Of a DNA stretch of 64,000 nt, positions 1-64,000 are shown piece by piece. The DNA comes from Tenrec ecaudatus (taxonomy: Eukaryota; Chordata; Mammalia; Afrosoricida; Tenrecidae). How positions within the stretch are numbered: the first letter of the stretch is position 1; each line of letters starts with the position of its first letter. The stretch is from NCBI RefSeq assembly GCF_050624435.1, contig NC_134531.1:251548812-251612811 (forward strand), given 5' to 3'. The position numbers and the translations under genes are program-made. Under the pieces are notes generated by a model. That model did not search any database. It saw only the letters and a program-made list of their open reading frames with translations, and had not been told where the DNA came from.

Positions 1-318
1 CTGAGTCAGCATGACAAAGCCCAGATTGAATCCCAGGTTTCTTAATTCTTTGATTGGGACAATTGCTCCCAGAGCCACCCTCTTCTAGCCCATATGCATG
101 TAAGTTATTTGCCACTTACCACTAAAAAGTCCAGTCATTTAAACCACCAATGAGTGGAGGAGATTATAAAGGAGCTGTCCACAGGAAAGTTTCAAGCACT
201 TAACTCTTTAATATCCATTATTCATTCTGAATCCAAAACAGATCAAAGCATTTTCTAATTCTCATTGGTCTTCAGAGCATGCTTATTTTGAAATCAATAT
301 TTAAAATATACCATTAAA
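1..318. other. single-copy-looking DNA, no gene seen
   Basis: No repeat family, RNA gene or convincing coding frame was recognised. The block ends at the 12-base duplication that marks the insertion point of the first L1 tail. Confidence 0.5.
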
Positions 319-330
319 AAGTTCATGATA

Positions 331-970
331 TTGTGGATGAAGGGGACTGTGGAGTGGAGATCCAAGGCCCATCTGTAGGTAATTGGACATCTCCTTATGG
401 AAGGGGCGCGGGGAGGAGACAAACCAGTCAGGGTGCAGTGCAGCAATGATGAAATGTACAACTTTCCTCTCGTTCCTAAATGCTTCCTCCCACAACCCCC
501 ACTATCATGATCCCAATTCTATCTTACAAATCTGGCTAGAACAGAAGATGTACACTGGTACAGATAGGAACTGGAAACACAGGGGATCCAGGGCAGATGA
601 TTCCTTCTGGACCAGTGATGAGAGTGGCAATACCAGGAGGTTAGAGGGAGGGTGGGGTAGAAGGGGGGAACTGATTACAAGGATCTATATGTGACCTCCT
701 CCCTGGGGGATGGACAACAGAAAAGTGGGTGAAGGGAGACTTTGGACAGTGTAAGATATGACAAAATAATAATTTATAATTATCAAGGGTTCATGAGAGA
801 GGGGGAAGCTGGGAGGGAGGGAGAAAAACAAGGAGCTGATGCCAGGGGCTTAAGTGGAAAGCAAATATTTTGAGAATGATGAGGGCAATGAATGTACATA
901 TGTGCTTTATACAATAGATGTATGGATGGATTATGATAAAAGTTGTATGAGCCCCTAGTTAAATGATTTC
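331..970 (+). mobile_element. LINE-1-type 3' end, 5'-truncated
   Basis: This is 3' untranslated sequence of an afrotherian L1-type LINE. It starts at 'ttgtggatgaagg', has a G-rich purine tract near 797-830 and ends around 'gcccctagttaaatg'. A perfect 12-base duplication, aagttcatgata, sits at 319-330 and 971-982, which fixes both borders and shows LINE-type target-primed insertion. No coding part is present. Confidence 0.75.
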
Positions 971-1111
971 AAGTTCATGATAAATTGCTTTATGGGGAAA
1001 ATATATCGTAAACCAAATGTAAAATATAATTCTTTTTTGCAACATACACACACGCTCTTCTATATAAGGAAGATACAAACAAAAATGTTACAGCTGCTAT
1101 TCAGCCTAAAG

Positions 1112-1300
1112 TAGCCCTGGTGAAATTGGGCTGTGATCCTCCAGGTCACCAGTTTGAAACCACCAGTCACTCACAGGGAGGAAACTGGGGCTTTCCACTC
1201 ACATAAACAGCTACAGTCTCAGAAAGTCACAGGGCAGTTCCCTTCTGTCCTATGGGGTCTCTAAGAGTAGGCATCTCCTCAATGGCAGTGAATTTGGGAG
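1112..1300 (+). mobile_element. AfroSINE
   Basis: tRNA-derived afrotherian SINE. The head 'agccctggtg' is followed by 'ggtcaccagtttgaaacc' (B-box region), then the body boxes 'acagtctcag' and 'tgtcctatgggg', and a degraded 'ctcaatggcagtga' end. The head is shortened relative to other copies. Confidence 0.8.
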
Positions 1301-1922
1301 TTTGGAGTACTCGGTGTATGTGCATGGCGGGTGAGTATGGTAGAATTTGCTGTAGTCAATTGCTCTCAGGTTCCAAGTAAGATGGATAGGATGTCTGTTG
1401 GAGGACTGTAGAGTTAGATGATCGAGTGATTTGATATAGAATAGTGTGCCAGGTCTTTTGTTTGTTTGCTTGCTTGTTTTCAGGTGAATAAAATTAGCCC
1501 TAAAAATTCTCACTGATAGCTCCCAGGGTCAACAGGCAATATTGTGGGCTGTGGCTCAAGTCTAAAGAACAAGAGGTGGAGAGACAGATGCAAGATCCTG
1601 ACCAGCAAGAAGTGAGCTAGCTTCCCCACAGCATCGTTTTATAAAATACTCCATTCCCCTGAGGTGCATCCTCAGGGCTCCAATCTGAGTAAGAGGTTGT
1701 ACTCCACCCTAACCTTCCCACGACTGCTTCTCTGTTCAGCAAATTCCATTATCGAGGTGTTAGCTTATATTACATCTCATTATGGGGGAAGCCTCAACTC
1801 CCCAACTTATGAGAATCCTGACCCAGCCAGATGCCACAAAACCTAAATATCATAGTAATTATTCTGCCTTAAAGGTTGTAATTACTCATGATATTTTTTA
1901 TCAACTGAATATTGTGTACTAG
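1301..1922. other. no gene seen; possible LTR-like remnant
   Basis: No coding signal. The stretch 1540-1850 faintly resembles the middle of the LTR family found elsewhere here (phrases such as 'cctgaccagcaagaagtg'), but no ends or target duplication could be found, so the assignment is a guess. Confidence 0.3.
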
Positions 1923-2112
1923 AGTCTCATCTGATTCATAGTAACTCTGGAAGACAGCATGTGACTATTCAGCTCAGTCTCCTAGTCTATAATCTTCTTC
2001 AGAAATAGAATGCTTGGTCTTTTGTCCTACAAGAGTAGCTGATGTGCTCAAACCATCAACCTCTCAACTAGAAGTCAAGTAGTAAACCATTGATTCATCC
2101 AGGTGCCTTCTT
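1923..2112 (-). mobile_element. AfroSINE, old
   Basis: Reverse-orientation SINE. 'gattcatagtaactct' matches the tail-side tag and 'aaaccattgattcatccaggtgcc' occupies the place of the tRNA head. It is clearly more diverged than most copies in the window. Confidence 0.6.
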
Positions 2113-2464
2113 TTTAATTGAGCAAGAAAAATAATGCTAATAAATTAAAATTGTAAAAGAAATATCAACATTATATATTTTCCCTTTACCCTGCCAAAGG
2201 GCAAGTAAATACCTATATAATTCAATACAGTCTGTATGCACATATTTTAGGGACCAAAGTCCCTTCAAACTCTCTTTTGTGGTTTAATTAATAACCCTCA
2301 GGACCCAGAATATATTCCCTAAAACTAACCAAATTTTCTGATCACTAGTACAAGTCCAATTTATGGCCTTTGAGTCTCTGTAGAAAATGAAAACAAAACA
2401 ATCTATTACCCTGTAGATTATTTAGACTCAAGGTGGCCCCATGTATTAGATAGTCTAACTGTGG
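2113..2464. other. A+T-rich DNA, nothing recognised
   Basis: No repeat or gene identified. Confidence 0.4.
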
Positions 2465-2625
2465 ACACAGACTCCAATGCCCCCCCCACCCCACACCCAC
2501 TTCCCATAATCTTTACGGAAACAAATGACCAGTCTTTTCTTCAGAAAAGTTGCTAGTTGGGTTTGAATCACCAACCTTTTGGTTAACTGCCAATCACAGA
2601 TATTTTATGGCACCCAGTACCCTAT
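2465..2625 (-). mobile_element. AfroSINE
   Basis: 'ataatctttacggaaac', 'gtttgaatcaccaacc' and 'ttttggttaactgccaa' are the reverse complement of the SINE body and B-box region. A C-rich run at 2480-2500 replaces part of the body. Confidence 0.7.
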
Positions 2626-2887
2626 TCCATATAAGGTCAGTAGATGTGACCTGTTTTAAAATAACTTTTCAAATATGAATCAGAACATAGGAATAGCTCC
2701 ATTTTAACAGTCCCTAACTTACCTGAAATTATTACAAAGGAAGAAGACAGTCTAAGAATCCAAATCAAACTCTGCCAATTATCAATAATCAATTAGTAAA
2801 TCAATTCTGGGAATCATTTTCTCAGGGGGTTGGGGGACTTAAATCCTATAACCTTTATTTACCTGACCTAACTTTTATCCCCAACTA

Positions 2888-3692
2888 CCTGTCGGTCAGT
2901 TTGTCGTTCAGTGGCGGTCGTTAGTTGCTGTGATGCTGGAAACTATGTCACTGGTGTTTCAATGCAGCAGGGTGACCGCCGTGCATAGGTTTCAGCAGAG
3001 CCTCCAGCTTCAAAACAGCCTGCAATACAGATTACAGCTCAATATACAGAAGGCCCAAATCCTCATGACTGGGTCAATCGATAACATCATGACAAATGGA
3101 GAAAAGGTTGAAGTTGTCAAGGATTTCATCTTGCTTGGATCCACATTCAATGTTCATGGAAGCAGCAGTCAAGAGACCAACCGATTCACTGCATTAGGTA
3201 AGTCTGCTGCACAGGACTTCTTTAGAGTATTGGAAAGCAAAAAAAAAAAATCCAGAATAGCGTGCATCTGCCCCCAAACATGGTATTTTCAATCATCTCA
3301 TATGCATGCAAATAAAGAATAGCAAGGAAGAATCAGTGAGGTCAATGGTGGCACTGGAGAAGAATATTGGAAACACAAGTGACTGCTAAAAAGACACACC
3401 AATTTGTCTACGAAGAAGTATGGCCAGAGAGCTCCTCAGAGAGACAAGTATGGTCAGACTTCATCTGACATACCTGGATCATGCTGTCAGGAGAGACCAG
3501 TCCCAGTACCATCTTGATTGGTAAAGTTGAGGGACAGTGAAACAGAGGAAGGCCCTCAAAGAGGTAGATTGACACAGTGGCTGCATAAATGAACTCAAGC
3601 ACATGAACGGATGGTGGGGGCGAGGCAGTGTTCCATTCGGTACGTACAGCATTGCCATGGGTCAGAAAAGGCTTGATGGAACTTAACAAAAA
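2888..3692 (+). mobile_element. RTE LINE with large internal deletion
   Basis: The first ~110 bases are the 5' end of the RTE element ('ctgtcggtcagtttgtcg', 'gatgctggaaactatgtc'). At about 3010-3015 the sequence jumps straight to the carboxy-terminal part of the reverse transcriptase (translation contains NIMTNGEKVEVVKDF and LLGSTFNVHGSSSQE) and runs to the 3' end 'gatggaacttaacaaaaacc'. Endonuclease and the catalytic reverse transcriptase core are absent, so it cannot move by itself. An A run near 3240 and stops break the remaining frame. Confidence 0.85.
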
Positions 3693-4832
3693 CCTTTATC
3701 TCATTAATTATCCTTAAATGCTATTTCCTGGATTATCTCCATGGATGCGGTATCCTTTCCATTGAGTCCTGAAATTAGACCTCAGAGAGATCACCATAGG
3801 TCAGCTGCAGATAGGACTGGCTCTGACTGGAATTCTCGGGCCTTTCCAAGACTTGGAATCCTACTGCTCCAAATATATTTCCATTCTGTCTGATTGTTTC
3901 TAAACTATTCACTTTATAACATGGAGAGTGTGTGTTAGAGCTGAGGGAGGTGGGAGATGCACAAATTCCCAACTGAGTAGAAACAATACGGGCCGAATTT
4001 AAGGAATTCAGCTTCCCAGCAAAATGTTGATTTGGGCTCTGGTGTCAAGATTGTATCTAGAACTATGAACATCTGGACCTAACAAGATATCAGCATGCAT
4101 TTTGGATCATGCATAAACAATGTTTCTCCAACCTGGTCCCTGCTGGCTGCATCAATAAAGGGTCTGTCAGTGATTAGAAAAATCATTCTCTGACACCTAT
4201 TGCCCAACTGTCTGCCTCAAAAAAGCAGATTTAATCAATTTGGAAAGCAATTCCATTCATGGTTTATAGAAATGATAAGAGAGAATGCCAGTCTCTAGCT
4301 GTTCTCATTTTTTCTTTTTTTCCCAAGATAGTCACAAAAACTAAGGAAAGAAACAAGCGAACAACCTGCTTCCTGGCTTATCTATGAGTCTCAGGTGTGC
4401 TGAGAAATGGGAGGTCCTCAAGAAGGAATTCCCAGATATCAGGAATTTCTTTATCTCAAGGAGCCTTATCACTATTAGAGGCTGCATTTGCTATGCAAAT
4501 ATTGTTCAAGGGGCATTCTCTTTTAACAGGCATTTTCACAATTAATTATGCTTAATTAGGGGCAGATCCCAGAGGACAACGATAAGAAGAGAAGAAGAAA
4601 GTTCAACTTGATGGTGTGTTGCTTCTCACCAAGTATAGCAGAGATGAAGCCCTAGGAGCCAGAAGAGTGGTCAAGGGAGGATGGAAAAGCAAAAGGGTAC
4701 ATCTTTGCCTGGACCAAGACAAATTTGATCCAAAAATGTATGGTAATAAGGGCAATTGATTCCTTCACTTTCTGTAAATAACATTATACTTAGGGAGCTT
4801 GGAAGAGAAGCTTTCCCTTGTTTCTGTACTTT
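3693..4832. other. single-copy-looking DNA upstream of the RPS20 retrocopy
   Basis: No gene or repeat recognised. An octamer 'atgcaaat' lies at 4493-4500 inside the short palindrome-like 'gcatttgctatgcaaat'; such sites occur by chance. No TATA box or GC-rich promoter was seen close to the retrocopy. Confidence 0.4.
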
Positions 4833-4844
4833 AAGAATTATCTG

Positions 4845-5369
<525 letters not shown>

Positions 5370-5379
5370 GAATTATCTG

Positions 5380-5692
5380 AAGAAAGCTACAAATCTAGCT
5401 TTGTTTAAAAATTTTATTTTAAGTATATTAGTAAATTCATTTGAACCAAGGTAAATGAAAACATTTGTTGCTGTTTGTTGTTAGTAATCATCAGTTGGAT
5501 TTCAACTATGTGTTTAAAGCAAACTATGATGGAAACTAAGAGCCAAGTAAAAAGTTGCACAAAGTGAGAAGGATTGAAACTATTCTAAAAACTGCAAATG
5601 ATATGTCCTTATTGATCTTAATAGCACCTAGGATAAATAATGGAGCTAAAAAACTACCAAGTTCATCCCAACTCTGAAATTCTTAATGCCTA
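5380..5692. other. A+T-rich DNA, nothing recognised
   Basis: No repeat or gene identified between the RPS20 copy and the solo LTR. Confidence 0.4.
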
Positions 5693-5697
5693 CCACC

Positions 5698-6237
5698 TGA
5701 GATAGTTAACATTTATTGTGCCAACATGGCCAATGAACCCATGTGAGATTAGTTGAAGGGCAGAGAGATAAATGGCTTGGCGAACCTCACCTCTCTTGTC
5801 TTTTGCTCTTTGGTCATCAGACCAGTGTACGGCTACCTTGCTTGTTCTGTGCCTCCATTTACAAGCTACCCTACCTGTGGGGCACCTAACCCGTGGACTG
5901 TGTCGCTGTAATTTGAGGTTCCTTCAAGACCTACTTTGCCACATCATTGGAATGTACATCTCTTGAGCTGGGGACTGTTGGACCCTGTCATCAGGCTGAC
6001 TGTTGGTGACCTGCCTTGCTGTTTGCTGCCTGTTCCCAGATAGCCTGAATTGCTCCACAGAGGACTACCTAGCAGCACTCAGGATTTGAAGGACTGCCAG
6101 TGTCTCACAACTGTCTCACAAGGTGAGTTTCACTGAGCCATTTGTACTGCCTTATAATTTAATTAACTGTTTATTTCTTATGTGTGTGTATTAGCTCTCT
6201 GGCTTCTTTGTTTCTCTAGAGAACCCTGTCTAACATA
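5698..6237 (+). mobile_element. solo LTR of an endogenous retrovirus-like element
   Basis: Starts TGAGATAG and ends near 'ccctgtctaacata'. The 5-base duplication ccacc flanks it at 5693-5697 and 6238-6242. 'agagataaatggc' is a plausible TATA region. The same family recurs at 9284, 15614, 21297, 52851 and 60521. No internal coding region remains, as expected after recombination between two LTRs. Visibly diverged from its relatives, so not recent. MaLR or class III would fit the 5-base duplication, but the family is not settled. Confidence 0.75.
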
Positions 6238-6349
6238 CCACCACATTTCTATTCCTAAAGCATATCAGATTTATAAAACCATTTCACATATATTCTCTAA
6301 TTTGATTTTTAAAACAATTGTCTATCAGTCAGGACACAGATAAAGGGTA

Positions 6350-6895
6350 GCAACAATGAACATACAACTTTCCTCTAGTTCCTAAATGCTTCCTTCCCCC
6401 CACCCCCCACTATCATGATCCCAATTCTACCTTACAAATATGGCTAGACCAGAGGATGTACACTGGTACAGATAGGAACTGGAAACACAGGGGATCCAGG
6501 ACGATGGTCCCTTCAGGACCAGTGGTAAAAGTGGCGATACTGGGAGGGTGGGGTAGAAAGGGGGAGCCGATTACAGAGATCTACATATAACCTCCTCCCT
6601 GGGGGATGGAAAACAGATACATGGGTCAGACAGTATAATATATGACTAAATAATAATTTATAAATTATGAAGTGTTCATGAGGGAGGGGAAAGTGGAATG
6701 GGAGGGGGGGAAATGAGGAGCTGATGCCAGGGGCTTATGTGGAGAGCAAATGTTTTGAAAATTATGAGGGTAACAAATGTACAAATGTACTTTATGCAAT
6801 TTATGTATGGATGGATTGTGATAACAGTTGTATGAGCCCCCGATAATATGATTTCTTTAAAAAGAAAGAAATTTAAAACTAAATTTAAAAAAACC
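6350..6895 (+). mobile_element. LINE-1-type 3' end, 5'-truncated
   Basis: Begins within the 'aacatacaactttcctctag' block, continues through 'ccaattctaccttacaaat', the G-rich tract near 6690-6715 and ends 'gagcccccgataatatg' with an A-rich tail at about 6855-6895. Target duplication not found. Confidence 0.75.
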
Positions 6896-6962
6896 TGACC
6901 CTGAGATATGCAGGATGATTTTCCCAATTGCCAAATCCTAGTCACATTATATATTTGTATAT

Positions 6963-7182
6963 ACTGTCAGGAGAGGCCAGACCCTGGAGAAGGACATCAT
7001 GTTTGGTAATGTGGAAGGCTGGTGAGAAAGAGGACGACTCTCAGTAGATGGATTGACACAGTGGGTGCCTCAATGGACTCAGGCATCGGAATTATGGTGA
7101 GGATGGTGCAGGACCATGCAGTGTTTCTGCTGTGCATAGGGCTGCTATAGGTCAGGGCCGACTCAAAGGCACATAACAACAA
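6963..7182 (+). mobile_element. RTE LINE, 3' end
   Basis: 'ctgtcaggagaggccag', 'agaaggacatcatg' and 'gattgacacagtgggtg' followed by the terminal 'cgactcaaaggcacataac' are the last ~220 bases of the RTE element. Strongly 5'-truncated. Confidence 0.85.
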
Positions 7183-8107
7183 TTGCATTTGAATTCTGAT
7201 CATGATCTATGTTTCTCAATTACTGATCCCACATTTCACTGCCTTCAATTCACGCGATACCCCTTGCAAAGATATAAGTTATACCAACATATTGAACAAC
7301 TAAAAATCTTATCAGTGAGCAAATTTGTGCAGATGTAATTCACTAAAGATATTTTCATTCTGTTGCCTTAGTAAGAATGCCAAAATATGGTGGACAGATG
7401 GTCCCTGCCTTCCAAAACCTTAGCTGTTTTATTGGAACCAGTTTCTTTTCCATGTATGGTGTTAGGATCTTGCAATAAGCTGAGAGCACATGCACTCGGG
7501 CCTCTTCACAGGATGAGCTTCATACATAGCACACAAGGGAAAATAAAGGATAGACGTGGTCTCCTAAGCCTGTTAGCAGAGCTGAGGCTTGTGTCTCTGT
7601 AGCTCAAGACCAACAAAAGCTGGAGAAGACACAGTCCATCTCTGTAGTCATGCATGACCCACTTCTACTACGCCCATGACTCTGCCCATCTCTGCCTGCT
7701 TTTCTCTCTAGCGCTTTTTATTCCATAGGAATCCATCTGTCTCAGAGCTCTCCTTAGTTCTTGTTAGCTAGTTTAAATGCCTTTGTTTTTAGAGTAATTT
7801 AAATGCTTTTAATATACTTTTAATAGTTGAACGATTGATGTTTGAACATTACTTTCAACTATTAATATTAAGTATTAAAATATTTTATATATACTTTTAT
7901 GGAACACTTTTCTATATTTTTATATATTAAAATACTTTTAATAGTTGCACTGTTCACTATTTGCTAACACTCACAACTCCCAGTTAGCGTGCCAGTCACC
8001 AGGGGCTGGCTGACTGGGAGGATAATGGCTTGATGTCTCCACACAGCTCCATTGGGGAAAGGCCTGCCCATCTGCTCAGGTGAAAATTAACCCACTGCTC
8101 ACAAGTG
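7183..8107. other. A+T-rich DNA, no gene seen
   Basis: No gene or named repeat. A short motif, 'acttttaatagttg', occurs at about 7816 and again at about 7933 inside the A+T-rich stretch 7750-7960; this looks like local slippage. Confidence 0.4.
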
Positions 8108-8250
8108 AATTCTGATGCACAGTGAGCCCAGGGGGCTTCCAAGACTAGGAATCTTTAAGGAAGAAGACGGTCACATCTTTCTCCTGAAGTGTTACTTCAG
8201 AGTTGCAGTCTTTCGGTTCACTGCCAAGCCCAGTAGTAAAGGCTCCTTTT
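8108..8250 (-). mobile_element. AfroSINE
   Basis: 'cacagtgagcccaggggg', 'gaatctttaaggaag' and 'tctttcggttcactgcc' mark a reverse-orientation SINE ending in 'taaaggctcc', the reverse complement of the tRNA-like head. Confidence 0.7.
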
Positions 8251-8632
8251 CCTGCAAAGATTATAGCTTAGTCAATAGACCAAGTTGCTGTGCCTCTGAC
8301 CAGTCCTTATCAATCTATACCTATGCCTTTGGGTCGTGCTCATCCCTTCGATCCTGGCCCAGTCAGCTTTATCAAGGATTTTGGAGTCAGAGGATGAGAA
8401 TACAGGCCTGGAGAGCTGAGAGTTAGAGGATCTTAGGGCACCTCGAATGTACTGTATTTCCTGATGGTCCTTATTTTTCATCTTAATTTGCTGAACTTTT
8501 AAAATTTTTCATTTTACTTTGAGCAGATGAGATGATTGCTTCTTATTTATTCTCTTGGACAAACCTCTGGGTAAATATAAACATTTTAGCAACATCTCCT
8601 CCAATAAGAAAATATCACAAAACCAAGACCAA
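8251..8632. other. nothing recognised
   Basis: No coding signal or repeat family identified. Confidence 0.4.
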
Positions 8633-8825
8633 AGTCATTGCCATTGAGTCAATGCAGACTCATCGTGAACCAGAGGGCAGTGTAGTGCTGTCCCTTTGGG
8701 TTTCCGAGGGCGTCAATCTTTACAGGAGCAGTAAATCTCATCTTTCTTCCTCAGAGTGAATAGGAGGTTCAAACTACTGACCTTGAGGTTAGCAGCCAAA
8801 CACATAACCCACGACACCACCAATG
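8633..8825 (-). mobile_element. AfroSINE, first of a pair
   Basis: Complete-length reverse SINE: 'cattgccattgagtcaatg' at the tail side, 'aatctttacaggagcag' in the body, and 'ggttagcagccaaacac' before the head. Followed after 12 bases by another SINE in the same direction. Confidence 0.8.
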
Positions 8826-8837
8826 ACAACAAAAATG

Positions 8838-9045
8838 CAAAGTCACTGCCATCAAGTGAATTCCAGCTCACAGCAACCCTATAAGACAGAGTTCAACTGC
8901 CCCTTTTGGGTTTCCGAGACGATAAATGGTTATGAACTAGACAGCAGCATCGTTCTCCCGTGGAATGCAGGTGGTTTTAAACTGCTGGTCTGTGGCTAGC
9001 AGCTCAGCATAATGCCCACAATGCCTTCAGGGCTGCCTTCGACCA
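8838..9045 (-). mobile_element. AfroSINE, second of a pair
   Basis: 'gtcactgccatcaagtgaat' and 'agcaaccctataagacagag' are the tail-side tag, and 'gtctgtggctagcagctcag' the B-box side. It differs from its neighbour at many positions, so the pair arose by two insertions rather than by recent duplication. Confidence 0.8.
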
Positions 9046-9283
9046 CAAAAGGTTCTCTGCTTCCTAGATTTGCACCAAACATAAACCTAACTCGGTTTCA
9101 TTTATGTGTAGTTTCTTTGTGTTTTCAGGTGGTCCCTAAGTCTGCTTTGTTGTCATGCAACAATTCCAACCATTTTCGTGTGTTAAGAATAAAAGGAGGG
9201 AACATTCAAAAAGGGTTTGCACTCAATATAAAGGTAAAAAAGAAAACAAACAAGCACTCTTCACGAATAGTGTAGAGGTCTGA

Positions 9284-9545
9284 TTGCATCAGGGTAGGTC
9301 CATGTGGCTTCCCCAGCTTAGGGCACTAGTGTAAGTCCATGTGTTGTGTCAGCTGCAATGTCTCCCAAGGAGTCAGCAGAGAGAATGTCTTCCACCTCCA
9401 AGGAAGAAATGAAGGATTTCCCATAATTCTCAGGAGAAGGCCATGCCCACACAGACGCCTCATTGGCTATGATCTGATTGATAGGTTAAACTCCACCTGT
9501 ACACTCTTAATCCTCAAATTGACAAATGATTATATAACTACCACA
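9284..9545 (-). mobile_element. LTR fragment, same family as the solo LTRs
   Basis: The right end 'attatataactaccaca' is the reverse complement of the LTR start. 'ggagaaggccatgcccaca' and 'cattggctatgatctgattg' are shared internal blocks. Only about half of the LTR is present. Confidence 0.6.
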
Positions 9546-9611
9546 AGATTCTAATCTTTAACTCATTATAGGGATAGGGTAACATGAAGCAGCATTTCAT
9601 TCAGTATGCAT

Positions 9612-9662
9612 CTAGTCACTCTGAGTCAGGAGCCACTCAATGGCAGATTTCAACAACAACAA
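9612..9662 (+). mobile_element. RTE or SINE 3' tail remnant
   Basis: 'ctgagtcaggagccactc' followed by 'aatggcagatttcaacaac' matches the shared RTE/AfroSINE 3' terminus. Too short to say which element it came from. Confidence 0.45.
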
Positions 9663-9789
9663 AGTGTGTGTCAAGGAGGGAAAGGGAAATGGAGGGAGAC
9701 TGGAGACAGAGGAGTCCGGTATGTGAAGGACTTGGAAAGCGAGGCAAAGGAAGTTTTGTTTGACCTCTTCAGAAACAAAATATCTGAGA

Positions 9790-9925
9790 TGACTGAGAGG
9801 TGGCCTGAATGTGAAGAGAACTTTATAGATTGGTATCAGACAGATGGGCTAATATTGGATTTATGGGCTTGTACTGAACTGGGTTGGGATGCTTTCTTAA
9901 TGTACAATTACCCTTTTTATAAAAA

Positions 9926-9968
<43 letters not shown>
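9790..9968 (+). mobile_element. LTR-derived retroposon ending in a CA tail
   Basis: 'ggcctgaatgtgaagagaac' to 'ataaaaatctctcttac' is the sense 3' part of the LTR up to its polyadenylation region. The normal LTR terminus is missing and an (AC)n run follows at the same point where the copy at 46140-46530 also ends. This suggests a polyadenylated LTR transcript was copied. Confidence 0.5.
9934..9968 (+). repeat. (AC)n microsatellite
   Basis: Uninterrupted dinucleotide run of about 17 units that starts directly at the LTR-derived retroposon's 3' end, so it probably grew from that element's tail. Confidence 0.95.
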
Positions 9969-9970
<2 letters not shown>

Positions 9971-10692
9971 TTCCAAAACCATAAGCCCCAACCCGTCGCC
10001 ATGGAACTCCTGTCCTTGCGGGGACTTATAGGCAAGAACATTCAGCCAAAAGTTTGAGTGTTAAAAACAGAAAGAAAACTTGTTGTGTGTTGAGCTTGTA
10101 CCAAACATCGTCTGGTTTGTAAGAGGAATTACAGTAAAACTTGACCTTGTAACAGAATACTGTTGATATTTGTAGAATAAGAGAGCATAAAATTATCCTG
10201 ATATCCTCATAGGGCAGTTTCAGCCTAGACTGCATCAATTTTGTTACAGCTAAAATGTGTTTACAATGCTTTGTGGAATAAAAGATAACCATCTACCAAG
10301 AATGAGGCAGTAGACATAATAAATAGCTTTTGAATTCCAGTAATAACAGACTATAGGACAATCTGTTAGGCACTTTGAAATAAATGTGCTTCGGTTCATT
10401 GGAAAAACCAGAGTCAAAAGCACACGGAGAGAGAACACACGTACCTTTCTCTTAAGCACTGTGAACACGAAAGCAGAGCAGGAGTGGCAGGCAGAGCCGG
10501 ACGAGCTGCGCTTGTAGCTGCCACTCTCCCAAATCCAGCTGCTTGTGAGGAAGGGGTTGCTGTCACACTTTGGCTTCAGAACCTACCAAATCCCTCAGTA
10601 AGCCCTGAGGTCATGGCCCAGAAGCATCCCAAAGGAAAGGGTCACGTGAAGCCCAGGGCAATGGTGCTACTTCCCTCTAGATATTTCTTACC
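9969..10692. other. no gene recognised
   Basis: The segment 10475-10690 is richer in G+C than its surroundings, but no reading frame looks coding and no repeat was recognised. Confidence 0.4.
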
Positions 10693-10852
10693 AGAGTGAA
10701 TGAAGGGGGAAGTGCAGAGTGGAGACCCAAAGCCCATTTGTCTGCCACTGGAGATCCCCTCACAGAGGGGTCTAGGGGAGGAGATGAGTCAGTCAACATG
10801 CGATGTAGCACCGATGAAGAATACAGCTTTCCTCCAGTTCCTAAATGCTTTA
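10693..10852 (+). mobile_element. LINE-1-type 3' UTR fragment
   Basis: 'gaatgaagggggaagtg' through 'agttcctaaatgctt' is an internal part of the L1-type 3' region. The wording 'actggagatcccctcacag' is closest to the copy at 61714. The rest of the 3' end is missing. Confidence 0.65.
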
Positions 10853-11095
10853 TCTGAAATTCTGTCACATATATATTTTTTAAAGCAGAATAATGGATGG
10901 ATAAATGGATGGATGTAGAAAAATAGATGCTGTAACTCTTACTATGAAAAGCCAAATATTTTGATTTTTGAGAAAAAAAACTCAGAGATTATCTTTATGA
11001 TTTATAGTAATGATAGATTAAACAAGATTATAGAGTAAACCCACCAAAGGAAAAATCCATACATTTGACTATTAAATTTAATGATTGTATTTGAC

Positions 11096-11255
11096 AAACC
11101 AAACTCATCACCATGGAGTCAGTGCTGACTCCTACAGACCCCCCCACCCCCTGTGGTTTCCCAAACCCAGTTTTCTCCCTTGGAGTTGCGGGTGGTTTCG
11201 AACTGCCCACCTTGCTGCTTGCAGCCCAATGAGTAACCCAAAGGACACTATAAAT
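11096..11255 (-). mobile_element. AfroSINE
   Basis: 'catcaccatggagtcagtg', 'ggtggtttcgaactgccc' and 'gcttgcagcccaatgag' mark a reverse SINE; a C run interrupts the body near 11140. Confidence 0.75.
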
Positions 11256-11498
11256 AATTATCTACAATGTAAATCCCAGTGAAATTCACAATAAAAAGTA
11301 AAAAATAAGCTAAGAAAGCACTGAAGATAGAAATACTGTAAATTAGGAGATTAGACTATATCAGAGGAAGAAATCTATTGAGAATAAGTTAAAATTGTAA
11401 AATTGAGTGAAGGTTGGTGCCAAGAGTTAAAATTTGAATAACTGAGTTAAACTTTGGTTTTTGAAACTGGCTTTTCAAAATGCATTGATTTCATTTAA

Positions 11499-11745
11499 GG
11501 AGCCCTGGTGATTCGGGAGAGCACTGGTGACATATTGGGTGACATCTTGGACTCCTAACTGCAAGGTCAGCAGTTGAAAACCACCAGCCATTCCATAGGA
11601 GATAGAGGAGGCTCCCGACTGCCCTAATGTGAAATGGTCTCTGAAACCCACAGAGGAACTTCAAGTCTAGGTTCTAGAGTTAATCTTAGTCAGAATTGAC
11701 TCAACGGCAGTGAGTTCGTGGTTTGTTTGTTTGTTTGTTTTCCTG
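11499..11745 (+). mobile_element. AfroSINE
   Basis: Head 'ggagccctggtgattc', B-box region 'aaggtcagcagttgaaaacc' and the end 'gactcaacggcagtgag' followed by a (GTTT)n tail at about 11727-11743. Some extra sequence lies between the two tRNA boxes. Confidence 0.8.
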
Positions 11746-11747
11746 AT

Positions 11748-11905
11748 TCAGTGGCTAAATTGTTCAGTGTGCTAACAGCTGGTTCAGAGCCTTGAACTCC
11801 ATCATTGCCCCATGGATGGAAAGCTTGGCAGTAGGCTTCAGGAAAGATTTACAGCCCTGGAAATCATACGGGGCCAGTTCTACCACGAGGGCTGAGATTG
11901 GACTT
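11748..11905 (+). mobile_element. AfroSINE, 3'-truncated
   Basis: 'agtggctaaattgttcagtg' and 'gatttacagccctgg' follow the SINE order, directly behind the tail of the preceding SINE. The terminal part is missing. Confidence 0.6.
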
Positions 11906-12124
11906 ATGTGACTATTACATGTACCTATTGTTAAAATGCGGAATGGTAATTGAATACATTTTTCTATTTTTGTCTTAATTTTTTAATTTACATTAGTTAT
12001 TTAACGAACAAGATTGATTTCCTCATAATGTAGGAGATTAGATGCACAAATTCAGGGTACCAAATTTAGGGAAAGGCTCTCTCGTCACTGGCTCTGTAAT
12101 AAGATCTTAGGGATCCTTTCTCCC

Positions 12125-12235
12125 TGTTCTTATGCATTCATCTGTCAGCTTGAATGTCATCTCCTCAGACAGGGCTTTAAGGTCACCCTACCCAAAATTG
12201 CTATCCTTATATCTACCTTTATTGATGCTCTTTTC
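12125..12235 (+). mobile_element. L2 LINE remnant
   Basis: 'gaatgtcatctcctcagac' and 'gtcaccctacccaaaattg' correspond to the well-known 3' part of mammalian L2 ('aatgtcacctcctcagagag...'). Ancient, shared across mammals. Confidence 0.6.
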
Positions 12236-12600
12236 TTCTTCTACTACCTCTTCAAGCTTCTTGTTGTGATTTGGGTGGAAGTTTACAGAACAAATTAATT
12301 TTACATTTAACAATTCCATTGGACAATTCATTCGCATTGTGACATTGATTCCAATACCTGGAATGCGATTGCATTCTTTCTATTTCCTCTCTTTGTTTAC
12401 CATTTCCATTTCTCTTCTTTCCTGTCTTTTCATGCCTTCTGAGCATTATCCCTGGGCAAAGCCTGCCCTTTTGATCTCCTAGAGTTGATTACTACCAGAA
12501 GGACATGTCTCCTTATTGTTATCAATCACCTATAGTCTGACTGAAAGTGAAGCCATTAGAGTAATTTGACTTCCAACCCTGAAGAGTCACTTAGAGCAAT

Positions 12601-12853
12601 GTTGTTGGTAGATGCTGGCAAGTCAGTTTCCCTCATAGTGGTCTTACATACAGCAGGAGGAAATACCGCTTGGTCCTGCTCCAGCCTCAAAATTGGTCTT
12701 TTGCCTGAGCCCATGCTTGCAGCCCCTGTGTCCATCCGTCACATCGAGGTTCTTCCACATTTCTGCTGCCCCTCCACTTTGCCAAGCATGATGTCCTTCT
12801 CCCGATAATAGGCCCAAAGGATATGAGATGAAGTCTTGCCATACTTGTCTCTA
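12601..12853 (-). mobile_element. RTE LINE 3' end nested in an L1-type repeat
   Basis: Starts with the reverse complement of the RTE terminus ('gttgttggtagatgctgg'), then 'catgatgtccttctcccg' and 'gatgaagtcttgcc'. The 8-base repeat agagcaat occurs at 12593-12600 and 12854-12861, a possible target duplication. Confidence 0.75.
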
Positions 12854-13264
12854 AGAGCAATAGTCTTAGTTTTTCCACCAGTCTCTATCAGTCCAGTAAG
12901 TCTGGTCATTTTTATTGTTTGGGCCTTTCTTCTACATTTCTATCTCACTCTATCCAGGACTTCTTATTGTGACCCCTTTCAAGGCAAAGTGTATTATGGC
13001 ACCATATCAGTCTGAACCAGGATTGTGGAGGAAGGGGTTGACACGAATTAATTAATTTAATTAATTATTTCCATGTGTCTTCAATGTTCTCCATTCTTCT
13101 TTGCTCTGGACAAGAATAGATCGATATCTATGCCTGAGATAGCCTTGCACAAGGTTTTAAGACCCAAGCCAGTACTCACTGAAGAAGTATGGAGAACATC
13201 GTTGACCTTGATGCTCTCTGAGACAATAGTCCTGAAACCCCATTGCCAGGAACTCCTTCCTTTG

Positions 13265-13341
13265 AGGTTATGGTATGACTGAATTCTCCTAACTTTGTTC
13301 CTATTTGGTTATGACTGAATTCTCCTAACTTTGCTCCTATT
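13265..13341 (+). repeat. imperfect tandem duplication, ~36-base unit
   Basis: The block 'gactgaattctcctaacttt' with its flanks appears twice in direct succession, differing at a few positions. It lies at the edge of the L1-type repeat. Confidence 0.85.
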
Positions 13342-13420
13342 ACAGTCTACTAGATTCATGGATATTTTTGCAACATGTTTGTAACTATACACTAGCACCA
13401 TTATGTGCTATTTGTACTGT

Positions 13421-13768
13421 TATATTATGATGGTGGTGAAGAATATTAAAGGTATAATGGGCTACGAAGAATAATCAAGCCTGTCCTGGAAGAAAGTACA
13501 ACCAGAATTTTCTGTAAAAGTGAAGATTGCAAGGCTTTGTCTCATACACTTTGGACATGTTATCAGGAGGTATTGGTCCTTAGAGAGGTACATCATATAT
13601 GGTAAAATATAAGGTAAAGGTAGGTCAAATTTGGTAAAGCAGCAAAAACGAGGAACATGTTCAGTGATATGCATGACACACTGCCCATAGCAAAGGGTTC
13701 AAGCATCGTAATAACCTGAGGATGGTGCAGGAGCAGGCCAACTTAAAGGCAGCTTATAATAACTTCAG
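13421..13768 (+). mobile_element. RTE LINE, 3' end
   Basis: 'ggtggtgaagaatattaa', 'ctggaagaaagtacaacc' and 'cactttggacatgttatcag' are the end of the RTE reading frame and 3' region; the terminus is worn ('cttaaaggcagcttataa'). Confidence 0.75.
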
Positions 13769-13789
13769 TCAACATAAAATCCCCCAGGA

Positions 13790-14130
13790 TCATCCATGTT
13801 ATGTGGTGTTTTGAGATTCATCCATGCTTTTTAATGTTGTATTTAGTTAACATATTTTATCTATTGATGGGCACTTAGGTTATTTCCATACTGTAATGTT
13901 GCCTTGAGTATGTGTGTACATATAACGTCAAGGCTTCTATAGCTCTAGGATATATGAAGAGACATCAAAATGTTGTGGAAAAGGTTTGAAAAGGTAATAG
14001 AACTGTTTCATCAGTAGAATTGCTAGATAACATAGCACTTCTACTTACAAGTTCTTTAGGAAGTTCATACTGTTTTCCACAGTGGCTGAGCAATTTCATA
14101 GTGCCTGCAGTAATGTATAAACATTCCAGT
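13790..14130 (-). mobile_element. ancient eutherian L1 (L1M-type) fragment
   Basis: 'ctattgatgggcacttagg', 'gaattgctagataacat' and 'tactgttttccacagtggct' match the reverse complement of old mammalian L1 3' coding/UTR sequence. Predates the afrotherian-specific repeats. Confidence 0.6.
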
Positions 14131-14324
14131 TTAGTTTTACTTTTGCTTTGAGCTATTTCCAAAATCATTGAGCGAGAAGTTCTTCCATGTATTCTCTCAG
14201 AAGGTGGTTAGCATGAGACCAGATGAATTTTAAAAATAGGTTTCCTGTACGCCTATGAACAAAGTACATGATCTCTGTGTATCCCAGTTGCCTTGCTTAT
14301 ATAATGAAGTTGTTAATATCACCT

Positions 14325-14485
14325 GTAGTCCATGGGTGGTCAAATGAGTTCAACTGCTAATTGCAATGTTGTCAGTTCAAGACCACTCAGAGGAGCCTCA
14401 GAAGAAAAGCTGAGAAATCAACTGAAAAATCAGCCACTGAAAGTCCTATGGAGCTTGTCCTACTCCCTCACACTTGGTATTCCAA
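14325..14485 (+). mobile_element. AfroSINE, second subfamily
   Basis: Has 'actcagaggagcctcagaag' and 'aaaatcagccactgaaag', the diagnostic body of the AfroSINE subtype that also carries RTE-derived sequence. The terminal part is lost. Confidence 0.65.
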
Positions 14486-15199
14486 GTTCTTGACCTTTTT
14501 TTTTAATCTCACCTACCTCACAAAGTTATACAGATACAGACCCAGCTTTATAATGTCTGAAAAACACTAAGCACTGAATAATAGTTAGCTAGAATCAACA
14601 GATCACAGCTGAGTGACATTACTTTGTTGGGTTCTATAGAATCTGACTATGCATAGTAGTTCAACTTATGGTAATTTCACCGCTCATAAAGTTAGCACTT
14701 GTCTCCTTCTTTAAGGGCTGGGATTAAAAATACTAATTGGTAAAATAATTAGCGAAGTCATCAATAGAGAAAGCACTTATTTCTAAACAATGTGATAATT
14801 TATGAGACTGAGTACTGAGCACGTGTCTACTTCCAAGGGAACACACAGCGATTTGATTAGATCTGACCATTGGTATTAAACATACACATGAGCACACACA
14901 CCTCCACTATGTAGGTCAACCAAAACTTGGGTGTACATAATTTGCATTCCTAAATTCCATTGAACAAAACCACTAGGCTGAAATTTACATTCCAAATATT
15001 CTTTACGGTAAGCAGAAATAAAAGTATTTTTCCAATAAAATGAAAACATGATTGGAACTGCAAATGTGGGCTTGTCCAACAAATGTAAGATTTTTAAATT
15101 ATAAGTTACTCTTATCAATGTTTGCTAGCCCAAGAATTTTAATTTATAGAAGAGGGAACTGACCTTCACAGACTCTAATGGCAAAGAAGTACTACCTCA
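14486..15199. other. no gene seen
   Basis: No repeat or coding frame recognised. Confidence 0.4.
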
Positions 15200-15352
15200 G
15201 AGGTCTTGTGGATGACAATGGAGAGCTAATAATAATGGGTTCAAGAATGGAGAAAGCACTCTAAGGTTGATTGTGGTGATGATTATACAACTCTTGAATA
15301 TTTAAACAAGTAAATTGTATAGTACAGGAATTGCATGTTACTAAAATGCTTT
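15200..15352 (+). mobile_element. ancient L1M 3' end
   Basis: 'ttgattgtggtgatgatta' followed by 'gtaaattgtatagtacagg' matches the 3' end of old mammalian L1 ('gtggtgatggttgcacaac...'). Confidence 0.5.
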
Positions 15353-15613
15353 AAAATGAGGAAGTTGCTAAAATGCTTACTTTTTTAATGAATAGGGTGA
15401 AGAATTTAGTTTAGATGAATTATATAAAATGAAAAATAAAAATATGGCTTTAAAGTCCAGAATCTTGATATTCAGTGAGCATATCAAATAAAAACTTCTG
15501 CCTAAAAGGCTCAAATATCTGATGATTAGAAAACAGATCAAGGATTTTCCTTAAAACAACAAATCGTGTGACATAAATTTAATGGTGAATCCATATCTAT
15601 TCTGAAAGGCAGG

Positions 15614-16135
15614 TGTGTTAGTCTGGATACTTTAGAGAAACAAATCCACAGAAACTCATGTATAAGAGAGAGTTTTATTTAAAGGTTAAGTGCACAGCAA
15701 GAAAACATCCCAACCTAGTGCTCCCCAGGCCCACAAGTCCAACATTAGCCCATTAACCCATATGTCCAACACCAATTCACAAAGTCCTCCTCCAACTCAC
15801 AAAACACACACAATGATGCCAACTACTGGAGGAAAGCCGAATCAGTGAATGTGTAAGCATCTCAGTGCTGGCAGGGGTACCCACATGGCTGCTCCAGCAC
15901 CCAGGGCTGCATCGGAGTAGGTTTACGTGGCTTCTCAGGGACGTCTTGCAGGAAGTGAGCCTTGCCAGCTAAAACAGGGAACTGGCTAAGGCAGCTGCAC
16001 CCTGGTCCGACCATCAGAAAGCAAGAGACCCGAGAACTAGAAAAGCGAGGCTCACTGAGCCATTTATCCCTCCACCCTTCAATTAACCCCATGTGTGTTT
16101 ATCATCCAGGTTGGCACAATAAACTAACTACCTCA
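15614..16135 (-). mobile_element. solo LTR of an endogenous retrovirus-like element
   Basis: On the plus strand it runs from 'tgtgttagtctgg' to 'aactaactacctca', so the sense LTR is TG...CA. The 5-base duplication gcagg lies at 15609-15613 and 16136-16140. In the sense direction there is a TATA-like 'gggataaatgg' and a polyadenylation signal in 'tttaaataaaactc'. About 520 bases, the best-defined member of this LTR family in the window; no internal region. Confidence 0.8.
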
Positions 16136-16141
16136 GCAGGT

Positions 16142-16796
16142 ATGTAAAAAGACTAAAGTAGGGACCCAGCAACACTAAAAGGAATCAAGGAATTAGCAGA
16201 ACAACAGAATGTATACTCATCATCTTCAAAAATTTTCCCAGAATCTTACATAGAAGTTGATTATTTATGTAAATGAATTCAGGTAAGAACACAATATTAA
16301 TTTCACTATTGTGATTCTCCCACAGTGAAATGTTAGAAGCCTTCTTAGCTTTCTCTGGTACTGCCCTAATGCTGACTGGCATTGCTGCTTGCTACATTGA
16401 ACAAGTTCTTTTCTTGAAAGGAATTCATACACGTGGTCTGAGAGAACTCGAGAATCCCTGAGACTAAGGTCCTTTATCACTGTGAGATGGAACTAAACAC
16501 AGTCCTCGGGCTCAACTTTCAGTTAAAGGGTGGGGAGGGGGGTCGCTTATAAGGGAGACAGACAAGAGAGAGATATACACACCTTGCATAATCAAATATG
16601 TTGTATCATAAGGACAGCATTTACCCAAGGACAAAGTTCAGAAGAATTAGGAAAGGAGGAATGGAAACAGGAATCACAGGAGCAAGTGGGATAAATGATA
16701 GCCCCATGAGAGGATTGCATTGAAAGAGCTGAATGTGTATGAAATATTTACCATAAAACTGGTGATCTGCTTTATAAACTTTCACTTGATGCACAG

Positions 16797-16798
<2 letters not shown>
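16142..16798. other. no gene seen
   Basis: No repeat or coding frame recognised; a G-rich patch lies near 16525-16545. Confidence 0.4.

Positions 16799-16851
<53 letters not shown>
16799..16851 (+). repeat. (TA)n microsatellite
   Basis: About 26 perfect TA units. Such runs form cruciforms and are length-variable. Confidence 0.97.
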
Positions 16852-16854
<3 letters not shown>

Positions 16855-16986
16855 TCAGGGAGGGTGGGTGTTTAGAGAATGTTTTCAGCTTTATAAAATA
16901 AATTTAAAAGAATTCACTGACACAACCAATGGATTCAAATGCTGCTCAAAAAGATGTTTTACAGGGTAGAAAGAATGTCTAATAGA

Positions 16987-17328
16987 GTCAGTGGTGTAGT
17001 GGTGGTAGGATGGGAGAATTCTTGCCTTCCTTACATAAGAGTAGTGTGGTTTGATTCCAAGCACCTCATGAACAGCCACCCCTGTCTATCAGTGAAGGAT
17101 GATGATTGTCAGGATGCTGAACAGATTTCAGGAAGGTTCTAGACTAACACAAACCAGAAAGAAATCACAGTGATCTGCTTTGTAAAATCAGCCAGTAAAA
17201 GGATATGGATCCCCATTGTCCAGTCTGTGACCAATCATGGGGCATGTGGCCAGTCATGCAGGGTAATATTGTGCCTGATGTCACCATGAACAGAACCAGA
17301 CTCAATGGAACTTAATAACAGCAATAAA
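16987..17328 (+). mobile_element. composite SINE: tRNA-Gly-like head plus RTE body
   Basis: Head 'cagtggtgtagtggtggtag' with 'gagaattcttgccttcc' and 'gtggtttgattcc' resembles tRNA-Gly A and B boxes. Next come 'gatgctgaacagatttcag' (RTE 5' region), 'aaaatcagccagtaaaagg' (shared SINE body) and a worn RTE 3' end 'gactcaatggaacttaataac'. This is the AfroSINE type that borrows its 3' end from the RTE LINE, which presumably supplies the enzymes for its movement. Confidence 0.75.
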
Positions 17329-17519
17329 ATTGGGAAGCAAGTGATACGCATGCAGGCGAGCAAGAATGAGAAGGAATCAAAGATGTTGGGAATGGATTCA
17401 TTAAATACAAGGTAAAAAAAACGTCGTCAGCTTCTTTCATATCATAGTAAGCTTAATGTATTCAATTCATCTTCAAAAAGTATTTATTCAGGTAGGAAAG
17501 GTGTTGACTGTTTTTTTAT

Positions 17520-18314
17520 CTTGTTGGCTTTTAGGTGCCTTGGCCTCCTTGCAGCTCATAATAACCTTATCCACTCCAAAATAAAACACTGCTCAGTTCT
17601 GCCCTGTGCCAATCCATTCTGTTCATGGGCTTCCACCTTTCCGAAACCTCTACTCTACCAAGCATTATGTCTATCTTCAGGGACTAGCCCTTCCTGAAAA
17701 TACTCCCATGTTTAAAGTTAGGAGAGGAATCACAACCTTGCTGTTAAGGAGTATTTTGGCTGAAATTCTTCCAACATAGATTTGTTAGTTCCTATGGTTG
17801 CCTATGGTATAGTCTATAATTTTCCCCAACACTATAATCCAAATACATCCATTCTTTTCTGATCTTCTTTCTTCATTGCCAAGGCTTGACATGCTTATAA
17901 AGTGATTGAAAATACCGTGGCTTGAGTCAGGAACACCTCAGTCTTCTAAGTATTATCTTTGCTGTGTAACACTTAAAGAGATAGCGGGCAGCAGATTTGC
18001 TCAATGTAATGCATCATTGGATTTCCTGGCTGCTGTTTCTGTGGTCATGGTTTGAGAATCCAAGTAAAATGAAATCCTCAACAACTTAAATTGTCTCTTT
18101 GTTGATTGTGATGCTGTTTCTTAATAGATTGTGAGGATTTTTATTTTCTTTATATAAAAATGTAATCTATATTGACTGACGTGGTTTGAGGATGAAATCA
18201 AGAATAATCATTTATAAAGCCAAAGGTCATTAAAAAGAAAAGAAAAATAGGAAGATCGAATTGAATGTCAGAAGAAACTCTGAAGCTTATTCTTGAACGT
18301 AGAGTAGCCAAAGC
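17520..18314 (-). mobile_element. RTE LINE with 5' inversion (twin priming)
   Basis: 17520-18190 is the RTE 3' third in reverse orientation ('aggtgccttggcctcc' to 'gaggatttttattttc'). From about 18190 to 18314 the sequence switches to plus orientation and matches a segment normally ~1 kb further upstream ('gaatgtcagaagaaactctg', 'cgtagagtagccaaagc'). The piece in between is absent. This is the usual product of twin priming during LINE insertion. Confidence 0.75.
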
Positions 18315-18316
18315 AT

Positions 18317-19385
18317 GGTAGCTCTCTCCCAGTGAGAAGGCCAAAAAAATTACCAACAGAAAAAACAAGCACAACCAATAGCCAAGGGGGAATACTGGGG
18401 TAAAACAACAAGCAAAACTCAGGAATCTCAGTGAGGCATCAAATAGTCCACACAAAAGAAGCGCACCAGGCTGTGTGATCCAAAGATGACAAGAACAAAA
18501 TTCATATATGATGTTGGGGAAAGTATCAGAGCTTAAATTGTGAACGTCCAATTTGCAGAAGGTTATGGAGAACAGTGGGAACCCCAAACCCATCTTCAGA
18601 CCATCTAGTCAGATTATGTCTCTGGCAGATCCCTTCTAGTCACAGACGAGGGAGTTAACCAGCTTTATTATCTGATTATTGTAAACTTGACTATGGTGAA
18701 TCGAATCATAATGTAATGTGATAAATATATGGTCAGTTGACCACTCTCTTGACACAACCAGAGTTGCTCTATGCTCAAATATTTCTTGATTATTCCCAGA
18801 AAGAAATTCCTTCACTGATGTTTTAAATATTGCTGGTGGTTTTCTCATTCTTAGTCTTTATTTAAATTTTTATCTTTATATTATTATTGTTATTTTCTTC
18901 TTTCTGTTTCGTTTTCTTTTTGTTTTTCATTGTTTCTGTTAGCTCTTCCAGTTTTGGTAACCCAGAAAGAGTGGATGCATAGAGACAATAACTGATGTCA
19001 TCTTTGTGGGAAGGAGGGGGGAGCGGAATTGGGGAGTGATTAGTGGATGTGGAAGGGGGAAGGAGCACTCGAGCTCTTTTTAACTATGGACGTATGATAT
19101 GGAACATTGTGTCAAAAAAACAACTAAAAAAAGAAAGAAAGAAATCCCACTTGACCTATGGTTACTGTGGGTAAAGGAGGAAGAGATCCTGCTTAGGGAG
19201 TATTGAGTGTCACGGCAGTGGAACAATTGGGAGAGGGATAACAACAAGGATTGTATAACACGGAGACCCTAATCAGTGGCACTGAAATGTACATATAGAA
19301 GCTGTTGAATTGGTGAATGTTTTGTTGTGTATGTTTTTTGCCAAAATTGAAAAAAATTACACAAATAAAAAAATTTTAAAGATAA
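18317..19385 (+). mobile_element. afrotherian L1-type 3' region (probable)
   Basis: Ends with 'ttgtataacacggagaccc', 'ctgttgaattggtgaatg' and an A-rich tail at 19350-19380, the layout of an L1 3' end. Earlier blocks ('cccagtgagaaggcc', 'ggctgtgtgatcc') are reminiscent of elephant L1 3' sequence. Different family from the 14 G-rich tails; a short purine-rich tract lies near 19010-19060. Confidence 0.45.
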
Positions 19386-20030
19386 AGTTCTAATGTACAA
19401 GAACATAAAAGAAAAGTAGGAAAACTGTGCAAGAAAAATTTTCTAACTCAAAAGAATGATAAGTAAGGAAAGGAAAAATAAAGGAAGAGGGGGAAAAGTA
19501 AAATCTAATGAGCAAAGCAAGGGATAAAGAGAAAAATAAAAGAGAACAGTAAAGGGGAAAAAATAGTCATGAGGAAAGAGAAAACTGCAAGAGTCTAGCG
19601 CCCTGAATGGGCTAGCCACCTTTGTCAGCCAGAGTCCATCGGGTAGGGTGAACAGGTATGAGGGGCTAGTGGGTAGGGCATCTGATTCTAGATGGACTTT
19701 CTGACAGCCTAGGCATTCCCTAAAGTCAGGGTACCTGATCCAAAAGTAGTTCTTGCCAGCTCACATACTGACTGAGATCAGAAGTAACTCTCACTACTAA
19801 GTCCAGGTGACCGGTTATAGGAGGATTTCTTGCTCATCTAAGGGTGCCTGGGGACCAGGAACTGCATCTACTGGTGCGATGAATTCCGTTCACATGCCTC
19901 CTGATGCAGGGCTGGTTTGAAAGGAGCCCCATCTAGGAAGGCATGTCTCCAACCTCAGGGTGAGCAGGGGCTGCTCAGAGGCACAGCTGCTGAGAGTATG
20001 ACAGTGGGGACAGCTATTCTTCTGGTTACC
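19386..20030 (+). mobile_element. possible further L1-type sequence
   Basis: An A/G-rich stretch (19390-19585) leads into 'cagagtccatcgggtaggg' and 'gtccaggtgaccggttatag', phrases I associate with afrotherian interspersed repeats. No ends were found; weak call. Confidence 0.3.
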
Positions 20031-20700
20031 AGAGGATATGGGAAATAAAGGAGCATCCCACCGTCCTTTTTGCTAGCCACTGGTGTGCTTGGTTCATGTC
20101 TCAATGAAATATGTCTTGCAAATGTTTAAGCTGGCCACGTCTCATCAGGCCAGCTGATAATTCATCTACTTCCATTCTCTCAAATTTTGTTCAGCTTCTT
20201 ATCCTCATTGATACTCATCCATTTCTCTGTTCTTTCTCCTGAATCTCAGGGTTATAGGACTATCATCTATTTGTCTTATTTGGTCTGTCTTGTGTATATA
20301 GCACATCTGCCTAGTTCCAGAGCATAACAAATTAAGACTAGAATTACAAGTGGAAATTTCAGAACACTTAATTATGCTCATGCAGTTATTCCAACAATAC
20401 GGAAATACTGTGTGGTTTAAAATCAGGAAATAGGTGTGACCGGGCAGAATACTTTCATCTTACTCATTCAGTCTGTGTGCCAACCAAACACTGCTGGAAA
20501 ATCTGAAGAAGAATGGGCATTAGGTTTGGAGGAAAATTTGCTTGTTGAAAGCAAAGAGGACAGTGACACAGTGTATGACTTAATGCTGCTCTTCTAGCCA
20601 TTATCTTTTTAATTCCCAACAAACAGCCATGCAAATTGCATAGATCCAAGAGAAAGCAGAGTAGCAGTAGAAAAACCAAGAGTGAGAGGATCCATGAAAC
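20031..20700. other. no gene seen
   Basis: No repeat or coding frame recognised. Confidence 0.35.
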
Positions 20701-21095
20701 AGAGCCATGGACTTCCTGGCCCTTCGAGCCAGTGAAGCGGAGAGTCTTCAGACAGGAGGATCACACGTGGTGTGGGGTGCCTCCAGGTACTTAATTCAGG
20801 GGGTTAAGTTTGCGAACCCACAGAGCTAGAGCTGAGTGTCATTGGACAGAGGTTCATGGCTACTTGAAGTACTGTTTGGACATTTAGCAGCAGCCCAAAA
20901 GAGCATTGTAAAGTTCTCTGAGCAGGGCAGAGACCAATGGGTCTCAAGGCTGAGAGTTAGAAGATCAAAGAAAGGCCTGCCTAACTCTGTCATGACCAGT
21001 GGACTGTGTCTAGAGTTTTCCTAATCCTGATTTATAACCTGTTAATTTACCTAATAAAGTCCATAACCATTGATCATGGTTTGTCAGCTCTGCAT
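20701..21095 (+). other. unresolved unit with a polyadenylation signal
   Basis: A G+C-richer block from 'aacagagccatggacttcc' to 'cctaataaagtccataacc' (AATAAA at about 21052). It has the look of a transcribed or LTR-like unit but no terminal repeats, tail or target duplication were found. It could be an LTR, another LINE end, or a host 3' exon. Confidence 0.3.
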
Positions 21096-21239
21096 GGCTA
21101 TTGCAATGAGTGATCAAATCTAGCTGTTTTGAGAGTTCTATGGAAGGAATGGTTGGTGTCCAAATTGATAAGACTTTTGAAGAGTGGAGAAAAGTCTAAT
21201 CCTTGCCTCAGATTGATGAGTTTGATTCTCCTTCCCTCT

Positions 21240-22420
21240 TATGAAACCAGAAGGCTCAGATATTGCTCCATGCCATTTTCATAGACTTGAACCACTATGT
21301 CGGTCTGGGTTGGCTAGAGAAACAGATCCAGTGGCGCTCATATGTGTAAGAAAGAGCTTTCTATCAAGAAGCATTATATATCAGGAAAACATCCCATGCC
21401 AATCCAACTCAAGTCCATAAGTCCAATAATAGTCCATAAGTCCCTCTTGAGACTCACACAGCCACATGCAATAATGCAGAATACAGGACGATCACAGGCT
21501 GGTGGATGCAGAGTCTTGTGGACCCAACGGTGGAGGACCATTGTCCATGGATCCCACAGGTCTCTAGCAGGTCATTTCTGAGTGGCTTACCAGCAGGAAG
21601 GTAAAGCAAAGAAAGAGGGTGAGGTTCCCAGGGCCTTCCTTATGAGAAGGTCACGTGCACAAGGAAGCACCCCTACACTTTTATATGTCAAGTTGACATG
21701 AAGTTATATAACTACCACTTACTGGAAACCGTCAAAGACGACAGCCTGCAGCATGTACTGCACATCAACACACAGAAAACCACACTCCTCATAACCAAAT
21801 CAAAAAACAACATCATGATAAACAGAGAAAAGATTAATTTGTCAAGGATTTCATTTTATTTGGATCCACAGTCAATGCTCATAGAAACAGCAGGCAAGAA
21901 ATCAAATGCACTGGATCAAACTGCTACAAAAGACTTCTTTAAAGTGTTAAAGAATGAATCTGTCCCTTTGAGGACTAAAATGTACCTGATTTGAGTCATG
22001 ATATTTTTAATTACCTTATATTGAGACAAAAGTTAGACAAGGACTAAGGAGACCACAGAGGATTTGGTGTCATTGAATTATGTTGATGAAGAATGCTGAA
22101 TATTGTCAGAAGAAACAAATCTGTCTTGGAAGAAGGACTGGCAGATGCTTCTTAGAAGTGAGGAGAGTGAGAGTTCCTCTCATACTTTGGACATATTATC
22201 AAGAGAGACAACTCCTTGGAGAATTATATTATGCTTGGTAAATTAAGAGGGTCATTGAAAAAGAGGATGACCCTCAATTAAACAGATTTGCACAATGGCT
22301 GCAACAATGGGATCAAGCATAGCAATGACTGCAAGTGAGACTGGGTAGCATTCCACTTGATTGCACATTGAGTCGATTGGAGTTGGAACTGAACTGAAAA
22401 TACCTAACATGAACAACAAC
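21240..22420 (+). mobile_element. RTE LINE 3' part, interrupted by an LTR
   Basis: Resumes after the LTR at 'cttactggaaaccgtcaaag', encodes remnants of the reverse transcriptase tail (ITKSKNNIMINREK, KDFFKVLKNESVPLRTKM) and ends 'acctaacatgaacaacaac'. Left of the LTR, 'atagacttgaaccact' matches the preceding RTE bases; how far left the element goes is unclear. Confidence 0.8.
21297..21714 (-). mobile_element. LTR inserted into an RTE LINE
   Basis: Begins 'atgtcggtctgggttgg' and ends 'gaagttatataacta'. The 5-base repeat ccact flanks it at 21292-21296 and 21715-21719, and RTE sequence continues across once it is removed. Same family as the LTR at 15614. LTR only, no internal region. Confidence 0.7.
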
Positions 22421-23556
22421 AAATTTATCTTTCTTTAAATCACATCACACTGCCATCACAGGGAAGACTCCATGTTACATATGGAATTATCGTCTATTTT
22501 TTCCCAGATCAAGTAAATAAAGTACTGCTACCTTGTTACTGGTCAGTTTAGAAATGAGTAACTCATGTATGTGAAATATGTATAGTAAGAAATATACAAG
22601 TCATTCCACAAGCCTGCCCCACCACTGACCCATTAGTTTATTTCCTTATCATATAGAGGAAATGGACACTTTTCCAATCACTTCCATTCAAGGATATCAC
22701 GTTTCTGTACAAAGGCTTAGACGGACTGATAGGTACCGTGAAAATATACAAATGAATATAATAGATAAGCCTGTGCCAAGCACACATTTGGCCTTACTGT
22801 ACGATTTGGTGTGTTTTCAAAGTACTCTAAAAGTGAAATAATTCTTTTGGGACTGGCCAGCGCATATTTTTAAACCTGCTGTGCCAAGATCACTGCAATT
22901 CAGCTACTAACTGACAATGGTTGGCAGTCGGAAGGGGGTTTTTAATATAATGGCTGGCTTGAACATAAGGTGCAGCACTAACATGAGTTCCACTGAAGTT
23001 AGCAGGTCATGCTGCTTCCAATATGGAGCAGGGAAAAGAAACCAACAGAAAGAGCACATTGATTTCTCAGAACTGGCTGCTAATTGATTTCAGGGGGGAC
23101 TCTAGTTTATTCAGGGTGCAGACCATAAACGTTGAGTCATAAGGAACTTCCCTAGGTTTTGTTACCTTATATTATTCTCACTGCTCTCTTGCACAATTAT
23201 ATTGTCAGCCTTTCAATTAGATTTAAGGGATTAATTGATAACCTCACAAAATACAGACATCAAAAAGGGGAAACAAAATCCTGCCTGACTGTTTAGGCTA
23301 GAACCTAATCAAGTTAGGAGTTCTATAATTTGTAAAATCTGATCCTCGTACAAATGAAAGCAGTAAATTTTCAATAATAACACAAACTCTTTTCTCGGCA
23401 TCTCCTTTTTTCCCATATGCCTATCCAGGAAAACACTGACTTTAGTTGGGGCATTTGATTTGCTGGTTTCCAAACTTAGGCTTATTTCTGCTGTTTCATT
23501 TGTAGATTTCTCTATGTTCAGATGCCTGAATATCTTTAGAGAAATAAGTTTTGCTA
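22421..23556. other. single-copy-looking DNA, no gene seen
   Basis: No repeat or coding frame recognised. Confidence 0.4.
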
Positions 23557-24593
23557 AAATAATTTCATGGGGGCTCATAGCTCTTATCACAGTACATATA
23601 TGCATCCATTGTGTCAAGCACATTTGTACATGTGTTGCCATCATCATTTTCAAAACATTTTCTTTCTACTTGAGCATCTCATTTTCTCCCTCCCCCACTA
23701 TCCCTCCTTCACAAACCCTTGATAATTTATAAATTATTATTTTTTCATGTCTTACACTGACCGATGTCTCCCTCCACCCACTTTGCTGTTGTCTATCCCC
23801 CTGCGAGGGGGTTATATGCAGATCCTTGTCATTGGTTTCCCCTTTCTTCCCCCACCTTCCCCTTATCCTCCTGGTGTCGTTACTCTCATTACTGGTCCTC
23901 AGGGGCTCATCTGTCCTGGATCCCCTGTGTTTCCCATGCGCATGCTCTGGTCTAGCCAAACTTGTAAGGTAGAATCGGGGTCATGATAGTGACAGGGGAG
24001 GAAGCATTAAAGAACTAGAGGAAAGTTGTATGTTTCACTGGTGCTACACTGCACCCTGACTGGCTCATCTCTTCCTTGTGACCCTTCTCTAAGGGGATAT
24101 CCAATTGTCTACAGATGGATGGACTTTGAGTCTCCATTCTGCACTCCCCCTTATTCACATTGATATGTTTTTGTTTTTGTTTTTTTGTCTGGGTCTTTGA
24201 TCCCATCGACACCTCTTGATCACACAGGCTAGTGTGCTTCTTCCATGTGAACTTTGTTGCTTCTCAGCTAGATGACTACTTGTTTGTCTTCAAGGCTTTA
24301 AGAGTCCAGATGCTATATCTTTTGATAGCCGGGCCCCATCAACTTTCTTGACCACATTTGCTATGCACCCATTTTGTCTTCAGTGATTGTATTGGGAAAG
24401 TGAGCACCACGGAATGCCAGGTTATTAGAGCAAAGTGTTCTTGCATTGAGGGAGTACTTGAATAGAGAGGCCCAATGTCCATCTGCTACCTTAATACTAA
24501 ACCTATAAATATATGTACATAGATCTATTTCCCTATCATTATATAAATATATATATGTACACGCCTGCATTTAGACCTCTACAAATGCCCTTT
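23557..24593 (-). mobile_element. LINE-1-type 3' end, ~1 kb
   Basis: Reverse copy starting 'ttcatgggggctcatag' (element 3' end) and reaching to 'acctctacaaatgcccttt'. Contains the C-rich complement of the purine tract (23690-23705) and the 'ttttgatagccgggcccc' block. One of the longer copies; no internal duplication. Confidence 0.75.
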
Positions 24594-24745
24594 GAGAAGT
24601 AAAAATTTTAATATTGTATGTATGGATTGAAGACTTACAATGCACATGAACACAATATCACCCATCATTACCAGTCGCCATGAAATCCATCCCAATGCAT
24701 AGCAAACGCTGTGTGTCAAAGTAGAACTGTGTCTCATAGGGTTTT

Positions 24746-24949
24746 CTTTTTTTTTTTTTCACTTTGATGTCTTTTAATATATTTAGATGGGAATCTGTTG
24801 CAAGATTTTCCACAGGAGCGATTTATCTGATTTTCACCTCAAATTCCAGCTGAATGAGAAGAGTTCCAGATCTTTTCTAACTGCCTGCCTGGCCAAATGT
24901 TCATTTGTTTGTTGTTTCTTTGTTGGTTTTGGCACCACCTGCCACTTGC
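24746..24949 (-). mobile_element. T-headed insert, probable retroposed RNA 3' end
   Basis: Read on the minus strand it ends 'aaatatattaaaagac...' then a run of about 13 A. A near-repeat, catagggtttt / catagggattt, lies at 24735-24745 and 24950-24960. ATTAAA precedes the tail by about 15 bases. This is the signature of a 5'-truncated retroposed transcript; the source RNA was not recognised. Confidence 0.5.
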
Positions 24950-25011
24950 CATAGGGATTTTTTTTTTTTTTGGAATTTAAAAGTATCACTTTCATTTTTT
25001 TGTTTTGTTAC

Positions 25012-25949
25012 TTTTTAAAATCATTTTATTAGGGGCTCATACAACTCTTATCACAATCCACACATACATCAATTGTGTCAAGCACATTTTTACATTCATT
25101 GCCCTCATCATTCTCAAAACATTTGCTTTCCACTTGAGTCCCTTGCATCAGCTCCTCATTTTTCCCCTCCCTCATGGACCCTTGATAATTTATCAATTAT
25201 TATTTTGTCATATCGTACACTGTCCGACATCTCCTTTTCTGTTGTCTGTCCCCCAGGAAGGAGGTCACATGTAGATCCTTGTAATTGGTTCCTCCTTTCC
25301 AACCTACCAGTATTTCCACTCATACCACTGGTCCTGAAGGTATCATCTGCCCTAGATTCCTTGTGTTTCCAGTTCCTATCTGTACCAGTGCACATCCTCT
25401 GGACTAGTCAGACTTGCAAGGTATAATTGGGATCATGATAGGTGGGGGAGGGGGGGATTAAGCATTTAGGAACTAGAGGAAAGTTGTATTTTTCATCATT
25501 GCTACATCGCACCCTGACTGGCTCATCTCCTCCCCGAGACCCTTCTGTAAGGGGATGTCCAATGGCCTACAAATGGGCTTTGGGTCTCTACTCCACACTT
25601 CCCACCTCATTCACTATAAGATTTTTTGTTCTGATGATGCCTGATCCCTTCAACACCTCGTGATCGCACAGGCTGGTATGCTTTTTCCATGTGGGCTTTG
25701 TTGCTTCTGAGCTAGATGACCACTTGTTCACTTTCAAGCCTTTAAGACCCCAGATGCTATATCTTTTGATAGCTGGGCACCATCACCTTTCTTTGCCAAA
25801 TTTGCATATCCCCCCATTTGTCTTCAGCGATCATATCAGGGACATGAGCACACAATGATATGATTTTTTTTTTGATGCCTGATAACTGATCCCTTCGGCA
25901 CCTCGTGATCACAGAGGCTCGTGTGCTTCTTCCACGTGTGCTTTGTTGG
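25012..25949 (-). mobile_element. LINE-1-type 3' end with internal duplication
   Basis: Starts 'tcattttattaggggctc'. The segment beginning near 'cactataag/cacaatgatatga' occurs twice, at 25611-25715 and 25850-25949, about 240 bases apart. The same arrangement is seen in the copy at 28014-29010, so it marks a subfamily. Confidence 0.7.
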
Positions 25950-26045
25950 CATTGTAGGGTTTTCAGCGAGTGCTTTTTCATGTAAGTAGATCATCATGTC
26001 TTTCTAGCAAAGCACCTCTGGTTGGATTCAATCTTTTGTTTAGCA

Positions 26046-27055
26046 ACAAAGGATTTTAATTGTTTACAACTACCAAGGAACTAATGTTAAATGAATAAAT
26101 GTGTCTGAAAGAAGTACTTTTCACATAAATGGTTTCTAGCTTATTTAATATTTGATTTTACTGAATTTGAATTCAAATGTAACTATCTGAATGTTTCTCA
26201 CTAAAATCTGAAAATTCATATTGCCAAGGTATTTTGAATGACTGCTTCGCTAGAGTCTGTGAATGAAAGCTTACCTGGACAAGGGGGTTACCTTAGGTGG
26301 TATATTGACTAGACCACAACAGTATAGACTCTCCCTTCAGATAAAGGCATGTCCATCAACATTAAAAAAGAACACTAGGAAATATAGTATTGAAATCTAC
26401 ATGAACATTTACATAATAGCCATAGACCCATAGTTCCCACAAAGATTAGTTTCCTTCATTCGTACATTTTAAATCTTTATAAGTCCCCTCTACTACATTT
26501 AAATAAGACTGTTCTCTTATAGCAAGTTTTAAAAAGAAGAAATGTTTAGCTAACAAGAAAGTATCATGTGGAAAATATTCAGGATTCTCAGTTTTTCCTG
26601 TAAGAAGTACATCCTTTTCCCTTTAATATATCTTATAGCAATATCAGAGACTTCGTGACATTTCTCTACGTGTTTGTTTTTACTATATGTGTTTTTTATA
26701 AAACACATTGTGGTCTTGCCTAAAATTTTAGAAGGCAGACTTTGACTAGAATGGAGAGTTTAAATCTCAGCAGGATTCTCTTTCCTGAGAGGAAAAAGAA
26801 ATATATTTCTTGTCATTCTTGTCTCAGTCTGAGGGAAATTAGCCAGGAATTTTCATTGGTAGACTTTCTTGCATTGGTCCGCTTGCTAAATTTCTAAAAT
26901 CAAAATATCCCTTCCCTGAGCAGGGTTGGGAAGTTGTTGTTTGTTCAGGTCTCACATTTGAGGTAAATGAATGCCCCCAAATGGGAAATGAGAAGATCTG
27001 TCCAAAAGGTGTGGGAATGTCTGCCGTGACTTCCTTTCCAGAGCATTAAACTCAC
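26046..27055. other. single-copy-looking DNA, no repeat seen
   Basis: A+T-rich with no named repeat. It is the longest run free of recognisable mobile elements near the candidate exon. Confidence 0.4.
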
Positions 27056-27221
27056 TGGATCGGTGTAGTTTCTCGGCTTCTTTGTGAAAATGTTGATGTT
27101 CATCCAGACTTTTTGAATCTTGTCAATGATAGCCAGATGCCTGTAGCCATCCAGGTGCCTGAATAGGAGGCTGACAGACCACAGGACCACCTGTTCCGAT
27201 CTCTGCCACGCATCACCAGAG
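27056..27221 (-). other. candidate protein-coding exon, unidentified
   Basis: Minus strand: a pyrimidine-rich stretch with 'gtctgtttttaaAG' precedes an open block of 166 bases that ends at a good donor, 'cca|GTGAGT'. One frame is open throughout (about 55 codons), with peptide parts such as SLLFRHLDGYRHLAIID and KKPRNYTDP and many C/G third positions. Surroundings are non-repeat. No protein family was recognised, no neighbouring exon was found, and the frame could be chance or a decayed retrocopy. Confidence 0.35.
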
Positions 27222-28013
27222 CTTTAAAAACAGACTGGTCACCTCAAGGCCAAGTGGTGTGCAAATGTTTAGTCTGGTGAGGTTTTACCTGTGCTTCTTT
27301 ATTGTAACAACTTAAACTTCTCGCCCTATAGTCCTTGGTGCGCTTGGTTTGACAAGATAAAATATACTACTTTTCTGTCCTAGCCACAGGACGAGTAATT
27401 CTCTATTTTAGCATAAATTAAAGAGAAGTTCTGAGAAACCTAGAACAGACTGAAGGCAGTAGAATGATCAGACATTTTAGAAATATAAGTGATTCATTCA
27501 AAATATACTGTATTTGATATGACGGTGATTAAATTGGCATCAGATTACATGGTTTATACTCAAATCCCTGTACTAGCTTTCTCACCACGCAAGGGTGGCA
27601 ACCAACCACGTGGTAAAAGCTAAGTGGAGAAAGAAGTATCTGCAATTAGTCTGAAGATTTCTGTGACAGATCTCACTGCACCTGGAGGACCTTCTCTCCT
27701 TTTTTAATGTTCTGTAATTTAATATCGTGACAATTGTACAACTCTTCTGGATATGATCGAATTGTATGGCATGCACATGGAACGCTACTAAAATGTTGGG
27801 GGGGGGAAACAATTATTATGAATGAGGTGACGTTTACAAAGCAGGTCATCAGTACTATATTTAACAGTTCTTCCACAGTTTCTTTCAACTCCTCCATTGC
27901 AGTCCCATCGAAATATCATCACATGTTCCAGTTTCTTCCTGTGTTCCGTTTCTAGTGCTCCTTCTTTCCTTATCCTCCAAACTTTGTTGTTGGATAAAAG
28001 TTATCCTTTTTAT
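27222..28013. other. no gene seen; possible L1-type remnant at the right
   Basis: About 27810-28013 ('gaggtgacgtttacaaagc', 'tccagtttcttcctgtgttc') loosely recalls the older L1-type repeat at 12255. Nothing else recognised. Confidence 0.3.
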
Positions 28014-29010
28014 CTTTTTTTATTATTAACCATTTTATTGGGGGGCTCATACAATTCTTATCGTAACCCATACATACATCTATTGTATAAAGCATATTTG
28101 TACATCCATTGCCCTCATCATTCTCAAAACATTTGCTCTGCACATAAGCCCCTGGCATCAGCTCCTCATTTCCCCCCTCCCTCCCTGCTCCCTGCTCCCT
28201 CATGAACCCTTGATAATTTATAAATTATTATTTTGTCATATCTTACACTGTCCCATGTCTCCCTTCACCCACTTTTCTGTTGTCCATCCACCAGGGAGGA
28301 GGTTATATGTAGATCCTTGTAATTGGTTCCCCCTTTCTACCCCACTGTCCCTCCACCCTCCTGGTATCACCACTCTCACCACTGGTCCTGAAGGGATCAT
28401 CTGTCCTGGATTCCCTGTGTTTTCAGTTCCTATCTGTACCAGTGTGCATCCCCTGGTCTAGCCAGATTTGTAAGGTAGAATTGAGATCATGATACTGGGA
28501 GTGGGGGGAAACATTTAGGAATTAGAGAAAAGTTGTTGTTTCATCGTTGCTACACTGCACCCTGACTGGGTTGTCTCCTCCCAGCGACCCTTCTGTAAGG
28601 GGATGTCCAATTGCGTATATATGGGCTTTGGGTCCCCATTCTGCACTCCCCCTCATTCACAATGATATGATTTTTTTTATTCTTTAATGCCTGATAACTG
28701 ATCCCTTTGACACCTCTTAATCACACAGACTGGTATGATTCTTCCATGTGGGCTTTGTTCCTTCTCGTCTAGAAGGCCACTTGTTTACTTCAACCTCTTA
28801 ATACCCCAGACGCTATATCATTTGATAGCTGGGCACTGTCAGCTTTCTTCGCCACATTTGTTTATGCACCCAATTTGTCTTCAATGAATGTCTCGGGAAG
28901 GTGAGCACACAATGATATGATATGTTGTTCTTTGATGCCTGATAACTGATCCCTTCAGCACCTCATAATCGCACAGGCTGGTGTTCTTCCATGTGAGCTG
29001 TGTTGCTTCA
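28014..29010 (-). mobile_element. LINE-1-type 3' end with internal duplication
   Basis: Starts 'ccattttattggggggctc', C-rich block near 28170-28200, and carries the repeated segment 'cacaatgatatga' at 28658 and 28908 (period about 250). Its 5' break is at almost the same element position as in the copy at 25012. Confidence 0.75.
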
Positions 29011-29179
29011 CTGGAGGAGCTTCTTAAACTGTGTTTCCTTTGTTCAATAGTTAGGTAAGGTGAAAATAAAGTCTGAAATGGAGCCAATATTTTTTTCCAG
29101 CTTGCCATATTGCCTTCTGCTTCTGAGAGCTGTCAGCAGTCTTTCATCTAAACAACTGATCTTGAATCCATTTACCTCT

Positions 29180-29790
29180 TGTATTAGACTGGGTTCCCTG
29201 GAGAAGCAAGACTTGTGATATCAAGAAAGTGGCTCACAGAGTTGTGGAGACCATTAAACCCAGACTGTTTCAATACCACTAGCAAGAGGTTGACTTGGAG
29301 GCTTTTCTTGAGTCACATAACTGCCAGTATGATAGCCAGGGAACAGAAAAGCCACAGGCTAGTAGCAGCAAGAGTGGATGAAACCAAGGTCAGGCTTTTA
29401 TTAATTCTAGTAGCTGCCAGGTCTGATGAACCAGGAAGCAGAAAGAAGAACCAAGCAGTAAGTCAAGTCCATGTCCATAAAACTGAATGATTCAAAGGTA
29501 GACAGGCAATATGACAGGTCACTGACAATTCCCAAGAGCTTCAGTCAATAGCCCAAGATCTGGCTCAGACAATGAGCCAGATAGAAGATTTGGACCAGCA
29601 AGGAGGGGTGTCACTTCCACATAGTCTCAACTTATGTGGAAGGGGCAACAGCTCTGAGGAAATTTTCTTCAAATTGCCTCAAGGCTGTGACCCGATTTAG
29701 TGGGTAGCCTCTATCCAAATCCTCCCAGAATTGATTACATAATGTTATATCAGGGAGATGTCAAATTGACTATCTTGGCCCACCCAAGTA
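29180..29790 (-). mobile_element. LTR-like element, related family
   Basis: Left end 'tgtattagactgggttccc' resembles the ends of the solo LTRs; right end lies near 'atcttggcccaccc'. The interior differs from them. Ends and target duplication were not settled; fossil LTR, no coding part. Confidence 0.45.
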
Positions 29791-29985
29791 GACATGAACC
29801 TAACTATACTTCTGCAAGTAAAAGCCTGCCTTCTGACCTACAGTCCTTGGATTCATCCACCTGTGAAGCTACTTGAGTCAAGAGATGCCTTCAGTCTGAC
29901 ATGTGACTCATAGACTTGGGATTTGCCTGTCTATGTAATTGCCTGAGCCATTTCCTTAATATAAACACCTCTATAATAAACACCG

Positions 29986-32354
29986 CTACTCCTCTGTCAG
30001 TTTATCCTGCTGTGATGGCTTGTATGAGGCTGTGATACTGAAAGCTATGTCACTGGTATATCAGAAGCCAGCAGGGTTACCCAAAGTGAAGGGGTTTCAG
30101 CAGAGCTTCCACGTTAAGAGCAGATAGCCAAGAAGGACTCAGTTCCCCACTTTCGATGAAGAACCCACTGAAAAACGTATGCATAGCATGAAACATTTTC
30201 AGATACTAAAGGCCTAATGAATGGAATCAGAATATTGTGGCACACGGTGCCAAAGGAAGGCCCTCATCATGTGACTGAGGAGGAGCTGATTTCTCGGTGT
30301 GGAGTCAACCATGATGATGGAAGTCAGGTAGTGGTGTGGAAGTAGAGCCTTAGGTATCTTCGTTTATTGGTGGGGCATGACTCACAGGAAAGAGAAATAG
30401 CCACAATAACAGGCTAAAGATCAGAACTTGGAATGCACACAGTATAGATTTAGGAAAGTTAGAAGTGGTCAAGAATGAAATGAAAGACATAAAGATTGAT
30501 GTCCTAGGGACTTGGGAGCTGAAATGGACTGATATAGGCCATTTTGAATCAGAAAAATCACTTGATTTCCTATGTCTGGAATAATACAATCAAGTGGAAT
30601 GGCATGACATTCATTGTTAAAAAGGAGATTGCAAAATCAATCACGAATCCCAATGCTGTCTGTGATAGGATTATGTCTCTTTACCTTCAAGGAAATTCAA
30701 TCAATACAACTACTAGTTAAAGTTATGCAACAGCCACCAAAGCTAGTGATAAAGGAATTAAAAGTAAAATCAAATAAAAATGATTTTAAATTGAAGAATT
30801 CTACCAAGAACTTCAGTAGAAAATTGATCAAACATGCAATCAAAATGAATTGGTTAAAAAGAACACAAAATGGAATGCAGAATTTGAAAACAAACAGGGA
30901 AATGTGGACCTGGTGATAGAACCAAAGCTAGAGATTGTATGAGAGAAGTTGACAAACCAAAGACTCATTCACAACAAATACCTTTGTTCAGCAACATAAA
31001 AAGGGGCTATATGCATGGAATTCTCCAGTTGGAATACACAGAAATCAAATTAAAACCATTTGTGGGAAGACATGCTGAAGAAGCTTAATATCACCTGCTA
31101 AAACCAGGCTAGGGGCTGACTGGGGAGCAGACTATCAATAGCTCACTTTTTGTAAATTCAGAATAAAGCTGAAGAAAATGAAAACAAGTCCAAAATATGA
31201 GCTTGAGTCTCTCTCCAACTGAATTTCAAGAACATATCAAGAACAGCTTTGATGTATTGAACACTAATGACCTGATGATCTGTGGGAGAGCATCAAGAAT
31301 ATCATTTATGTTGAAAGCAAAGGTAACTAAAAAGACAAGAAAGGAAAGATCAAAGTGGATGTCAGAAGAGACTTTGAAACTTGCTTTTAATCAAAAGGTA
31401 CCAAAAGCAAATGGAAGAAAGGATGAAGTCAGAGTTGAAAAGAAAATTTTCAAGGGCAGCTTGAGAAGAGAAAGCCAATTTATAACAAAATATTCAAAGA
31501 CTTAGAATTAGAAAACTAAAGGGGGAAAACACACTCAGAACATCTGAAACTGAAACAACTGAATAAAAATAAAATCAACTCTCAGGGGTGTGAGGGGCGA
31601 GGCTGGGAGAGTGGAGGGTGAGTGGGTTGGAAAGGGGGAACTGATTAAAAGGATCCACATGTGATCTCCTTCCTGGGAGGTGGACGGCACAGAAGGTGGG
31701 GGAGGGAAACTCCGGATCGGGCAAGATATGACAAAATAACAATCTGTGGATTATCAAGGGTTCATGCAGGAGGGGGGAGGGGGGAGCGGGGATGGGGGGG
31801 AGAGGACCTGATGCAGAGGGCTTAAGTGGAGAGCAAATGCTATGAGAGTGATTAGGGCAAAGAATGTACGGATGTGCTTTATACAATTGAAGTATGTATA
31901 TGTGTGGATTGAGATAAGAGTTGTATGACCCCCTAATAAAATGTAAAAAAAGAAAAGAAAAAAAAGAAAGAAAATGATTAGGGCAAAGAATGTACAGATA
32001 TGCTTTATACAATTGATGTATGTATATGCGTGGATTGTGATAAGAATTATATGAGCCCCTAATAAAATGTTTTTTTAAAGCAGAAAAAAGAGAAAAAATC
32101 AACTCTCAAATTGAAAAATTGAAAGATTCTATGTGCAAATGATTGAATGATGAAGGAAACATCAAAAAAGATGTACTGTACCAAAAAAGACCCAGTCGGC
32201 ATTCCACCATTTCAAGAGGTAGCATATAAGCAAGAACCAATGATGCTGAAAGGACTATTGTGAGGATGGTACAGGACCAGGCAATGTTTCCTTCTGTGGG
32301 ACATATGGTTGCTATGAATTGGAACTGATTCGACGGCACCCGGCAGCAACAACG
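29986..32354 (+). mobile_element. RTE LINE, 5' end to 3' end, lacking the RT core
   Basis: Covers the 5' leader ('ctgtcagtttatcctgctg'), the endonuclease region (about 30420-30960, e.g. 'gatgtcctagggacttggg') and the linker up to 'atgatgctgaaa' at about 32252. Then it jumps to the last 100 bases and ends 'gacggcacccggcagcaac'. The reverse transcriptase is deleted and the rest carries many stops and shifts. An L1 tail is inserted at 31585-32094. Confidence 0.85.
31585..32094 (+). mobile_element. LINE-1-type 3' end with doubled terminal unit, nested in RTE
   Basis: A perfect 14-base duplication, aaaatcaactctca, sits at 31571-31584 and 32095-32108 inside the RTE. The last ~97 bases are present twice, 31848-31944 and 31974-32070, each ending 'cctaataaaatgt', separated by an A/G-rich spacer. 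Purine tract at 31770-31803. Confidence 0.85.
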
Positions 32355-32539
32355 CTGGTTTTGCTTCTCTAGAGAACCCAGCATATGATAGCTGCAGGCC
32401 CTTTAAATCTCATCTCTTGGTGTGCTCTAACCTCTAGGAGATTTCTAACTAGAAAGATATTCATGTTGTTCAGACACATAGGATCTGGGAGATGGTACAA
32501 ATGTAAACTATTTTTAAAACTCTTTTTCCAATAACAATA

Positions 32540-32735
32540 ACAGAATTGTGAAGGGCTCAGTGGCTAATTAAAATATTGGTAATTAGAATCCAACTAGACT
32601 CTCTATGGAATAAAACTGTGGTGTCCTGGATGCGCAGGTTAAAAGCTGGAAAATTCTAGGGGATGGCGGAGTATTATGTTTCCTGTGGTTGTTCTGTGAC
32701 AAAAACAACTCAATAGCCCCTAACAACAAAGTGTA
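32540..32735 (+). mobile_element. AfroSINE, worn
   Basis: 'agggctcagtggctaatta' at the head and 'actcaatagcccctaacaac' at the tail follow the SINE layout; the middle is poorly matched. Confidence 0.45.
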
Positions 32736-33017
32736 GAAGCCATTCTAAATGATGCTCTCTCCATTGCTGTTGATTCTCTGATTTCAACAGCTACCACCAG
32801 GAGAATATCATGTTTCCTGATATTTTCTCCCATGCCCACCCTCTTTCCAGGATCCTAGACTTGCCTTCAGAGTAAAGCATCTACAAGAAATGGCTTTCCT
32901 ATGTTAATATGTCACCCTTATGATACACAGCATTATGCCAAGAATATCTCTTTATTTTCCTACTTTTTAATTATTGTAAATATATAGGTAATACAAAATT
33001 TTCTTTCTTTTTCTTTT
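32736..33017. other. nothing recognised
   Basis: No gene or repeat identified. Confidence 0.35.
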
Positions 33018-33440
33018 TTAGTTCAAGGATCATTTGTTGGCCTTTAGGAATGTTTTCCAGTCCAGTCTGTTGGGGCACCACGCTCTGGACCCAAAGTCCA
33101 CCTTCAGCATTCCCTGGAATCTTGCTGCTCCATTCTCTTGCTGCTCCGCTGCATTCTCCCAGTGCTTTGCCTCGGTGTGGTGGGATCAGATTGGGTGAAA
33201 TTCCCACACTGTGTCTCCGGTGCTGTCCCCCACAGGGTCATGGGTTGGTGAGGGGCGTCATGTCTCATAGTGGGGCTGGCCGTGTGGTCCTCTTTGTGGA
33301 CTGGCTGCTCTAGGTAATAAAACATTTCAACAAACATTTTTAGCATATACATAGCATTGAGATCAACTACATAATTATGTTGTGCTAACATGACCAATAC
33401 CCTTTGCCAAGTTTTCTGTCCCCTTTGCGGGGTGGGGTGC
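33018..33440 (-). mobile_element. L1-type upstream 3' region
   Basis: 'agttcaaggatcatttgttg', 'gtggtgggatcagattggg' and 'ggcgtcatgtctcatagtgg' match a block I associate with the part of the afrotherian L1 3' region upstream of the tails seen elsewhere. Sits just left of another L1 tail in the same direction. Confidence 0.5.
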
Positions 33441-33535
33441 AGGGATAGGCCTTAATGCTTTCTAAAAATTAGCAGACATTCACTCATTTGCCTGCCCTGT
33501 AACCCCAGTTAACCACCATTGAACTCTTTTATTTA

Positions 33536-33970
33536 AATCATTTTATTGGGAGCTCTTACAGCTCTTATCATAATCTATACATACATGCATGGTGTCGAGC
33601 ACATTTGTAAACATGTTACCTTTCATCATTTTCAAAACATTTTCTTTCTACTTGAGTCCTTGGTATCAGTTCATCGGCCCCTCCCCCTCCCTCTCTCATG
33701 AATCCTTGATAATTTATCTTTTTTTCACGTCTTGCACCAACCGCTGTCCACTATCTCCCTTCACCTACTTTTCTGTTGTTCATCCCCCTGAGAAGGGGTT
33801 TTATGTCGATCATTGTAATCGGTTCCCCCTTTCTCCGCCCACCTTACCCTTTCCCTCCTGATATTGCTACTCTCATTATTGGTCCTGAGGCGTTTAGCTG
33901 TCCTAGATCCCCTGTGTTGTGAGGCCTTTTCTATACCAGTGTACATCCTCTGGTCTAGCTACATTTGTGA
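33536..33970 (-). mobile_element. LINE-1-type 3' end, 5'-truncated
   Basis: 'aatcattttattgggagctc' to 'catcctctggtctagctac'. Complement of the purine tract at 33675-33700. Target duplication not found. Confidence 0.75.
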
Positions 33971-34051
33971 CTGGCTTTAGCTCAGTGGCTTCTTCGATCT
34001 TACTTGTCATAGTATTGAACACTTATCTCTGTATACTTGTGCCTTCTTTTG

Positions 34052-34290
34052 CTTTTGTTCGGTGCCATTGAGTCAGCTCTGACCTATGCATATAGTGATC
34101 CTATGCTCAAAAGGACAAAGCCCTGCCCAGCGCTTCACTGTCCTCACAATTGTTCCTGTGTGTGAGCCCATTAGTGCAGCCATTGTGTGACTCCATCTCA
34201 TTGAGGGCCTTCCTCTTTTCACTGCCCTTCTACTTTACAAAACAGGATGTCCTTCCCTCGGAACTGGTCTCTCCTTAATCTTAGTGAGGT
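34052..34290 (-). mobile_element. RTE LINE, 3' end
   Basis: 'cggtgccattgagtcagctc', 'ctgtcctcacaattgttcc' and 'atctcattgagggccttcc' are the reverse complement of the RTE terminal 240 bases. Confidence 0.8.
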
Positions 34291-35547
34291 TGTGCACTAT
34301 TTACCCTTCTGTAGTGTTTGATTAAATGTAGCCACTATCACTATTATTGGAAGACAAAAGAAAAGCTCATGGCCCTTTTTGATAAGTTGAAATGCTATGT
34401 TCAGAGTACAATAGACATACAACATTTGAAAATGAATCTGTTCAATTTATTATTTTATTTTGATTATAAAGCTTCCCAAAAGCAAAGGTTTCTCATGTTT
34501 GGAACAGAATATTTTCTGTCTTCCATTTTGTTTGTCGGCCTTAAATAGAGGGAGGGCCGGAGTGGAGAGCTATTGCCTTACATTTAACCGTCACAAAGTG
34601 TGTTTCTACTGATTCACAAATGTCATTCAGATTTTTGAGGGCTGTTGAGTTAAGAAAATATCAAGGTAGATTTTTCGGGAACTTGGTCACAGCAGGGTAT
34701 CACTTCATACCTGGTGTTTTGGAGGATGCGAGGCTCGGTCATTGATGGTCACGTTTTTGGTCTGGAAAAGCAATCCAATGAAATGCACTTAGTGACCTCT
34801 GCTCTGTTCCGAGCTTCATAGAGCTCACTTCTTTATGAAAGCAGTAAGTTTCAAGAAAGCACAAAGAAAAAAGAACGCAAACGAATTAAACTTCTTTAGG
34901 ATTCTAAGGCACACTTCTTTTCACTACATATTTTCCTTTCACCTTGACAAAACATTTGCCTACATGTAGCTCCATGATGCCCACTAAAATATTGACTTTT
35001 AGGAGGCTGAGCATCCTGTCTTTGATATTTTAGTGTCATAGTCTCAAACTCTTTTGATTGAATACCTTTATCAAGAAAAGTAATTGTTGAAAAACACACA
35101 TGCATTTGGTTTATTTATGAAGTATAGAAAAATATTAGTTTTAACATCCTGTGTAGTTTATAAAGTTTCATCCTGTACCTCACAGGGTATAAAGCACTGG
35201 CCGACGGTCCCGCTAGGAGCCCTTGCCCCCAGAAAATTTCTGTTAGCTTTTAAACGGCATCTTCTAACCTGCCATTCATCTCCCCTGCACAGACCGGTTT
35301 TCCCCACTTTCATCACATGAAAGGCATACTCGCAATAAAGGGAAACCCCCATGGCATTGTGTATCACTTGATTCTAGACATTGCGTTTCTCACAAATGGA
35401 ATGTTGGCGGCAACCTTGCAGTGACCGAGTAAGTCGATCAGCATCATGTTCCCAACAATATGTGCTCGCTTTATGTCCCCGTGCCACATCCTTGGTAATC
35501 CTCAGAATGTCCTACATGTTTTCATAATGCTATTTCATGCTTAATAG
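34291..35547. other. single-copy-looking DNA, no gene seen
   Basis: No repeat recognised. A G+C-richer patch at 35160-35345 has 'gggtataaagc' and later 'gcaataaag', but no coding frame or tail, so no call is made. Confidence 0.4.
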
Positions 35548-35740
35548 ACTACACACCCACTGCCTTTTATCAGTTTCAACTCACAACAACCCGATGTAGA
35601 ATTTCCCAGCCTGTAAATCTTTATGGGAGTGGACAACTCATCTTTCTTTCAACAGCTGCTGGGATGGGGCGGGGTTGCTTAAACTACCAGTCAAACTTAC
35701 GGTTGTCAGCCTAAAGCCTACCCCACGGTGCCACCAGGAT
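35548..35740 (-). mobile_element. AfroSINE
   Basis: 'caactcacaacaacccgatg', 'taaatctttatgggagtgg' and the head side 'ccccacggtgccaccagg'. Confidence 0.8.
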
Positions 35741-35924
35741 ACTGTAAATATAACTGTTATATGCTGTAAGAAACTGAAAAGGAAATAGTGCAATGCTCTG
35801 GACTAACTCACAATATTTGGGAAGCATGACTATATACTGAATCAATCTTTATCCAGGACAATTCCTAATTTCTGCACCAAATAAACGGACTTGTTTCAGT
35901 CTGCCCCCTTAACATTGCCACAGC

Positions 35925-36125
35925 ATTTTTGTTCATAAATTCTCTGCATGCTGACTCTTGGCAACTTCATGTCTGCCAAACAGAACTGTGCTCCTTGGGT
36001 TTCCAGGTTGTAACCACTGAGCATCACATAACCCAGGCTGTCTTCTAAGCCACATGAGGGTGGGTTTGAATGATCAATTTCTTGCCTAGAAGTGAAGCAC
36101 TTTACCATCTGTGTCACCCAGTAAC
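35925..36125 (-). mobile_element. AfroSINE
   Basis: 'gactcttggcaacttcatg', 'cagaactgtgctccttggg' and 'accatctgtgtcacccag' mark a reverse SINE of the second subfamily. Confidence 0.65.
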
Positions 36126-36248
36126 TTCTCTTCTGTCCCTGAGTTCTCCTACTTAGACTACTTTGAGAAGTTAGCGATCTATTCTGCATGTAGGGGAATA
36201 CCATGAGTCAGAAACAAAGTAGCATAATAGGATAGCCTTACCCCCAAA

Positions 36249-36425
36249 CAACACACACTGCCATCAAGCTGCTTTTGAGTCATAGCAACCTACCTCTATA
36301 GGGTTTCCAGGAACATAAATCTTCATAGGAGCAGACATTCTCATGTTCCCAGCAGATCAGCTGGTGGCTCTGAACCATCAGTGTCAGTAACAGCCCAACC
36401 CTAACCCATGGCACCACCAAGCCTC
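36249..36425 (-). mobile_element. AfroSINE carrying an L1 tail insertion point
   Basis: 'actgccatcaagctgctttt', 'catagcaacctacctctat' and the head side 'ccatggcaccaccaagcctc'. The neighbouring L1 tail landed at this head, duplicating part of it. Confidence 0.8.
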
Positions 36426-36432
36426 CTTTATT

Positions 36433-37368
36433 TTACCATTTTAAAAATCATTTTATTGGGGCCTTGTACAACTCTTATCACGATCCATGCATCCATCCAT
36501 CGTGTCAAGCACATTTGTACATATGTTGCCATCATCATTCTCAAAACATTTGCTTTCTGCTTGAGCCTTGGTATCAGCGCATTTTTCCACTCCCGCCCCG
36601 CTGCCCCTCCCTCATGAACCCTTGATAATTTATAAATTATTATTATTTTGTCATATCATACCCACACCCTTCACCCACTTTTCTGTTGTCCATCCCCCAG
36701 GAAGGAGATCACATGTAGATCCTTGTAATCAGTTCCCCCTTTTTACCCCACCCACCTTCCACCTTCCCGGTCGCCATTCTCTGGTCTTGAAGGGATCATC
36801 TGTTCTGGATTCCCTGTGTTTCAAGTTCCTATATGTACCAGAGCACATCCTCTGGTCTAGCCAGATTTGTAAGGTAGAATTGGGATCATGATAGGTGGGG
36901 GCTGGGGGCAAGTATTTAGGAACTAGAGGAGGGTTGTATGTTTCATCATTGCTACCCTGCAGACTGATTGGCTTGTCTCCTCCCTGCAACCCTTCTGTAA
37001 GGGGATGTCTACTTGCCTACAGATGGGTCTTGGGTCCCCAATTTGCAGTCCCTCTCATTCACAATGATGTGATTATTTGTTCTTTAATGCCTGATACCTG
37101 ATCCATTCTACACCTTGTGATCACACAGGCTGGTGTGCTTCTTCCATGTGGACTTTGTTGCTTCTGAGATAGATGGCCACCTGTTTATCTTCTAGCCTTT
37201 AAGACCCCAGATGCTATATCTTTTGATAGTCATGCTCCATCAGCTTTTGTCACCAATTTGCTTATGTGCCTGCTTTGTCTTTAGCAATCATGTCGGGAAG
37301 GTGAGTATCATGGAATGCTAGTTTAATAGGACAAAGTATTCTTGCATTGAGGAAGTACTTGAGTGGAG
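36433..37368 (-). mobile_element. LINE-1-type 3' end with 16-base target duplication
   Basis: The duplication ccaagcctccttwatt (one mismatch) lies at 36417-36432 and 37369-37384 and exactly brackets the copy. It runs from 'attttattggggccttg' to 'ggaagtacttgagtgg' in reverse orientation. This copy best shows that the family is a LINE mobilised by target-primed reverse transcription. Confidence 0.85.
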
Positions 37369-37619
37369 CCAAGCCTCCTTAATTATCTGCATTCTCCTCC
37401 TCAAAAGCTTTTCTCCCTTGATGTCTGCCTCAACCTGAGACCACTGGTCATGAGTTCTCAGACCCCTCCCAGCATAGAGTAAAGCCTTTGCTCAGCCACA
37501 TCTACATTGGGTTACCTTCAGCAAAGTTCTTTAACCTCCTGTTAATTAGATTCTAAAAGAAGATGCTTATAAAATAAGATAAGGTTTCTAATAGGAACCT
37601 TCTAGTCCATGTGGAACAG

Positions 37620-37802
37620 GACCCTTGGTGGTGTAGTGGTTATGAATTTGACTGCTGTTCCAAAGGTCCACAGTTTGAAACCCTGGAGGGAGGAAGAGGG
37701 TTTTCTACTCCCATAAACAAGCAGCCTCAGAAACTCCCAGGAGGCAGATCTATCCCTTACTAAGACTCACCATGAGCCAGCATCGACTCAATGGCAGCAA
37801 GA
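37620..37802 (+). mobile_element. AfroSINE
   Basis: 'cccttggtggtgtagtggtt' head (A box), 'tccacagtttgaaaccctgg' (B-box region) and the end 'catcgactcaatggcagc'. Confidence 0.85.
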
Positions 37803-37814
37803 TTACATGGGTCA

Positions 37815-38003
37815 CAACAATCATCCACAGAAGTGAAAAACAGGCAGACGCGCAACACGATGGATGGACATGGTGGCATTAGCTATAGGCTCAAACACAT
37901 CTCCTATGGGAAGGACGGTGCAGGAGAGGCGGTGTTTTGTTCTGTTATACATTCGGTTAATGTGAGTACAAGTAGATGTGACAGTACCTAGCAACAACAA
38001 TAA
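37815..38003 (+). mobile_element. RTE LINE, 3' end
   Basis: 'aggcagacgcgcaacacg', 'ggctcaaacacatctcc' and the terminus 'gtacctagcaacaacaat'. It directly follows the SINE tail. Confidence 0.7.
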
Positions 38004-38737
38004 AGTCCTTGTCATTGGTACCCCAATGGAAAGTCATTTGCAAATTCAAGGTAGCAGAGGTGCCATCCCACTGAGCCAGGGCGAAGATGATCAGTCCAAA
38101 AGCCACAGCTGCCAGGAAGGATCACAAAGAAATGTGCTGGCCTGATATCCCATCTGTCTGTCTTCTCCCAAAAGAGAACCCCGGGTTGATTCCAGGGGAA
38201 AAATATGGGTGTGCTAATGCAAAAATTGTTTTCCTCACCCTCCCTTGAGGAATCAGGGGCAGAAAATGAGTTGTAAGCAGAGGTTCTTCAGAGAGAACTT
38301 ACTCTCCTCTTTCACTTTCCCTACTTCTTACTTCTGATTGCCCAGAACTCGGATGTAACCACTGGCGCTTCAGTGGCCATTTTGCATCATCAGGAGTTAG
38401 GAGTTCTTGGAGCTAAGAGGGGCTGGGGGGGGGCAGCATTTTAGTGGCCTTATGGGACACTGATGCCATCGTGAAGAGACCAGACAGTCTAGGTGCCTGT
38501 CTGAATTTCTTCCGTACCCTCTACCTTTCAAAATAATACTTTTAGAGTTTTTATTGTAAGGAACCCAACCTACGCCCTACCCCTAACTGTTAAAATATGT
38601 ATTAATCCACTGAGTCAACAAAATAGTTGAGACTCACTTAGGTACTGGCGCCCTGATAAGAACTCGGGATAACAAGACACATCAGACTTCCTGCCTTTGA
38701 TACAACTCATGGGTGTCTGGGGAAGACAAGCGTACGT
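38004..38737. other. no gene seen
   Basis: No repeat or convincing coding frame. A G run lies at about 38425-38433. Confidence 0.4.
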
Positions 38738-38905
38738 TGAAATCCTCTCCCATTGACTCTATTCTGACTCACGGTGACCTGATGGAGAGTTTCCCAGACT
38801 GTAAATCTTCACGGGAGCAGGTAGCCTCATAGTTCTTCTGTGGAGCAGCTGTTGAGTTCAAACCTCCGACTTTCTGTTACCAAGACTCCTCACTTCAGTG
38901 CTACA
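38738..38905 (-). mobile_element. AfroSINE
   Basis: 'cattgactctattctgactc', 'gtaaatcttcacgggagcag' and 'tcaaacctccgactttctg'. Confidence 0.8.
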
Positions 38906-39072
38906 TAAGCATCCAATGGAGAGTGTGACCAAAGTACTGGGAAAGCGCAGCTGCGAAGGTCAAGTATACTTGACAAACGTTTAAATGTTAACCTGTCCTT
39001 GAAGGCGGAATGGAATTTCAACAGTTTAAAAGGAAGGTTGGTGTATTACAGGCATAGGAAATTAAAATTAAA

Positions 39073-39272
39073 TAATTAAAAACTCATTGCCATTGAGTCA
39101 ATTTGATGCATAGTGATACCCCCTTCCCCCTCCCCCTGCTCAACCTGGGGGTTTCCAAGATTGTTTATGGGAGTAAAAAGCCCAGTCTTTCTCTTACAGA
39201 GCTGCGGGTGGTTTTGAACTGCCAGCTATGCAGATCACAGTCCAACGCACAACTGCTACATCACCAGTGCTC
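39073..39272 (-). mobile_element. AfroSINE
   Basis: 'ctcattgccattgagtcaat', 'ggtggttttgaactgccag' and 'ctacatcaccagtgctcc'. A C-rich stretch near 39120-39140 replaces part of the body. Confidence 0.8.
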
Positions 39273-39551
39273 CATGACCTAGAAAAGAGTGAGACCGACT
39301 GAATGGAGGCCTAGAAGAGCCCAGAATATCCATCGGACAGTGGGCAGTTTTCTGGAATTCAGAAAGGTAGATAAAGAAACTAGAAGAGTCAATAGAGTTT
39401 GGTGCCTTATAGACCATGCGTACATCTTTGGCATTAAATTCATGGCAGTGGAGCACCATGAAGCTTTATTAAGCAGGTTAGTGATGTTATTAGGTTTACC
39501 ATTTTAGACCCATTGTTGTGGAAGCAAATGAAGACGCAGGAACTAGGTAAA

Positions 39552-39680
39552 ACCTCCCTACCCCCGAGTGGATTTATACTTATACCCATCCCATGTGTTG
39601 CTTCCAATGCTATAAATCTTTATGAGAGCAGACATCCTTGTCTCTCTCTCCGAGCAGCTGGTGTTTGAAAGCACAGAACT
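39552..39680 (-). mobile_element. AfroSINE, partial
   Basis: 'tataaatctttatgagagc' and 'ctccgagcagctggtgtttg' are the middle of the SINE; both ends are worn. Confidence 0.6.
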
Positions 39681-40361
39681 AGGTTAGATGGCTGTTATAA
39701 ATTTAACAACAAGAAATGATGAAGTATAAGCAAGGCTAATGAACAATATATTAACTCCCATTCATTTCGGTTTCAACCCACCTTGAAATGGGCCCTAATC
39801 ATCTCTAGATTAGGTTTTTCTTCCATGGAACATCAGACTCTTATTAGCAATGCTTTAAAATTGAAAAAAGACAAAGTGAAAGTGCATTATCATTTGCCTT
39901 GCCACACCCATAGCCTAAGCAAGCAACAGTTTCACTTAGATTTACAGCTTGTAAGTCACGTTAAATACGCACATCTGATTTTGTTCAAAGTCATGCCATT
40001 TTAAAAATTAAAGTGAGAGGCTCCAAAGAAAATGGGGTTACTTTCCAAGAAGTCCACTGGACTCTGACTTCAAATATTGACTCTTTTTTTTTTCTGGAAA
40101 TCTCTTATTGTTTACATTGTCTTTGCACCAAACCGTGTTTTCAACTGGAACACTCAAAGTCAAGGACATGTTTCTGTACATATTTTCAAGGTTCAGTCAC
40201 ATCTTGTTTGAAAGTTGCCGTAAATCAATTTAACTTGAATCAGCTCAAATGCCCCTTATAAACTCTTTGAAAATATAAACCATAAGCATATACTCTCTTT
40301 AATCAATTTTTTCTGTTGCAGTGCTATATCTTAGTTCAAAATGTATTTATCTGCATTGTTG
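39681..40361. other. no gene seen
   Basis: No repeat or coding frame recognised. Confidence 0.4.
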
Positions 40362-40450
40362 ATTTGTTCATTCATTCATTTGGAAAACATAGAGTGGGCA
40401 TCTCTTGTGTGACAGATTCCATGCTAGGACTGGGGAGCTAAAAAGATTAA
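40362..40450 (-). mobile_element. L2 LINE remnant
   Basis: 'ttcattcattcatttgg' followed by 'gtgggcatctcttgtgtgac' and 'ccatgctaggactgggg' matches the reverse complement of the L2 3' end. Confidence 0.6.
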
Positions 40451-40677
40451 CCACCCAAAATCTCAATGCTCAAAAAGCTTTGTCTGGAGGGAGAAGTAAT
40501 ATCATTGTGCATTTTGATAAAATGTATGGTTTAAAAATCATTTTCAACTACCTCTATATTGTGTCTCTATAACCGCCCTAAAAGTTAGTCCAGATAGATG
40601 TTATTAACGAGGCTCTTCGATGGGGAAGCTACACAATCTCTTAGAAAATCCCACTTCATACACGATCACCCATTTGA

Positions 40678-40866
40678 ACAACTACAATAATCTAGGAAGT
40701 TTTAAAAAATTACCAGTGCCTGTGCCGTATCTCCAGAGGTTTGGATTTCATTAGTCTGCATGGAACCTGGACGTAGACTTCCTTCTTTCTTTCTTTCTTT
40801 GTTTATCTGTATTTAAAGTTCTCCAGAGTAACTACTGGGAAGCCAAGGTTGTAAATGGCTGCTCTA
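40678..40866 (-). mobile_element. MER5-type hAT DNA transposon remnant
   Basis: 'aagttttaaaaaattaccag', 'gtgcctgtgccgtatctcc' and 'gccaaggttgtaaatggctg' follow the reverse complement of the non-autonomous MER5 element. A (CTTT)n run at about 40783-40801 interrupts it. Ancient, inactive. Confidence 0.6.
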
Positions 40867-41367
40867 GAATTACTGAACTTCTTCCTTAGACACCGTACTA
40901 TTTCCTTTCTCTGTATCTTTGCTCCTTAAATCCTTGAGTTTATAACTTAATATTTAAAACATTTCTGTTCTGATTTTAAACCCTTCCCAATCTCACACAG
41001 CCTTACATTGTGACTTGGTCATCTTTGAGACTTCATTGTTTAGCACAGCAACACACACGGTAGAAACTCGTGTTTGTCGACTGAACCACAATGTGATCAC
41101 TATCTGTACTCACTTGTGATGTCACTTCTTTCTCCATTCTATGAACGATAGAATATTTCATCTGATAATCTCAACTTCTGAAACATAGCAGGTGGACAAA
41201 TCCAGTGGAGCTACAACATTTTGCACTCACAATCACCTCTCTTCACTTATTCCTTACACACCCCAACTTTACATGCTGGACTTCAAAGGAGATGAAGAGG
41301 TATGGTCCTTGGCCCAATACATTCAGTCAAGATTGTTCTTGGGAATCTTACCAAACCTTCATTTAAA
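40867..41367. other. no gene seen
   Basis: No repeat or coding frame recognised. Confidence 0.4.
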
Positions 41368-41379
41368 AAAAATCATTTT

Positions 41380-42306
41380 TGCATAAGCAAATGTGGTGAA
41401 GAAAGCTAATGGTGCCCAGCTATCAAAAGATAAAGTGCCTAAGGTCTTGAAGGCTCGAAGTTAAACAAGTGGCCATCTAGCAGAGAAGCAACAAACCCAC
41501 ATGGGAAAAACACACCAGCCTGTGCGATCATGAGGTGTTGATGTTATCAGGTAACAGGTATCAGAAGACCCGCCAAAACAAACAAACAAAAACTTGTTGC
41601 TGAGAATGAGGGGGGTCAGAGCATAGACCCAAAACCTATCTGTAGACAATGAGGCATAAACTCACAGAAGGATCCCAAGGAAGAGATGATTCAACCAGGG
41701 TGAGGTATAAAACCTATGAAACACACAATATTCCTTTGATTCCTTGAAGTTTCCTCACCCCCCCCCCCCTCACTATCATGACCCCAACCCTGCCTTTCAC
41801 TGCAGGATAGGACAGAACATGTACACAGGTACAGAAGAGCTCAGAACATTCTGGTCCCCATTATGTATGGAGGCAGAGGGAGTGGATTCCAGTCCCCTCA
41901 GCATCATGTCTTCGATGCCAGCAGCTGCCCATCCGCTGGTTCGATCCTCAAGCACTGGGACAAGGAAAGAAAAAAGAGCTCAGAACACATGGAATCCAAG
42001 TCAGATAAAAGCCTCAGGAACAGAGATAGAAGTAGCAATATCAGGAAGGTTGGGAGAGGAGGGGGAAAGAAACTCTGGGGGAGGGAAGACAGTGGTCGGT
42101 ATAACATGAAATTCATAACAATTTATAATTTATCAAGGGGTCACGAGGAAGGGAGAAAGGGTCAAAAAGAGGAGCTGATACCAAGGACTCAAATCAAATA
42201 TAAATATTTAGAAAATAATGATAGCAACATATGTACAAATATGCTTGATACAAGCAATGTATGCATTGTTATAAGAGCTGTAAGAGTCCCCAATAAAAAT
42301 ATCTTT
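41380..42306 (+). mobile_element. LINE-1-type 3' end, older subfamily
   Basis: Starts 'gcataagcaaatgtggtg' and ends 'agagtccccaataaaaatat'. A near-perfect 12-base duplication (aaaaatcatttt / aaaaattatttt) flanks it at 41368-41379 and 42307-42318. The end sequence differs from the main tails and is shared with the copy at 62578. It carries a 125-base foreign insert at 41849-41973. Confidence 0.75.
41849..41973 (+). mobile_element. 125-base insert of unknown origin in an L1 tail
   Basis: A perfect 14-base duplication, aagagctcagaaca, lies at 41835-41848 and 41974-41987. The insert ends 'caaggaaagaaaa', a short A-rich tail, so it looks like a LINE-mobilised RNA. It contains 'ctggttcgatcctc', which resembles a tRNA-type B box, but no tRNA fold or SINE family was recognised. 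Confidence 0.65.
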
Positions 42307-42318
42307 AAAAATTATTTT

Positions 42319-42657
42319 GGTTCTGCTGGCCCTTGTAGATAGATACATTTGAGTCAAAATTTTAAATGTGCCTCTAGTTTATTCACTAACTCTGAAACCT
42401 ACTATATGTACCTAATAGAGAGTTTCTTTATCAATAAGAGTTGTTCCCAGTGTATTTTTAAATAGCACTGATGTTCAAGTAAATTAAGATCAAATTAACC
42501 TGAGAAAGACAAAACCAAATAATTTTATTCTACAAGCAGATTATCTGGATCTCTAGTGTAATGTGTATAAAATAATAATAATATCATACTAAAAATAAAA
42601 TGTAAAATGCCATGTACTCATCATTTCTGGGCTTAAAATTGGTCGTGCAGTTGCATA
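42319..42657. other. no gene seen
   Basis: No repeat or coding frame recognised. Confidence 0.35.
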
Positions 42658-44042
42658 TGATGGGGACTTCAAAATGTTTGTGAAAAAATGAAATTAGAAG
42701 AATGGAATTAGAGGAAAAGCAACGGGACCAATAGTTCTGGGGAGATATGGAAGAGGGGCAGGTGGGAGAAAAGGTAGTGGTGTTAACAAACCCGGGGACA
42801 AGGGAAAAACAAGTGATTCAAATCTGTGGTGAGGAGGGTATAGGAGGCCTGGAAGGGCATGAGTAACGGTAATGTAACCAAGAGGAATTACTGAAACCCA
42901 AATGAAGACTGAGCATGAGTGGGACAAGAGGAAAGTCAAAGGAAACAGAGGAAAAAGCTAGGAAGCAAAGGGCATTTATAGAGGTCTAAATAAAAGCATG
43001 TGCATATGTAAATATATTTATATATGAGGATGTGCAATAAATTTATGTGCATATATTTATAGGTTTAGTATTAAGGTAGCAGGTGGACATTGGGCCTCCA
43101 TTCAAGTACTCCCTCAATGCAAAAATATTTTGTTCTATTAAACTGGCATTCTATGATGTTCACATTCCCAACACAATTGCTGAAGACAAAGCGAGTGCAT
43201 AAGCAAATGTGGGGAAGACAGCTAATGGTGCCCAGCTATCAAAAGATATAGTGTCTGGAGTCTTAAAGGCTTGAAGGTAAACAAGCGGCCATCTAGTTCA
43301 GAAGAAACAAAGCCCACATGGAAGAACACACCAGCCTGTGTGATCACGAGTGTTGAAGGCATCAAGTATCAGGCATCATCAGAACAAAAAATAATATCAT
43401 TGTGAAAAAGGAGGGAAGTGTGAAGTGGAGACCCAAAGCCCATTTGTAGGCCACTGGACATCCCCTTACAGAAGGTTCTTGGGGAGGAGATGAGCCAGTC
43501 ATGGTGTGATGTAGTAACAATGAAACATACAACTTTCCTCTAGTTCTTAAATGTTTCCTACCCCACCACTATCATGATCCTAATTCTACCTTACAAATCT
43601 GGCTAGATCAGAGGATGTATACTGGTACAGATAAGAACTGGAAACACAGCAAATCCAGGGTGGATAATTCCTTCAGGATCAGTGGTGTGAGTGACAATAC
43701 TGTGAAGGTGGAGGGGGAGGAGCAGTGGAAAGAGGGTACTGATTACAAGGATCTACATATAACCTTCTCCCTGGGGGGTGGACAACAGAAAAGTGGGTGA
43801 AGGGAGACATCGTACAGTGCAAAATATGATGAAATAATAATTTGTAAATTATCAAGGGTTCATGAGGGGAGGGGTTAGTGAGGAGGGAGGAGAAAAATGA
43901 GGAGCTGATGTCAGGGGCTTGGGTGGAGAGCAAATGTTTTGAGAATGATGAGGGCAATGAATGTACAGATGTGCTTTACACAATTGATGTTGCATGGAAT
44001 GTGATGGGAGTTGTATGAACCCCTAATAAAACAATTGAAAAG
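42658..44042 (+). mobile_element. LINE-1-type 3' end, longest copy (~1.4 kb)
   Basis: Extends furthest 5' of all copies: 'gatggggacttcaaaatg', then 'gggaccaatagttctggg', the 'ttcaagtactccctcaatgc' block, the gene-like 'cacaccagcctgtgtgatc' block, purine tract at 43862-43890, and the end 'cccctaataaaacaattg'. It can serve as reference for the family. No open frame of ORF2 is included. Confidence 0.8.
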
Positions 44043-45564
44043 AAAACAGAATCATCCCAGACATGTTGAAGTCCCTTGATGTGATACATTGGTCAACATG
44101 AATATGATAACATGAAATATTATGACAGAAAGCATGAGATGTAGAAGTCAGAAGAGATTATTACCCAAAGGGCATTGTAGCTCAAGTTCCCCATTGAACA
44201 GCAAGATGAGGATTAATTGCTCACGTAGAATTTGCCTCCAAAAGAGAGACATAAAGAAACAGAGACAATGACTGAGACAGATCTAGAAAAACAGAGAGTG
44301 AGAGTGAGAGAGAGCTCTTTACTCTGTAGTATTAACCACATTTTCTCAGAAGAATAGGGGGAACAATTTCTATCCTGGAATGTAAGTAAAGGTTTGTGGA
44401 GATATGTTGCACATATTTCTCTTTCAGATCATGATTATTATTTCTTTAAAAACCTATGTAGACATGTGAAAATATTCATAGGGAATTGCCTTTCAATGAA
44501 AAGATATGCATATATTTTCTGTAGATAATGTAGAATATAAGACCAGAATCCACGTTTTCAACTGAAGTTGAAAATTCAGGAATTTTCGCAAATTCTGTGA
44601 GCTAATCTGGAAGTGGTCACATCTCTATTCATCTTCAGCAAAGTTCCACTCCTTACACTTCAGATTCTGTATCAAGGCATTGGAATAGCCCGTTATTTGG
44701 CATTTCTGGATTCAATGAGACCTAAAAATGAAATTGACTTCTCTGTTTCTAGTGCTACTTTCATTTTCCAAGTCTCCATTTCCTGACCTTTCAGGAAATC
44801 TCTGTCAGTTTCCATAGTATTTCAACCACTTTCAGGTATCAAAAATTCAGTCCAATGTCATCACTTCCTACTTGAGCCTCTGCTCTTGAACACCTTCTCC
44901 CCCCCTTTTTGGAGCCCTTTCTCCTTTGACAGTCTAAGAGTAGAAAGGAAAAATGCACATCAGTTAGCAAAATTTTGCTATTTCTCCCTTGTTGCCATGA
45001 TTCACCCAGTGAGATGCTCTCTATTTAATCTCTTGTGGTCAGTTCACCATAAATCAGGAAGGACTTGGTGGCTGTGAGATTAGGTTTGAATAATCAAGTA
45101 TGTAGCTTCTTTACAGGATCCTTCCAGGGGCTTCTAACAGCATATTTCTACCTAGAAATATCTCTTTCAGCTTTGTATTTTAAACCCCCATCAGTTCCCT
45201 TCCACAATAATCCAACCCACAATCACTTGCTTCTGGAATTACCTTGCCTAGTCAAGTCTACATGAAAAGCACTAGAAGTTCAATATACTTTTTCAATTCC
45301 CGTTCCCTCCCTAGATTCTGCCCTGTTTCTCTAGTGCCCCTTTCCCCGTGCTGGATTAGACACGTGGGGCAGTGCAGCAATTTACCAAATCCCCATTGCG
45401 GCTCACTCCTCTGGTCTCTAGGGGTGCTTCTTTTGGATCCCTTGAATCACAGCGACAAGCACTAATCTAGTATCTTTGTGGTAGAAAGGAAAAAGACACA
45501 GATCTCTCTGCTGAGACTCCACTCATCCTCAAATTTCTTGATTCTTCCGCTTATATAGACTTGT
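44043..45564. other. single-copy-looking DNA, no gene seen
   Basis: No repeat family recognised; a short (GA)n-rich patch lies at 44290-44318. No reading frame is convincing. Confidence 0.4.
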
Positions 45565-45772
45565 AGATTCACTCCCTACCATCAAGTCCTTTTTAACTCA
45601 CAGGGACCCTATAGAACAAGGCAGAACTTCCCCCTGTGTGTTTCTGAGATTGTAATTCTGAAGAAGAGTAGAAAGACTCATATTTCTCCTGCTGAGTGGC
45701 GGCTGGTTTTGAATTGCTGAGCTTGCTGTTAGCAGCCCAGCAGGTAAGCACTATACCACCAGGACTCCTAGA
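45565..45772 (-). mobile_element. AfroSINE
   Basis: 'ctaccatcaagtccttttta', 'agggaccctatagaacaagg', 'gcttgctgttagcagcccag' and 'taccaccaggactcc', a full-length reverse SINE. Confidence 0.85.
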
Positions 45773-46124
45773 CTAGTGGATGGGATGAGGGATATTTGAA
45801 GTAAAGAAGTAGTTTTGTGATCATCTATTAATAAGGTTTAAAGAGGACGGGCCCTTGTAGGACTCATTAAGTAGTCTTCTTAAAACATAGATATTCTCTT
45901 TGGCCTTTTGTTGCCAGCTATAGATCATTGTTTCCAGTTCTGAGAGAACAGCAAAGTTCACACTTGATAATTTGTTAGACACTCCAAAATGTTATTTCCC
46001 TTTTGTTCACATAATTGTTTGCATGTATTGGAATTTCTAGCCTTAAAAGTTACTTGTGGTGCATATAAATTCTTCCTTCACTTGGATCATTGAGTCCTAA
46101 TCAAACTATCATTGCAATTTTCTC
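45773..46124. other. nothing recognised
   Basis: No repeat or gene identified. Confidence 0.35.
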
Positions 46125-46139
46125 AAAAGACTTAGTCCA

Positions 46140-46530
46140 GTCTCCTGAGAATTCTGGGAAACCTGGTACTGCCTCCTTGGAGCTAGAAGACACCTCTCTC
46201 TCTCTCTGGGACTCCCTGGGAGACATTGCAGAAGACAAGCCACATGGATGCAACCAGACCTCGGAAACCAGAGAAGCCACAGAGAGACCCCTGCCAGTGC
46301 TGAGATGTTTCCAATGACACTGGATCCAAACACTTTCCACTCACTGGCCTGTGATCTTCTGCAATTGGCATCACTGTATGTGTTTCATGAGTCGGAAGAG
46401 GACTTTATAGATTGATATCGGAAATATGGGCTAATATCGGACTTAGGGACTTGATCTGGACTGGGCTGTTTTCTCAATGTTCAATTGCTCTTGTATATAA
46501 ATCTCTTTCTTACACACACACACAAACAAA
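46140..46530 (+). mobile_element. LTR transcript retroposed by LINE machinery
   Basis: A perfect 15-base duplication, aaaagacttagtcca, flanks it at 46125-46139 and 46531-46545. The body is the sense 3' half of the solo-LTR family ('cctgccagtgctgagatg', 'gggctaatatcggac'). It stops ~15 bases after 'tatataaatctc' and changes into a CA/A-rich tail instead of the normal LTR end. An LTR insertion would have a 5-base duplication and intact end; this copy has neither. Confidence 0.7.
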
Positions 46531-46577
46531 AAAAGACTTAGTCCATTTAGACTAAATAGTTAATCAACTTACCCTAG

Positions 46578-47268
46578 CTATTGGATCAATGAGCAAGATC
46601 ATGATAAATGGGAAACTATTAACGTTGTCAAGGATTTCGTTTTACTTGAATATGTAATCAATGTCCATGGAAGCAGCAGTCAACAAATCAAATGACAACT
46701 TACACTAGGAACTTTTGCAGCCAAAAGACCTCCTCAAAATGGTTAAAAACAAAGATGTCACTCTGAGGTCTAAGGCGCACCTGACCCAAACCATGGTGTT
46801 TTCCATCTTTGCACAGGCATGTGGAAGTCAGACAATTAACATGGAAAAATCAAAGTATTGATGCCTTTGAATTAAGTTAGTGGTGAAAATATTAAATATA
46901 CATGTACCTTGAGCTACCAGAAGAAAGGGCTAATTTGTGTTGCAAGAAGTACAGCCAAGGGTTACGGTTAGGGTTAAAAAAGAAAAATAATAATAATTAG
47001 AAAAAGAAGTATAGCCAAAATGCCTCTTAACAGCAAGAACAGTAAGACTTTTCCTTACACACTTTGCTAGGGAAAAGTCAAGTTCCTGGAGGATAGCAAG
47101 CTTGGTCAATGGAGGATCAGTGCAAGGGAGAAAGATCCTCCATGAGGTGGATTAACACAGAGACCAACAAAGCACTCACACAATGCAGTGATTGTGAAGG
47201 TGCAGGGCCATGCAGAGTGTTGTTCTTTTGTGCATGGGGTCACCGTGGGTTGGCACCTACAAACAACA
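46578..47268 (+). mobile_element. RTE LINE, 3' end
   Basis: 'ggatcaatgagcaagatc' (after the RT core), 'aacgttgtcaaggatttcg' and 'tggaagcagcagtcaac', to the terminus 'ggcacctacaaacaac'. A 45-base insert interrupts it at 46961-47005. Frame broken in several places. Confidence 0.8.
46961..47005 (+). repeat. telomere-like insert with target duplication
   Basis: 'gggttacggttagggtt' (nearly three TTAGGG units, one substitution) followed by an A-rich stretch. The 15-base flanks aagaagtacagccaa and aagaagtatagccaa lie at 46946-46960 and 47006-47020; other RTE copies have this block only once. Confidence 0.65.
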
Positions 47269-47379
47269 TCTATCTCGTTCTAAAAGTGATTGGCACTGAA
47301 GAATACTATAGCTGAAAAGACCATCTCAGAAACTCTAAGTTCACCTCCTCTCCATTCTCTGGAGAGCTAGTAGATTTCC

Positions 47380-47475
47380 CCCACAAAAAGTAAAGGGACT
47401 AATCCAAGTTACTGACTAAATTCAAGTCAAAGATGGAAGCAGAGTCCTACTCTCTTGATTTCTGAGAGAGAAGCC
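47380..47475 (-). mobile_element. possible MIR remnant
   Basis: 'aagggactaatccaagttac' and 'ggaagcagagtcctactctc' fit the reverse complement of MIR ('gtcacacagctag...' region) loosely. Confidence 0.35.
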
Positions 47476-48374
47476 TTTCTCTAATACATCATAATAGTTC
47501 TCACCCACAAATCAACTTGTCCCAACAAGAAAACACAAGCAAAAACCATGCAGCTCAGTACAACATGCAACATATCACTTTCTTGTTGCTTCTATTTTTC
47601 AGAATCAATAATGTCTATTTGAGGGGGAAGGTAGTGCCTAGGAAACTGAGATTGCATCTATTTCACATAAATGTTGACATATATGCTAGGCAGGATGATG
47701 ACTCAAAGATATGAAATGTGCATGACACCCCAGGAATGATCAAGTGGTCCCTCCATGTTTTATAAGCCATCCAGTTTACAAAGGAAGCTGTTTCAGTGTC
47801 ATAACTGAGCCATATGTTCTGTGATGTTAGGAAAGTTCAATACTTGGGTTAAATCCTGAGTCATGCTGAAAAACTGCCATGATGTGTTTCGGATGCACTT
47901 GAGAGAGATGCTGTAGCATAACAGTGTGCATTCGGATGAGATAGCAAGTTTGGCTAAAGGCCATGGAACAAGTTTCCGGGCAAAGTATGTCATTTTGCAG
48001 CTGTTTCCTGCATCTGTAACAATCTTGCTGCAGTTAATCAGATTGAGCTGGAGGTGTCAGGATATAACCCGAGAGCAGGCCTCTTAATGAGTCCCCTGGG
48101 AGTGCGGGGGGGGATTTTAGTACAAGCAACCATCCACATTCTTATCATAAGCTTTTGTAAGACATCCTAAGATCAGTGAATACAAAGAACCATAACCTTA
48201 AATCATCTTTTCGACAAGCTTCAAGAAGCTGGATTAACTTGGCCAAAACATTTATGAGACCCCTTTAGGAACACTGAGGCGTACGTATCTTTCCGGGATG
48301 TCTCTGGAAATATTTATGGGAGAGTAACCCTGACACTGGGGCTAAGGAGTACAGCCCAAGAAAACCAGCAGCTC
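47476..48374. other. no gene seen
   Basis: No repeat or coding frame recognised; G run near 48107. Confidence 0.4.
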
Positions 48375-48449
48375 TTAGACCGGACGTCTGCAGTCGCACC
48401 GTGGGTCTGAACGCCCAAGAACACTCGCCCGCCAGCGGCTGGAGGGACC

Positions 48450-49096
48450 ATGGCTGCAGTGGTCCCTGGGCCTGGGCCTATGCTCTGCTCTCTAGGAGCT
48501 GAGCTGAACCTCTTCAGAAGAAGAAGAAGTTTGACCCCCAAAAAGACCAAACAGCAAAGGACCATTTAAAGAAGAAGATCCGACGCCTGGAGAAAGCGAG
48601 CCAGGAGCTAATTCCCATAGAAGATTTCATCACCCCTGTGAAGTTGTTAGATAAAGCCAGACATCCAGCCCAGGTACAGCTCTCTGAAAAGGAAGCTGAT
48701 CACTGGGCACAGCTTTTCAAGAATGGTCCCCGTACAAGCAGCAAGAGCATGAAATAGAGCAGGGCAACAAGGGGGCCCTGCTGGAGGCCCAGCAGGAGGC
48801 GCTGCAGGAGCTGCGCCTCACCTCCCCAGAGCTCCACTCCCAGGCCATCAAGCTGGACCCCAATCTGCTCCCCTTTGAGAGGGAAGCGCCATACCATACA
48901 CTCCCAGTCCCTACCTATCAGCCCCCTGAGGGCAGGGACAATGACATCACCAAGGTATCACACAGGTGAAGTTCAAGCGGTGAGCTGCAGAACCTACTGA
49001 CCTTGAGAGCTTGAGGACCAGGACTCAAGCTGACTTTTCCAGGAAAGTAGCAGGCTGTTAATAAACTCAACTTTACTCCGGGAAGAAAAAAAAAAA
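48450..49096 (+). pseudogene. MRPL40: MRPL40 processed pseudogene
   Basis: The parent encodes mitochondrial large-ribosomal-subunit protein mL40. The remnant translates in shifting frames to parts of it: [54 protein letters not shown] and [14 protein letters not shown]. There are no introns. AATAAA is at 49060-49065 and an A run at about 49086-49096. The N-terminal targeting region (ATG at 48450) is shortened and scrambled. At least one base is missing near 'aagaatggtccccg' (about 48720), and another near the end, before the expected FKR stop at 48981-48983. The retrocopy may begin as far left as 48375. No target duplication was found. Non-functional. Confidence 0.88.
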
Positions 49097-49237
49097 TGAA
49101 GTGTTAGATTTGCTAGCACTTAATGCAGATCTCTGCTCAATCTCTTCTCATCTCTTTAGAAAGACCTTTGGCCTCTCGATATAATATAGCTGCAAAAAAC
49201 AACTTTTGTCACCTTCCATCCTCATAAACAGCTTTAC

Positions 49238-49619
49238 CGAATAGGGCAAGATATGACAAAATAACGATGTATAAATTACCAAGGGCACATGAGGGAGGGG
49301 GGAGCGGGGAGGGAGGGGGAAAAAAAAGAGGACCTGATGCAAAGGGCTTAATTGGAGAGCAAATGCTTTGAGAATGATTGGGGCAGGGAATGTATGGGTG
49401 TGCTTTATACAATTGATGTATGTATATGTATGGATTGTGATAAGAGTGGTATGAGTCCCTAATAAAATGTAAAAAAGAAAAGAGAAAGAAAAAGAAAATG
49501 ATTAGGGCAAAGACTGTACAGATGTGCTTTATACAATTGATGTATGTATATGTATGGACTGTGATAAGAGTTGTATGAGCCCCTAATAAATTGTTTAAAA
49601 AAGAAAAAAGAAAAAAAAC
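49238..49619 (+). mobile_element. LINE-1-type 3' end with doubled terminal unit
   Basis: Starts 'gaatagggcaagatatgac'; purine tract 49291-49327. The terminal unit is present at 49374-49470 and again at 49498-49594, each ending in AATAAA-type sequence, with an A/G-rich spacer. Shares this with the copies at 31585 and 61714. Confidence 0.85.
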
Positions 49620-50336
49620 TTCTTTCTACCTGAAATCAAAATATTTAAGCAAGTGTTTATTCATTATTTCATACCACAATGTATAAAAAGTTATTGAGGC
49701 TAATAAAAAACTGTGTATTAGTCTATATTGTATAATTATTAGACAGACATGCAATAATAGTTGAATGAATAACTGGATGGATGAATGGACAAGTAGATGA
49801 ACAGAGAGACAAGTAGATGATGGAATGAATGAATAGATAAGTAAAATAGTACAATGAGGGAATAATAAAGAGATTGACATTCTGGGCAGATGAAAATGAG
49901 GATCATAAGTTGCCAGAAATGCATCATTATACTAAGGCAATTTATTGACGCTATACTAAGTCAATTTGTAGAAGCACCTATGTGCTTACTAAGTGTTTGG
50001 ACTTACTCTTTGGGTAATATGGCACAGGTTTTAAAACAGAGATAATATGGTCATATATCTGAGGACTGCTGGTTGAGTACACTTTACAGAGGAGAGAAAA
50101 AGTCAGAGATAGAACACCGCAAAGTTTTACAATACTAGAAACTATACTTGGAGGACCTAGATTGTGGGTGTGGCCATAATATGAATTTGGAAATAAAACA
50201 AGACCGAAATAATAGGTAGATCTAAAATATAATAAATTGGCAGAATAAACTGGTTACATTTGGAGAGAGATGAAGAAGGGCAATCCCATAATTTGATGCT
50301 CAGAAAATGTGAGATTAACCATAAACCAAGATCAAA
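49620..50336. other. no gene seen
   Basis: A loose (GATG)/(GAAT)-rich patch lies at 49765-49845. Nothing else recognised. Confidence 0.4.
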
Positions 50337-50456
50337 CCAAAACCCACTGACATCGAGTTGATTCTGAATCATTACAACACTATAGGACAGAGAAAACCTG
50401 CCCCCTTTGAGTTCTCCAGGCTGTAACTTTGAGGGGAGCAGAGAGCCTTGTCTTAC
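50337..50456 (-). mobile_element. AfroSINE, partial
   Basis: 'acccactgacatcgagttg', 'actataggacagagaaaacc' and 'gtaactttgaggggagcag'; the head is missing where RTE sequence begins. Confidence 0.75.
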
Positions 50457-50612
50457 TCATTGTCTGGCTTTCACATGCATATGGAATGGTTGAAAAATGG
50501 CATGGGTCAGGTACACCTCATTCTTCAAAGTGCCATCTTTATTTTTCAACAAGTGGTATCTTTACTTGTTCAAGAGATCTTTTGCACCAGCTTTGTCCAA
50601 GGGCTCACAATT
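50457..50612 (-). mobile_element. RTE LINE internal fragment
   Basis: 'ggctttcacatgcatatgg', 'catgggtcaggtacacctc' and 'agagatcttttgcaccagc' are the reverse complement of the RTE region after the RT core. Confidence 0.7.
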
Positions 50613-50955
50613 AAGGACAATGTGTGCCGGGGTTGTATTGTTTTACTTACTCAATCTGTATGTGAGCCCTTGTTTTGGAGCTTCATTGGGAGCCCTTGTT
50701 TTGGAGCGTGATTTGGGGCCCTTGTGTTTTTGAACAGTTGCCTCTTGGTCTCCATACAGGCTCTGCATGTGCACAGATAAGTGTAATGGCATTCCCATTA
50801 TTTGCAATGCTGCTCACAATTCACTATGATCTATACTGATATATTCCAAGTGGGTGGTATTGACCTTTCGGGGAAGGAGCTGAAATGATACTGGGTGGGA
50901 CTGAAAAAGAAGATTCCTATACTGGATTTATGGGCTATAAGAACAGATTTTCACT
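50613..50955. other. nothing firm; trace of the LTR-derived retroposon at the right
   Basis: 'actggatttatgggctata' at about 50921-50940 recalls the LTR 3' part just before the microsatellite, the same order as at 9790-9968. Otherwise nothing recognised. Confidence 0.3.
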
Positions 50956-51074
50956 GTCTCACTCACTCACTGACTCACTCACTGTCTCACTTACTCACTC
51001 ACTATCTCACTCACTCACTCACTCACTCACTGTCTCACTCACTCACTCACTGTCTCACACACTCACTGTCTCAA
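50956..51074 (+). repeat. (ACTC)n microsatellite with TGTC variants
   Basis: CACT-based tandem array broken at intervals by 'tgtctcac', ending in an A run. The spacing of the variant units suggests higher-order duplication inside the array. Confidence 0.95.
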
Positions 51075-51235
51075 AAAAAAAGAATATAAAAAGCCTGGGC
51101 TAGCATTAAAGATCTCTCTCTCCACATGAACAATCAGGTGGGGCTGAGGTGAGCATGCTACCATGAAAAAAAAAAAAAAAAGAACAAAGATTTTAAATTG
51201 CCAGAGGCAACTGAGTAAATTTTTTTTTTGAAAAG

Positions 51236-53735
51236 GGAGACGTAGTCTAAGTAAATCTGGGCATCTATGATATACACAATCAAATGTCTTTGTATAGCCA
51301 ATAAAATACAGGTAAATACATTTCTGGTGTTCTTTGCTTTCAGCCATGATTCGTCTGAAAATAGCTATGATATCCATTGCTCTATGTCCTCTTCTAAATC
51401 CAATTTCAATTTCTGACAATTCCTGTGGATGTACTCCTGCAGACATTTTTATTATCCTCAGTAACTGTTACTTGGGCTTGATAGTAAACATATTGTTTGA
51501 TAATTGCCACATTTGTTTGATCATCTCTGTGGAATGTGCAAAAATGTGGGTGTTTTCCAGTCACTTGGATAGAAGAGTAAACGCTTTCAAAATTGCAGCC
51601 ATTTGTTGGAGTAGCTCATTAATATTCTGTTGATTCCTGGAACTTTGCTTTCCAGCAGTGCCTTCAATGCAGCTTGGACTTCTTCCTTCATAATGATTAT
51701 TTCTTGATCATATGCTATCTATTGAAATGGATGAATATCAACTCCTTATTTTGGGTAGCATGATAATTACACAAAGTGTCTTTGTATATATTTTCCCCAT
51801 AGAATTCAATATTATAAATTAAGGACTTAATTTTATATTATACATGAGGATTATATTAAAACTTATAAGTGATTTTAAAATTGTATCATGTAAAATATTT
51901 TAATTTAAAGATTCAATTTTTCTTTGGTTCTTTCCATTGAGAAATGGCTAACATATTCTTCTCTGTAGCTTTTCTAACTCCAGGTCTTTGTTCATTACAT
52001 TATAACACTTTACTGTGTTTTCTTAAGCTGCCCTTTAAAATCTCTTGTTCAGCTCTATTACATCATCATTTCTTCGGTTTGCTTTAGTGATTCCATGTTT
52101 GAAGCAAGTTTCAGTGTCTTTTCTGACATTCATTTTGATCTTTCTTTTCTTTCTGTCTTTTTAATGACCTTTTTGTTTCTTTGTGTATGACATCACACAA
52201 CTCTTATTTTTTATCATTAGTGTTTAATACCTCTACTGTTGAGATGATATCTGGATTCAGGTGGGATATGCTCATTGGGGTTTTTTTTTGCACTTGGTGG
52301 ACTTGTTTTAATTTTCTTGAACTTCAACTTGCATATGAACAATTGATGATCTGGTCAGCAACTGGACCTTGCTCTCAGTGATGATATTTAACATGTATAT
52401 TGTCTCTTCCCAGATGTAATCAATCTTATCCCTGTGTATTCAATCTGGCATAGTTTATGTGTATGGACACCATTTATTTTGTTGAAAAACTGTAGCAATG
52501 AATAGATAGATAACATTTCAAAATCCTATCATGTGATCTCTCACATCATTTCTATCTGTAATGCCATATTTCCCAACTACCAATCCTTTTTGTACTTTCA
52601 ACTTTACATTCAAATCATGAGTAGTTGTCAATACATCTTGACTGTATGTTTGGTGAGTTTCAGACTATAGAAACTTGTGAAAAATCTTTGACTTCATCAA
52701 CTTTGTCATTAGTAATTGATGAATAAATTTGAATAACTGCTTAATTTACTAGTCTTCTGTGTAAACATGTGGATATTATCCTATCCAACACTAGCAGTGT
52801 TGTAATTCAAGATAGATCTTGATTTTTTTAACAATGCATGTGATACCCTTTATGTTAGAAAGGGTTCTCTAGAGAAACAAAACCATGACACTTCTGAAAA
52901 TTATAGATAGATAGCTAGATAGAGAGATAGAAATAAAGATAGATAGATACAACATAAGAAATAAACAGCTAATTAGTCTATAGAGCAGTACAAATAGTTC
53001 GGTGCAACTCACTTCCGTAAGACAGCTAATACACTGGCAGTCCTTCAAGTCTTGAAGGCCACCCAGTGCAAGTCAAGGTAGCACACAGCTGAGTCCTCTA
53101 TAGAGCAATTCAGGCAATCTGGCCACAAGCAGTAAGCAGCAAAGCAGGTCACCAACAATCAGCCAGATGACAGGATCGGACAGTCCCCAGCTCAAGCAGT
53201 GTATACTCCAGTAGCGTGGCCAATCAGGTCTTGAAGGAATCTCAAATTACAGCAACACAGTCCACGAATTGGGTATCACACAGATAGTGTAGCTCACAAG
53301 TTGAGGCAGAGAACCAGCTAAGGCAGCCGCACACTGATCCGGTCATCAAAGAGCAAGCGACAAGAAAGGTGAGGCTCACCGAGCCATTTATCTCTCCACC
53401 GCTCATTTAATCCCACATGTGTTCATTAGCCAGGTTGGCACAATAAACCTACCATTCACACCCTTCCTCATCAATTTGTACTTGCTGGCATTGTACACCA
53501 TATGACTGATTCAAAATAGTCAATACTAGTCCATCTGACTTCACTAATGCCTAAGATATTGGTCTTTTTAGTTCAATTTCCTTTTTTGCAACTTCCAATT
53601 TTCCTAGAATCATAATTTGTACAATCCTTATTCCAATAATTAATGGAGGTTTGCAGCTATTCCTTCTCATGTTGAGTAGTACCCTATCACTAGAATCACA
53701 TGAGCCACTGTACAGTGCCACAAACTGACAGACTA
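51236..53735 (-). mobile_element. RTE LINE, 5' end to reverse transcriptase, split by an LTR
   Basis: Minus-strand RTE from its 5' leader (right end, 'cacaaactgacagac') through endonuclease to the first RT motifs. Near 51300 the translation still reads IGFRRGHRAMDIIA and YFIGYTKTFDCV, matching the RT fingers and the FIDYxKAFD motif A. The 3' half of the element is missing. Many stops. Removing the LTR at 52851-53460 restores continuous RTE sequence. Confidence 0.85.
52851..53460 (-). mobile_element. solo LTR nested in an RTE LINE
   Basis: From 'tatgttagaaagggttc' to 'aaacctaccattcaca'. The 5-base duplication ccctt is at 52846-52850 and 53461-53465. Internal blocks 'ccaggttggcacaataaac' and 'gagccatttatctctccacc' match the LTR at 15614. 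A (GATA)n-like run at about 52905-52950 has lengthened it to ~610 bases. No internal region. Confidence 0.85.
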
Positions 53736-54045
53736 GTGTTGTCACTGTTACTACTTTTCTATCAGTCAGATTTCTGTGGGATATGATGGGATTTCTTTAG
53801 AACTTGAAGTGTCTTTGATCCCAGACCATAACTGAGAGCTTATGTCTCATAGTGGGTGAAGACTGTTTATTAGAAAGACTCATCTCAGGTTATCAATCGT
53901 GTGTAATCAATGTCATGGTATTTATCAACATTAAGAGAGAAAGGGCAGAATTTGACCTCCATAATGAGACACTCCCCCCATAACAGCTCTGAATAGGGAA
54001 GCCCCATTGGTTGGGAAAAGGCATTGGCACGTGTAGAGGTCAAAG
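53736..54045. other. nothing recognised
   Basis: No repeat or gene identified. Confidence 0.35.
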
Positions 54046-54218
54046 AAAAAACTCCCAATATGCTCTCCAGTTGATTCTGATTCATAGACTTCCTGGGGCA
54101 GTAAATCAATATAGGAGCAGAAAGGCTCTCTTCCTCGCTCAGAACCACTGGTGGGTTTCAACCTCTGACCTTGTGGTTAAGCAGTCCACAGCTTACCCAA
54201 CAATGCCACCAGAGCTCC
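54046..54218 (-). mobile_element. AfroSINE
   Basis: 'ccagttgattctgattcata', 'aatcaatataggagcag' and 'aatgccaccagagctcc'. Confidence 0.8.
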
Positions 54219-54615
54219 AATCTATGGAAAGTAACACATCCTTTGGATGATATTGAAGCCCTACATCAGGAAGCTTCCCAGTCTTCACACTGTGTTACTC
54301 TTCATTTTTATCCCTTTCACTACAAAAAAACTGAAATCATAACTATAATGCTTTCCATTGTTCTATGAATTAGTCTAAGAAATTATCAAACCTGATGAAG
54401 AATTGAGAGCCGTGCAGGTTATAAGGACCTGAGAGCTCTGGGGACCCCTATAGTTATGGCTAGAACCATGAGATGGTAGTGGGTACACCGAAAATTTGTA
54501 GCCAGCACACCAGAAGTGATGAGTCATGGGGATTCCAAGTTTGAGACTGGCATATGAAGTATTGGCTGACTTGACACTCCCGAAGACTGTGCCTTTTAAG
54601 TTGCTCTGTCTCCAA
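54219..54615. other. nothing recognised
   Basis: No repeat or gene identified. Confidence 0.35.
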
Positions 54616-54834
54616 AACCCAAAATTAAGTTCATTGGCATCAAGTCAATGCCAACTGATAGTGACTGGTAACGACCCTGTAGGGCAGGGGGAAACTGCCC
54701 CTGGTGCTAAGACTGTAACTCTTGACTGGCGTAGAAAGCCCCAACAGTCTCCCTCCGAGTGGCTGGTGGTTTCAGACTAGTTTTGAACTGCTGACCTTGT
54801 AGTTAGCAACCCAACACATAACCACTGTGCCACA
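54616..54834 (-). mobile_element. AfroSINE
   Basis: 'ttggcatcaagtcaatgcc', 'acgaccctgtagggcagg', 'gaactgctgaccttgtagtt' and 'aaccactgtgccaca'; full length. Confidence 0.85.
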
Positions 54835-55739
54835 TGAAGAAATATTACGTGTGCAGGTGACATCAGTACAGAAAACAGATGATATGTGAATTGTATGCCA
54901 ATAAAACTGTGAGCTTTGTGGGGGAGAACAGAAGAGAGAGAGAACCAAAATTGAGATTGCATTTATTTGATGAATCTATTGTCAGGGAAGTGAGAATTGG
55001 AATTTGATTTTTCTCCTGAGATTTGGAGCCAATGCTAACACAACTATTAAATTGATAACAATTTACTTAACATTTTTGTGTATACAATTTCTGCATCTTT
55101 AAACATGCTACCAATAAAATACACGTTTTACTATTTTAGAATATATGTGAGAGGAGAGTCTAGGATCTTCAGGGTAGGAATCATTTACTGAGTCAACTAT
55201 TTAGGAAACAAACAATTTGAAAATCAGAGGAATATATTAACATAAAATGAATTAATTACCAGAACCAACCCAACAAAAATTGGGAGATGTAAGTAGTCAT
55301 AAAGACAACTTCAGGTTTTGCCCCAGTTCATCTGATGTGTCAGGGGAAGAATATGAGCTACAAAATATTGTGGCTGAATGACTACTAATTTCTGGCCTAG
55401 ATATCATCCTGTATTTGCCATTCCATTTTCTCAAAGCAGGGAAAGATGGGGCACAAGCTCTTGCCCATAATAAAGAATCCAAAGCAAATGATAGGAAGTA
55501 CTGCCTCATTTTTAGAGAATATACCTAGATTGTTAATATCCTGAAGCTAAGCTGGAATTTCAGATCAAATGTATAAAAATTTAAATGGGTTTAAAAGAAA
55601 AATTTTACATTTGTAATAAGGAAAATGCTAAAATAAATAAGGAAAGTGCTAAAATAAATAAGGAATAAACAAATAAACAAGGAATGTATTTCGCAAAGAT
55701 GAAATGGAGATTAAGTTCTAGGAACCAGGGCATTTCCAT
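54835..55739. other. no gene; short A+T-rich tandem repeats
   Basis: At about 55615-55690 the unit 'aataaggaaaatgctaaaat' and variants repeat two to three times. Nothing else recognised. Confidence 0.45.
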
Positions 55740-55932
55740 AAAGAGTCCTGGTGGCATTGTGGGTTAGGCATTGGCTGTTAACCACCAGGTCAGTGGTTCA
55801 AACCTGTTAGTCACTCCTTTCTTGAGAGGTTCACTAATTCAGTAGAGATTCGCAGTCTTAGAAAAACCCCATACAGGTTAGGTAAGAGTCCAGCCTTGAC
55901 TCTTGACGGTAGAGCAGTGGGTTTGGTTTGAG
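55740..55932 (+). mobile_element. AfroSINE
   Basis: 'agagtcctggtggcattgtg' (A-box side), 'gtcagtggttcaaacctg' (B box) and the end 'gacggtagagcagtggg'. Confidence 0.8.
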
Positions 55933-56263
55933 TTTCGGTTTATCATGATGGGAAAATCGGCGACAGATATTGATGATGAATGGCCATCTTCACTGAATTG
56001 TACTCATGGAAAATGCCAAATGGACAAATATTGTGTCATATATTTAGTACAATAAAAACCATATTTGAGTAGTACTTTTAAAGTATGTCTTTAAATAATG
56101 CCTGTCTGTAAATAAATGATATATGTCCAGTTAAATGATTATTCCTCATATTTTGCATTATTTATTCATTCTTTTCATCTCTCCAGTGGCATTACACTTG
56201 ATTCCACACCACCAGTCTATGGAGGTCTTCCATGGAAAGATGAGTTGGAATGCCACAGCACGT
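55933..56263. other. nothing recognised
   Basis: No repeat or gene identified. Confidence 0.35.
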
Positions 56264-57770
56264 AGTTGTTGTTGCTAAGTGCTGTCAGTTCTGTTCTGAT
56301 TCATAGTGACACTGTTCACAGAGGAATGAAACTCTGCCTAGTCTTGCACCATCCTTGTCGGGCTAGCCCCGTGTTGCAGCCATTGTGCCCATTCATGTCA
56401 TCAAGGATTGTTTTTTGCTGCCCTTCCACTCTACTAAGTGTAAGGTTGAGAGAAGACTCAATTCAATCACAAGACTAGGTGGGTTACAAACAGCAAAGGT
56501 TATTTCTTGCCTGTGTGCAGATGGAGCAAGGCAAAACAGTGCATCAACATGCATCAGCCGTGAGCTCTGGGACTAGTGCTTTTATACACTGTACAGAATG
56601 GGGAATGGGCTTGGCCCCTCTGAGGTGGAAAATACATGCTGAAGTCTTCTTAATTGATTTGCATCAGGAAAGTTCCAGGAATCATTTTCAGTCTTTGTTC
56701 TGGTTCGCTGATTTCTTTGTGGTTGTCAATGTCCTTGGTTCACTGGTTTTTGACAAAGGCCCATTCTTTCCTGTTTGTACAGAACAGGACCACCCCTGGA
56801 GCAGAACTTTATAGGGTGTGCTCCGTGGCAAACATGCAGGAACTTGGGTTCTTAGCAAACTCTATTAAGTCTTACACCAAGCATGATGTCCTTCTACAAG
56901 GTCTGGTCTCTTCTGAAAATATGTCCAGAATTTATGATGCACAGTCTCACCATCTTCACTTCCAAGGAACATTCTGGCTGTGTTCCTGTTTGTTCTGTCT
57001 GGCAGCCCATGGTATTTTCAATATTCTTCATCAGTACCCTAATTCAAATGCATGGATTCCTCTTCAGTCTTCCTTGTCCAATTTCCAACTTCACAGGCAT
57101 AAGGAGGTTGTGGGTCTCACCATGACTTGGATCAGACCCACCTTAGTCCTCAATGGGACATCCTTGTTTGTTCTTCAACACTTTAAAGAGAGTTTGTGCA
57201 ACAGATTTGTCCCCTACAATTTGTAATCTGATTTCTAGATTGCCACTTCCATGATCTTGGTTTTCTTTATACTGAATTGCAATGCATACCTAAGGCTCTG
57301 TCCTTGATTTTCATCAAGTGCTTGGTATCCTCCTTGCTCTCAACAAGCAAGGTTGTGTCCTCTTCATATTACAAATCGTTAATAAATCTTCTTCCAATAC
57401 TGGTGCCCTATTCTTCATCTAGCCCAGTTTCTTATGTAATCCTCTCAGACTACAGATTGAACAAGTATGGTAACAGGATGTCATCTTGAAGCACAGCTTT
57501 CCTAATGTTGATCCTCACAGTAGTTTCATCTTCTGGTTAAATGACTGCCTCTTGACCCATGTACAGGTCCACATGAGTATAATGAAGTGTTGGAATTCTT
57601 ATTCTTCTCAATACTATCAATAATTTCTTATGATCTACACAGTTGAGTGTCTTGGTATATATAGTTGATAGAAGGCATGTAAGCATCATTCTGGTCTCCT
57701 CTGTTTTGAGCCCAGATCCATTTGACAAGCACATTGACAGGCAAGTGATGGACACAGCATGTAGATAGCA
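56264..57770 (-). mobile_element. RTE LINE, 3' half, split by an LTR
   Basis: Left end 'tagttgttgttgctaagtgc' is the complement of the RTE terminus. At the right the translation reads YTKTLNCVDHKKLLIVLRR and HVDLYMGQEAVI, matching RT motif A and beyond (YAKAFDCVDHNKLW in related RTEs). The LTR at 56439-56876 interrupts the 3' region. Frame decayed. Confidence 0.85.
56439..56876 (-). mobile_element. LTR of a second family, nested in an RTE LINE
   Basis: Ends are TGTAAG...CTTACA, a perfect 6-base inverted repeat with TG/CA termini. Target repeat ctaag / ccaag at 56434-56438 and 56877-56881. On the minus strand 'gtataaaagcac' is a TATA region and 'caagaaataacc' a likely polyadenylation region. 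Unrelated in sequence to the other LTRs; class unclear, perhaps class II-like. LTR only. Confidence 0.7.
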
Positions 57771-58134
57771 TCAGAACCCTAGTTACAATTCCAAAATGGT
57801 CCTGTTCTTGGCATCCTAAGTACCTCCCCCTCAACTCTTAGAAACCCAAGGTGTTGAGAAAATCATTCTCTAGGATTTATAATGTTCAATGCCACCTTTC
57901 TTTCTGTGGCCCAGCAAACATGATCTTTCCTTCAATGTTACTACTGTAGGTTAGTTGTTCATAAGACGTGTATCCCAAACTATGGTTAGGAATCCTATCC
58001 AGTTCTCTGTTGATCTGAGTAGCCTTGGACAAGATGTATAATCTCTAGAAAGACCCTTTTTTTTTTTCATCCATATACTAAGGATAATTTACTCAAATAG
58101 TAAGATTGTTTAAGAAACCCTGAAAACAGCAGCA
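57771..58134. other. nothing recognised
   Basis: The left part may be decayed RTE sequence; otherwise no repeat or gene. Confidence 0.3.
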
Positions 58135-58322
58135 ATTAAGCATTCGGCTGCTCGCCAAAATGTCAGCTGTGGGAACAGACCAGCCTCTCTGCCGGAGAAA
58201 GAGTGGCCCTTGTTTCCTTAATGATGACAGCCTTCGAAACCCGATGGGGCAAATCGACTCCATCACAGAGGGTCTCTATCAATCACGGTCCACTCAGTGG
58301 GTTACTGGCTTAGAGGTAGGGG
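58135..58322 (+). mobile_element. AfroSINE
   Basis: 'aagcattcggctgctcgcc' (A-box side), 'atgatgacagccttcgaaac', 'gatggggcaaatcgactcc'. The end is worn. Confidence 0.7.
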
Positions 58323-58559
58323 AGGCAGGAGGTTGGTTCTGAAAATTAGACAAGATGGGACCAGGAGGATCCTTAGCTGGTTCACACAAAAAAAGGTCTT
58401 TTAAATTCTGAAATGCACTATTTAAAATATTTTTACTGAATCATAAGTAAGAATATTGACTAGGCTTAAACTTTCAGGGTGTGGTTGAACTTTAAAACTT
58501 GAGTCTTTCAGCCTAACTAGTATCTTTTCGATGGAAAAATAATAACAACAAACATTTAT

Positions 58560-58735
58560 GATGTGATTTTTATATGACATACAATAACCTGAAATGCTTT
58601 ATTGAACTTTGAAACAACTCTAAGCAGGAAAGCATGAGATCCATTTTACTGAAACACAGGCAAGTTAACTAAATTGCTCGAGTCCATATATGTAACAAGT
58701 ACCAGAGCTTGGCTTTAAATACAAATACTCTAGCA
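58560..58735 (-). mobile_element. MIR SINE remnant
   Basis: 'ccattttactgaaacacagg', 'aagttaactaaattgctcg' and 'gtaccagagcttggcttt' match the reverse complement of MIR. Ancient mammalian element. Confidence 0.65.
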
Positions 58736-60405
58736 TCAATTTCGCATCCCCCTTTTATATTCTTTCTTTTAACCCCCTCAGAAGCATTCACTAGCAATTT
58801 GCATCCCAGAATCAATAGCTGCTGATGCTAAAAGAAAATTTCAGGGTAGGAAGACCACATGTGGAATCAAAGGGAGATTGACCAAAAGCGAAAGGCAAGG
58901 GCCACAACTATCAGCTTCATTTTCACTTTGGGGACACTTTGTTGTCATCAGAAAGATCATGAGAACCAAAGGCAGAACTAAACCAGTGGCTTTCAATTTG
59001 TAAAAACAGATAACAACAATTAAACGTTGACTTAAATTTTCCAAACTGAGTTTTCTTGGCCAGATTAATCACAAACCAGTAAACTATACCCCATTTGCCA
59101 ATGACACTTCACCACTGAATTAACAATTAAGGACACAAGGTCCCTGTCCCTGCCCTGTTTCCACACTTTGTTCCAAAAAGATGGAAGTGGGAAATGTCTG
59201 AGGGAGATGCATGTTCTGTTGAGAAAAAGCAATGAGAGTAATAAATCTCAAAGCCTAGTAGGAAAGGGGATTGTGTTTGTACATGAAAGGCACAGCAGAG
59301 GTGTGCCTTTATTAAAGATATTAAAACATATATATCTTATACCAACCCCTAAACTAGCTCACATAGTGAATGGGTAGCCAAAGACAGTCATTTTGTACTG
59401 GGAGGAGTACCTACCTGTCCGTCACTGCCCCTTTGGGTGTGCAGTGATGATCTCTAAAGGAAGCAAGATGCCCTGGAGCCCACACATGCCCATCCCTTCT
59501 TTATCACTTACTAGCACCTCTCAAGCCACCCCTGGCAGAAAAGTTGGAAGTTTCCCAATCCTTGGTTCCCTGGCTGGTTTTGCTGCCCCATACTCAGTGC
59601 TCTTTCCTGGTTTCTAAGTCAGGACTGTCTACCCTGACTCAGTGGGGTTGGCCCTACCACATGCATCCAGTTCCTCTTGCTTGAAAACAGTCTCACCTAA
59701 TCAGTTCCATGTCCTAGACCTTCTGCCCCAAAGAAAACCATTTTGTACCTGCCGTTGGAGGAGGCGGGCTCCTTGCAGAGAGCCAGAGCAGAACACACCA
59801 GGGAGTGCGGCAGGGAGTCCAGGGCTTTCCTGCATTCAGCAGGCATCAAACTTCCACGTATTCTGCCTCCCTTTGCTGGCATCAGTTCTATGCAGGTCCC
59901 AGAGCCCTTCTCCCCTCACTGAGAGGTGATAGAAGCCACCCTCTAAATCCCCCGAGTCCCTGGGCAGGCCCCCAAAACAGGAAGTAGTCTTGCTGGCCTG
60001 AATCCAGTGGGAGAAGTCAGAGACTTGGTCTTGGAAGCCACTGTCTTTTGCATGGCATGAGGTTTTTGTGAGCATGTGCACACCATTTCTTCTTTTGCCA
60101 TGCAGACAGTGGAGTCAGGGCATTTTTCTACAAGAAACAGTCGCCCTCTGCTCCCCCAGTAAGGACTGTCTGTAACCTTAAGCCCAGCAGAGGCACTTCA
60201 GGAGGACAAGAACCTCACCACAATAACGGATATGGCCCCAGGGTAGACAAAATAGAAAGTGGGCATACCGGTAAAGACTTCCCCAAATTCAATTTGAGCC
60301 CCAGAAGGGGAGGGCAGTGTCTATTAAGTCTATTTTCCAGACTTAAAATACCAATTTATCCCTCCACACATACTGATCCCACCTGCCCTTCCTTTGCTTC
60401 CTTGG
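58736..60405. other. longest repeat-free block, right part G+C-richer
   Basis: No repeat was recognised in 1.67 kb. 59390-60400 is richer in G+C than the rest of the window. No open frame there looks convincingly coding and no splice pattern was settled. In such a repeat-dense window the lack of insertions may hint at constraint. Confidence 0.4.
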
Positions 60406-60520
60406 GTGCCGGAAGATGAGCTACTCTGGTAAGCAGGCACTCAAAATATAAGAAAGGCAGAGAAAGCCTCTCAAAGGAGAGTCGACCATAATAACTTGAG
60501 TGGTGTAAAACTTTAGGGGC

Positions 60521-60956
60521 TGTGATTGTTAGGTTTAGTGTGCCAATCTGCCCAGTAAGAACATGTGGGACTGATCAGGTTGCAGTTTGATTGTAGGGTA
60601 AGGAAATAAATGGTTCTGCAAGGCCCGCTCCCCACCCCCTCTTGTCTTGCTCTCTGGTGATCAGAATGTGTTGAAGTGTGCTAATGTTTTAGCTAGCTCT
60701 CTGCCTCCACCTGTGAGCTACAATACCTGTGGGCCAAGCTAATATGGATTGTGTCACTAGAGCTTGAGGCTCCTTCGAGACCTGCTTGAGCTTGAGGCTG
60801 GTGGTGCCTGTTGCCTTGCATTGCTTGCATTTGATATCCCATCTGGGTCTGCTTTGCTAAGCTCCCAAGCTATTGACTGTTGGTGAACCATTCTATGGCT
60901 TGCTGCTTGCCTTACCCAATGGAGGACTCTGCTATCTGCTTCCTTGGTTTTGGACA
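60521..60956 (+). mobile_element. LTR fragment nested in an RTE LINE
   Basis: Starts 'tgtgattgttaggtttag' with 'aaggaaataaatggttctgc' (TATA region) and 'agaacatgtgggactgatc' as in the LTR at 5698, in sense orientation. The 3' end is missing. It sits at the point where RTE sequence is also lost, so part of the target was deleted. Confidence 0.6.
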
Positions 60957-61713
60957 GAGCAGCACCAGTCACCAATGCTAGTAATGAAGAAATTGAAGAA
61001 TTCTACCAACTCCTACAGTCTAAAATTGATCAAATATATCATCAAGATGCCTTGACAATTGTTGGCGATTATGCAAAAGTTGGAAATGAAGAGGAAGAAA
61101 TCATGGAAAATATGGCCTTAGTCGTAGAAACGTAGCTGTATACCACGTGAGAGAATGGTATAAGACCAACAACTTCAAATCATGAACAGTCTTTTTGAAC
61201 AACATAAATGGTGACTATATAATGATCTCGTCCAGATGAAATATACTTAAATCAAACTGACTACATCTGTGGGAGGGATTGAGGGAGAGAAACATCAACC
61301 AGAAAGAGGCCAGGGCTGACTGTGGACAGACCATCAACTGCTCATAAGTTCAGGTGAAAGTTGAAGAAAATTAAAGCCAGTCCATGAGAGCCAAAATATG
61401 ACCTTCAGTATATGTCACCTGATTGGAAAACATGTCAAGAATACCTTTGCCCCAGTGACAGAGCATCAGTGACAGAAGACCTGATGAGCTGTGAGATGAC
61501 AATGGGAAGAATATACACGAGGAAAGCAAAAGATCAGTGAGAAGACGAGATGAAAAATCAAAAGGGATGTCAGAAGAGGCTCGCTCTGGATCATAGAATG
61601 GCTAAGGTCAATGAAAGAATGATGACGTAAAAGAGCTGAAAGAAAATTTCAAAGAGGAGCTCAAGATGACAAAATATTCTAAGGAAATATGCAAAGACCT
61701 GGATTAGAAAACT

Positions 61714-62463
61714 AAGTGGAGACCCAAGGCCCAAGTGTCGGCCAATGGAGATCCCCTCATAGAGGGGCTTAGGAGAGGAGATGGGTTAACTAGGGTGTGA
61801 GGTAGTATCGATGAAGAACACAGCTTTCCCCCAGATCCTGGATGCTTCCTCCCCCCAACTACCATGATCCGAATTCTACCTTGCAGGGCTGGATAGGACA
61901 GAGGCTGTACACTGGTACATATGAGGGTTGGAGGTACAGGGAATCCAGGGTGGATGATACCTTCAGGACCAAGGGCGTGAGGGACGATGCTGGGAGAGTG
62001 GAGGGTGAGTGGGTTGGAAAGGGGGAACTGATTACAAGGACCCACATGTGACCTCTTCCCTGGGAGAGGGACATTAGAGAAGGGGGGAAGGGAGACCCCG
62101 AATAGGGCAAGATATGACAAAATAACGAGGTATAAATTACCAAGGGCATATGAGGGAGGGGGGAAAGGGGAGGGAGGGGGGAAAAAAAAGAGGACCTGAT
62201 GCAAGGGGCTTAAGTGGAGAGCAAATGCCTTGAGAATGATTGGGGCAGGGAATGTATGGATGTGCTTTATACAATTGATGTATGTATATGTATGGATTGT
62301 GGTAAGAGTTGTTGGAGTCCCTAATAAAATGTAAAAGAAGAAAAGAGAAAAAAATGATTAGGGCAAAGACTGTACAGATGTGCTTTATACAATTGATGTA
62401 TGTATATGTATGAACTGTGAAAAGAATTGTATCAGCCCCAATAAATTGTTAAAAAAAAAAAAA
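61714..62463 (+). mobile_element. LINE-1-type 3' end with doubled terminal unit, nested in RTE
   Basis: Longest copy of the doubled-tail subfamily, from 'agtggagacccaaggcc'. Terminal units at 62236-62330 and 62354-62450, then an A run. 'aaaactaa' flanks it as a short possible target duplication (about 61709-61715 and 62460-62467). Confidence 0.85.
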
Positions 62464-62577
62464 CTAAAACAGAAGAACATATTCAGCATATCTCAAATTG
62501 AAAGAACTGAAGAAAAATGTTAAGATCCTATGGACAAAATATTTTAATGCCGGAAGCATCAAAAGAATGTGGAACAC

Positions 62578-62890
62578 CCGCCCCCAAGGGGGACAAACCA
62601 AAGCAACATGGGTGAAGGGTGAAAGAAGACAGCAGACGGTGTAAGGTATGAAAATAATAATAATTTATCAATTATCAAGGGCTTGAGAAGGTGGGAGGGT
62701 GGAGGAAGGGAGACAAAAAGAAGCTGATATTAAGGTCTCAACTAGAAAGAAAACGTTTTGAAAAGGATGATGGCAACATATGTACAAATGTGCTTGATAA
62801 CATTGATGCATAGATTGTTATTAGAGCTGTAAGAGTCCTGAGTAAAATTATTTATTAATAAAAAGATGAAGAAGAAGGAGGAGGAAGGAA
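62578..62890 (+). mobile_element. LINE-1-type 3' end, older subfamily, nested in RTE
   Basis: 'gggtgaagggtgaaagaag' to 'aagagtcctgagtaaaatta', with the same end type as the copy at 41380. RTE sequence continues on both sides ('aagcatcaaaagaatgtgg' before, 'acaaacagagtcactgtacc' after). Confidence 0.75.
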
Positions 62891-64000
62891 CAAACAGAGT
62901 CACTGTACCAAAAAGAACTAGTCGGCATTCAGCCATTTCAACAGGTACCATATGATCAAGAACCAATGGTACTAAAGGAAGAAGTCCAAACTGCACTGAT
63001 GGTATTAGTAAAAAACAAGGCTTCCAGAATCAATGAAATACCAACTGAAATGTTTCAACTTGCTGATGAAGCAAGATCACTCATCAATGCCAAGAAATTT
63101 GGAAGACAGGCAACCAATTGGAAGAGATCCATATTTATACCCTTTCCAAAGAAACTGTCCTCACAGAATGCTCAAAATATAAAAACATAACATTAATATC
63201 AGATGCAAGTAAATTTTGCTAAAGATCATTCACCAGTGGTTGCAGCAGCATATTGATAATGAGCAAGCAGAAATTCAAGCCAGATTTAGAAGATGTGGAG
63301 CAAAGGAAATCATTGCTACCATCAGAAGGTTCTTAGCTGAAAGCAGGGAATACACGAAAAAAGTTTACTTGTGTTTTATTGATTGTGCAAACGGTTAACT
63401 CTATGGAGCATAACCAACTATGGATAACATTAAGAAGAATGGGAATTCGGAATACTTCATTGTGTTCTTGTGAAACCTGTACTGGGTAAAGAGGCAGTCT
63501 TTCAAAGAGAACAAAGGGACACTGCATGGTCTTAAATCAAGGAAGGTGTGTGTCAGGGTTCTATCTGCTCGTCATCCATATTCAATCTATTTGCTGAGCA
63601 GATAACCAGAAAATCTGAACTATATGGCGAACTCAACATCAGAAAGGAGAAAGATTTATTAACAAATGTTGATATGCAGAAGATACAACCCTGCTTGCTG
63701 GGAATCAAGAGGATTTGAAGCACTTGCTGATGAAAACCAAGGATTTAAAGAAAACCGAAATCTTCACACTTTGGACCAGTAGGTAACATCTTGATAAATG
63801 GAGGAAAGATTGAAGTTGTCAAGGATTTCATTTGGCTTGGATCCACAGTGAGTGATCATGGAAGCAATACCCAAGAGATCAAACGACAATTTGCACTGGG
63901 TCAATCTGCTGCACAAGATCCCTGTAACTTGTTGAACACTGAGGATGTCACTTTGGGAACTCAAGTGCTCCTATGCCGAGCCATGATGTTTAAAACTGCC

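Follow-up and report, generated by a model that had tools for sequence, protein, structure and literature searches.

Doubled 3' ends in a retroposon family of Tenrec ecaudatus: spread from a source element and a possible origin in tail capture from a relative

Dimeric SINEs such as Alu consist of two related monomers separated by an A-rich linker. The retroposon family analysed here likewise carries related units with an A-rich linker, but its unit is a tail with a poly(A) signal rather than a promoter-bearing monomer. Transduction of 3' sequence through a weak signal is known for L1 and SVA; in the part of that account drawn on here, downstream sequence carried along by read-through tags the descendants of a single source (PMC9311842), as in our family. 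In contrast to what is described there, what is transduced here is a terminal unit of the family itself, complete with signal; 38 of the 40 copies sampled from the youngest lineage have it, and it is stacked up to three times (compare PMC9311842). LINE-1 chimeric insertions, as outlined in PMC13174262, are similar in being composite, with a target-site duplication, a TT/AAAA-type site and poly(A); in those chimeras, however, another RNA is joined 5' of the LINE-1 segment, whereas here two ends of the same family are stacked and a large lineage was founded. The L1 5'UTR monomer arrays of mouse and horse are also tandem regulatory UTR units whose number varies between families, but the cited outlines place them at the 5' end and the doubled units lie at the 3' end (PMC5872511, PMC9022269). 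Indeed, L1 diversification is often told in terms of 5'UTR replacement, going by the portions of PMC13174262 and PMC5872511 used here. A literature search of titles and abstract openings, with subscription journals mostly outside its reach, found no description of a doubled LINE 3' end.

In the window (the whole stretch of 64,000 nucleotides that was analysed), direct-repeat comparison confirmed the first-pass annotation's claim that three family copies, here D1, D2 and D3, have their final ~97 nt twice; its unit coordinates are right to within 2 bases, the D3 units ending at 62332 and 62449. All three are 5'-truncated and lie on the forward strand. D1 (31585–32094) contains direct copies at 31844–31944 and 31970–32070 (90% identity), comprising a first unit with AATAAA (31848–31944), an A/G-rich spacer that looks like a former tail (31945–31973) and a second unit with AATAAA (31974–32070). 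It starts just 3' of the end of an older repeat (30788–31519) and sits between 14-nt direct repeats, the target-site duplication AAAATCAACTCTCA at 31571–31584 and its 3' copy at 32095–32108 on the same strand; therefore both units of D1 arrived together. Considered in the window alone, D1 gives a near tie, with 89% identity within the copy and 87–92% between copies. D2 (49238–49619) has direct copies at 49370–49493 and 49494–49617 (84% identity), with units at 49374–49470 and 49498–49594, and no target-site duplication of at least 8 nt was found in its flanks. D3, which belongs to the youngest sampled lineage, has direct copies at 62235–62351 and 62353–62469 (77% identity), with units at 62236–62332 and 62354–62449; its limits (61716–62459) rest solely on the 8-nt repeat AAAACTAA, present at 61708 and again at 62460, which is the only direct repeat in the flanks. 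Tandem Repeats Finder gave a period of 124 for D2 and 118 for D3, and for D1 reported the spacer only.

The remaining family tails of the window had been described as single-unit, and the 10 further copies that we found, all older, carry one unit each. On the forward strand the single-unit ends lie at 874–967 (copy 353–965), 6759–6852, 42210–42300, 43943–44033 (copy 42966–44051) and 62758–62850, and on the reverse strand at 23568–23649, 25020–25113, 28029–28123, 33537–33630 and 36447–36540. A 6-nt expansion is common to all six units of D1–D3 and absent from these 10 single units. A Pfam search of six window ORFs gave a sole match, the S10/S20 ribosomal domain of an RPS20 copy.

The 3' LINE end of the RTE/BovB type consists of short repeats instead of a signal and poly(A). 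The family examined here ends differently: AATAAA lies within the last 16 nt of 81/84 first, 81/84 second and 30/32 single units, and A-rich tails follow, so that poly(A) signal and A-tail are both present as in L1. Target-site duplications of at least 10 nt flank 26 of the 56 copies with a known 5' end (a count that includes both L053 and L054, which are one identical stretch), compared with 55 of 3,080 mispaired flanks; 22 of the 26 copies are doubled, and 24 of the duplications start with A, as at a TT/AAAA site. Mobilization thus looks to be by L1-type machinery, although target-site duplications bear on the machinery and not on L1 membership. Three-frame translation of the ~2 kb shared upstream, inspected by eye, gave no convincing ORF. 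As no L1 coding sequence was found there, the name L1 is unproven for this family.

To follow the doubled end beyond the window, family tails were searched for in the whole genome of the source species (3.9 Gb). In three samples, each of the 40 best-matching places, at least two units were present in 26, 38 and 23 places. Exact 20–26-mers covering unit starts and spacer had 1,072 to 9,338 genome matches, the highest number being that of the 20-mer of the second-unit joint, whereas reversed control patterns had none; the doubling is therefore not due to chance. Exact motif scans of collections of viral contigs and genome contigs gave 0 matches. The second unit starts at the identical base in 84/84 doubled copies. 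Identity was 0.926 between first units and 0.934 between second units, compared with 0.884 for the two units of the same copy and 0.884 for first against second units of other copies. Units within a copy that are closer than units between copies would have spoken against common descent of the doubled end, but in 0 of 85 doubled copies were the two own units as alike as the best same-position partner. Since the joint is fixed and unit identity follows position, the proposal that a single doubling took place in a source element, which spread afterwards, is upheld. Unlinked copies share sequence past the first tail, inside target-site duplications, as in 3' transduction; no source locus with the second unit as native flank was found among the loci read. 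In the youngest sampled lineage, 38 of 40 copies go beyond the first signal and two stop in the spacer. A smaller sublineage with three units also exists at unlinked sites: the three-unit copies L048, L049 and L059 have a 12-nt spacer piece in common and different flanks.

The body tree did not return the single monophyletic two-unit group that had been envisaged. The two-unit label required 25 changes on this tree, so the two-unit copies are not one clade; the mean for shuffled labels was 30.7, and a number as low was reached in 10/500 shuffles. Well-supported branches alone force 5 label changes, 57 of the 106 inner branches being open. One unit with a TGTT end was seen in 15/116 copies, some one-unit endings being assigned by hand (L023, L101 and L120 to TGTT; L024 and L025 to the spacer-ended class). 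These single-unit TGTT copies may belong to a single-unit lineage that persisted, or may have lost a unit later. The one-unit copy L093, near the tree base, ends in a TGTAAAAAA-GAAAAG tail like the spacer of doubled copies, which agrees with the view that the spacer is a former tail.

In order to relate the joint to insertion sites, we considered younger copies lying within older ones. L162, a ~140-nt piece of doubled tail, is inserted in an older copy at the exact unit-start base with a 15-nt duplication. L029 entered an older copy at most 1–2 bases from the unit start, with a duplication of 17/18 nt as read by hand (a scripted scan gave 5 nt from a misplaced 5' end). L098 is joined to an older copy at the exact unit-start base, and the join of L055 lies a few bases away at most; in neither does the 5' side confirm a simple insertion. 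L098 has a further old tail on its left side and was therefore not accepted as a straightforward repeat of the founding event; it counts as a join only. L053 and L054 were dropped from the unit-start joins: they are one identical 3,275-nt stretch, and their site is A-rich and lies ~20 nt upstream, as in L021. Among 116 flanks, 8 sense insertions were directly into older family copies, with three (L029, L055 and L098) at the unit start. These events were hand-picked from 19 flanks homologous to older copies, of which nine, representing the 8 events, have sense orientation and lie no more than 40 nt from the last unit; left out were L007, L031, L040, L052, L085 and L086 (antisense) and L047, L072, L078 and L114 (further off). 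The chance of 3/8 at the unit start is 7e-5 with all positions equal, 0.002 for AAA sites and 0.04 for AAAA sites, in a test that is post hoc and small and in which L098, one of the three cases, misfits a simple insertion. Eight A residues followed by the older unit start occur 33 times in the genome, compared with once for a control position 8 nt beyond it, which is not an A-rich site.

We favour, with a probability of about 0.58, the view that the doubled 3' end was acquired by tail capture in a retroposon family mobilized by L1-type machinery. A source copy already bearing the 6-nt expansion would have entered an A-rich endonuclease site immediately 5' of a resident's terminal ~97-nt unit, resulting in a tandem of source tail and resident unit. 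The source transcript would then have passed its own poly(A) signal and stopped at the resident's, as in 3' transduction, and retrotransposition of this two-unit transcript would have founded the lineage; a similar event, if repeated, would have given the three-unit sublineage. Tail capture is a variant of 3' transduction. We infer both the founder's own origin by tail capture and the read-through. Since younger copies entered older ones at the unit start or within a few bases of it, such a history would account for the position of the joint.

The first-pass annotation had proposed that a very short 5'-truncated copy landed in the A-rich tail of the source element, followed by read-through. 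Very short insertions do exist, as with the ~140 nt of doubled tail and 15-nt duplication of L162, and among the 56 copies with a known 5' end, seven start no more than 120 nt from the first unit; the A-rich spacer would also be a plausible target. However, 5'-truncation should fall at random and so predicts a random joint, whereas the joint sits at or next to the site where younger copies entered older ones, and this model is less favoured; we regard it as unlikely. Ranked below it, and doubtful in our view, is template switching during reverse transcription: after copying ~97 nt of one RNA, the enzyme would have moved to the A-tail of a second RNA of the family, and the chimeric end would later have spread. 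Template switching and RNA ligation are put forward for LINE-1 chimeras in the part of PMC13174262 considered, and because the joint adjoins A residues, little homology would be required for switching to a poly(A) tail. What this model leaves unexplained is that the joint coincides with a site in old copies where insertions with target-site duplications are seen. Template switching between two RNAs would produce the same structure as tail capture.

That local duplications do occur in the family is seen from a second internal duplication in the same 3' region (~90–240 nt, spacing ~245–250 nt; S25 and S28, and L041–L046 among themselves). Nevertheless, a DNA-level tandem duplication in the source copy, by slippage or unequal exchange, is improbable, given the A/G-rich, tail-like spacer between the units and the same tail on the one-unit L093. 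Independent local duplication in each copy could draw on D1 in the window alone, where the own units are 89% alike compared with 87–88% for the D1 first unit and other first units, but it is refuted by the joint (84/84 identical) and by the 0/85 copies whose own units are as alike as the best same-position partner, and we give it practically no credence.

Tail capture, the reading we prefer, might be extended, on a speculative and rather doubtful footing, to a self-targeting 3'-end ratchet that would be the mirror image of L1 5'UTR replacement. An endonuclease target just 5' of the terminal unit may draw new copies into old ones, giving repeated tail capture (two units, three units and young-on-old joins), and stacked signal ends with UGUA motifs may have favoured both RNA completion and spread in the youngest lineage. 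More broadly, a tail captured from a relative seems to have taken the place of a 3' end, a change present in 38/40 copies sampled from the youngest lineage. As a single genome contains one-, two- and three-unit ends, its insertions show whether the first or the second poly(A) signal was used, and the effect of stacked 3'-end signals on retrotransposition is a directly testable question.

The idea that a doubled end aided recognition by the reverse transcriptase found no support: seven units were without an exceptional fold (z −1.82 to 0.02), and the notion of a conserved fold serving the enzyme as a handle was rejected. In the 40–100 nt before the signal, UGUA motifs number 2.76 for the first signal as against 2.45 for the second (78 copies each), so doubling leaves the local UGUA density unraised. 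A loose pattern for the 6-nt expansion was passed by 110/116 first and 75/84 second units. By eye, the six first units that fail it resemble point variants.

The doubled 3′ ends that the first-pass annotation described for three copies in the window, D1 (31585-32094), D2 (49238-49619) and D3 (~61716-62459), all on the plus strand, are real, and the coordinates claimed for them are correct to within 2 bases. The repeated unit is the last ~97 nt of the family, ending in an AATAAA-type signal, and the two units are separated by an A/G-rich spacer. When the two D1 units and the elements D1 and D3 were compared with the window by BLAST and the tails were read out, ten further family copies were found, with one unit each. 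A 14-nt target-site duplication flanks D1 on both sides, hence its two units arrived together; the repeat flanking D3 is only 8 nt long, and no target-site duplication of at least 8 nt was found for D2. All six units of D1, D2 and D3 have a 6-nt expansion that is absent from all ten single units in the window, indicating that both units of the doubled copies derive from the same young lineage. D1 and D3 are each immediately preceded by a copy of one older repeat (30788-31519 and 60990-61715, 65% alike), which presumably resembles an RTE/BovB reading frame. One match, with three mismatches, to a SINE head and the character of the repeat family itself point to an afrotherian mammal as host.

We searched the 3.92 Gb assembly containing the window with three queries: the D1 first unit, the body of D3 as far as the tail and the D1 body. 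Only the best 40 of 2,468, 996 and 3,484 candidates, respectively, were scored, so every sample is biased towards its own query; since both body queries end before the tail, selection by them was independent of tail structure. End classes, completed by hand, among these best 40 were 26 two-unit, nine one-unit spacer-ended (stopping in the spacer) and five one-unit TGTT-ended copies for the D1 first unit; 35 two-unit, three three-unit and two spacer-ended for the D3 body; and 23 two-unit, six spacer-ended, ten TGTT-ended and one cut off before the unit (L107) for the D1 body. Three copies being common to two samples, this amounts to 117 distinct places, 116 with a unit (81 two-unit, three three-unit, 17 spacer-ended, 15 TGTT-ended). 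L053 and L054 show no difference over 3,275 nt, so one of the pair may have arisen by duplication in the assembly or by segmental duplication; in the two-unit copy L058 the second unit stops at position 78, without a signal. Exact matches across the whole genome, not checked singly, numbered 4,558 for the D1-type first-unit start, 9,338 for the second-unit start, 32,270 for one older single-unit start and 1,072 for the D1-type first-unit end plus spacer, with no match to the reversed control of any of these four patterns.

The proposal of a single doubling, as opposed to local duplications, withstood the refutation test that the first-pass annotation had set for it: in none of 85 doubled copies (D2 included) were the two units as alike as the best same-position match. 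Mean identity was 0.926 between first units and 0.934 between second units, and 0.884 between first and second units both within and between copies; the second unit starts at the same base, after an A/G-rich spacer, in 84/84 doubled copies. The expected monophyly of two-unit copies failed: no end class forms one clade in a tree built from the body and first unit of 106 copies (ten short-bodied copies having been dropped). The two-unit label requires 25 changes, compared with a mean of 30.7 over 500 shuffles, ten of which gave so low a count, and well-supported branches alone force five. Tree support is low, with 57 of 106 inner branches open. The earliest-branching copies, L093, L098 and L092, are one-unit, with weak support, and a clade of 41 rows holding the D3 lineage (support 100/97) is without TGTT-ended copies. 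We read this pattern as an early doubling, after which one-unit copies would have been produced repeatedly. The one-unit copies could instead stem from a surviving single-unit lineage. Among the best 40 copies, 38 in the D3 sample extend beyond the first signal and two end in the spacer, as do six in the D1-body sample; use of the first AATAAA and priming on the A-rich spacer fit such endings alike. Loci extended far enough for 80 copies; the 5′ end was in hand for 56 of them, and 26 of the 56 showed a target-site duplication of at least 10 nt (55 of 3,080 for mispaired flanks). L001, L006 and L007 share one starting base, 265 nt upstream of the first unit (L009 is 6 nt off), and two of the three have target-site duplications of 12-14 nt; the shared start perhaps marks a preferred short RNA form.

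To trace the origin of the second unit, the downstream flanks of the 116 copies were compared with older 3′ regions. Homology was found in 19, and eight events in sense orientation within 40 nt were kept by hand (L021, L029, L030, L053/L054, L055, L076, L098 and L100). Three joins lie at the unit start or a few bases off (L029, L055, L098) and two at a site, rich in A, that precedes it by ~20 nt (L021, L053/L054). The chance of three in eight at the unit start is 7e-5 for equal positions, 0.002 for AAA sites and 0.04 for AAAA sites. L029 shows a 17-of-18-nt duplication at the join, and the left flank of L098 is another old tail. The 5′ end of L055 lies beyond the sequence examined; upstream of it, by chance, we found L162, a ~140-nt doubled-tail piece with a 15-nt duplication, AAAATGATGATGGCA. 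Genome-wide there are 33 instances of A8 followed by the older unit start and a single one of A8 joined to a control site 8 nt downstream, though that control site is not A-rich. Because the place where younger copies joined older ones coincides with the second-unit start in the doubled lineage, we infer, at a probability of roughly 0.6, that a source landed before a resident copy's last unit and would later have used the resident's signal. In L048, L049 and L059, whose flanks differ, a third unit follows a common piece, GATAGGAAGCAT, and an A-run. The exact three-unit spacer occurs at three places genome-wide, L059 and two new ones, so that at least five loci carry it or a close variant; on this stacking, capture seems to have occurred at least twice. 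Exact first-unit ends plus spacer also occur as two pairs, the members of each 113 nt apart (G000:C1:30406623/30406736 and G000:C1:224947770/224947883), perhaps extra-unit arrays of another kind than the GATAGGAAGCAT lineage.

We hypothesize that stacked ends might confer an advantage. UGUA (UGUAN is tabulated as an upstream element in PMC9311842) averages 3.89 per first or only unit (n=116), 4.30 per second unit (n=84) and 2.80 in ten older units; shuffled sequences give 0.95 for first units and 0.63 for older ones. Within 40-100 nt before the signal the mean is 2.76 for the first signal and 2.45 for the second, so the motifs added by doubling sit only further upstream. Both the inferred capture of a resident's signal and its less likely extension to repeated self-targeting, with stacked signals aiding spread, are weakened slightly by two of the joins, which match the doubled joint to within a few bases rather than exactly, and by the UGUA count, which is not raised 40-100 nt before the second signal. 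No exceptional fold was seen in the folded units.

Tails, signals and target-site duplications match L1-type machinery as described in PMC13174262, and fit mobilization by it; L1 in Afrotheria is described in PMC1764860. Inspected by eye, the ~2 kb that precede the family's end contain no convincing coding sequence; the region may be the long 3′UTR of an L1, or else the element a passenger that is not autonomous. A second direct duplication (~90-240 nt, spaced ~245-250 nt) lies farther upstream in the family's 3′ region, at 25400-26100 and 28400-29100 on the minus strand and in L041-L046, and is common to unlinked copies. A minus-strand fragment (33018-33174) shares homology with the part of L046 and L162 that lies ~2 kb before the end of the family. 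Inside an old family copy, a SNORA57 match (Rfam, 41789-41965) overlaps 41836-41987, which has an A-rich end and 13-nt direct repeats (41836-41848 and 41975-41987); the stretch resembles a retrocopied snoRNA, although the first 47 nt of the Rfam match precede the first repeat. Judged by its intact frame of 119 codons, followed by AATAAA and an A-run, 4962-5321 is a processed copy of the ribosomal protein gene RPS20.
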